IMG/VR virus record: IMGVR_UViG_3300035228_000757
Span: 1 to 41,493 of that record
DNA from: a virus
DNA: 41,493 nt
Direction: 5' to 3' (one strand)
Part shown: one piece after another, positions 1 through 41,493 of the stretch
Layout: each line of letters opens with the position of its first letter
Numbering within the stretch: position 1 is the first letter of the stretch
The notes under the pieces: generated by a model
What the model was told of the DNA's origin: nothing
What the model saw: the letters and a program-made list of their open reading frames with translations, nothing else
The model's database searches: none
Program-made: the position numbers and the translations under genes

Positions 1-176
1 TCAGCAATGAGGAGATGATCTACCACCACGCCAAAGCAAACCAGAATCTAGGGTATCGTCGATGGGCAAAGCGATTCATCGATGAGTTCGGTGAGTACAT
101 CACGGGCGACGGCGTGGCATGGTTGTCAGACAAGGTAGACACCGATGAGATGGATGAGATGCTCGCTGAACTCTAA
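1..176 (+). CDS. 3' end of an unrecognised gene (5' truncated by window)
   Basis: Reading in the frame that ends at the TAA at 174-176 gives 57 uninterrupted residues from position 3 to the stop, ending DEMDEMLAEL. The fragment has a basic patch (YRRWAKRF) followed by an acidic tail. I do not recognise a family. Codon choice is GC-rich (hand count 34 of 60 bases in 61-120 are G or C), unlike the AT-rich structural genes downstream. The overlapping frame that starts at 145 has no support and is a shadow. A hairpin follows immediately after the stop. The start lies outside the window, so function and length cannot be judged. Confidence 0.6.
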   Translation, partial: SNEEMIYHHAKANQNLGYRRWAKRFIDEFGEYITGDGVAWLSDKVDTDEMDEMLAEL

Positions 177-196
177 GGGGTCGCCCCCCTTTCTTT
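175..196 (+). terminator. Possible Rho-independent terminator after the first gene
   Basis: AAGGGG (175-180) can pair with CCCCTT (186-191) across a 5-nt loop, followed by TCTTT. The stem begins inside the stop codon of the upstream gene. The T tract is interrupted by C, so termination may be weak. Confidence 0.45.
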
Positions 197-216
197 ACAC
201 TAACCCCACACACACT

Positions 217-423
217 ATGTCTAAACAACTCGGCAAGTACAGGAAAGCAGTTGATGCTATCATGGATGAGTATGGATTTGTTTTCTTTGACGATTCCAAG
301 CATTTGAAATACAAACACCCTGATCTAGGTATCATTCAAACATGCTCAAAGACACCAAGCGATAACTACGCACTGGCACAGATTAAGAGACAATGTAGAA
401 GATCAGTGGCAGCACTAAGTTAA
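217..423 (+). CDS. Orphan HicA-like small protein (dsRBD-fold toxin family?)
   Basis: A 68-aa protein. Residues 19-36 read YGFVFFDDSKHLKYKHPD, which matches the HicA/YcfA pattern: a glycine-aromatic strand, then a histidine-bearing strand and the 'HPD' turn. A TPSD segment (46-49) and a basic helix (ALAQIKRQCRR, 52-62) follow, resembling the C-terminal helix of the family. In HicA toxins a conserved histidine in this strand is catalytic for mRNA cleavage; H29 is the candidate here. HicA-family proteins are usually 60-85 aa, so the length fits. No hicB antitoxin lies on either side, so it may be an orphan, a repurposed RNA-binding protein or an inhibitor. The start at 217 was chosen because the in-frame ATG at 145 lies inside the upstream gene. 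The gene sits between two hairpins and so looks independently transcribed. The fold call is inference from motif similarity. Confidence 0.6.
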   Translation: MSKQLGKYRKAVDAIMDEYGFVFFDDSKHLKYKHPDLGIIQTCSKTPSDNYALAQIKRQCRRSVAALS

Positions 424-428
424 ACACA

Positions 429-453
429 GGGGGCAGTTATATGCCCCTTTTTT
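429..453 (+). terminator. Rho-independent terminator
   Basis: GGGGCA (430-435) pairs with TGCCCC (442-447) across a 6-nt loop, followed at once by six T (448-453). It lies just after the HicA-like stop codon. This is a clear intrinsic terminator. Confidence 0.85.
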
Positions 454-503
454 GTTATGGGACTCCGACCCCTAGTCTAACCTACAAAGTGTTACCCAAG
501 CGA

Positions 504-511
504 GATAAATA
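504..511 (+). promoter_or_regulatory. T4-type late promoter (GATAAATA)
   Basis: GATAAATA differs from the T4 late consensus TATAAATA at one position and lies about 105 nt before the first start of the small-gene run. It lies in the loop of an imperfect inverted repeat (ACCCAAG upstream, CTTCTGGGT downstream). In T4-like phages such sites are read by the gp55/gp33 sigma system with the gp45 clamp. Confidence 0.55.
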
Positions 512-617
512 CTTCTGGGTCCCTAAAATAAAAAAATCTGCCTGGTAAAAAATGCGACCGACACCTTTCGAGGAAATTAGTTATATTATGATATGCCTAG
601 GGGAGGTAATACGAATT

Positions 618-662
618 ATGGGATTAAACGCATACGAAAAAATCCGCCCAATAAAAAAATGA
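618..662 (+). CDS. 14-codon leader ORF ending on a slippery A7 run
   Basis: It encodes MGLNAYEKIRPIKK and stops at TGA 660-662. A strong Shine-Dalgarno (GGGAGGT, 601-607) lies 10 nt before its ATG, the best ribosome site in this region. Its last codons are ATA-AAA-AAA-TGA, which contain a canonical -1 slippery heptamer (A AAA AAA, 653-659). The stop overlaps the ATG (659-661) of the next gene as ATGA. The next gene has no Shine-Dalgarno of its own, so expression probably depends on this leader, either by termination-reinitiation or by a -1 frameshift that would fuse the two into one 99-aa protein. An undercalled homopolymer (A8 instead of A7) would also join them in frame. Confidence 0.55.
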   Translation: MGLNAYEKIRPIKK

Positions 663-916
663 CTGAGAATCATAAGATAAAGTTCAAGACAAAGGATGGC
701 ACTATCAAGGAGCAAAAGTTTGATGATTTCAATGAATTTGCCGATGTCATCCAAGATGCTGCATTAGACTATTATAAGAGTGCTACTGGAGCACCTGAAA
801 TGGAGATAAGCAGTGCATTTGGAGCATACGGCATACAACATAAGGAAAGTTTTAAAAATGGAGAAAGACATAGAAGTGAGGTTGAATTCCTTGGAGAAGA
901 GGTTGAAGGAATGTGA
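659..916 (+). CDS. Small hypothetical protein, 85 aa, coupled to leader
   Basis: The protein begins MTENHKIKFKTKDG and ends in an acidic tail. The start (ATG 659) overlaps the leader stop. A longer reading from ATG 593 is open in the same frame but has no ribosome site. The N-terminal third suggests a short beta hairpin with alternating K/F, followed by an amphipathic helix (FDDFNEFADVIQDAALDYYK). I do not recognise a family. Its position just before small proteins and gp25 suggests a role late in infection, but this is inference. The 3' end overlaps the next gene by 59 nt. Confidence 0.65.
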   Translation: MTENHKIKFKTKDGTIKEQKFDDFNEFADVIQDAALDYYKSATGAPEMEISSAFGAYGIQHKESFKNGERHRSEVEFLGEEVEGM

Positions 917-1058
917 GGAACCAGGGACGATGATGTATTGCCGACCTGGCTCAGATGATCATGAGACGTTAGTAAATTTTCTAAATGACGTGTATATACA
1001 ATTACAGGAATTAAAACAGCAAATCAATGCCATTACTAGTAACTCCAGCAACAGTTGA
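858..1058 (+). CDS. Small coiled-coil protein, 66 aa
   Basis: ATG 858 is preceded by AAGGAAAG (842-849) at 8-nt spacing, which is why it was preferred to the in-frame ATG at 813. A later ATG at 930 would give a 42-aa form with less overlap with the preceding gene and cannot be excluded. Residues about 3-18 (KDIEVRLNSLEKRLKE) and 45-58 (LQELKQQI region) form heptad-like helices around a central GTMMYCRPGSDDHE segment. This is a short oligomerising protein of unknown function. It overlaps the gene before it (59 nt) and the gene after it (32 nt), so the small genes appear translationally coupled. Confidence 0.65.
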   Translation: MEKDIEVRLNSLEKRLKECEEPGTMMYCRPGSDDHETLVNFLNDVYIQLQELKQQINAITSNSSNS

Positions 1059-1398
1059 CACAGCATCAACAAATGCGACATGTTTATTTGCTGCGGCACC
1101 GATCGGCGGTACACCGATTACTGCAGGGTTATTCATGAATAAGCAGATTGTGAAGTACTATGCAGCAGGGACGCCGGTAGCGCCTGTTCCTGGGGTTCCG
1201 ATTGTACCTAGCGTACCATGTGTAGATCCTACAGGCGGCACGAGGATTTTAAAACCATTAAAGAACAAGTCAGTATTTTTCAATAAGTTATTGCCTGTAG
1301 TAAGTGGGGATGAAGCATTTATTTTAGGTACGGCAAGACCATTAGTAGGACCCTATGGACTAAGTACAGTATTGATTGCATCTCAACCACAATCATGA
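1027..1398 (+). CDS. Possible PAAR-like baseplate spike-tip protein (gp5.4-type)
   Basis: A 123-aa protein rich in Gly, Pro and Val with no charged N-terminus (MPLLVTPATVDTASTNAT). It has a central proline-valine repeat (APVPGVPIVPSVP) and a C-terminal SVFFNKLLPVVSGDEAFI segment. The last resembles the 'xVxxNGxPxxxxGD' repeat of PAAR proteins, which form the metal-bound conical tip of the tail spike; T4 gp5.4 is 97 aa. Its place among baseplate genes agrees. The diagnostic PAAR-type histidines are not evident and both cysteines lie in the first half (CLFAAAP; VPCVDP), so this is a tentative call. The alternative is a small beta-structured virion protein of unknown family. Translation starts inside the end of the previous gene. 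Confidence 0.5.
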   Translation: MPLLVTPATVDTASTNATCLFAAAPIGGTPITAGLFMNKQIVKYYAAGTPVAPVPGVPIVPSVPCVDPTGGTRILKPLKNKSVFFNKLLPVVSGDEAFILGTARPLVGPYGLSTVLIASQPQS

Positions 1399-1404
1399 TA
1401 TAAT
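1376..1404 (+). promoter_or_regulatory. Host-type extended -10 promoter (TGATATAAT)
   Basis: A perfect -10 hexamer TATAAT at 1399-1404 is preceded by the extended element TG (1396-1397) with one intervening base. A weak -35 (TTGCAT, 1376-1381, matching only the TTG) lies 17 nt upstream. The TGA stop of the preceding gene is part of the element. It would start transcripts about 15 nt before the ATG of the basic 44-aa gene. Confidence 0.45.
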
Positions 1405-1426
1405 AGGAAGGTATACGGAGAACAAC

Positions 1427-1561
1427 ATGGCAATGTCCAAGAACGGCAGTTATATTCAGGGAGCACCAAAGAGTACTCGTCAAGGTAAGAGTAAGAATAC
1501 AAAGTTATCTGCAACCAGCAGAAATGGAGCACAGAAGAGATATCGTGGACAAGGTAAGTAA
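1427..1561 (+). CDS. Very basic 44-aa protein
   Basis: Starts MAMSKNGSYIQGAPK; ATG 1427 follows GGAG (1417-1420) at ideal spacing. The protein has 11 Lys/Arg in 44 residues and no Asp or Glu, with low-complexity Ser/Gly/Gln spacing (KSTRQGKSKNTKLSATSRNG, ending YRGQGK). From memory, short proteins with the same 'TRQGxSKxTKxSATSRNGAxKxYRGQGK' pattern recur in T4-like cyanophages, but no function is known to me. The composition suggests nucleic-acid or ribosome binding, or a virion component that contacts DNA. It has its own candidate promoter and ribosome site. The next gene's start lies inside its 3' end. Confidence 0.75.
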   Translation: MAMSKNGSYIQGAPKSTRQGKSKNTKLSATSRNGAQKRYRGQGK

Positions 1562-1976
1562 AGAGATTTACGAATGGATCGAGCATGTTATAACACCTAG
1601 GGATGAACTAGGAGCAATGTGTATATGTCCATTTGCAAAGCAAGCAAAGGTTAATATCAGTCATACAATATTAAGCGATATCACCCCGAAGGAAGGGGTA
1701 GATGTCGCTATTTTTGTTGTCGGTGATAATATTACCTATAATGCATTAATAGATGCAAGGAATGAGTTAAATAGGAAGTATAAGGAATATATTTTCCTTG
1801 AGGATCATATGGATGATCCAAGTTATATAAATGGTGTGCAAAGTAATTTTGGCAAAGCAAATTTGATATTATGTCAAAAGCGTGATGAATTATTACGAGC
1901 ACGTAATACTTTAGGTAAAACTGAGTATTATAAGTACTGGTCAAAAGAAATGTATAGGAGTATAGTTCATGGGTAA
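1524..1976 (+). CDS. Hypothetical protein with CPFAK motif (DUF1415-like?)
   Basis: A protein of up to 150 aa. Residues about 34-40 read CICPFAK after a WIEHVI helix, a pattern reminiscent of the 'Wxxxvxxxxx(L/I)CPFA' signature of DUF1415 proteins; this is weak, motif-only evidence. The rest is mixed alpha/beta and Asp/Glu/Lys-rich, with no signal peptide or membrane segment. The ATG at 1524 overlaps the basic gene by 38 nt. A GTG at 1545 preceded by AGAAGAG would give a 143-aa protein and is an equally good start. It lies in a run of small coupled genes upstream of gp25, so a role in assembly or late host takeover is possible, but I cannot name one. Confidence 0.7.
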   Translation: MEHRRDIVDKVSKEIYEWIEHVITPRDELGAMCICPFAKQAKVNISHTILSDITPKEGVDVAIFVVGDNITYNALIDARNELNRKYKEYIFLEDHMDDPSYINGVQSNFGKANLILCQKRDELLRARNTLGKTEYYKYWSKEMYRSIVHG

Positions 1977-2115
1977 TAGTCCGACAGATATTAGTGACGA
2001 GTTTAAAAAATCGGGGATGACTCTGATTTCACAACCAGCGAGCGACCGCTGGTTAAACCGCCTAAAAAGCAAAGATAACAAAGAAGAAGGGCGAAAGATC
2101 AATTCCAAAGATTGA
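1969..2115 (+). CDS. Small hypothetical protein, 48 aa
   Basis: ATG 1969 lies 8 nt after TAGGAG (1955-1960) and overlaps the stop region of the previous gene by 8 nt. The protein begins MGNSPTDISDEFKKSGM, carries a SDRWLNRLK segment and ends in a lysine- and glutamate-rich tail (KDNKEEGRKINSKD). It is short, hydrophilic and mainly helical, with no recognisable domain. The ribosome site and overlap support it as real. A perfect late promoter follows 1 nt after its stop. Confidence 0.7.
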   Translation: MGNSPTDISDEFKKSGMTLISQPASDRWLNRLKSKDNKEEGRKINSKD

Positions 2116-2116
2116 C

Positions 2117-2124
2117 TATAAATA
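2117..2124 (+). promoter_or_regulatory. T4-type late promoter (perfect TATAAATA)
   Basis: Exact match to the T4 late consensus TATAAATA, 25 nt before the GTG start of gp25 and directly after the stop of the 48-aa gene. It should drive the gp25-gp6-giant protein unit late in infection. Confidence 0.85.
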
Positions 2125-2148
2125 CTAAGAGGTAAACTCTACTTCAGT

Positions 2149-2544
2149 GTGACAGATTCCTTTCAAACTTTTAAGGATTTGAGCATTACGTTCAAACCGC
2201 ATCCTGTAACAGGTGATTTAATCGTCAAGAAGGATGATGCTGCAGTTAAGCAAGCAGTTATTAACTTATTGCTTACAAATAAGGGCGAGAGACCATTTCA
2301 ACCAGATTTGGGATCCGATCTTCGTAATTTACTATTTGAACCTGTTGATGCAGCAAGTGCTGGTCAAATTGCTAGAAACATTGCAGACACCCTTAATAGA
2401 TATGAACCAAGAATCAAAATTCTAGATTTGGATGTAAGTTCAAATTATGAAGATAATGGGTTTGATGTCTTTATAAATTTTGAAATCATTGGTAGAGAAG
2501 ATTTTCCTGTAGTAATAGAATTCTTCTTAGAGAGAACTCGATAA
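2149..2544 (+). CDS. gp25: Baseplate wedge protein gp25 (GPW/gp25 family, lysozyme-like fold)
   Basis: A 131-aa protein, close to T4 gp25 (132 aa). Family hallmarks are visible: an N-terminal FKDLSITFKPHPVTGDL, a helix (DDAAVKQAVINLLLTNKGERPFQPDLGSDLRNLLFEP) typical of gp25/GpW proteins, and the signature EPR motif (YEPRI, with E86 P87 R88), which forms the core contact with gp6. It is an inner baseplate-wedge component that nucleates the sheath. Translation starts at a GTG; AAGAGG (2127-2132) lies 16 nt upstream, a long spacing. The stop is directly followed by the gp6 ATG. The family call is confident. Confidence 0.95.
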   Translation: MTDSFQTFKDLSITFKPHPVTGDLIVKKDDAAVKQAVINLLLTNKGERPFQPDLGSDLRNLLFEPVDAASAGQIARNIADTLNRYEPRIKILDLDVSSNYEDNGFDVFINFEIIGREDFPVVIEFFLERTR

Positions 2545-4353
2545 ATGCCATACGTTCAGATATCAAATTTAGATTTTGCAGACATCAAGACTGCTCTCAA
2601 GGAATACTTGAGATCGCAGGCAGAATTTACTGACTTTGATTTTGAGGGATCTACCTGGAGTAACCTCTTAGATGTATTAGCATATAATACGTATTACACA
2701 GCATTTAACACCAATATGGTGGTAAATGAGACATTTTTAGAAAGTGCTACATTAAGAGATAATGTTGTAGCATTAGCAAAGCAATTAGGTTATAGACCAA
2801 AATCAACTACTGCTCCTAAAGCAGTATTAAACTTTAGAGCAATATTTCCAAATACTGCGCCTAATGAGATTATTCTCAAGCGTGGCACAGGATTTACCGC
2901 AACATACGATACAACTACGTATAATTACGTTGCTGTTGAGGATATAAAAGTGCAAGTTGTAAGTGGAACCGCAACTTTTACCGAAACTCCGATTTATGAG
3001 GGTAATTTTGTTAAGGACACGTATATTGTTAACGCAACTTCCTCCACTAAGTACGTAATTAAGAATCCATCTGCGGATATTACTACTGTAAGAGTGCGTG
3101 TATTTGCTTCTCAGCAAGCAACTACGGGGAAAGTATTCGCAAGAGCAGAAAGCATTTTAGACATCACCGGATCAAGTGATGTATATTACATCGAAGAAAT
3201 TGAAGACGAGCAGTATCAAGTCTACTTCGGTGATGGTGTTTTAGGTGCAGCATTAGAAGCAGGCAATCAAGTTGAGATCACATATTTGTCTACTACTGGT
3301 TCTGAATCGAATGGTGCAAGAACATTCACCTTTAATGGCGTCCTAGAGGACCCTCAAGGATCTTCTAACTATAATTTCACTATAGACTACACATCTTCGT
3401 TAGATCTCCTTGAGGTGGCAAATGGAGGCGCTGAGATTGAGTCATTGAAAAAGATCAAATTCAATGCTCCAAAATTATTCGGCACTCAGAATCGTGCTGT
3501 CACAGCTGCTGACTATGGAGCAATAGTAAGAGAACTATATCCAGCAGTTGCAGACATTATTACTTTTGGTGGAGAAGAAGATAGTCCTCCAGAGTATGGA
3601 AGAGTGAAGATTGCAATTAAACCAACAAATGGTACTAGAATTAGTTCCAGAACAAAGCAAGAGATTATTACTAAGTTAAAACCATATATGGTAGCATCCA
3701 TCACTCCGGTGATTGTTGACCCGTCAGTTCTTTATGTTGAGTTAACTTCAAAAGTAAATTATAGTAAATCAGTTACAAATCAGACTAGTGATGAAATTAA
3801 GTCTAAAGTTATTTCTGGTTTAGAAAAATACATTGCAGATTCAGATACAGAAAAATTTGATGGTAAGTTCCGATATTCAAAATTTGTTGGCGTTATTGAT
3901 GATAGCGATCGTAGTATTACTAGTAACAACACTACAATCAAAATAAGAAAAGACTTCTATCCACAAATCAATAGTAGTTTCTTTTATGAACTATGTTATC
4001 AAAACACGTTTGATAATACATGTGATGAAGATGTTATTGTACAATCCACTGGATTCAAAGTAAGTGAATATCCTTTATACACAGTCTATTTGGAAGATCG
4101 TTTAGGCAAAATGGTCCTATATAGAGAGGACTCTATAACTGGTGAAAAAATTGTTCTTAACGATTCCGTTGGAACAGTTGATTATACTAAAGGTGAAATA
4201 AAATTATACGATTTAACGATTATTCAAGGTAGTTTCTTTGATAATCGAATTGAAGTTAGATCTATCCCATTGAATAATGATATTAACGCAGTTAGAGAAG
4301 TATTTCTTGACGTAGATGTTCCCAAAAGTTTGTTCACGATAAACGCAGAGTAA
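2545..4353 (+). CDS. gp6: Baseplate wedge subunit gp6
   Basis: A 602-aa protein (T4 gp6 is 660 aa). The N-terminus matches T4 gp6 closely: a FADIKTALKEYL helix, then F28-TDFDFEGS-36, LLDVLAYNT (41-49), a FLESATLRDNVVALA helix and QLGYRPKSTTAP. This region is the conserved part of gp6 that dimerises to make the continuous ring around the baseplate and hooks gp25 and gp53. A second conserved part, APKLFGTQNRAVTAADYGAI (about 309-328), is the 'RAVT..DY' segment common to gp6 and baseplate-J proteins. The C-terminal part has three beta-rich stretches. The ATG abuts the gp25 stop, so the two are co-translated. Confident. Confidence 0.93.
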   Translation: MPYVQISNLDFADIKTALKEYLRSQAEFTDFDFEGSTWSNLLDVLAYNTYYTAFNTNMVVNETFLESATLRDNVVALAKQLGYRPKSTTAPKAVLNFRAIFPNTAPNEIILKRGTGFTATYDTTTYNYVAVEDIKVQVVSGTATFTETPIYEGNFVKDTYIVNATSSTKYVIKNPSADITTVRVRVFASQQATTGKVFARAESILDITGSSDVYYIEEIEDEQYQVYFGDGVLGAALEAGNQVEITYLSTTGSESNGARTFTFNGVLEDPQGSSNYNFTIDYTSSLDLLEVANGGAEIESLKKIKFNAPKLFGTQNRAVTAADYGAIVRELYPAVADIITFGGEEDSPPEYGRVKIAIKPTNGTRISSRTKQEIITKLKPYMVASITPVIVDPSVLYVELTSKVNYSKSVTNQTSDEIKSKVISGLEKYIADSDTEKFDGKFRYSKFVGVIDDSDRSITSNNTTIKIRKDFYPQINSSFFYELCYQNTFDNTCDEDVIVQSTGFKVSEYPLYTVYLEDRLGKMVLYREDSITGEKIVLNDSVGTVDYTKGEIKLYDLTIIQGSFFDNRIEVRSIPLNNDINAVREVFLDVDVPKSLFTINAE

Positions 4354-4359
4354 CCTTAA

Positions 4360-7300
4360 ATGGTAGAGACTAGAAGAATATCTACTCTTATTGAAACTCA
4401 ACTACCTGAGTTTATTTCTACCGACTACGAAAATTTTTCAAAAGTCGTTGAGAAATACTACGAGCAGTTAGAGTTAACGGGGCAACCCCTTGATGTTATC
4501 CAAAACATCGGGAAATATCGTGATATAGATTTTTATGAAAAAAATCTATTAAAAGAATCTACAACATTATCTTCTAATATTTCTGCTTCTGATTCTACAA
4601 TCTTAGTAGCAGATGCATCATCGTTTCCAGAATCTAATGGATACATTGCTATTGGAGAAGAAATCTTATTTTATAAAGAAAGAACAGACACATCGTTCTT
4701 AGAAGTTTCCAGAGGAGTTAGTGGAAACCAGAGTTTAGGTGATTTATATACTTCTAGCAATTTTGTTACTACATTATCTGCCGAGCATTTAGTCGGAGAT
4801 AATGTTCAGAATATTAGTAACTTATTTTTATATGCATTTGTAAAAAACTTTGAATCTGACTATCTTGCATCTTTTCCTGAGAAGTATTTAAAGGGATCAG
4901 TTGATAAACGTACCCTTATTAAGAATATTACTGATTTCTATCAGGCAAAAGGTACTGATCGTTCAATCAAGTTTATTTTTAATACTTTAGTTTCTAATGA
5001 CAAACCAGAAGTATTAAAACCAAAAGATAATACGCTTAAGGCATCTTTTTCTGATTGGGTCACTTCATATTCATTAAAAGTTAAAATTATTTCTGGAAAT
5101 CCAGAAAATTTAATTGGAGAACAACTAACTCAAGCATTAGATCCTTTAGACTCTTCTATTGGATTTGCTTCTGGTATTATAGACAATATTTTCGCAATTG
5201 GTGATGGACTTCATGAAATAGTCATTGATACCTCTACATTAAACAATGAATTTGATATTGCCTCCAAAACTGCACTTACTGAAAATCTTAATCTGGGAAC
5301 AACGATTGATGATAGAGTTAACGTCTTCTCTACAGAAGGATTTAACACTAGAGGAAGATTTTTAATTGGTAGTGAAATATTTGAGTATAATCAAAAGAAT
5401 GTTGATCAATTTGTAATTAGTCGTAGGGAAGGTAATTCTTCATATGCATCAGGAACTGATGTTTATAGTGTTTCTACAGTTACATCTAAGAATGCAGAGC
5501 TCTTAGTATTAGGTGTTTTATATAACTTAGATGCAGCAATTGAAGCACCATATTCAGAAGAGGGGGATAGAATTCAAATTTCTGATCCTGGTTTTATAAC
5601 TAGAGATCCAATTATTAATGATATTGTAACAAATCAAACTAGATGGATTTTAAGCACATCAAAAGCATCTTCTCTTAATTCTACGATAACAGGGCAAATC
5701 AATGATTTAAATGCTGATGTTTCAGCAGTCTATGAAGATGGAAACTATTATTACATCTGTTCTTCTGGATATCCGGGCAGAAGCATTTTAACTGCTACTA
5801 CTGATCAAACTTTAAGTGATCAGAAGTTAATGAGGTTGATTAGAAAGAAACCTTTAACAATTACCGAGACATATGCCACTTCTCAACGTGATGTTGGTAT
5901 TTTTGTAGATGGTAGTGTTGCTTTTAGTCAAAAAGATTTCAGGCAAGTCAAATTTGGTCCAATCAATACCTTCAACGTTATTAATAAAGGTGGTGCATAT
6001 AAAGGAGCTCCATACATATTAGTCAACAACAAACCTGGATTTGCACGAGCATTAATGTCTGGAGAGACTATCGATTCTGTCGAGTCTTTGTCTGATACAC
6101 CATATACTAATGTTCCTGAGGTTACTGTCACTTCTGGTAGAGGAGCAACTGGTACTGCAAAAGTAACTTTCGGTAAGATTACAAGTATTAAGGTTACTAA
6201 CGCTGGTGAATACTATTCTACTCCACCTTTAGTTGTAATTACTGACAGATTAGGCAAGGGAAGATTTGCTGAGTATAATGCGATTCTTAAAGATGGCAAA
6301 ATTGTAGAATTTGAATCTGTAGATCAAGGTAAATTCTACAGCAAAGGAAATGTTATCGTTCAAATTATTCCTGTTGGTTCTAGAGGTGACGTAACTTGTG
6401 ATATTGTTACTTGGACTAGAAATAGATACGATGTTCTTAGTACAGATCTTGATGTATCTAATGGTTATGTTTTTCAAAACTATAATCCAACTAGAGGATA
6501 TGGTTATGGAATTATTGCAAACCCAACAGAACTCAGAACACAATTAAATGATGATGGAACTAATCATTCGCCTATTTTAGGTTTTGCTTATGATGGCAAT
6601 CCAATTTATGGTCCATATGGTTATAGAAACCCATTAGATTCTACTAGTGCTATTAGTAGACTGAATTCTTCATATCAATTAAAATCATCTAGAGTTGGTG
6701 GTCCAATTTTAGCAGATTATCCTTTAGGATCTTTTATCGAAGATTATGAGTGGATTCCAGGAACCGAAACGGGTAAACTAAATTTAGATGAAAATAATGG
6801 AAGATATTGTGCAACTCCTGAATATCCAAGAGGAACATATGCATATTTCATTACTGTAGATGCTAATGATATTCCTGCTTATCCTTATATCTTAGGTCAA
6901 AATTTCTATTCATTGCCTGTAGATTCTAATTACAATGCTGATCTTACTCAAGATGATCTTCCTGCTAAAGCAAAAAGGTTAAGGACAGCATCAATAGAGA
7001 GCAATGGTTCTGAATCTATTCTTAAAGTTAATAAAACTATTGCTGGTAGTATCGATAATTTAAATATCGAAGATTCTCCATCAACATTCAAAGTTGGTAA
7101 TAGATTTATTGTTGAAGATAATGATACCGAAGGATCTGGTGCATCTGCTGTCATTGCTTCGGTCGAAGGAAAAACTATTACATCTATTGATTCTAAGTCT
7201 TTAGATCCAACCAATCAATACTCTGTTGCTCTAGTTAAATTAATTTCACCAACTTTCCTGTTTGAGAATGATGTAATTACTCAAACAGGTTCAGATTTCA

Positions 7301-10300
7301 CTGGTAGTGTTATTGGTGATGTATTTAACAGAAATGAGTTTGTAATTGAGCAAGTAACAGGAACATACACAGAAGGAGCAACATTAAACTCTTCAAGTAA
7401 TATTATCAATATTATTACTGATAGAAATGCATTCTATTCAAAAAATTCTACTTTACTACTTACAGATGGAGAAGACTCTGTTTTAGCAACTGGTAGAATT
7501 TTAGAAACTACCGCAAATCAAAATTCTATTAAAGTCGAAGTGTTGACGGGAGAGTTCATTGTACCTGAAAGTGTAAGTGTTTCTTACTTCTTACAAAGTA
7601 CAACGATTGGAGATACTGTCGGTGCAGAAGTAGTAGTATACTCAGAACTAAGTAAAGGTCTTGTTCCGTTTTTAGTAAAAACTGATGTTGCGCTATTGAA
7701 AACTGATGAACCACATAATGTTGGTGTTGGAACATATGTTGATATTGATATTATTCCTGATGTAGCACAAACGTCTACAGAATATTATGTGAGAAAGCGT
7801 TTCTATCAAGAAATCACTCTTAAAGTACCATCATATAATAGTATCCTAAAAGATACAGGTATTGGTAGAGGTGATCTACTAAATGGTGGATTGGACTATA
7901 CTTCTGGAGATTTTCTAGATGTAGAGTTAATTTTCTCAGATCAAAGTAAGGTAAGAAATGGAATTGGTGCTGCTGGTGATGCTGATAATGCCAGAGCAAC
8001 CATTAATGTTAGTGATTTTAATGGAACTGGGTATGGTAGTGTTTCAGACTTTACAATTACAACAAAAGGAACAAATTATATCAAAGGTGATATTCTAACA
8101 GTTTCTGATGCTGATCTATCAAGATTATCAAATTCTATCTCTACACAAAGACTAGCAATTAATGTTGATCATGTTGGTTTTGCTCAACTTAATACTAGAA
8201 TAAGTTTAGTTCAAGTAAATAAACTATCAGTAGGGGATCTTTTATTAATTGATAGTGAAATTGTAAAAGTTGATACAATTGACTCAGGTAATAATTCAGT
8301 AATTGTCGAAAGAGGTTTTGAAAATACAATTGTAGTAGATCATTTCAATAATGCTGCAGTAACATTGTATAATGGTCAATATAGATTTAATGCTAATTCA
8401 AGACCACTTGGAACAGGACCAAATGATCCATATATCATCAATTATGACTCAACTACTCAAAGAGTAATTCTTGCCCATAATTATGGTTCCACATCTCCAA
8501 GAGAAGTTACACTAAGTACTATATTCCAAGATGATAGTTCTCCAAGAAAGTCAATTTCTATCTCAACTGCCACTCCAGGAGAAAATAGATTAGAATTTTC
8601 CAAGGATGCAAGTTTTGCTACTTATGGTGTTAATACTGATATTAGAATTCAAAAATATTACAGGTATGTTTTTGACACCAGTCACTTCTCTATGCTTGGT
8701 ATCTTCTTAGATTTCTCTGCAAGTAAGACTGGAAGTATCTTTACAGAAGAAAAAGAAGTAAGTGGCATTCAACCTGGCAATAATGGTTCTTTTGTTGCTA
8801 TTACTTTAGGATTTGGACCATCAATCACAGGATTCGCTCAGCAACGATTCCCCGTTAACTTTGATACTTACTATTACTTTATTAAAGCAAATAGTGATGT
8901 TAATACTGAAAGTGCTGCTTTAAAAGTTATTGACGATCCGTTAACAGGATCTAAAGAAGTTCTCTTTGCTACCTCAAACAAATTTGTTTATCAGTATACA
9001 GAGGATCCTGATTACAATGGGTTAGGAACTCTTTCATATACTACTAGCTCTCCTTTTGCAGAGGGTAAAATCAATACAGCTAGTATTGATAATAAGGGTT
9101 CTAATTACAAGAGAGTTCCTATTGTCAAAGGATGTATTGTAACTGAAAATAATCAACCAACATTAGAAATACAATGGGACACACTAACAAGGTCTATTTT
9201 ATCAGTCAACGTTATTGATGGTGGTAAGGGTTATGTCAATCCACAAGCAATTGTAACTACTGGAGATGGATCTGGAGCAGAATTTAAAGTTTTTAGTGAT
9301 AATGGGGTTATCAAAAGAATTGATGTTATTAATTCTGGTAAAGGATATACATTTGAACCAATCATTTCTGTATACGAATCTAGTATAGTTGCATACTTTG
9401 ATTCTACAACTATTGGTATTCCACAGGATATTTCTATCGTTAAAAGTGGTAGTTCTTTCCATAGAGATAATACTTTACTTTCTGAATATACTTCTAACTA
9501 TGCACTTATTATTAAAGGATCTAGTAAATTCTTTAAAGGTGAAGTAGTAGAGCAAAGAGATGGCAACACTCTTATATTTTCCGGGTATGTTGCAGATAAA
9601 GGTTACAGAATTGGATCTAACATTTTAAGATTAGAAAAAGTTTCTGGTGTAGTTGATACTAGCATTCCATTAGTATCCGGTATTGATCCTTCTAGATCTG
9701 TAGAAGTTGTAAGTCTTTTAACGTCTACATTCGTTCCAAATATTGAGTCTTATTCAGATAACATTGGTAAATTTACTTCTGGAAGAGGTAAGGTTGGAGA
9801 TCGTTATCAAAAAATTACAGACTCTTTCTACTATCAAGATTATTCTTATGTAATTAAATCAAAAACTTCAATTAATGTTTGGAGAGATTTGATTAACCAG
9901 ACTACCCACCCTGCTGGTTTCAAATTATTTGGCGAAGTTCTTATCGAGACTAATCAAGAGTCTACGATGCCTACGGAGCAACCATTCTCTCCTAGAATTT
10001 CTTTTATTGAACTTTCACCTAAAGTAATTACAACTGAGTCTACAAGAACAAGAAGAGTTGTTACTCAGACATCAGTTAGAGCAGTTGATACAAATCTTAG
10101 ACGTGGCGTAGGTTCTGTTTCTATTAATGAGTATGATACTGAAGGTATCTTATCAAAACAACTAATTCTTCAGCAAGACTTTAATGGTCGTTATGCAACC
10201 GAAGAAGATTATATTGGTCCACTAGATTCTATTCAAACTGCTGTTGGTAACACAACTTTCTTCAAAGATAGTGCTAGTGCCGCATCTTCATATGTTTTGG

Positions 10301-13300
10301 GTACTAACCAGTCTGCTAAACTTTATGAAGTCAAAATGGTTAGAAATAACCAAAATATCCCAATATCTCAATGGCAAGATTCTGATCTTGCATTTAGTCT
10401 AATAAATCAGGCTACTGATTACGATATTATTTCTGGATCTGGTCAAATTGAAGTTGGTGCATCTATTGCATTTAGATTGGGTTGGTTTTACAATATTGGC
10501 GCTGGTGAATCAGGAATTGTTGGTGTAGAAGGTAATGTTGCCACCAGAAAATTTTGTTTGATGTTGATTGGTAATAATGTTGGTGCGGATGCCGAAGAAC
10601 TTACATCTAACTTTAAAGTTGGCAATCAAGTAAAACTATATGAAAATGCTACTACTCATTATACAATTGAAATTTTGAGAGTAGATGCTCCTGCCTACGA
10701 CTCTGTTTTTGGTGTTATCGGTGATGGTAATGTTCTTGGTAGAAGATCTTTCCAAATTCTCGACAAAGCAAATAATCTTGCATATACTCCATATAATGAT
10801 CAAGAACTATTCATTACATTAAATGGTGTTGCTCAAGAACCAGGAAAAGCATTCCAAGTTTCTGATTCTAAGATTGTTTTCTCATCACCCCCTCTTGGTG
10901 CTCAGTATCCTATTACAGGAGAAAACTTTGATGACACATATGTAACTGATCCTACCACATTCTTATGTAAGTCTTTCAAATTCAAACAGGATTCTTATAA
11001 TAGTAAGTATCTAAAAAAATTAAAAGATATTTCTGATAGTTTTGATGGAATTACTACAGAGTTTGCGTTACAATGGGAAGATGGAACTATTGTTAAGACG
11101 GAACCAAAAGAAAATTTATTAGTCTTTATTAATGGAGTTTTACAAGCAGTTAATACTGCTTACACTATTAGAAGAAGTGAAACTGCTTCTAATGCAGATA
11201 TTATAGTATTTTCTGAACCACCTAGAAATTTCTATGACGTAATTGATTATACTCCAGAACAATTAGATCAGAAAGAGTACTTCTATGCATATGGTGTTGG
11301 TAGTTACGATCGTCTAAAAATTGACGAACGTTTAATTCCTTATCGTGGTACTGGTCCATACCTTCTATTTGATGAAGAAACTGATATTGTTAAGAATATT
11401 AATGATAGTGAATTTGTATTAGTATTTGTTGATGGGGTTTTACAAAATCCTAATAGTTACATTTTAAATGGTCCTAACATTTCATTTACTGGTACTTTAA
11501 AGAAATTCAACCCAAGTACAGGAGAATCACTTGCAAGTAAGGTAGAGATGATTTCTCTATTCGGTAGACAAGTTCCAAAAACTCTTTCTGCTTATGATTA
11601 TGATAGAATCATCTTTAGAAATCTAATTGATATTAATATCACTAGAACTTTAGATACTGCAGCAGGAAATACTGAATATCTGCAGTGGCAAGAGAACTTT
11701 ACTTCATTAGATCCTAGTAGGGAAAAGAATGTATTTACTTTTGATGATGATGGTAATCGTATTATAATTGGAAAACTAAATGCTGTTAGATTTAATACTT
11801 TAGCAGATGGAAGTTCTACTGGTCTTGCTAAACCAGGAATAGTTGCAACTGATTTATCTATTGAAGTATTGAATGCTGCTAACTTAGTATTTACTACTAA
11901 TACATTTACTGCAGGACTTAGTGAAGATGATGAGGAACTTAAGTTAAGATCAATTTATATTTCTGACAAAAGCGATTTTAGTAATCCTGTTAGCTTTAAC
12001 GTTAATAATGAAGTATTTTCTATTCAGTGGTCATACAAAACAAACGAAGATGGAGAGAGGGTATTAAGTAAAGACTTACCTGCTTGGTTGAGTGGTTCTG
12101 ATCTTGGCGAACAAGCTTATTACGAAATTTATGATGGACTAGTTGATATTTCACCTGGAGACCAGATTATGGTTGATGGTGAAAATGCATACAGAGATAT
12201 TATATCTGTTCCTAGTGAAGTAAAAGGAAGAAATTTCAATAGAGGAGAAACTGCTAAATATGACCACTTTAGCAATATTGAAGTAAGTAACTACAATGGT
12301 ATTATAAGAGGTGAGGGACTTAGTGTTACATCACAAATTACCAATGGTGTAGTTACTAGTGTTGGATTTAGTGATCTAGAGTGGAATAGAAGAGATCTTA
12401 AATTATTCTTTGATACTGGCATTCTTTTACAACCAACTGCATATCAATATTTCGTTCCTCCACAGGTTAAATTTATTCCTGTCGATGGTAATGGTGGTGG
12501 TGCTAGAGCAGAAGTATTGACTATTGCTGGTCAAGTTCTTGACGTTATTTTAATTGAAGGTGGAAGTGGATATACTCAACCACCCAAGGCAGTTGTAACA
12601 AGAGGTTACAATGTTCTCCGTAAAAGAGATAGAGTAATCAGCAGCACATCTGTACTTAATATTGGAACTCAGATTTCTGGTGGTGCCAATATTAATGGTC
12701 AATCTGAAATTACTCTCATTGGCGACGGAGTAACATCAGGTCTGCTTTCTATTCTTACATTCGGTGTTGTTGGTTCAGTTGAGGCGGTAGCTGGAGATGA
12801 AATTGTTGTTCATGTCCAACCTAATTCAGAAAATTCTGGAGATAATCTACAAGTAGCTGAATCTGCTCTTATTGTTAAGAGAGAAGCATTCGAGGCAGTT
12901 GATCAACTTGCTAGCGAATTAATTATTAATGAGACTCTAATTACAGTTTCTATTGATAATCCAATCGCAAGCATCACTAATATCAGTCCTACTGGTCCTG
13001 GTGGCGCTGCTTCTTTGGTTGCAGGATTTGATCTTTATATACAAAAGGTAATTAATACTCCGATTGCTTATGTTCGCGAGCAGTCTTCTTCTGCTACTGG
13101 TGCTTTCTTAGATTCTCCATTATCGCAATCAGCAACTACAGTATATGTTACCAACACATCACTATTTGCTGATGTCGGAAAACTTCAAATCGGAAAAGAG
13201 ATTGTTACATATGAAAGAAAACTAGAAGATAGATTCTTTGATGTAACTAGAGGAGTAGCAGGTACTACAGCAACATCACATCCTGGTGGTCAGTATATTA

Positions 13301-13923
13301 GAACTATCCCAGATTCTGTAAGGGTAATTCAAAGTGGACCTAGAACTATTGTTTCCACGATAGTCAGTGTTGCTATAGAACCAGAAGTAGTAAGTGCTGC
13401 AACATCACAAATTCAAGTTATTACTGATGTTGTCGATGTTGATGTAACTACTTCTCATAAAGTCACTTTACAGAAAGAAATTGATCCAGGAGTTACAGTA
13501 GTCTCTACGGCAATTCAAGATTATGTAATTAGTATAACAGAATCTTCTGTATTAATGAGTGATGTAGTTGCCTTTGAAGTGGGTGCTATTGTTATTGAAA
13601 AACTCATTACATCTACAATTGTTACAGAAAAATTATCTGATCAACTTACACAAACGATCAATAGTTCTGTACAACAGAGTCTATTAATACAACCAGAACT
13701 TCCTAGTCCTCTTGGTGGAGCATCTGCATCACCTGTACAAGTACAAACTTTACTTGCAAATGAGAGTGCTATTACTAATAGAGTTCGTGGATTAACATCC
13801 ATTGGTTCTATTAATCCTGTTTTACCAAAACCAGCTGATATCACGTTAAATAGACAAACAGGCGTTCTTGACTTCTTTGAAGAATTAGTCGTCTTAGATA
13901 CAACCATTGTAACCAGAAATTAA
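4360..13923 (+). CDS. Giant virion structural protein (3187 aa), positional counterpart of gp7
   Basis: The reading frame is open over 9.5 kb. The N-terminus (ISTLIETQLPEFISTDYENF, then VVEKYYEQLE; later KYLKGSVDKRTLIKNITDFY) is the head seen in large baseplate-associated proteins of T4-like cyanophages. Modules by approximate residue: 'IGxE..Y..RG' units at 94, 333, 1294 and 2942; GxGY-PP beta units at 608, 1613, 1651 and 2727; a YHYH-like domain at 725-855 (FAYDGNPIYGPYGY, LDENNGRYC, GTYAYF, YPYILG); a conserved FYYQDYSYVIKSK..WRDLINQTTHPAGFKLFGE segment at about 1820-1865; 'NGVxQ' units at 2149, 2253 and 2352; and a C-terminal Ile/Val/Ser/Thr-rich tail. T4 has gp7 (1032 aa) between gp6 and gp8, so this probably forms the outer wedge, but I see no sequence match to gp7. 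No signal peptide. Confidence 0.85.
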   Translation: MVETRRISTLIETQLPEFISTDYENFSKVVEKYYEQLELTGQPLDVIQNIGKYRDIDFYEKNLLKESTTLSSNISASDSTILVADASSFPESNGYIAIGEEILFYKERTDTSFLEVSRGVSGNQSLGDLYTSSNFVTTLSAEHLVGDNVQNISNLFLYAFVKNFESDYLASFPEKYLKGSVDKRTLIKNITDFYQAKGTDRSIKFIFNTLVSNDKPEVLKPKDNTLKASFSDWVTSYSLKVKIISGNPENLIGEQLTQALDPLDSSIGFASGIIDNIFAIGDGLHEIVIDTSTLNNEFDIASKTALTENLNLGTTIDDRVNVFSTEGFNTRGRFLIGSEIFEYNQKNVDQFVISRREGNSSYASGTDVYSVSTVTSKNAELLVLGVLYNLDAAIEAPYSEEGDRIQISDPGFITRDPIINDIVTNQTRWILSTSKASSLNSTITGQINDLNADVSAVYEDGNYYYICSSGYPGRSILTATTDQTLSDQKLMRLIRKKPLTITETYATSQRDVGIFVDGSVAFSQKDFRQVKFGPINTFNVINKGGAYKGAPYILVNNKPGFARALMSGETIDSVESLSDTPYTNVPEVTVTSGRGATGTAKVTFGKITSIKVTNAGEYYSTPPLVVITDRLGKGRFAEYNAILKDGKIVEFESVDQGKFYSKGNVIVQIIPVGSRGDVTCDIVTWTRNRYDVLSTDLDVSNGYVFQNYNPTRGYGYGIIANPTELRTQLNDDGTNHSPILGFAYDGNPIYGPYGYRNPLDSTSAISRLNSSYQLKSSRVGGPILADYPLGSFIEDYEWIPGTETGKLNLDENNGRYCATPEYPRGTYAYFITVDANDIPAYPYILGQNFYSLPVDSNYNADLTQDDLPAKAKRLRTASIESNGSESILKVNKTIAGSIDNLNIEDSPSTFKVGNRFIVEDNDTEGSGASAVIASVEGKTITSIDSKSLDPTNQYSVALVKLISPTFLFENDVITQTGSDFTGSVIGDVFNRNEFVIEQVTGTYTEGATLNSSSNIINIITDRNAFYSKNSTLLLTDGEDSVLATGRILETTANQNSIKVEVLTGEFIVPESVSVSYFLQSTTIGDTVGAEVVVYSELSKGLVPFLVKTDVALLKTDEPHNVGVGTYVDIDIIPDVAQTSTEYYVRKRFYQEITLKVPSYNSILKDTGIGRGDLLNGGLDYTSGDFLDVELIFSDQSKVRNGIGAAGDADNARATINVSDFNGTGYGSVSDFTITTKGTNYIKGDILTVSDADLSRLSNSISTQRLAINVDHVGFAQLNTRISLVQVNKLSVGDLLLIDSEIVKVDTIDSGNNSVIVERGFENTIVVDHFNNAAVTLYNGQYRFNANSRPLGTGPNDPYIINYDSTTQRVILAHNYGSTSPREVTLSTIFQDDSSPRKSISISTATPGENRLEFSKDASFATYGVNTDIRIQKYYRYVFDTSHFSMLGIFLDFSASKTGSIFTEEKEVSGIQPGNNGSFVAITLGFGPSITGFAQQRFPVNFDTYYYFIKANSDVNTESAALKVIDDPLTGSKEVLFATSNKFVYQYTEDPDYNGLGTLSYTTSSPFAEGKINTASIDNKGSNYKRVPIVKGCIVTENNQPTLEIQWDTLTRSILSVNVIDGGKGYVNPQAIVTTGDGSGAEFKVFSDNGVIKRIDVINSGKGYTFEPIISVYESSIVAYFDSTTIGIPQDISIVKSGSSFHRDNTLLSEYTSNYALIIKGSSKFFKGEVVEQRDGNTLIFSGYVADKGYRIGSNILRLEKVSGVVDTSIPLVSGIDPSRSVEVVSLLTSTFVPNIESYSDNIGKFTSGRGKVGDRYQKITDSFYYQDYSYVIKSKTSINVWRDLINQTTHPAGFKLFGEVLIETNQESTMPTEQPFSPRISFIELSPKVITTESTRTRRVVTQTSVRAVDTNLRRGVGSVSINEYDTEGILSKQLILQQDFNGRYATEEDYIGPLDSIQTAVGNTTFFKDSASAASSYVLGTNQSAKLYEVKMVRNNQNIPISQWQDSDLAFSLINQATDYDIISGSGQIEVGASIAFRLGWFYNIGAGESGIVGVEGNVATRKFCLMLIGNNVGADAEELTSNFKVGNQVKLYENATTHYTIEILRVDAPAYDSVFGVIGDGNVLGRRSFQILDKANNLAYTPYNDQELFITLNGVAQEPGKAFQVSDSKIVFSSPPLGAQYPITGENFDDTYVTDPTTFLCKSFKFKQDSYNSKYLKKLKDISDSFDGITTEFALQWEDGTIVKTEPKENLLVFINGVLQAVNTAYTIRRSETASNADIIVFSEPPRNFYDVIDYTPEQLDQKEYFYAYGVGSYDRLKIDERLIPYRGTGPYLLFDEETDIVKNINDSEFVLVFVDGVLQNPNSYILNGPNISFTGTLKKFNPSTGESLASKVEMISLFGRQVPKTLSAYDYDRIIFRNLIDINITRTLDTAAGNTEYLQWQENFTSLDPSREKNVFTFDDDGNRIIIGKLNAVRFNTLADGSSTGLAKPGIVATDLSIEVLNAANLVFTTNTFTAGLSEDDEELKLRSIYISDKSDFSNPVSFNVNNEVFSIQWSYKTNEDGERVLSKDLPAWLSGSDLGEQAYYEIYDGLVDISPGDQIMVDGENAYRDIISVPSEVKGRNFNRGETAKYDHFSNIEVSNYNGIIRGEGLSVTSQITNGVVTSVGFSDLEWNRRDLKLFFDTGILLQPTAYQYFVPPQVKFIPVDGNGGGARAEVLTIAGQVLDVILIEGGSGYTQPPKAVVTRGYNVLRKRDRVISSTSVLNIGTQISGGANINGQSEITLIGDGVTSGLLSILTFGVVGSVEAVAGDEIVVHVQPNSENSGDNLQVAESALIVKREAFEAVDQLASELIINETLITVSIDNPIASITNISPTGPGGAASLVAGFDLYIQKVINTPIAYVREQSSSATGAFLDSPLSQSATTVYVTNTSLFADVGKLQIGKEIVTYERKLEDRFFDVTRGVAGTTATSHPGGQYIRTIPDSVRVIQSGPRTIVSTIVSVAIEPEVVSAATSQIQVITDVVDVDVTTSHKVTLQKEIDPGVTVVSTAIQDYVISITESSVLMSDVVAFEVGAIVIEKLITSTIVTEKLSDQLTQTINSSVQQSLLIQPELPSPLGGASASPVQVQTLLANESAITNRVRGLTSIGSINPVLPKPADITLNRQTGVLDFFEELVVLDTTIVTRN
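6550..6920 (+). other. YHYH-like domain inside the giant baseplate protein
   Basis: Within the 3187-aa protein. The segment has the order typical of YHYH proteins: HSPILGFAYDGNPIYGP, then PLGSFIEDYEW, LDENNGRYCATPE, GTYAYFIT and YPYILG. The eponymous YHYH tetrad is YAYF here, so a histidine-based site is unlikely to be intact. The role in a virion is unknown. Confidence 0.6.
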
Positions 13924-13929
13924 TTTCTA

Positions 13930-14469
13930 ATGGCAGAATTACAATTATCAAGTCCATATAATAGTGTTTTAAAAAGAGATAGTACTACTATTCTTGTGGA
14001 AAATTTTAAGAGAAGAAAACCTGATGGTTTTGATTCATTCTCATCTGGTAATGCTTTCCATACTTTAGGAGCATTTGAAAAATCTGTTTTTAATGGGGAC
14101 AATGTTATTGACGATTTGTCAATGCAATATCCTCAATTACAAATTAAAGATTTTGAATTAAGACCGAATTCTTCTTTTACTGTCGGAGGAAGACATTTTA
14201 ATTTTGTTGGTTCTGCGTTATCATCACCTTTTGGTAGAACTATTAATACTCTACAAGTGATGAGTACTGATGAAGCAAATCCACTAATCTTAGAGGCAGA
14301 TACTGATGTTTCGCGATTTGCTAGTTCTGGTCATATTTTTATTGCCGGTACTGCGCGTACTCTTTTTGAATACACATCGAAGACTGCTACAGGATTTATT
14401 GGTTATGTCGTAAGGGGTGATGTAAATATTCCGCTCTCCACGGAGTTCATTCAATATTCGACTGATTGA
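13930..14469 (+). CDS. Small virion protein (179 aa) carrying an 'IGxE/RG' type module
   Basis: Lies between the giant protein and gp8. The N-terminus is MAELQLSSPYNSVLKRDST; a central beta-rich part includes GGRHFNFVGSAL and PFGRTINTLQVM; the C-terminus (HIFIAGTARTLFEYTSKTATGFIGYVVRGD, about 135-164) resembles the 'IGxE..Y..V.RG' module present four times in the preceding giant protein. No enzymatic motif is seen. It is probably a small baseplate accessory or decoration subunit that docks with its large neighbour. It starts 6 nt after that gene's stop with no clear Shine-Dalgarno, suggesting translational coupling. A late promoter follows, so this is the last gene of the gp25 unit. Confidence 0.8.
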   Translation: MAELQLSSPYNSVLKRDSTTILVENFKRRKPDGFDSFSSGNAFHTLGAFEKSVFNGDNVIDDLSMQYPQLQIKDFELRPNSSFTVGGRHFNFVGSALSSPFGRTINTLQVMSTDEANPLILEADTDVSRFASSGHIFIAGTARTLFEYTSKTATGFIGYVVRGDVNIPLSTEFIQYSTD

Positions 14470-14482
14470 TCACCTTATATTG

Positions 14483-14490
14483 TATAAATA
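14483..14490 (+). promoter_or_regulatory. T4-type late promoter (perfect TATAAATA)
   Basis: Exact TATAAATA, 34 nt before the gp8 ATG and 13 nt after the preceding stop. Confidence 0.85.
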
Positions 14491-14524
14491 AATCAAGACA
14501 ACAACGTTCTAGAGAAAAACTAAA

Positions 14525-16393
14525 ATGGCTGCAATTATTTCAGACAAATTTAGAATTTTTAATGCAACACAATTTCTAGAGTCCTTGTCCGAAGGCAGTA
14601 GTGATACTGGAACGGAAAGAACTAGAATGTATTTCTTTGTGGGTCGTCCACAAGCATGGAATTCTTATTTGGAGATCTACTCCCAGAATGCTACAGCATT
14701 TACTGCTGGACAATCTGTATATGTTTCGCAAGATACTAACGGAACATTTACCTGGGCAAACTCCCCTTTCAGAGCAACAATCGTTGCGGTATATGATAAC
14801 TCACTCATCTTGAGTACTGTTACTCCTTCCACAACTTCAACTCCACTTCCTAATGCATTGCTTGAAGGTTGGAATGGCGCATCCGACACTGGTGCAGAGG
14901 CACGTTCGGGAGTTTATCGCTACGCTACAGAAGAAACCCCCCCTACACCACTAGACAATCAATCTGAAAAGTTTGATGTTTACGACGAAATTATCGCTGC
15001 TAAGCGTATTACCGATAGTTTTGCTCGTGCTGTTGTTACTCGTTACGATTGGAACACTCTGGCAGCAGAACCTCGTTTCGATATGTACAAGCCTGATTAC
15101 ACGGCAACTACAACAGGTCAGGTAGGTAAACTATCACTTACTAGTTCTTCTACACTAGGTGCTGCTAAGTACTATGTAATCAACTCTAATTACGAAGTAT
15201 TCAAGTGTCTTTATAATGGTGAGTTCCCCGGAAGAACTGCACCTAACCCTCAGTATGAACCCAAGACTACACCTTCTGGTGGTCAAGGTACTTATTCAGG
15301 TGGAATTTTTACCGAAGATGCTGACACCACTGTATCGAATACTGCTGGTTATGTATGGAAGTATATGTACACCATTCCAACGGATGATGTTCTACGTTTC
15401 CTTTCTACTAACTTCCTTCCTATCAACCTTGCAACAGAATCTACAAGATCTGCTACAGTAGCAGCTGCTATTGATGGAGCACTTGAAATTGCTTTAGTTG
15501 AAGAAGTTGGAGCTGGTCTACCTAATGGTACTCACTTTGCACCTGTTAATGGTGATGGTCAACTTGCTGGTGGTACTGAAGCAGTAGTCGAAATTATTGT
15601 TTCTGGTGGAGCAATCACTTCTACTAAGGTAGTTCAAACTGGTGCAGGTTATACTTACGGATCAGTTGCACTTACTGACGGATCTACTACTGGTGGAATC
15701 AAAACTGGATTGTACTCCGATTCTGCTTTGACTAGTGCTCGTACTGGAGTAACCGGTACAGGTGCTGTTGAAATTGTTATTGGTCCAGAAGGCGGTCATG
15801 GTGGAACCATGGAAGCAGAACTTAATGCTAAGCGTGTCATGACGAATATTCGTTTGACATATGCTGAAGGTTCTGGAGATTTCCCTGTTGATAACGACTT
15901 CCGTCGTATCGGCATCATTAAAGACCCCTTCAGCTTCGGTACAACTGATTTCGCTACCTTAGACACTCTCAATGGTCTTTATGCGGTTAAAGTCACTGGT
16001 GCTACTGCAGACTATACTTCTGACGAAGAGATCACTCAGACCCTTGCTAGTGGTGGTACAGCGAAAGGTACCGTTGTTTCCTGGGTACTAGATTCTGGAT
16101 CAACAACTGCTGGCGTTCTTAAGTATATTCAGTCTCCTGATTTACATACAGATACTGGCGTTGTAAGAGCATTTGATGACTCTGCTGCTATTGTCGGTTC
16201 TAGTTCTTTAGCATCGGGTACAGTTGATACGGGAACTACAGGTTCTACTCTCTTGGGCGTTTCCTTTACCAATGGTCAAGGCAATCCTGAAATCGCACAA
16301 AACTCCGGCGATATCATTTATGTAGAGAATAGAAGACTAATTACTCGTGCTCCTGACCAAATTGAGGACATTAAGTTAGTAATTGAGTTCTGA
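14525..16393 (+). CDS. gp8: Baseplate wedge subunit gp8, enlarged by inserted domains
   Basis: A 622-aa protein against 334 aa for T4 gp8. Conserved blocks appear in the T4 order: DKFRIFNATQF (7-17), RMYFFVGRPQAW, KRI...AVVTRYDW (about 160), YYVINSNYEVFKCLYN, then GYVWKYMYTIP (about 274), NIRLTYAEG...DFRRIGIIKDP and the C-terminal GDIIYVENRRLITRAPDQIE (about 595-614), which matches the end of T4 gp8. gp8 is a peripheral wedge subunit that in T4 binds gp10 and gp7. The extra length comes from insertions between these blocks: about residues 53-150, a GxGY beta unit near 373, and about 490-590. The gene has its own late promoter and a weak AGAG ribosome site. Identification is confident; the boundaries of the insertions are approximate. 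Confidence 0.92.
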   Translation: MAAIISDKFRIFNATQFLESLSEGSSDTGTERTRMYFFVGRPQAWNSYLEIYSQNATAFTAGQSVYVSQDTNGTFTWANSPFRATIVAVYDNSLILSTVTPSTTSTPLPNALLEGWNGASDTGAEARSGVYRYATEETPPTPLDNQSEKFDVYDEIIAAKRITDSFARAVVTRYDWNTLAAEPRFDMYKPDYTATTTGQVGKLSLTSSSTLGAAKYYVINSNYEVFKCLYNGEFPGRTAPNPQYEPKTTPSGGQGTYSGGIFTEDADTTVSNTAGYVWKYMYTIPTDDVLRFLSTNFLPINLATESTRSATVAAAIDGALEIALVEEVGAGLPNGTHFAPVNGDGQLAGGTEAVVEIIVSGGAITSTKVVQTGAGYTYGSVALTDGSTTGGIKTGLYSDSALTSARTGVTGTGAVEIVIGPEGGHGGTMEAELNAKRVMTNIRLTYAEGSGDFPVDNDFRRIGIIKDPFSFGTTDFATLDTLNGLYAVKVTGATADYTSDEEITQTLASGGTAKGTVVSWVLDSGSTTAGVLKYIQSPDLHTDTGVVRAFDDSAAIVGSSSLASGTVDTGTTGSTLLGVSFTNGQGNPEIAQNSGDIIYVENRRLITRAPDQIEDIKLVIEF

Positions 16394-16396
16394 CCT

Positions 16397-16404
16397 CCTA
16401 AATA
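16397..16404 (+). promoter_or_regulatory. Late promoter variant (CCTAAATA)
   Basis: CCTAAATA keeps the TAAATA core and lies 34 nt before the next ATG, the same spacing as the site in front of gp8. The intergenic DNA also has a direct repeat ACGTTAG at 16405-16411 and 16422-16428. Confidence 0.6.
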
Positions 16405-16438
16405 ACGTTAGGAAAACCAGGACGTTAGTGCATATACA

Positions 16439-19400
16439 ATGCCTCAAAATACTAACCTAAACGCTAAGCCATACTTTGAAGACTTTGATCCGAAGAAGAA
16501 TTTCTATAAGGTCTTATTCAGACCAGGGTTTGCAGTTCAGGCTAGAGAGTTAACTACTCTCCAGTCTGCGCTGCAGACTCAAATAGAAAACTTCGGAAGA
16601 AACATCTTCAAGCAAGGCGATCTTGTCGTGCCTGGAGAAGTTGGATTTAATAATAGACTCAATTATGTTAAATTATCATCGGTTTCTGAAGTTGCAATAA
16701 CTGACACTGCCGGTAACATTACTTATCAAAAGTATGATATCAGTCAATTAATTGGTCTAAAAATTCAAGGAGTATCCTCTAGTGTTATTGCTAGTGTTGT
16801 TGCAACTGAACTTGGTTCTGATACAGAATCAGATACGCTTTATGTTAATTATCTAGATTCAGGTGCATCTGGAGATGAAGAAAGATTCCGCCAAGGCGAA
16901 ACACTCGAAGTAATTGGTGGAGTCAATTCTCCTTTATTAGTTGTTGGTACTGATGGAGTTTCTTTACCAACTAGTATTAGTGTAGTAAATCCAGATACAA
17001 ATATTGAAACATTTGTAGATAGTCCTGCACTTGGTTATGCTTCCGCCGTAAAGGTAGAAGAAGGTATTTACTTTGTAAATGGATATTTTGTAAGAAATTC
17101 TGAACAACTATTAGTTGTCAACAAATACTACGATTCTCCTTCTGCTAAAGTTGGATTTACAATCAAAGAATCTTTAGTTACCCCAGAGCAAGATGCTTCT
17201 CTGTACGATCCTTCTCAGGGGTATTCTAATTTCTCTGCTCCTGGAGCACATCGCCTTAAGATCGATCTTACTTTAGTTAAGTATGATTACTACGAACTTA
17301 CGGATAAAAACTTTATTCAATTGTTACTCGTAAAGAGTGGCACAATTCAAAAACAACTTAAAGCAACTGATTTCTCTCTTGTAGAAGCTGCTATTGCAAG
17401 AAAAACATTTGATGAGTCTGGAGATTATGTAGTAGAATCTTTCCCACTACAAGTAAGAGAATATTATCAAAACAATAATAATCTTGGATTCTATACTGCA
17501 GATGAAAATAATCTTGTTAATGGAATTTCTGCAAATGCAGCATCAACTAAACTTCTAGGAAGTATTGGTGCTGGTAAAGCATACATTAAAGGATATGAAG
17601 TTAAGAACAAAGAAACTAAGTATCTTGAAATTGATAAAGCAAGAGATACTATTAAAAGAGAAAATGAGACATTAAAAACTAGTGGTCTCACTTCATTCTT
17701 TATCACTAATGTACATGGAACAATTCCTGTTAACACAGAAGGTGCGGATTTAACTTCATACCCAACTATGTACTTGAACTCTGTGTTCAATGATGGTTCT
17801 GTAGGACTTAATAATACTGAATCACCAACTGATTCTAAACAGACTATAAACAGAAGAGGACTTGGATTTGATGTAACGGAAGGCGTTAAAACCATCTATT
17901 GTAGTATTGAGGATCCAAATTATAATATTGGAAATTTCACTGATGCAACTTTCCAGTCTTTTATTCCAAAATTATATTATGTTAAAACAAGAACGGGTGG
18001 TGGAGATGTTAACGAATATGGTTATGTAGATACATTAGCATTTTCTATTGTTAAGCGTCCAGAAATTGATGGCACCGGAGTAACTGATTATCTAGAAATT
18101 ACAGTTAAAGGTAATAGAGGAGAATTAGATTTATTTGTACTGAATTACGATTTAACAAATACTAACGGAAATTCTACTAGAAAATTATATAAGTCTCAAG
18201 CAGATATTGAATCATTAATCACACCAATTTTTCAAATTCGTGATTATAACGAGACTATTACTCCTATTGTAGGAATTAGCAAACCAAAAAATATTTCTTT
18301 AAAGAAAATTAGTTCTGGTTTTGATAGAGATACCGATAAAGTATTGTCGAAAGGTAAATTGGCAGGTGGTCTAGAAAAGTATAATTCTGTATTCGACCTT
18401 GCATATTTTGCTCCTCAATTTTTTACTAGATTAGTTCTTGAACAATCAATTACTGGGGATGATTTTACTGCTGGTAAGTATATCTATGGTTCTGTTAGTA
18501 AAGCAGTTGCTGTAGTTGAAGGGGGAACGTCTGCTTCATATTCATCTATTAATAAATTATTTGTTAATGTCGTATTTGGAGAATTCCAAGATGGCGAGAC
18601 AATAATTTCAGAAACTGGTGCAACTATTAATATTGCAACAGATAATACTATCTCACATTTTATTGTTACCAAAGCAGGAGATGATTATGACCAGGGCGTC
18701 AAAATTATTCTAGATGGTGTAACATACGAAAATAATAAAATTCAACTAGTTGTATCTGGTGCTAATGCGATTGAAAGAGTATATGTCAATAATAGAAATG
18801 CAGTAAGAACGAAGTTTTCTCAACCTCCTGTAGTAGAATTATCTGGTACTGTTCCTAGTAACGTAGCAATAGTTGTACCTGTTCTCTTTAGAAATTCTGT
18901 ATACACATATTCTCCTAAAAATATTAAATCAATATTTTCTGAATTTGGATCTGGAAATAGTAATAAATTTTCTGCTGACATTGAATTAGATCAGACTGGT
19001 TATTCATTAACTACTTCTGTAACAGATTTTACTTTCTCTGGAACTTTAGGATACAAGTTTATTGAATGTAATGGTTTTGGTGGTGATGCATCTAAAAATA
19101 TTGTTCAGGGTGATGTTATTCAATTCTCAGATACTTCTGGTTCAGTATCCAAATATGTTGTACAATATGCAACTAGACCCGATGGTGTTAAGAGATCTAG
19201 AATTTATCTAGATAGAACCCTTACAAGTGATGTTAGTAATGCTTCTGTAGTTTTACAGAAACCAGTAATTGAAAATGCTAATGCAACCCTAGTATTTCCT
19301 ACTGGCGATAAGCAAATTAAAACGTTAATTGATTCATCAGAAGATTCTAAATTTAAGTATTTCTTCAGAAGAGATTTTATTACAACATCTTCTTCCGCTA

Positions 19401-22400
19401 GTGGCAACTTAACTTTTGCTGCACAACTTCCTTTTGGTACACAAAGATTTGCTCCTTTCAGTGAAGATAATTTCCTACTTACAGTATTAGAAACTGGTGT
19501 TGCTAACCATGCTTTAGATTCTGCAGGACAATTAGTATTGTTTGGAGGACCACTCAGCGTTGGAGACATTGTTTATATTGATAAAGAGTATGTTACTATT
19601 GCTCAAACAGATTCGGATTTAACTGCAGGTAGTGTAACACTTAATTTCCCAGAAAATCATTTTGGTGATATTGATGCTATTAGAACTGCTCTTGAACTTA
19701 GGGTTGCAAACCCACAAGTAGGAGATCCTGATATCACATTGCCTTCGTCAAACTTCCCTAAAATGAAGTTGACTTCTACTTTGGAAGTATCGAAAGCAAA
19801 ACCAAGACTTAAAACATCTATTAAGAACAAGCAGATTATTGTTCAATCTGGTGGTACATCTGTTGTTCCATTTAGAGGTCAAGAATTAGACGGAGAAACA
19901 ATTCAGATTACCTCATATGCTGATGTATTTAAATTGAATTATGTTTATGAAGGATCTATTTCTTCACCACCATCTGTAGATGCTGGAGGCAATTTAATTT
20001 CTGGAACTGATGTAACTAATAAGTATACTTTCGATAATGGACAAAGAGATACTCTTTATGACATTGCTAGATTAGTTTTAAAATCAGGACTTGAAGCACC
20101 CTCAGGTCAACTTGTTATTTCTTTTGATTACTTTGAACATTCTCAAGGTGACTTCTGTACTATTGACTCTTATTTGCATGAAGCAGGTGTAGGTGCTGAT
20201 GAAATTCCATTCTTTAACTCTAGTGTAAATGGTCTTGTTTCACTGAAAGATGTTGTTGACTTTAGACCTAAAGTAGATAATTCTAATATTATTCCTGGAT
20301 ATCAAGATCAGACTTTCTTGTCTCAAACAGATTACCTATCTTTCTCTGGAGTTTCTGGTATTCCTGCTAGTACTCCTGCAGATGATAGTAATCTAAATTT
20401 CACTATTAAGTATAATAAAGTTCAGTATCTTGATAGAATTGATGGTGTATTCCTTAACACTGATGGAAACTTTGTCGTAAAGAAAGGAAACTCTTCTCTC
20501 GATCCATCCAGACCAGAAATTATTAGCGATAGTATTCCTTTATATTATCTTTATATTCCCGCATATACAGATTCTAGTAGGGATGTACGTATTATTCCAG
20601 TTGAGAATAAGCGTTATACTATGAAAGATATCAGTAAGTTGAATCAGCGTCTTGAAAGATTAGAATACTATACATCAATGAGTATTCTTGAGCAACAATC
20701 TCTCAATATGCAAATCACTGATGATATTGGTTTAGACAGATTTAAATGTGGTTTCTATGTAGATAGTTTTGAATCTCATAAGGGAGATATCAAGTCTGAA
20801 GATTATCTGTGTTCTATTGATACTCAGCAATCTGTTTTAAGACCTCAAGTTAGTGAAGATAATTTCTTAGTCAAAGAAATTAATACTAGGAATGATCAAA
20901 GAGAAGTTGCTGGTTATGTTAATAACAATGGAGTATTGACATTACCATATACTGATTTTAGATTACTTGGTAATAACTTTGCAACAAAAACTATTAATCC
21001 TAACCCATTCGTAGTTCTTCAATATGTTGGTGATTTGTCTATCGATCCCAATGTAGACTCCTGGTATGATAAGAGTATTGCTCCTCTAATTACGGACAAT
21101 AATACTAATTTGTTTGTTCCTTTCTTAGCAAAAGATAATTTAGATGTAGCATTTGCAAGTACATATAATTCTTTTGTTGTAACTTGGACGGGAACTGAGA
21201 GATCATTCTTCAATATTAATCCCCTATCCAAAACAAATAGTGAAGTCTCTTCTTCTGAAGTTGTTGATGCAAATGTTTCTAGTTCTTCAAATATAAGTCC
21301 CTTTAATAATGAGGTTGCTAAAGGGGTTTCTACTAGAACAAGTCGTGGAAAATCTGTTGTTTCTTCACTTCAATACTTTGCTCGCAGTATTCCTGTTAAA
21401 TTTGCAATCCGTAGATTAAAACCAAAAACAGAAGTATTTGTTTACTTAGAGGGCAAAAAAATTAATAGATGGGTTGTTCCTGATATCAGATTTACTGGAA
21501 TTCCTGGCAACTCTCTATCTTCTTTCAATGCTCCTATTGTTACCGATGAGAATGGTAACGCAAGTGGTATTGTATTGGTTCCTGCTGGATCTCCTCCTAG
21601 AGAATCTGTTATTTGGGGTGGAGATGTTGAGACATTAGCATATGACCAAAATGCTGAAGAAGTTAGAATTACAACTGGCGAAAAAACTTTAAGATTTACA
21701 TCTAGTTCTACAAACAGAGATAAGAATAATGTAGAGACATTTGCTGAAACCAAGTTCTATGCTACAGGTCTTCTACCCGATAATCCCGGTTCAATTATTT
21801 CAACCAAACCTGCTTACTTCAAGGCGAACGAAGGTACTCAATTAGTTAATAATAATACAGAGATAGAGCAGAAACCAAATCCATTAGCACAAACATTCAA
21901 AGTTGAAAATTTTGAAGAAGGTGTATTTGCAACTGGTATTGATCTTTATATTGCCAAGAAGAGTGATTCTATTCCTCTTAGAGTATATCTAACTGATGTA
22001 GATTCCGAAAAACCAGGAAAAAATGTTATCCCTGGAACAGAAATTGTTAAAGAACCTTATACTTACATAAAAACATTTGTATCAGCATCAGTCACTATCT
22101 TAAAAGGAGAAAATATTTCTGGTGTTAGTACAAATGCTTCTGGTCCTATTCTTAGAGTTCTTGATAAGAATAATAATGAATTACCAGTTTCTGAAGATAA
22201 TGAAATCACACTAACAAACGAGCAAGTCTATACCTTTGTTCTTTCTAACAACAATGGATTATCCTTTATTGCTGATGAAACATTAAAAATTAATTCTATT
22301 GTTTCATTCAACAATTCTAATAATACAGAAGTTGTTGCACGAATTGCTAAAGATTCTGGAATTGTATCTGCTCTTAAAGTTGTGAATACCGGATCAAATT

Positions 22401-24694
22401 ATGACACCGCTACTATCACAATCGAAAGTCCTGGTCTTCCTGGGGGAAGTAATTCTACTGGAAGTGTTGCTGTATCTGATGGTATGATCTATAATTCCAC
22501 TATCACTCTTTCTGGTAGAGGATATACAGAATCTCCATCTGTTGTTATTAGAGGAACTGGTGTTGGAAATACAGGTGCTATTATTGAAACAGAAATTGAA
22601 ATTACGGAACCAGCAGTCAGAATGGGTATTGCTGAAGATGTAGTTGGAGTAGTACCATCAACTACTGCTACTAAGTTTATGTTTGATTATCCTGTATTCT
22701 TACAGAATAATACAGAATACACCTTAGTAGTAGAAACAGATTCTAAGGATTATGAAATCTGGGTATCTAAACTAGGAGAGACTGAAATATCAACTAATAC
22801 AACTGTTACTACGAACCCATCACTAGGTTCTGTATATAAGTCTCAAAATACCGGATCATGGGTAGAAGACTTATTTGAAGATATTAAGTTTACTCTTTAT
22901 AGAGCAGAGTTTGATTCAACTAAAACAGCAACTATTGATCTAACTACAATCTCTTCTGGATATGAAAAAATGTCTTCTAATCCTTTAGAGACTTATGCTT
23001 TTGCTAATGCTAATGCATCCTCGCCATTGTTCAAAAATAATAATAATATTATTAAAGTTAGTCATAAGAATCATGGATTTGAAGATAGAGGTAATTCATA
23101 TGTATTCTTTAAAAATCTAGAGACAACTGCTGGATATACTCAGGGTTCTTTAAACTCTACTCTATTCAAGGTCACTAATGCTGGTCTCGATTCGTTTAAT
23201 ATTACTGGTATTGGCAGAGCAGCTGATACAGTATCAGGTGGTGGTAATAGAGGTCTTATTTCTTACAATAGAAAATATGAAAGACTGGTTGCTCAAATTT
23301 CATACCTCCAATCACCTTCAACAAATATCGATACATCAGTCAAAACTACTAACATAGTTCCTATTGATTCTAATACTGAAAACTTTAGTTCTTATTCAAT
23401 CTCAAATTTTGAGAAAACTTTCTTGAATGAAGAGCAGTTCTTTATTAATCAAAAAGTTATTACTTCTGATATCAACTCTTTATTGAATAATTTGAACACC
23501 AGTCTTACCTATAGACTTCAGTTATCCACAACAAAGAGTTATCTTTCTCCTATCATCGATCTCAAAACTTCTTCTATTAAAATTTCTTCCAATAGAATTG
23601 AAAAATCAAAAGGTCAAGAAGATAGATTTGGAAAGAGATATCAAATTGTTGAATTTTATCCAATTTATAAATTTGTTATTAGCGGAAACGTTGATGGTAA
23701 TGGTGTAAATATTAATGTTTCTCCTGGTCAAACAGTTGAAGGAAAAGGAAATGCATCTTTAAGTATTGATGCATCTGGATCTAAAGGAGAAGTTGTTGCA
23801 TATGAAGCTGCATCTAATACATTGTTTGTCAAGATTAAAAACTCTAGCGTTTTTGCTAGTGGTGAACAATTATTCTTCTCAGTTGATTCTCAAACAGGAG
23901 CAATTTTAGATGACGTAACATATGATGTCGTAATTTCTGCTGCTGAACCACAGATAGTTAATCCAACATTTAACTTTAATGAATTGGTAACTGCTGTTAA
24001 TCCTTCCAATACAACTACGACATATGATAATCTTATTGGAGCAAATGTTGTCCAATGGAACGTTCCATCTCAAGTATTAACTATTGAGAATGATAAGGAA
24101 CCAATTCTTAAAAATTATGTTAGTGATAACAATTCTGGATCTTTTATAAGAGCACAACTAGTTGCTGATCAAACAGCAGATATTTTTAGAGTTGGAGATC
24201 TTGTTTCGTGGTCAGGTTTGCAAGTAGGATATGAAAAATTCTACGAAGTTAAATCTATGATCTTTACTGATGGTATTGATTATGTTCCAGAGAATAGTGC
24301 TAAAGAAACATCGGCGGTTGCAAAATATACAACCAAAGAAATTTCTCTTAAAACACAAGCAACTGGAATTGATGTTATAATTACTGCAAATGTAAAAACT
24401 TCTGAGAATATTAAACTTTCTTATAAAACTAAAACTACTTCTATTCAGAAAAAGTTTGAAGATATTGAATGGGTCTTATTCAATCAAACTGGTTATGCAA
24501 ATGTTTCTGAATTGGCAACTCCTCAAAATACTATTTCTGCTCAAAAAGAAGAACAATCTTCTTATCAGGAGTTTAGATTTAGTATTGACAACCTAGATGA
24601 TTTTGTATCGTTTGGGGTTAAAGTAAGTATGGAGTCTGATGATCCCGCTTATGTTCCTAAAATTCAGGACATTAGAGTGGTTGCTTCTGCATGA
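16439..24694 (+). CDS. Giant DUF4815-type tail/baseplate structural protein (2751 aa)
   Basis: The N-terminus (KPYFEDFDPKKNFYKVLFRPGFAVQARELTTLQSALQ) is the hallmark of DUF4815 proteins, which occur at the baseplate or fibre-attachment end of many phage tails. Family features continue: NSSVNGLVSLKDVVDFRP, YLDRIDGVFLNTDGNF, YYLYIPAYTDSSRDVRI and RYTMKDISKLNQRLERLEYY (from residue 1392, a coiled coil), then PNPLAQTFKV and FATGIDLYIAKK. An unusually long beta-rich remainder carries GxGY-like units at about 1977 and 2018. By position (after gp8) it may replace T4 gp9/gp10 as the fibre-binding adaptor, but no sequence match to either is visible. Its TGA overlaps the ATG of the next gene (ATGA), a coupling signal. 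Confidence 0.88.
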   Translation: MPQNTNLNAKPYFEDFDPKKNFYKVLFRPGFAVQARELTTLQSALQTQIENFGRNIFKQGDLVVPGEVGFNNRLNYVKLSSVSEVAITDTAGNITYQKYDISQLIGLKIQGVSSSVIASVVATELGSDTESDTLYVNYLDSGASGDEERFRQGETLEVIGGVNSPLLVVGTDGVSLPTSISVVNPDTNIETFVDSPALGYASAVKVEEGIYFVNGYFVRNSEQLLVVNKYYDSPSAKVGFTIKESLVTPEQDASLYDPSQGYSNFSAPGAHRLKIDLTLVKYDYYELTDKNFIQLLLVKSGTIQKQLKATDFSLVEAAIARKTFDESGDYVVESFPLQVREYYQNNNNLGFYTADENNLVNGISANAASTKLLGSIGAGKAYIKGYEVKNKETKYLEIDKARDTIKRENETLKTSGLTSFFITNVHGTIPVNTEGADLTSYPTMYLNSVFNDGSVGLNNTESPTDSKQTINRRGLGFDVTEGVKTIYCSIEDPNYNIGNFTDATFQSFIPKLYYVKTRTGGGDVNEYGYVDTLAFSIVKRPEIDGTGVTDYLEITVKGNRGELDLFVLNYDLTNTNGNSTRKLYKSQADIESLITPIFQIRDYNETITPIVGISKPKNISLKKISSGFDRDTDKVLSKGKLAGGLEKYNSVFDLAYFAPQFFTRLVLEQSITGDDFTAGKYIYGSVSKAVAVVEGGTSASYSSINKLFVNVVFGEFQDGETIISETGATINIATDNTISHFIVTKAGDDYDQGVKIILDGVTYENNKIQLVVSGANAIERVYVNNRNAVRTKFSQPPVVELSGTVPSNVAIVVPVLFRNSVYTYSPKNIKSIFSEFGSGNSNKFSADIELDQTGYSLTTSVTDFTFSGTLGYKFIECNGFGGDASKNIVQGDVIQFSDTSGSVSKYVVQYATRPDGVKRSRIYLDRTLTSDVSNASVVLQKPVIENANATLVFPTGDKQIKTLIDSSEDSKFKYFFRRDFITTSSSASGNLTFAAQLPFGTQRFAPFSEDNFLLTVLETGVANHALDSAGQLVLFGGPLSVGDIVYIDKEYVTIAQTDSDLTAGSVTLNFPENHFGDIDAIRTALELRVANPQVGDPDITLPSSNFPKMKLTSTLEVSKAKPRLKTSIKNKQIIVQSGGTSVVPFRGQELDGETIQITSYADVFKLNYVYEGSISSPPSVDAGGNLISGTDVTNKYTFDNGQRDTLYDIARLVLKSGLEAPSGQLVISFDYFEHSQGDFCTIDSYLHEAGVGADEIPFFNSSVNGLVSLKDVVDFRPKVDNSNIIPGYQDQTFLSQTDYLSFSGVSGIPASTPADDSNLNFTIKYNKVQYLDRIDGVFLNTDGNFVVKKGNSSLDPSRPEIISDSIPLYYLYIPAYTDSSRDVRIIPVENKRYTMKDISKLNQRLERLEYYTSMSILEQQSLNMQITDDIGLDRFKCGFYVDSFESHKGDIKSEDYLCSIDTQQSVLRPQVSEDNFLVKEINTRNDQREVAGYVNNNGVLTLPYTDFRLLGNNFATKTINPNPFVVLQYVGDLSIDPNVDSWYDKSIAPLITDNNTNLFVPFLAKDNLDVAFASTYNSFVVTWTGTERSFFNINPLSKTNSEVSSSEVVDANVSSSSNISPFNNEVAKGVSTRTSRGKSVVSSLQYFARSIPVKFAIRRLKPKTEVFVYLEGKKINRWVVPDIRFTGIPGNSLSSFNAPIVTDENGNASGIVLVPAGSPPRESVIWGGDVETLAYDQNAEEVRITTGEKTLRFTSSSTNRDKNNVETFAETKFYATGLLPDNPGSIISTKPAYFKANEGTQLVNNNTEIEQKPNPLAQTFKVENFEEGVFATGIDLYIAKKSDSIPLRVYLTDVDSEKPGKNVIPGTEIVKEPYTYIKTFVSASVTILKGENISGVSTNASGPILRVLDKNNNELPVSEDNEITLTNEQVYTFVLSNNNGLSFIADETLKINSIVSFNNSNNTEVVARIAKDSGIVSALKVVNTGSNYDTATITIESPGLPGGSNSTGSVAVSDGMIYNSTITLSGRGYTESPSVVIRGTGVGNTGAIIETEIEITEPAVRMGIAEDVVGVVPSTTATKFMFDYPVFLQNNTEYTLVVETDSKDYEIWVSKLGETEISTNTTVTTNPSLGSVYKSQNTGSWVEDLFEDIKFTLYRAEFDSTKTATIDLTTISSGYEKMSSNPLETYAFANANASSPLFKNNNNIIKVSHKNHGFEDRGNSYVFFKNLETTAGYTQGSLNSTLFKVTNAGLDSFNITGIGRAADTVSGGGNRGLISYNRKYERLVAQISYLQSPSTNIDTSVKTTNIVPIDSNTENFSSYSISNFEKTFLNEEQFFINQKVITSDINSLLNNLNTSLTYRLQLSTTKSYLSPIIDLKTSSIKISSNRIEKSKGQEDRFGKRYQIVEFYPIYKFVISGNVDGNGVNINVSPGQTVEGKGNASLSIDASGSKGEVVAYEAASNTLFVKIKNSSVFASGEQLFFSVDSQTGAILDDVTYDVVISAAEPQIVNPTFNFNELVTAVNPSNTTTTYDNLIGANVVQWNVPSQVLTIENDKEPILKNYVSDNNSGSFIRAQLVADQTADIFRVGDLVSWSGLQVGYEKFYEVKSMIFTDGIDYVPENSAKETSAVAKYTTKEISLKTQATGIDVIITANVKTSENIKLSYKTKTTSIQKKFEDIEWVLFNQTGYANVSELATPQNTISAQKEEQSSYQEFRFSIDNLDDFVSFGVKVSMESDDPAYVPKIQDIRVVASA

Positions 24695-24885
24695 TAAAAG
24701 TCAAAGGTCACGAAAATTTATATAGAGACCCTGAAACTGGGGCAATTGTAAATACTCAATCGCCCCCAAAAAGATCTGCTTCACAGACAATTCAGGGAAT
24801 GAAGACTGACATAAATACATTGAAGGAAGAACTATCTGATATCAAACATCTTCTTAGAGAGATAATAAGAAATGCCAGCAATTAA
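24691..24885 (+). CDS. 64-aa coiled-coil protein between giant structural genes
   Basis: Starts inside the previous stop (ATGA overlap) and ends 14 nt inside the next gene, so it is read as part of a tightly coupled set. The N-terminal half (VKGHENLYRDPETGAIVNT) is a short polar beta segment; the C-terminal half (GMKTDINTLKEELSDIKHLL, then REIIRNASN) is a clear heptad coiled coil. Similar short proteins occur beside tail genes of T4-like cyanophages, from memory. It could be a trimerising virion subunit or a folding helper for its giant neighbours; the sequence cannot decide. I am confident it is a real gene. Confidence 0.8.
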   Translation: MIKVKGHENLYRDPETGAIVNTQSPPKRSASQTIQGMKTDINTLKEELSDIKHLLREIIRNASN

Positions 24886-27800
24886 CGTCGCTAAAACAGA
24901 TACCTTTGAAATTCAAAGGAATAAAATTAATGACATTGGAGTACAAATTTTCAATGTTACTGCTGGTGGTAGCGATCTCGCCACAGGGGAATTAAAATTA
25001 GGTGACGGAACAAAACCTCTACCTTCTTTATCATTTACTAGTGATCCAAGTTTAGGATTTTATAAAGCAGCTCAACAAGAAATTGGGTTTGTATCTTCAG
25101 GAAAAGATATTGTCAACTATAGACCTGATGGAATTTTTTCTTTTCAAGATCTTTATATTAGAAAAAGGACATTACTTACTGCAGGTTTAGATATACAAGC
25201 ACCGGGTCAAAATTATGATAGTGCTAGTTATGCAGATATAAGTACAACTGGTGGTTCTGGTTCTAATGGATCTTTAAATATTGATGTAGAAGCATTTGGT
25301 GGAGTATTTACTTCAGTAGGATCTGGATATGGATCTGGGCAATATTCAGATATTCCCTTAGTGTCTGGTGGATCTGGAGCAGGAGTTATTGTTACATTTG
25401 GTACAATAGAACCTGTTTTTGTTTTAAATAATGCCGGTAGTGGATATACTAATGAAGTCTTCAGTTCTATTCCAACTACTAGTAGTGGATCTGGTACTGG
25501 ATTAGTTGTAAATATTACAATCGAAAGTGGATCTATTACAGAATTTGAAATTGATGAGATAGGAACAGGTCATAGTGGTACTGATACTTTTACAATTAGT
25601 AATTCCGATTTAACATATTTTGATGAACTGGGAGTAGAACAAACTAGTGGTGGATCAGGAATTCAATTTGGTATTAGTAATGATCCTACTGTAATTGATT
25701 CAGGAAATTTTGATTTTCTGAATAAGGGAACGGGACACGCAGTTAATGATGTTTTAACAACTCCTGGTGCCAGTACTAAAACTGGAGATCTCCCTGGTAT
25801 TGTTTCTGGATTAACTACTACTCTTAGTACTGGCAGTACAAATATTGTAGTTTCATCTACTGCTGGTATACTACCAGGAATGATTCTTACACAGACTGCA
25901 GGAGATGGTGCTATTGCTAGCGATACAACTGTTGTATCTGTTGTAAATGGAACTACACTTCAAATTAGTCTCAATCCCGAAGTAGATGGAACTGCTACTT
26001 TAGATATTGGTAGCCAAAATCTAAACGTACTTTCTTTTTCTGATGTATCTGATATTATTCCCACTAGTGGAATATCAGGTGGTGGATATACTGGTGTTGT
26101 TTCATCTGTAAACCCAGAAGAAAATACTATTGAAATTTCTCCTGATGTAGCATCTGGTGGTGCTACAGGAGTAACGTTTTCAATTTCACCCCCATATGGA
26201 TCAGGAACAGGATTACAATTCACAATTGATGCTGTTGGTGTTATTACAGATGTAGCAGTTAATAATGCCGGAAATGGATATGCTGTTGGTGATGTACTAA
26301 CAGTAAACCCTCTTGACTTAACACAAGCAATTGAGTATGAAGTAAATACTTTTAATGGTCAAGAAATTACAGTTGCTAGTGGAATCAATGTAAGTGTTGG
26401 TAGTGTTGTTAATGGATATACTCCAGCAGATAGTGAGGCAGGAACACCAGCATCATATGGAGATGATTTAGAAGTTATTGAAATTACTGGAGGAACTCCA
26501 GGAAACGCAACTTCGTTTATTGCGGATGGTGCTACTACATTTGAAGATGGTGGTCAATTTGGAATTAATTCGTCAGGAGTCTTTACTGTATCTGGAACAC
26601 CTGGAGGTGCATTTAGATATAGAATTAATACTGGTGATGGATCTGGATTCCAGACTACCCCAACTTTAACTTTATTTGAAGGAAATACATATTACTTTAA
26701 TCAAACAGATGGAAGTTTTGGCGTTCATCCTATTTCCTTATCTCAACATAGTGACGGATCTAGAAATGTAGTCACTGGAATAACTGCAACTCTTAGTACA
26801 TCATCAAATGTTATAGCAGTAAGTGATGCTACTGGTATTGAAGTGGGGATGATAGCAAGTGTAACTGGCGGAGTCGGTACAATTGGTATTGGAGATTTTG
26901 TTACTGCTGTAAATGGAAGTAATGTAACTATTAGTGGAAATCCTACTGGAGATGGTGCTGCTGATCTAGAATTTACTGGTGCTGAGTATACAGAAAATGT
27001 AGTTGTTAGTAGTTCGGGTCCAACAATTACGATAACTGCTTCTACTCCAAATCCATTATATTACTATTGCCCAAATCACGGAAATGTTGGTGGACAATTT
27101 ACGATAGATCCTAATAATACAAAAGTATTTGGTTCTGGATTAGAAATTTTAGTTTCAAGTGTTGATATTATTGATATTATAAAATCAGATATTGCTGATG
27201 GTAAATTTACATCGGTAAGTCTTGTAGCAGACTCTTCTACTATTGGAGATTCAGTATTTACTAATACTATAGCATCGCCGGTTGCAAATTTAACTAGTGT
27301 TGTTGCAACAAATATAAATGCTACTGCAGGGGCAAATTTAAATATTTCATCCAGTACTGCTAACATTGTAGTTACTGCAGGACAATTAGTATTATCAGGA
27401 ATTGTACTTGATTCATCATTAAATTCTATTACCACAAGTGGTGAGATTAAAACTACTAATCAACTTAATATTAACGATAAGTTGACTATTGTTAATAATA
27501 GTATTAATAGCACTTCTCTTGAAGATATTCTTTTAACACCTGGATTAGGTAGGGTAGCAAAGGTTAATACCACAACAGCATTAACTTTACCTGTTGGTGA
27601 TACTAATGCTAGACCAACAGTTGGTAATGTTGAAAGTGGAATGGTACGATTCAATACTGATACAAATCAGTATGAAGGTTATAGCGCCAGTGCTGCTTCC
27701 TGGTCATCTCTAGGAGGAGTTAGAGATCTTGATGGAAATACTTATATTTTAGCAGAAGAATTTGTTGGAGCTAATGATAACACTTTATACTTTGTTAATG

Positions 27801-29140
27801 ATGCTGTAACTACCTTAAAGTTAGATAGAAATTTCTTAGATTTTGCAACAACTAAGAATATTAAATCTACAAGAGTCGGAGCTCCAAGTAATAGAGATTG
27901 GAATACTAATACTCCTGTTACTGCGGGAGAATACCTCAAGTATGGTTTAAATTTATTTGAAGTAATGACTTCTGGCGTTACTGGAACGTCGGGTAATGAA
28001 CCAACAGATACCACCGGAAATAATTTCAATAATGGTAGTGCGGTTCTTAAATACGATTCATTAGCTGTAGCACCTTTAGATTTTGATGAAGTAGAAGTCT
28101 TAAGAATTGGTTCATCTAATCCAATTGGATTAGAAGTAAATGGAGAACTATCGCTCAAAGGCAATATTATTTCTACATTAATTAGTGATTTAGAAATCAA
28201 ACCAAATGCTGGTCAGAAAGTATTTGTTAATGCCGCATCTTCTTTAGTGATTCCAGTTGGTGATGGCAATTCTAGAGGCAATGCTGCTCAGGGTTCTATT
28301 AGATATAACACTCAGGATCAAACATTTGAAGGATACAATGGAGCGCAGTGGGGTTCTCTTGGGGGAGTTAAAGATGTAGATGGTAATACGTATATTCTTC
28401 CAGAGACAGCACCTGGAGCAAATGAAAATATTCTTTACTTCTACAACAACAACGTTAATACATTAAGAGTAACAGAAACACAACTAGAGTTTCGCGAGAT
28501 TGATACTATCACTTCTTTACAAGTAGATGGTTCTTCTCTTGATACACTTAATATTAATGCAAACTTAGTTACATTTGAAAACTTAGGAACATCTATAGAT
28601 AATACTGCAACAGACAGAACTTTCGTCTTCAGTACAAAAGAAAATTTTGATTTTGGATTATCTTCAGGTCTTACTACAGATACTTTACTAAGATTAAAAG
28701 ATACTGGAGATATTTTCTTCAACCTTGGATTTGGAACTGGAGTTTATTCAGAATTAAAACTTCTAAATGAAGATTTAACTACTCTTGAGTTGTCTAAGTA
28801 TAGACTACATACTAACCAATCCGAATTAGTAAAAAATGTACTTGATCAAGGTTCTACGACACTATATAATCCAACAAACGAAGCTTCAGCAAAGGTTACA
28901 ATAACGGCACATAATAAAACAAGTTCTGAAAAAGAATTTTTAGAATTTGCTGTTATTGATAATGGTACTGATATTCTATATACAGAATACAATAATATGA
29001 AAACTGGGGCAGAATTAATTTCTGTACTATTTGATTTTGATTCTAATAGCGATGTTCGTGTAACATATGTTTTAGATGCAAATTTAAATAATGCTAATGC
29101 AGTTGATGTAACAGTAGTCACCCACGTAACTAAGAGGTAA
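24872..29140 (+). CDS. Tail-fibre/baseplate-like structural protein (1422 aa) with split cupredoxin-like domain
   Basis: The N-terminus (INVAKTDTFEIQRNKINDIG, then LKLGDGTKPLPSLSFTSDPSLGFYK) is the attachment head seen in T4-like cyanophage fibre proteins. Residues 90-500 are Gly/Ser-rich beta units, including GxGY units at about 180 and 458. Residues 595-755 look like a cupredoxin fold: LFEGNTYYFNQ...VHPISLS (H619), then YYYCPNH (C733, H736), interrupted by about 75 residues of a Val/Gly repeat. The C-terminal third carries two copies (about 895-990 and 1112-1210) of a fibre module with 'PVGDxNxR', 'R(F/Y)NT', 'EGY' and 'SLGGV(R/K)D(L/V)DGNTYI'. It is likely part of the host-contact apparatus. 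The start overlaps the coiled-coil gene by 14 nt; the ribosome site is AGAGAGA-like. Confidence 0.85.
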   Translation: MPAINVAKTDTFEIQRNKINDIGVQIFNVTAGGSDLATGELKLGDGTKPLPSLSFTSDPSLGFYKAAQQEIGFVSSGKDIVNYRPDGIFSFQDLYIRKRTLLTAGLDIQAPGQNYDSASYADISTTGGSGSNGSLNIDVEAFGGVFTSVGSGYGSGQYSDIPLVSGGSGAGVIVTFGTIEPVFVLNNAGSGYTNEVFSSIPTTSSGSGTGLVVNITIESGSITEFEIDEIGTGHSGTDTFTISNSDLTYFDELGVEQTSGGSGIQFGISNDPTVIDSGNFDFLNKGTGHAVNDVLTTPGASTKTGDLPGIVSGLTTTLSTGSTNIVVSSTAGILPGMILTQTAGDGAIASDTTVVSVVNGTTLQISLNPEVDGTATLDIGSQNLNVLSFSDVSDIIPTSGISGGGYTGVVSSVNPEENTIEISPDVASGGATGVTFSISPPYGSGTGLQFTIDAVGVITDVAVNNAGNGYAVGDVLTVNPLDLTQAIEYEVNTFNGQEITVASGINVSVGSVVNGYTPADSEAGTPASYGDDLEVIEITGGTPGNATSFIADGATTFEDGGQFGINSSGVFTVSGTPGGAFRYRINTGDGSGFQTTPTLTLFEGNTYYFNQTDGSFGVHPISLSQHSDGSRNVVTGITATLSTSSNVIAVSDATGIEVGMIASVTGGVGTIGIGDFVTAVNGSNVTISGNPTGDGAADLEFTGAEYTENVVVSSSGPTITITASTPNPLYYYCPNHGNVGGQFTIDPNNTKVFGSGLEILVSSVDIIDIIKSDIADGKFTSVSLVADSSTIGDSVFTNTIASPVANLTSVVATNINATAGANLNISSSTANIVVTAGQLVLSGIVLDSSLNSITTSGEIKTTNQLNINDKLTIVNNSINSTSLEDILLTPGLGRVAKVNTTTALTLPVGDTNARPTVGNVESGMVRFNTDTNQYEGYSASAASWSSLGGVRDLDGNTYILAEEFVGANDNTLYFVNDAVTTLKLDRNFLDFATTKNIKSTRVGAPSNRDWNTNTPVTAGEYLKYGLNLFEVMTSGVTGTSGNEPTDTTGNNFNNGSAVLKYDSLAVAPLDFDEVEVLRIGSSNPIGLEVNGELSLKGNIISTLISDLEIKPNAGQKVFVNAASSLVIPVGDGNSRGNAAQGSIRYNTQDQTFEGYNGAQWGSLGGVKDVDGNTYILPETAPGANENILYFYNNNVNTLRVTETQLEFREIDTITSLQVDGSSLDTLNINANLVTFENLGTSIDNTATDRTFVFSTKENFDFGLSSGLTTDTLLRLKDTGDIFFNLGFGTGVYSELKLLNEDLTTLELSKYRLHTNQSELVKNVLDQGSTTLYNPTNEASAKVTITAHNKTSSEKEFLEFAVIDNGTDILYTEYNNMKTGAELISVLFDFDSNSDVRVTYVLDANLNNANAVDVTVVTHVTKR
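26640..27110 (+). other. Cupredoxin-like domain interrupted by a repeat insertion
   Basis: Inside the 1422-aa protein. The first part (TLFEGNTYYFNQTDGSFGVH) offers H619 and the second part (LYYYCPNHGNVGGQF) offers C733 and H736 in the C-x2-H arrangement of type 1 copper sites. Gly/Val occupies the usual axial Met region (V739 and G741). Between them lie residues about 630-705 of an unrelated beta repeat. Confidence 0.55.
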
Positions 29141-29142
29141 AA

Positions 29143-29652
29143 ATGGCAGTTAATTTAAAAAATCTGGATTCTTTAGGTGGATTTTCAGTACAAAATACAA
29201 CCGTCGTTAGTGAAACTTTTGATGTAAAAAATGTCAATTCTTTAGAACTTAAAAATAGTTTTTATGGTGATAGTGCAATTTCGCATTACATTCTTAGAGG
29301 ATTAAATACAAATATTTTATCTGTTAATGATACTGGTGGTCAACTTATTTTACCATCAAATACAATTAATTTTATTGAATCAACTATTGTTGGTGTAAAC
29401 GATACTGGAGCAAGTGTACTGGTACAAAAACTAGAAAGTGCAGTTTCAGTGAATGCTTCTGGTGTTTTGGCAGAGATGGGTACAATGACAACTATTATTA
29501 AAGATACCATACCTATTACACAAACATGGACTATTAGTCCATTTACAGGAGGATCTGCAAATAGATTTAGTTATACCACCACAAGAGCAGGAACAACTAT
29601 TACTATTAAGTGGATTGCATATACAAGAGTAGTCACTATCGACCACACATGA
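29143..29652 (+). CDS. Small virion protein (169 aa)
   Basis: Preceded by a strong Shine-Dalgarno (AAGAGGT, 29133-29139, 3 nt before the ATG). The N-terminus reads MAVNLKNLDSLGGFSVQN and contains the heptad-poor, beta-rich pattern of fibre-associated proteins (SFYGDSAISHYILRG, LPSNTINFIESTIVG). The C-terminal half is polar and beta-strand-like, ending RVVTIDHT. No motif identifies it. It is a short protein between two fibre-like giants; a role as a joint or fibre accessory is inference. The late promoter of the next gene overlaps the end of this unit. Confidence 0.8.
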   Translation: MAVNLKNLDSLGGFSVQNTTVVSETFDVKNVNSLELKNSFYGDSAISHYILRGLNTNILSVNDTGGQLILPSNTINFIESTIVGVNDTGASVLVQKLESAVSVNASGVLAEMGTMTTIIKDTIPITQTWTISPFTGGSANRFSYTTTRAGTTITIKWIAYTRVVTIDHT

Positions 29653-29653
29653 T

Positions 29654-29661
29654 GCTAAATA
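29654..29661 (+). promoter_or_regulatory. Late promoter variant (GCTAAATA)
   Basis: GCTAAATA keeps the TAAATA core, begins 2 nt after the preceding stop and lies 37 nt before the next ATG. Confidence 0.6.
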
Positions 29662-29698
29662 GATAAGAGAATAAAACCTACGGCAAGGCTGAGTAAAG

Positions 29699-32600
29699 AT
29701 GAGTTTTCAGTTTAATTCCGATAGAGAAACTATTAGAGCCTTAGCGCCAACTCTAATCGGAGAACAAGAATTTTCTATTAGAGCTGGTACTGGATCTACC
29801 GAGAAAGAGATTCTGCGAACTCTCTTGGATCCAGGTACTAATTTGCCTCGCGTTGGTATTAATAGAACTGGAAATAGACTTGACCGAATTAGTATAGATA
29901 TCCAAGGTTCAGGATACACTTTACAACCAACAGTTACTATTGCCCCACCTCCAATTGGTGGTACACAAGCAATTGGTTCTGCTGTTGTTGACGAAGGTTT
30001 CGTTACATCTATTCTAATTGATAATCCTGGTGCTGGATATATAACTGCTCCTGCAGTTACAATTGCAGGAGGAAATGGTGCTGGTGCATCTGCTACTGCA
30101 TTTCTAGATACTGTTGACTTTGAACTTGATATTAATGGTGCTATTAGAACCTCTACGTCTATCATTTCTGATACGGCAAGAATTCTAAACCTAGATATTG
30201 ATAACTTTGTTACTCCTGACGCTAAATTTAGAGCACCACATCTCAAAACTTATCAAAACAATACTGGTATTCCTTGGGCATCAAATACCATTGTTCAAAA
30301 AAATTCTTATAGGTATAGAGGACCAAACGTTTATCAGTCATTGAATGCTGGTACAACAGGAGCTTCTCCACCATTATTTAAAGATGGAACTGAATTAAAT
30401 GGTGAAGTAGAATTCAAACATATTGGTTTCCGTGTTTCGGATTCTCTGGCATTTGGTTATCAAGAAACCGGAGATTCTGGAGAGTTTCCTCGTTCTATTA
30501 CTCCGCTACTTGGAGATAGATCAGATAAGATTGCTACTACAGAATACGTCCTCAACCTAGCAACGAATGACGTTGGTGGTCGTATCTACGTTTCTCAGCA
30601 GATTGGTAGTGACCTGAATGATGGTCGCTCTGCTGTTGCTCCTGTAAGAACAATCAAAAAGGCAGCACAACTTGCATGGTCAACTCCTGGCGTCAAGGAG
30701 ACTCTTATTGTTTCTGGTGGAGACTATGTAGAAGATAACCCAATCTCTCTACCACCCGATGCATCGGTTGTTGGTGATAACCTACGTTTAGTTATCATTC
30801 GTCCTGCAAATCCGAGAAAGCACATTTTTAAATTTGGTGACAAAAACTATGTCATCGGTGTTACATACAGAGACCAAATTGACTCTAGTGGTGATGCTAT
30901 TGCAACGTGGGACTTTGCAATGGTCTTTGATGACAAGCAAAGGATTAATTATGATGCTACAGTTAATGGAGATTTTGGAACCAGTTTCCCAATTGGTACT
31001 CAAATTTTTGGACCACAAAAATTCCGCGCAGTATTCCAAACTAACACTGGTCTATCATCTCTAGTTGCAAACTTACCAGTAAAAGGTGTCAACACTGGTG
31101 CAGAAGCTGTACTTAATAATGTAGTATTTACTAATATAACAGGTCCTAGTGCATATATTAATGGTGATGTAGAATTTTCTATTACTAGTGGATCATTTAC
31201 TCCTGGTGAAACGTTTTTATATGGTGGACAAGGAACAATTAAATGGGAACCTAATACCGCATATACTTTAGGTCAAGTATTATGGGTAGAAGATAATGTT
31301 TATTCAGTAGCAGTTGCTGGTACTTCTGCTTCTTCTTCTCCAATCCATACCACTGGAACTGCGGTTAATGGAACTACAGAACTTACATTCGTTAGAGATG
31401 CCTATGAGTTTGTATCTACTGATATTAAATCAATTAGAGCTGAGGGTGAAGTAGTATTTGAAAATACTGATCTAGACGATGCACTCCCTATTGTAAGAAT
31501 TGATTTCTCTCAGCAAGGATCATTTAGTGGAGGATATCAAGATCCAGGAGTTACCGAAGATCTTGGTGGTATTGTATTCTATACTAATGCTCTTGTAGGT
31601 CGTCAAAATGTTCATGAATTTAAAGAAGGTCAAGAAATTACAATTTCTGGTCTTCCTACATCAACACCAGATTTATCATTCCTTAATGGAAAGCAAAGAA
31701 TTTATAAAGTTATAGAAGATGCTGATGGTCGTTCTAGAAGATTTGTTATTCCAAAGAAAACTACATTAACACTCACCGACAATTTTGATCCCGGATCGTT
31801 TGCAACAGTTGCGTCTGCTAGTAAATCTATTACTATCTCGCTGCTTAACTCTCCAAACAGATTTCCAATGGCAAATCCTATTGCCAGAAGATATCAAGAT
31901 GCATGTTTACAAATCCGAAATAATGCAGACTTTATTGCTGACGAAGTAGTTGGAAAAATTAACGACCAATTCAAAAAAGATTATTACTCTGTATATGATA
32001 TTGGAGGCACTCCAAGTCAGCAATTTACACCAACAGATGTAACCTATGATCCTGCTACAGGAAACTCGGTATTTACTGTCGCTAATCATGGATTAGCACT
32101 GGGTGATGGTGTATCAATTGCAGATGAATCTATTGTGTTTACATGCACAATGGATGGAAATCAGACTGAACATGCATTACCTGAAACGGATCAATATGCA
32201 AGTGGCAAGTCTTTACCAATTTTAGCAAAAACAGCTAATACATTTACATTAAATGTTGGGGTTTCCGGTCCTGATGAGCAATTCACTCCATCTAACGCTG
32301 ACTATAATCCATCAACAGGTAATCTTGTTCTAACTATTGGATCACATAGTTTATCTGTTGGCGAAGGTATTGTTATCGATGATAATTCGTTAACATTTAC
32401 CTGCACGATGGATAATGACGATTCTCAGAAATCGTATCCACGTCCTGGTATTGATCCATTTGCTGGTAGGTCTATGCCTATTACAGCAACCACAGACACT
32501 ACCATCACAATAAATGCTGGTGTTTCTGGTCCTAATAAGTATTTCACTCCAGGCAATGCAACCTATGATTCTGCAACTGGTGACATGACACTCACAGTTG

Positions 32601-35600
32601 GTCAGCATGGTCTTGGCGTAGGACGTAATGTTGTTCTTGAAGATAATTCACTCACATTTACTTGTGATTCAGATGGAAACGCAACAGAGCATACCTATCC
32701 ACGACCTGGAGTTGATCCTTTCGCTGGCAAGTCGATTGCTATTTCTGCTGTTGGTCTTACCCAACATACCGCAACTGATGCTCCTTATAATGCAGTAACT
32801 GGAGTTGTAACACTCACTATTCCTAGTCACGGATTTACTCAGGGAGACTACATCAAAATTGGTGATGATTCACTATCATATACTTGTGTTCTAGATGGAA
32901 ATACAATTACTAAGTCATATCCTCGTGCAGGTTATGATTATCCATCTGGTCGTTGGTTAGAGATCTCTAACGTAACCGGAGATACTTTTGATATTAATAT
33001 TGGTGGATCTTCTTACGCTGGTGCTCACACCTTTGTTAGTGCAGTTAGCAATGGTGTCGAAAGACAAACAGGAACATTAACAATTAATGTTGGTGCCTCT
33101 CCTGCTGGTCAACAATATGCACATACGTTTGTGACGGCAACATCTAATGCAGTTAAGCACGAACCTCAGTCTAATCATACATTTATTGGAGCAACATCAA
33201 ACGCTGTTAAGCATCTTCCACAATCAGCACACACTTTTGTAAGATCTAGTAGCAATTCTCTATCTGTTGGTGGTTCTGAATTTAAAATTTATCTTGGAAC
33301 ATCAAGATTTATTCATGATTATGTAAGTGGTGGATCAGTTGTATACGGGGGACAGACCTATACAGTTTCTAACTTTGTTTGGAACAACGTTGTTACTGGC
33401 GAAGCAGTTGTAACACTTACAACTCCAGTTGGAGCTCTGTCTGAAGATGCAACCGTAAAAATTTCTGATTTGCTCCTAGAATGCACAATTGATGGTGTTG
33501 TTACCCAAAAGACCTATCCTAGTTTTAGCATACCTGTAAGCGACGACAAGTGTCGTAGAGACGTTCGCCACTTCATTAATGCAATTCTAAGAGACTTGGA
33601 ATTTGGCAGTAATTATAATGTTATCGATGCTGCTCAAAAATATATTGATGCAACTAACACAGAAATTGATTTTGTAAATAACGAAAGTATCCAAACTGTA
33701 CGTGCTTTAGAATATGCTAGAGAACTAATGATCTTTGCCATGAGAAAGTGGCGTACTGGAACTGGTTTACTAAGTGATCCTATCTATACTCCAGTATATT
33801 CTTCTCTTGATAGATATTTCGATCCAACGATTATCGATGATTTAGATCCCACTGAAGCTTGTGCGAATGTCAGATCTGCTATAGACACACTAGCATATCT
33901 TTTTGTAGATGTTCTTGCCAACAACACTAATGGAACATATCTAGATGGCGTTTATCTAATTGCTAGAAATAGAGATCTGATTGCAGATGAAGCATACAAG
34001 AGAGCAATCATTCAATATCCTAGTCTTGGATTAAGTAATATTGATGAGCGTAAATGTCGTAGAGATATTAACTTAATTACTGGCGCTATAATTAGAGACC
34101 TAACTCTAGGTGGAAACTATGGCATTGTTGATGCAGCAGAACGTTACTTTACCGGAGCAGCATTAACTGGAATTCCTGCATCAGAACTGGCACCAACCAG
34201 ATTTGCATTCGAGCAAGCAAGGGATCTCTGCATTGCTGCAATGAGAAACTGGAAAGATGCAGCAAGTACTCCAATCACACTTTCTAATTCTGACATTCCG
34301 CAATTTACAGATTTAACAATTCTTGCTGATCCTGCAGGAGCTCCATTATGTGCAAACGTAGAAGCTTCTATTACGACAGCATTCACTCTCCTTGATGATA
34401 TTTTATCTGGAGTTATTTTACCTGGTGCTACAGCAAAAACCACAGGAACTTTATATGATACTTCTACAATTATTAGTTATCCTGATAGCGTAATCTATGA
34501 TTCCACTGGTTTAAAAATTACACCAAGATCAGATTTTGCTGATAACCCAATTATCGAGGCATCTCCATATACCCAGAACGCATCGGTTATCTCCTTCCTA
34601 GGTGGTGGCGGTGCTGAGGTTGATGGAGATAAGGTTAAGCAACCTAACTGCCCCTTCCCTGGTCTTGAGTTAGACGGAACAGCATCCTTCCCCAATCAGG
34701 GTAAGTCGATGGTTGCATCGGCATTCACAATCGTCTCATTCGGTGGTACAGGTTACAAGATTAGCAATGATGGTTATGTTCAGTTAGTTTCTGTATTCGT
34801 TATTTTCTGTGCCGATGGTGTTCTTGCTGAGTCTGGTGGTTATTGTTCAATTACCAACTCTGCTACAAACTTTGGTCAGTTTGCTCTAAGAGGAACGGGA
34901 TTCCGTAAAGATCCATACGAATTTGATATTGGTCAAATTACCAACGTATCTTCTACTCCAACAGGAAGAACAATCTTTACCGTAGGTGGACTTGGTAGAG
35001 AACCACTTGAGCATTATGTTGCTAAAATTGATGGATTTGAAAATGTAAATCCTGACATAGAATATTTTATTGATGCTGTTGAAGGAGTAACCGTTGGTCC
35101 TCCATTCTCCGCGCAATTGACTATGGAGTCTGGTTCTGGTGGCGGAGCAGAATTTAAAAATATTGCTACTGGTAGTGTTGTTGCTGTTGGTGATTTAGTA
35201 GGCGAAACTATTAACTTCCATAGACCATCTATTGTTAACTCGTCCTCACATACGTGGGAATTCGCAGGTTCGGGAACTAACTATAATGCACTGCCTGAGA
35301 ATGGCGGAACTAAAGTTGAAGCATATGAGCAAGTTTCTGAAAACTATGGTAGAACATATGTTTCTGGTACTGACGAACTGGGCGACTTTAAGGTTGGTAC
35401 TTTCGCTAGAATTGAGAACAGAACTGGTAACATCACCTTTACAGGTACAGTTACAATCTCGGAAGTTGAGTTCCTTAAACTAAAAGGTGGTGACGTTGTT
35501 GTTACCGGTTTCGATGCATCTAATACATTAGGTGGTGCTAATAGTACTGATTCCAAACTACCTACACAGAAGGCAGTTAAGGATTTTATTACTAATAACC

Positions 35601-38600
35601 TTGGTCCATATCTCAACAAACCATATTCTACAAACCCAGTTCCTAGAGCACTTGTAGAACTTACCGATTCTGGTAAAATCTCGGAAGATCAGATTCCACC
35701 TCTACGTCCTTTCCAAGTCTTCACAGTTGCAAACCAAGCAGAAAGAGTTGCTATTGAAGGAGCACTTGCTGGTGATATTGCAATTCAACAGGATACATCA
35801 ACGTCATTCATTCTAAACAATGATAATGATAGTTTGTTTATCTCATTCAATGTAGATCCAACAATACAATTTACAATTGGTGATGTATTTACGGGAGACA
35901 TTTCTAATGGTAAGATTCAAGCAACTGAATATAGAGAAGGTGTAGTTTATCAGATCAACATTACCGATGGTGGTTCTGGATATGTAACTCCTCCGGTTGT
36001 TACTATTTCTGGAGGTAACCCACAAGCAGGTGCTGTGAGTGCGAATGCTACTTGTTCAATTGCAAATGGCGTTGTTGTTCTTGTACAAATCGAACTATTT
36101 AATAGTTATATCGGTGGTAAAGGATACACTAGTGCTCCTGTAATTACTTTTGCTGCTCCTGCTGGTTCTGGAACACAAGCACAAGGTAATGCTTTAATTG
36201 AAAGTAGACTATATGGAGATATTGTTAATAACATTAAGATTGAAGATACTGACACTATTGATAGTAGTGACGTTCCAGCAGAAGAAATTAACATTATAAG
36301 AGTTGTTAACACTTCTGCTAATGATACTAATAACTGGGTATCTCTATCCTCTAATCAAATTGCTGCTAATGATATTACATCAGGTGTAATTTCTACAGCA
36401 AGATTAGCATTTGCTTCGGATGCTGCAAACTCGTTTACATTCCTTAGAGGAGATCAAGCATACGCACCAGTTCTTCAATCTATTAAGGGTGCAGAGACAA
36501 GATACTTTGCTAAGTTAACTTCACAAGCAAGTAGTGGTAGTTCTCAACTTATTTTTGCAACTAATTCTAATGTTCTTCTTGGACACGAAGTTGTAGCAAA
36601 CATTAGTGGAATTCCAGCAAATACAAATATTTCAGGAATTCTTACTGCATCTGGTACAACTACAGTTAGTATTGATAACCCACTAACAGCAACAATTCCT
36701 GTCAATACAGTTATTGAATTTGAAAGAGGAGCATCACCACTCACTTTTGAATCTACACTTACACAGGGAGAATTTGTTGATAACGTTGTTATTGCAAACG
36801 GCGGTTCAGGATTTACTGATGGTCAATACTTTGATGTAGAACTAGATGGCGGAAGCGGAGTAAATTTAAGAGTCAACATTATTGTATCTGCGGGTAGTGT
36901 AACTGATTTAACTCTTACAAATTCTGGTTCTGGTTATATTTCTGACTTTACAGTTACGGGAGCTCCTGCTGCAATTGGCAGCGGAACATCATTACTATTA
37001 CTTGCTAAGATTAGTACAGTTAATAGACAATATGCAAACACTGCTATTGATATCGCGAGAGTTTCTAATCTAACAATTTCTGCAGACGAATACGGAACAA
37101 TTGGTGTTGGTAGATTCTATAAAGATCAATTCTTTATTGGAGTTAATGGAAATGGTTCCATCAAACTTAAGACTGGAGCAGATAGTGGATTAGATGCTGA
37201 CTTACTTGATGGAGCACAAGGTTCGTTCTATACAAGTGCAAGCAACCTATTTACTGGAACTGTTCCAACAGATAGACTTTCTGGCACATATAACATTAGT
37301 ATTTCTGGTCAGGCTGGTAATGCTATCCGACTAAATTCTTCTACATCTAACCCAACTTCAAATCCGACTCCAGATGCATTTAACGTTGGTATTATTGCAG
37401 ATACTAGAAACAATGCAGCAGACGCTCTATCTGATGGTGGCACAAGACACATAACATTATCCATTAGAAATGGCGGTTCTGGTTTTGATACTACATTCGG
37501 TGGTGTAAGACAACTTGCATTCACTGATAATGATAACATGTACCTCCGTGGTTCTGGTTCTTCTCTAGCAACATTTGGAACCTGGGCAAAAATTTGGTCA
37601 TCAGAAAATGATGGTACGGGATCTGGTTTAGACGCAGACAGATTAGATAGTCGTCAAGGAGAGTTCTATCAAAATGCTGTTCACATGAACGATGGTGTCT
37701 TCAGTGATGAAAGACTACCAGATCATCAAACGGCAAAAGATTTCCAAACTTCGGTTCGTATTCTTGATTGGAGTGGATTCCCAAGATATAAAATTCTTGT
37801 TAGAGACGAACTTTTAACATCCACTCCATTCTTAGCAGGACTAACAGTAAACTTATATGACGCACAAAGTCTTGCACAAGGTTCAATTTCTATTACTAAG
37901 ATCCAACCTTATCAAGATGTTAATGATGCCTTTAATAATTATACAATTATTACGGGAACTTTAACAGCTGGTTCTTTTAGTACCGGTGCGATATCAATTG
38001 GTACTACTGCTATTAATTACTTATTCCAAGACTTCAGTATTTCTGATCTTGATGATAATGCAGATGGTCTTCCTGACGGAACATTTGAAGTTAGTGGACT
38101 TAGTAGTGTTGGTGGAAATGCTCTTTTAAACTTAGGTAGAACCGATGGTTTCAATTCATCTCCTTCAATCTACTTTAATTCTTCTCAATTAGCAGCTGCC
38201 AATTATAATTCCGCATTTATTGCTACAGGTGGAAATGCTACTGATAGTAGTGGCGCACTCGAAATTAAAGTTAGTGGTCCAGATGCTCTCACAATATTAG
38301 GAAATAAAATTTGGAACGAAGGAAACGTTACATTTAATTCCTCTAATGTTGTTTCCACTGCTGTTATTCGTGATGCATCGGGTGACTTTGCTGCTGGAAC
38401 AATTACTGCTTCCGTAACTGGTGCAGCATCCTTGAACGTACTCAAGGCGGGAGACACCATGTCAGGATCGCTGACTATTGGTGGAGTTACAGCTGCTAAT
38501 CAAGCACTTCAAACTTCTGGAAGAGCAGATTTCCTGAGTAATATCACAGTAGGTACTGATGTACAAGTAGGAACAAGCACATTGTTTGTAGATTCTACGA

Positions 38601-39664
38601 ATGCCAATGTGAATATTGGCACAACTACTTCTGATTCTGCTGTAAAACTCTTGGTTGTAGAGACGGCAGATCAGGATGCAATCTTCAGAATGTATGCAAC
38701 TGATGGTGATCGCGATCCCAAAATTCAATTATTGGGTCAAGATGGTCTTGCGAGTTCTGAAGGATTTGAAATTCAATACGACAATAGTGTCGGGGATGTT
38801 TACTTCAAACAATTATTTACTGGTCTGACAACTACTGCAGCAATGCGTTTTAGCACTGCAAATTTTGCTAATGCTTTAACTATAACTGGAAATGGAAACG
38901 TTGGAGTCAACATGACTGCTAACGATGGATTTGAACTAGATGTAAATGGTTCAGGAAGAATTAAAAATGCTCTAAACATCGGAAGAGCAGATGCTAATGC
39001 TGGAGCTCCTGTTATATTTGCTGGCGCTACAGGTGGTAGTGCAGGTGGTGGTAACTATATTAGTAACTTTAGAGTTGGTAATCAACTTCTACAATCAGAT
39101 ACTTTTGAAATTACTCCAAATAATGGTGCTAGTGGTGCTTTAATTTGGAAAACAACTCCAGCACTTGCTATTCAAGGTACTGGAAATAGAGTTGCTATTA
39201 ATACTCTGCTATTTGGGGGAACTGACACCACAGTATCACCGCAAGTACAAAGAGAATATCAACTAAACATCCAAGGCGATATCAACATCAATGGTCTGGT
39301 CTTCCAGAACAATGCTGAGTTCGTTACTTCCAGATGGACAGAATCTGATAATGAACTGGATATCTACAGAGAGTCGAAAGTATGGGTTAACCCAGATTCT
39401 AGTGTTGGTGGATTTACTGGAGACCCTGACTATGATCTACAAGTTGGTGGTGGTGGAAATGATGGACACTTCGGTCTTACTGGTATCATGTACATCAATG
39501 ATTCACCTCAGTGGATTGATAGCGCGGGTATTATTAAAACCTCCGCATCTACTCTTTCTGCAAATACAACTATTCCAGCAAATACTAATGCAATGTCTGT
39601 AGGACCAATTACAATTAATCCAGGAGTTGTAATTGATGTTGTCGGCAACTGGTCTATTGTTTGA
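29699..39664 (+). CDS. Giant tail-fibre-like protein (3321 aa) with multiple repeat modules
   Basis: The frame is open over nearly 10 kb. Approximate layout: GxGY-PP units at 61 and 102; GGRIYVSQQIGSDLNDGRS and following residues (295-390), resembling a right-handed beta-helix start; four 'FTPxxAxYxxxTGxxxLTxxxHGL' units at 776, 862, 949 and 1023 (86-87 aa apart, then 74); His-rich HTFxxATSNAVKHxPQS repeats at about 1141-1185; a helical KCRRD(V/I) module at about 1283 and again at about 1449; a conserved beta-helix-like block near 1620-1750; GxGY units at 2083, 2139, 2361 and 2401; fibre 'LDADxLD..QGxFY' motifs at 2498 and 2643; and a 'GDTMSGSLTI' motif at 2914. The C-terminal NAMSVGPITINPGVVIDVVG is a typical fibre end. 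It probably extends from the baseplate to contact the host. No peptidase-S74 chaperone is visible. Confidence 0.88.
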   Translation: MSFQFNSDRETIRALAPTLIGEQEFSIRAGTGSTEKEILRTLLDPGTNLPRVGINRTGNRLDRISIDIQGSGYTLQPTVTIAPPPIGGTQAIGSAVVDEGFVTSILIDNPGAGYITAPAVTIAGGNGAGASATAFLDTVDFELDINGAIRTSTSIISDTARILNLDIDNFVTPDAKFRAPHLKTYQNNTGIPWASNTIVQKNSYRYRGPNVYQSLNAGTTGASPPLFKDGTELNGEVEFKHIGFRVSDSLAFGYQETGDSGEFPRSITPLLGDRSDKIATTEYVLNLATNDVGGRIYVSQQIGSDLNDGRSAVAPVRTIKKAAQLAWSTPGVKETLIVSGGDYVEDNPISLPPDASVVGDNLRLVIIRPANPRKHIFKFGDKNYVIGVTYRDQIDSSGDAIATWDFAMVFDDKQRINYDATVNGDFGTSFPIGTQIFGPQKFRAVFQTNTGLSSLVANLPVKGVNTGAEAVLNNVVFTNITGPSAYINGDVEFSITSGSFTPGETFLYGGQGTIKWEPNTAYTLGQVLWVEDNVYSVAVAGTSASSSPIHTTGTAVNGTTELTFVRDAYEFVSTDIKSIRAEGEVVFENTDLDDALPIVRIDFSQQGSFSGGYQDPGVTEDLGGIVFYTNALVGRQNVHEFKEGQEITISGLPTSTPDLSFLNGKQRIYKVIEDADGRSRRFVIPKKTTLTLTDNFDPGSFATVASASKSITISLLNSPNRFPMANPIARRYQDACLQIRNNADFIADEVVGKINDQFKKDYYSVYDIGGTPSQQFTPTDVTYDPATGNSVFTVANHGLALGDGVSIADESIVFTCTMDGNQTEHALPETDQYASGKSLPILAKTANTFTLNVGVSGPDEQFTPSNADYNPSTGNLVLTIGSHSLSVGEGIVIDDNSLTFTCTMDNDDSQKSYPRPGIDPFAGRSMPITATTDTTITINAGVSGPNKYFTPGNATYDSATGDMTLTVGQHGLGVGRNVVLEDNSLTFTCDSDGNATEHTYPRPGVDPFAGKSIAISAVGLTQHTATDAPYNAVTGVVTLTIPSHGFTQGDYIKIGDDSLSYTCVLDGNTITKSYPRAGYDYPSGRWLEISNVTGDTFDINIGGSSYAGAHTFVSAVSNGVERQTGTLTINVGASPAGQQYAHTFVTATSNAVKHEPQSNHTFIGATSNAVKHLPQSAHTFVRSSSNSLSVGGSEFKIYLGTSRFIHDYVSGGSVVYGGQTYTVSNFVWNNVVTGEAVVTLTTPVGALSEDATVKISDLLLECTIDGVVTQKTYPSFSIPVSDDKCRRDVRHFINAILRDLEFGSNYNVIDAAQKYIDATNTEIDFVNNESIQTVRALEYARELMIFAMRKWRTGTGLLSDPIYTPVYSSLDRYFDPTIIDDLDPTEACANVRSAIDTLAYLFVDVLANNTNGTYLDGVYLIARNRDLIADEAYKRAIIQYPSLGLSNIDERKCRRDINLITGAIIRDLTLGGNYGIVDAAERYFTGAALTGIPASELAPTRFAFEQARDLCIAAMRNWKDAASTPITLSNSDIPQFTDLTILADPAGAPLCANVEASITTAFTLLDDILSGVILPGATAKTTGTLYDTSTIISYPDSVIYDSTGLKITPRSDFADNPIIEASPYTQNASVISFLGGGGAEVDGDKVKQPNCPFPGLELDGTASFPNQGKSMVASAFTIVSFGGTGYKISNDGYVQLVSVFVIFCADGVLAESGGYCSITNSATNFGQFALRGTGFRKDPYEFDIGQITNVSSTPTGRTIFTVGGLGREPLEHYVAKIDGFENVNPDIEYFIDAVEGVTVGPPFSAQLTMESGSGGGAEFKNIATGSVVAVGDLVGETINFHRPSIVNSSSHTWEFAGSGTNYNALPENGGTKVEAYEQVSENYGRTYVSGTDELGDFKVGTFARIENRTGNITFTGTVTISEVEFLKLKGGDVVVTGFDASNTLGGANSTDSKLPTQKAVKDFITNNLGPYLNKPYSTNPVPRALVELTDSGKISEDQIPPLRPFQVFTVANQAERVAIEGALAGDIAIQQDTSTSFILNNDNDSLFISFNVDPTIQFTIGDVFTGDISNGKIQATEYREGVVYQINITDGGSGYVTPPVVTISGGNPQAGAVSANATCSIANGVVVLVQIELFNSYIGGKGYTSAPVITFAAPAGSGTQAQGNALIESRLYGDIVNNIKIEDTDTIDSSDVPAEEINIIRVVNTSANDTNNWVSLSSNQIAANDITSGVISTARLAFASDAANSFTFLRGDQAYAPVLQSIKGAETRYFAKLTSQASSGSSQLIFATNSNVLLGHEVVANISGIPANTNISGILTASGTTTVSIDNPLTATIPVNTVIEFERGASPLTFESTLTQGEFVDNVVIANGGSGFTDGQYFDVELDGGSGVNLRVNIIVSAGSVTDLTLTNSGSGYISDFTVTGAPAAIGSGTSLLLLAKISTVNRQYANTAIDIARVSNLTISADEYGTIGVGRFYKDQFFIGVNGNGSIKLKTGADSGLDADLLDGAQGSFYTSASNLFTGTVPTDRLSGTYNISISGQAGNAIRLNSSTSNPTSNPTPDAFNVGIIADTRNNAADALSDGGTRHITLSIRNGGSGFDTTFGGVRQLAFTDNDNMYLRGSGSSLATFGTWAKIWSSENDGTGSGLDADRLDSRQGEFYQNAVHMNDGVFSDERLPDHQTAKDFQTSVRILDWSGFPRYKILVRDELLTSTPFLAGLTVNLYDAQSLAQGSISITKIQPYQDVNDAFNNYTIITGTLTAGSFSTGAISIGTTAINYLFQDFSISDLDDNADGLPDGTFEVSGLSSVGGNALLNLGRTDGFNSSPSIYFNSSQLAAANYNSAFIATGGNATDSSGALEIKVSGPDALTILGNKIWNEGNVTFNSSNVVSTAVIRDASGDFAAGTITASVTGAASLNVLKAGDTMSGSLTIGGVTAANQALQTSGRADFLSNITVGTDVQVGTSTLFVDSTNANVNIGTTTSDSAVKLLVVETADQDAIFRMYATDGDRDPKIQLLGQDGLASSEGFEIQYDNSVGDVYFKQLFTGLTTTAAMRFSTANFANALTITGNGNVGVNMTANDGFELDVNGSGRIKNALNIGRADANAGAPVIFAGATGGSAGGGNYISNFRVGNQLLQSDTFEITPNNGASGALIWKTTPALAIQGTGNRVAINTLLFGGTDTTVSPQVQREYQLNIQGDININGLVFQNNAEFVTSRWTESDNELDIYRESKVWVNPDSSVGGFTGDPDYDLQVGGGGNDGHFGLTGIMYINDSPQWIDSAGIIKTSASTLSANTTIPANTNAMSVGPITINPGVVIDVVGNWSIV
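32024..33250 (+). repeat. Tandem protein repeats in the fibre (about 86 aa, then 18 aa)
   Basis: Four in-frame units start with FTPTDVTYDPATG, FTPSNADYNPSTG, FTPGNATYDSATG and HTATDAPYNAVTG, spaced 258-261 nt, then 222 nt. The first three carry an 'FTC' cysteine followed by D-rich and PxP/G segments, and the fourth carries a similar YTC. The segment after 33115 holds short HTFVxATSNAVKHxPQS units. The divergence in DNA shows these are old duplications, not assembly artefacts. Confidence 0.8.
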
Positions 39665-39670
39665 TAAATA
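39663..39670 (+). promoter_or_regulatory. Late promoter (GATAAATA) overlapping a stop codon
   Basis: GATAAATA shares the last two bases of the preceding TGA (39662-39664) and lies 33 nt before the adhesin ATG, matching the spacing of the other late promoters here. Confidence 0.7.
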
Positions 39671-39702
39671 GATAAAGAAAAGAAACTCATTCATTTTTAA
39701 CT

Positions 39703-40758
39703 ATGTCTGCTTTAAATGTAGGAACTATTACATTATCTAATGGATTGACTCTACCTTCTTATAGTTCTTCACCAGATACAAGACCTGCTCATGCAGCAGG
39801 CAAAACTATTTACGACACAACATCATCGACTATTCAAGTTTCTGATGGATCTCAATGGATTAGTGCTGGTAGTGCTGGTTCTGGTTTGATTAGTGCTACT
39901 GGAGGAGAAATCACATTTTCTGGTGGATATAAAATTCACACTTTTTCTAGTGTTGGTCAATTCAATTTTAATGTTACTGGTGCTGCTTCGGGCGCAACTG
40001 CAGAAGTTTTAGTTGCTGCTGGTGGTGGACCGGGTGGTATTATTGGTGGTGGCGGAGGAGGTGGCGGTGTATGCTATCACTCCGCATATCCAATTACTGC
40101 TGGTAGTTATACAGTAGAAGTTGGAGCAGGTGGTGTTTGTCCTTTGTCTGGATATCCTTCTCCTAAAGGAAATAACGGATCCAATTCACAATTCGGAACA
40201 CATGTTGCATATGGTGGTGGTTCTGCTGGATCTTGGGGTGGATCTACAAACGAACAAGGAACTAATGGGGGATCAGGTGGTGGTGGCACAGGTCCTGGTC
40301 CTGATGCACAAGGTGGTACTGCTACAAAGGGAGTTGCTCCGGGTGGCGGACAGACGTTGGGCAACCCTGGATATAATGGCGGTAATTTAACATCAGGTAC
40401 TCACACTGGTACTCACACTGGTGGTGGTGGCGGTGGTGCTAACCCGAATAACACACGTAATGGAAGAGTTGGTGGTGATGGTGTAACTTATAATGGTTTA
40501 ACTGTTGGTGGCGGCGGTGGTGGTGGAACCCACGAAAACTATGCCAATGCTCCTATCACAACTCCTGCTGCTCCTGGTGGTGGTGGTCGTGGTGCATCTA
40601 GAGCATCGCAATATGCAGGTGGCGGTGGACAAGGTTGGGGTGAACCAGGACAAGTTAACACTGGTGGCGGCGGAGGAGGCGGCTGGTATAATGGTGGTGG
40701 TAATGGACAGGGTGGTGCTGGCGGTCCCGGAATTGTTCGCATTCGACATACAGTCTAA
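39703..40758 (+). CDS. Glycine-rich receptor-binding/adhesin-like protein (351 aa)
   Basis: The N-terminal 60 residues (SALNVGTITLSNGLTLP, then KTIYDTTSSTIQVSDGSQWI) are a fibre-attachment head. From residue about 100 to the end the sequence has many runs of 4-9 glycines separated by short polar loops, e.g. GGGGGGGGVCYHS and NTGGGGGGGWYN. This resembles glycine-rich receptor-binding proteins such as the gp38-type adhesins of T-even phages, whose stacked polyglycine strands hold variable loops that contact the receptor. The relationship is by pattern, not by alignment. Position right after the long fibre supports a fibre-tip role. Two cysteines (in GVCYH and GVCPL) could pair or be modified. 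The next genes are oxygenases. Confidence 0.82.
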   Translation: MSALNVGTITLSNGLTLPSYSSSPDTRPAHAAGKTIYDTTSSTIQVSDGSQWISAGSAGSGLISATGGEITFSGGYKIHTFSSVGQFNFNVTGAASGATAEVLVAAGGGPGGIIGGGGGGGGVCYHSAYPITAGSYTVEVGAGGVCPLSGYPSPKGNNGSNSQFGTHVAYGGGSAGSWGGSTNEQGTNGGSGGGGTGPGPDAQGGTATKGVAPGGGQTLGNPGYNGGNLTSGTHTGTHTGGGGGGANPNNTRNGRVGGDGVTYNGLTVGGGGGGGTHENYANAPITTPAAPGGGGRGASRASQYAGGGGQGWGEPGQVNTGGGGGGGWYNGGGNGQGGAGGPGIVRIRHTV

Positions 40759-40761
40759 TAA

Positions 40762-41259
40762 ATGTTTTACAATGTAGAGGAAAATTTCCTCAATAGTGAA
40801 GAGTTTGAACAACTAACTAAACAAACAATAAACAATCCATATTTCCCGTTGTATTTGAAGCACCGAGTAGCATCGGCGTCTTCAGACGACGGGATTTATT
40901 TTACCCATAATTTTTTCCTTGATAACGAAACATGCAGTGATTACTACAACTATCTTGCTCCTATTATAGAAAAAATTAAAACTAAAAAATTTTTTAGAAT
41001 TCAATTAAATTTGTTTCCCAAAACTACTAAGATCGTGCGCCACGACTGGCATACAGATATGCTTTGGGATCATAGAGGTTGTATAGTCTACCTAAATACT
41101 AATGATGGGTCAACGTTATTAAAAGAAGATGATGAGAATGCTATAAGCATTCGTTCTATATCAAACAGAGCATTATTTTTCAATCCAGCAAAACCTCATT
41201 GTAGTACGACATGTACTGATTCTGAATTCAGAAGCAATATTATTTTTAACTATGAGTGA
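40762..41259 (+). CDS. 2OG-Fe(II) oxygenase (prolyl-hydroxylase-like, 165 aa)
   Basis: The iron-binding facial triad is visible: H97 and D99 (in HDWHTDM), and H146 (in KPHCSTT), with R157 (EFRSNI) 11 residues later as the 2-oxoglutarate ligand. This is the normal spacing for the family, and the C-terminal SNIIFNY strand fits. The length is typical of small cyanophage oxygenases, which are common near tail-fibre genes. Substrate unknown; possibilities are a virion protein (for example proline or other residues in fibres) or a small metabolite. It starts 3 nt after the adhesin stop, without a clear ribosome site, and its own stop overlaps the next start (ATGAGTGA). The family call is confident; the substrate is inference. 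Confidence 0.85.
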   Translation: MFYNVEENFLNSEEFEQLTKQTINNPYFPLYLKHRVASASSDDGIYFTHNFFLDNETCSDYYNYLAPIIEKIKTKKFFRIQLNLFPKTTKIVRHDWHTDMLWDHRGCIVYLNTNDGSTLLKEDDENAISIRSISNRALFFNPAKPHCSTTCTDSEFRSNIIFNYE

Positions 41260-41493
41260 TTTTTACAATATATTTTCTTGTCCTGTTTGGAAAACAAAAA
41301 TAACTAAACAGGACTATGATAAAGATCTCATTTTAAATGAGATGCTTCATAACTTTAAAAAAGATCCTAAAAGAAATACTTGGGATGATGTTATGAATAC
41401 ATCATTTAAAAGTAATTGGCATCATTCTAATAATGATGAATCTAATAGTAATTTTTTACCAGTAAGTTATGAACAATCTGGACTGACAAAATG
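41252..41493 (+). CDS. Probable second 2OG-Fe(II) oxygenase, 3' truncated
   Basis: Open to the window edge (80 complete codons), starting 8 nt inside the preceding gene (ATGAGTGA). The N-terminus reads MSDFYNIFSCPVWKTKITKQ. The 'F..PVWKTK' opening is characteristic of a second group of phage 2OG-Fe(II) oxygenases (putative 2OG-FeII_Oxy_5 type) whose catalytic residues lie further downstream, outside this window. Without them the call rests on the N-terminal motif and on the neighbour being an oxygenase. Confidence 0.55.
   Translation, partial: MSDFYNIFSCPVWKTKITKQDYDKDLILNEMLHNFKKDPKRNTWDDVMNTSFKSNWHHSNNDESNSNFLPVSYEQSGLTK

Follow-up and report, generated by a model that had tools for sequence, protein, structure and literature searches.

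The closest described counterparts of the repeated unit analysed here are two kinds of small beta domains in virion proteins. Phage Ig-like domains, as in Hoc and in additions to sheath and tail proteins, occur sporadically in many virion proteins and are exchanged horizontally between phages; additional sheath domains are thought to be dispensable for sheath formation in T4, and tail stabilisation or an aid to adhesion has been proposed as their role (PMC9230969). The second counterpart is domain I of the T4 tail sheath protein gp18 (PF22639), a solved six-stranded β-barrel accompanied by a helix. We compared these systems with units found in a 41.5-kb virus record, which is called the window in its whole length and derives from a T4-like cyanomyovirus near the Synechococcus phages Sf-CH11 and S-PM2. 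In S-PM2, the large genes follow the same order as in the window, i.e., gp25, gp6, and the genes for a 3187-aa protein, a 179-aa protein, gp8, and proteins of 2751, 1422, 169 and 3321 aa. The units span positions 5953–37015 and are hosted by the 3187-, 622- (gp8), 2751-, 1422- and 3321-aa proteins. Our main reading, to which we assign a probability of about 0.6, is that two units would together form a six-stranded beta-barrel akin to gp18 domain I, which is inserted in many virion proteins, exchanged between phages and exposed as an accessory domain.

The first-pass annotation had proposed that a unit of about 40 residues recurs at least 15 times in these five proteins. This was borne out, because GxGY motifs with flanking strands were found throughout them, amounting to about 20–25 copies of the unit GxVxxIxVxxxGxGY-xx[PP/GD]xVTI-xGGxGxGAxAxV in a consistent register. 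An iterated profile recovered about 20 units in the window proteins; as it had been trained on the same units that it detects, the test was repeated with other profiles. When profiles were built from window units only, with one protein left out each time, units were detected in the 3321-, 3187-, 2751- and 1422-aa proteins with real but modest support, and the score for the gp8 unit was not significant (1.0 bit). Because this test was too weak for gp8, we used the units of relatives instead. The resulting distant profile of 71 units, taken only from P-SSM4, P-HM2, P-SSM2, SynMITS9220M01, the S-H9-2 gp14 protein and Stenotrophomonas and Xanthomonas phages, yielded about 20 matches in the window with 4–33 bits, while the highest scores were 4.5 bits for block-shuffled window proteins (20 replicates) and 0.9 bits for reversed ones. 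The similarity thus keeps a consistent register and is more than compositional, contrary to the outcome by which the first-pass annotation would have been refuted. With a profile of 54 sequences, one row of which came from the window, 13 window matches were obtained at E ≤ 0.001, the best at 7e-14.

The consensus of 214 unit clusters reads G-x-[VI]-x-x-[VI]-x-[IV]-T-N-x-G-[ST]-[GN]-Y-T-x-[GP]-[PD]-x-[LV]-T-[IV], followed by a Gly-rich loop and a third strand. Since P and D are equally frequent at the key position (30% each), 'PP' and 'GD' represent two flavours of the unit; of the GxGY-PP motif originally proposed, GxGY was retained and 'PP' was abandoned as a defining feature. The literal motif is rare, with four matches to GxGYxx[PA]P in the window. 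In the proteins tested, the units stayed below the cut-offs of all Pfam and NCBIfam models, DUF7210 gave a single weak match in the window, and the plasmid sequences searched contained no match to the units. A prior description of the unit was not found in the literature searched by motif and topic, and may exist elsewhere.

Table 1. Copies of the unit along the window, with residue numbers of the host proteins; bit scores refer to the distant profile.
Feature	Position	Strand	Units	Support
3187-aa protein, pair A	5953..6294	+	aa 532-603 (divergent, longer); aa 604-645 (GKITSIKVTNAGEYYSTPPLVVITDRLGKG)	4.4; 25.8 bits
3187-aa protein, pair B (GD flavour)	7873..8160	+	aa 1172-1224; aa 1225-1267	7.3; 16.7 bits
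3187-aa protein, triple C	9061..9423	+	aa 1568-1608; aa 1610-1647; aa 1648-1688	5.4; 9.4; 11.3 bits
3187-aa protein, pair D	12442..12651	+	aa 2695-2720 (partial); aa 2723-2764	5.7; 7.8 bits
gp8 baseplate wedge, pair	15470..15730	+	aa ~316-358 (eroded; GAGLPNGTHFAPVNGDG); aa 361-402 (GAGYTYGSVAL)	
2751-aa protein (DUF4815/VrlC-like), pair	22355..22603	+	aa 1973-2013; aa 2014-2055	6.3; 13.5 bits
1422-aa protein, three tandem units	25166..25525	+	aa 99-140; aa 141-176; aa 177-218	profile searches
1422-aa protein, weak fourth unit of tandem array	25529-25612	+		profile searches
1422-aa protein, partial and full unit	26153..26359	+	aa 428-454 (partial); aa 455-496 (GNGYAVGDVLTVNPLDL)	full unit 24.5 bits; E 1e-10 with the 54-sequence profile
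3321-aa protein, first pair	29870..30124	+	aa 58-98; aa 99-142	21.4; 33.0 bits
3321-aa protein, second pair	35936..36202	+	aa 2080-2121; aa 2128-2168	28.6; 20.5 bits
3321-aa protein, third pair	36767..37015	+	aa 2357-2397; aa 2398-2439	6.5; 21.8 bits

The start-to-start spacing of the units peaks at 40–44 aa, and a census counted 379 arrays (322 pairs and 57 longer ones) as well as 400 lone detections. Pairs thus dominate among the arrays, while pairing may not hold for every unit. Some of the lone detections are halves of pairs, as in gp8. What is portable appears to be a domain of two units (about 80 aa) rather than the single 40-aa unit. In gp8, for which a single copy had been assumed, the alignment with P-SSM4 and P-HM2 revealed a conserved pair of adjacent units, of which the second is the detectable half; GSGY is kept in both units of these phages, and is eroded to GAGL in the first unit of the window. 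The site of this pair is conserved in all cyanophage gp8 proteins aligned and in Melnitz, so the pair is not mobile everywhere. AlphaFold2 predicted region 320–420 of gp8 as all-beta, forming one region across both units with pLDDT values of mostly 76–93. Pair A of the 3187-aa protein has an orthologous pair, and the pair of the 2751-aa protein a counterpart, in S-PM2, S-H9-2 and Sf-CH11 alike. The second unit of pair B reached an E value of 1.4e-11 with the 54-sequence profile, and the region of triple C was also matched by the PHROG models phrog_438 (gp8) and phrog_460 (neck Hc2). The first pair of the 3321-aa protein gave tblastn matches to a Stenotrophomonas phage tail sheath and to Xanthomonas phage X1, and its second pair is matched by the PHROG head-closure Hc2 model.

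Outside the window, we detected 25 units in P-SSM4, 24 in P-HM2, 22 in S-H9-2, 20 in S-PM2, 15 in SynMITS9220M01, 13 in Sf-CH11, 9 in P-SSM2, 7 in Xanthomonas phage X1, 4 in Stenotrophomonas phage Mendera, 1 in Melnitz and none in T4 (E ≤ 0.001). The carriers are the neck protein gp14, the tail sheath gp18, gp8, gp7-like giants and a 216-aa Xanthomonas phage protein. In the tail sheath, a unit is located at 252–280 in S-PM2 gp18 and a clear pair at aa ~237–317 in Mendera. The number of units also differs within a family of 1251-, 1422- and 1691-aa proteins, between the 1422-aa protein of the window and its orthologues in S-PM2 and S-H9-2.

Each unit would contribute three strands (VxxIxV, VTI and AxAxV), with the GxGY turn and the Gly-rich loop as connections between them, and two tandem units would build one six-stranded barrel of about 80–90 residues, of the same kind as the protruding domain I of gp18. 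In an AlphaFold2 model of residues 2040–2450 of the 3321-aa protein, about six strands per pair were predicted, with pLDDT values of 81–90 for both pairs (81–90 for aa 2080–2168 and 83–90 for aa 2357–2439) at an overall pTM of 0.32; outside the pairs, the models were poor (pTM 0.32 and 0.41). Foldseek returned no match below E 0.001 against the PDB, and gp18 was absent among the 50 matches listed. The weak matches to the models of the 3321-aa protein and of gp8 (E about 0.1–3) were rich in six-stranded barrels (EF-Tu, RimM, GcvT), those of the EF-Tu/RIFT and GcvT types being the commonest; they have no sequence similarity to the units and may reflect barrel geometry alone. Matches to microtubule proteins were discarded with rmsd values above 20. 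In a structure search of BFVD, 45 matches were obtained at E ≤ 0.001, mostly to cyanophage and uncultured phage proteins.

A profile link to gp18 domain I was observed in both directions at matching residues. Tested against 13 tail and neck proteins of T4, the distant profile matched only gp18 (residues 99–125, 15.3 bits; next T4 protein −0.3), and hhalign aligned the units with the same residues at 21% probability; the unit motif reads STPGSNYAVGDKITV there, at about 100–120. Conversely, the Pfam profile Gp18_dom_I matched at unit positions in Mendera (E 2.6e-6), P-HM2 (E 0.001) and P-SSM4 (E 0.009). The pair also resembles domain I in its size of about 90 residues, in its predicted beta-strands, about six in number, and in its putative nature as a protruding insertion in a virion protein. 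However, all cyanophage matches remained below the curated Pfam cut-off of 27 bits, the best score outside T4 being 24.7 bits (Mendera), and PF22639 had no match in the window at E ≤ 10. Moreover, the unit profile hardly recognises the second half of domain I, and T4 contains one copy as opposed to 9–25 detected units per genome in the cyanophages tested. The carriers in the window are baseplate or tail proteins and not a tail sheath with an insertion at the domain I position, and the pair of the Mendera sheath is located elsewhere as well. Searches of PDB sequences with two unit profiles produced chance matches only (BURRH repeats, antibodies, pullulanase). A weak match to the tail sheath entry 9x3p led to gp18, although no unit in 9x3p itself is significant. 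We regard the pair, with moderate confidence, as a relative of gp18 domain I.

Variation between close relatives, as implied by the proposal of a mobile module, was found in gp14, which is present with or without exactly two units in most cases. We compared 123 distinct, complete gp14 proteins. Without units, they consist of 292–308 aa (256 aa in T4), and with the two-unit cassette of 372–376 aa, i.e., about 80 residues more; none has a length between these classes. Exceptions are one protein with three units, one with four, and a few of 372–376 aa in which only one unit scores. The insert has a single location, flanked by F.VGE.V.G and A.VKSWD. The nearest relative of the window, contig IMGVR_3300005738_000002 (gp8 99%), has a gp14 of 294 aa, a length of the unit-free class. 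A tree built from the gp14 core, from which the insert columns had been taken out, has supported branches that force no fewer than five changes of the cassette. The gp14 DNA of S-H9-2 matches that of an insert-free relative at mostly 77–98% over the first 480 bases and at 55–65% in the blocks flanking the cassette, which match a distant cassette carrier at 73–87% in most blocks. With such mosaic flanks, the cassette looks like an allele block that was exchanged between phages. Virions of S-SM1 have been purified and found to contain gp14 (PMC3037559).

The distribution of the units may be explained in several ways. Convergence of Gly/Thr/Val-rich beta sequence without common descent might be suggested by the host proteins being rich in G, T, V and S and by the 14–41% identity of the units to one reference; because the distant profile distinguishes the units from reversed and block-shuffled sequence, and a tblastn search matched a Xanthomonas phage protein at E 1e-10, we consider it scarcely credible. 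The first-pass annotation had favoured intragenomic recombination, by which single 40-aa units would hop within the genome. Similar units indeed occur in five proteins encoded by a single genome, and the most similar paralogues, units 99 and 2080 of the 3321-aa protein, share 61% protein identity. However, DNA identity between paralogous units of the window does not exceed 66%, which is near the maximum of 60% for random segments and does not support recent intragenomic copying, and gp14 gains or loses two units together. This process is very unlikely and, for recent events, largely refuted; what stood of the mobile module is its portability and its variability between close relatives, as seen in gp14, the 1422-aa family and the Mendera sheath. 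If a pair had been ancestral to gp14, gp18 and gp8, and only loss and divergence had followed with no gene-to-gene movement, this would agree with the same-place counterparts of most window units in S-PM2, Sf-CH11 and S-H9-2, with the fixation of the gp8 pair in all sampled cyanophages and with the absence of recent paralogous copies in the window. Yet the insertion sites differ, with aa 237–317 in the Mendera sheath against 98–188 for domain I of T4 gp18, and the gp14 arrays of P-SSM2 and SynMITS start ahead of the hairpin into which the S-H9-2 cassette is inserted. Together with the repeated gp14 switches and the mosaic flanks, these differences call for movement at least between phages, and we consider descent from an ancestral pair alone unlikely. 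Given the exchange at gp14, the fixed gp8 pair and the low identity of paralogues, movement was seen between phages only. The comparisons support cassette gain and loss and allele exchange between phages, which would proceed via ordinary phage recombination at the insertion sites; judging from the distribution, movement from gene to gene would be old.

According to our preferred reading of a two-unit barrel, the domain would be inserted into loops of gp8, gp14, gp18, gp7-like and tail-fibre-like giants of T4-like cyanophages and some proteobacterial relatives. Exposed on the virion, it would add contact surface that may either engage neighbouring subunits and stabilise tail and neck or bind the cell surface weakly, a mode of action also assumed for phage Ig-like domains; adhesion and tail stabilisation appear about equally likely as candidate roles. 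The glycan binding suggested in the first-pass annotation would be a candidate property, comparable to the weak binding of cell-surface carbohydrate by Ig-like domains. A purely architectural function as a rigid spacer or clamp in tail and neck, without host contact, is a serious possibility at somewhat less than even odds, as the pair occurs in neck, sheath and wedge proteins besides fibre-like ones, the gp14 cassette falls by alignment in the region equivalent to the C-terminal part of T4 gp14 (178–256), which contacts gp15 (PMC12270204), and tail stabilisation is among the roles proposed for extra sheath domains (PMC9230969). Against this, gp14 does without the pair in close relatives, so assembly does not need it. 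Because the domain comes and goes between close relatives, it behaves as an optional surface add-on and not as a core part, and a dispensable, exchangeable contact domain would fit the observations best. Like the Ig-like domains, the pair is inserted sporadically in several virion proteins and is exchanged among phages, but no Pfam Ig-like model matches the units, which form a repeat-built pair with the GxGY motif.

We regard it as an even bet that marine T4-like phages contain a promiscuous beta-barrel of two repeats, uncatalogued so far and akin to gp18 domain I, which would serve as a general plug-in filling the place of the Ig-like domains of other phages and whose neck cassette switches repeatedly between close relatives. 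The giant virion proteins of cyanomyoviruses are mostly unannotated, and a defined building block would allow their domain architecture to be parsed. Domain I of T4 gp18 would thereby be linked to a shuffled domain family, and gp14 offers a natural comparison with and without the domain in a conserved neck protein.

A very consensus-like pair of the tandem GxGY units is present in a 216-aa protein of Xanthomonas phage X1 (L333:5728-6378, L333 being the sequence of this phage), where it seems to split a PKD/Ig-like segment (W.FG ... FPAGTHSVKAVVSYVGG) in two; a Pfam search of this protein gave no match. The S-H9-2 orthologue of the 1422-aa protein (L086:26492-31567 in the phage sequence) carries an additional block of about 150 aa (VVTANGTTNYIIDGNAQPTLSLTRGNTYRFDVS...) between units, which is missing at that place in the window, Sf-CH11 and S-PM2. 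The 3187-aa baseplate-region protein was found by Pfam to contain a clear YHYH domain.

In several virion proteins, the paired units have beside them a second, recurrent-looking motif, F..GE.[VI].G..SG..A.V..W[DT]....L.V; scanning the window with a simple pattern returned no strict match to it. In a BFVD structure search, A0A3G5AH46 and A0A3G5AH06, both predicted proteins from Sylvanvirus, a giant virus, were matched at E 9e-6 and 1e-3, which could reflect shared repeats or composition.

Positions of the domain, the motif sites and the 165-aa protein (L084, sequence holding gp14)
Feature	Nucleotides	Protein and residues	Match
YHYH domain	window 6430-6873	3187-aa protein, aa 691-838	PF14240, E 4.5e-29
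Second motif	window 15974-16144	gp8, aa ~484-540	
Second motif		3321-aa protein, aa ~2055-2075	
Second motif	L084:66-941	gp14 C-terminus, aa ~190-250	
165-aa protein	window 40762-41259		PHROG 274, E 7.5e-38

The PHROG matched by the 165-aa protein is labelled DNA endonuclease V. Because Pfam yielded only a weak 2OG-Fe(II) oxygenase match for this protein, and the genes at the corresponding place in Sf-CH11 are annotated as prolyl hydroxylase/2OG oxygenases, this label is probably wrong here.
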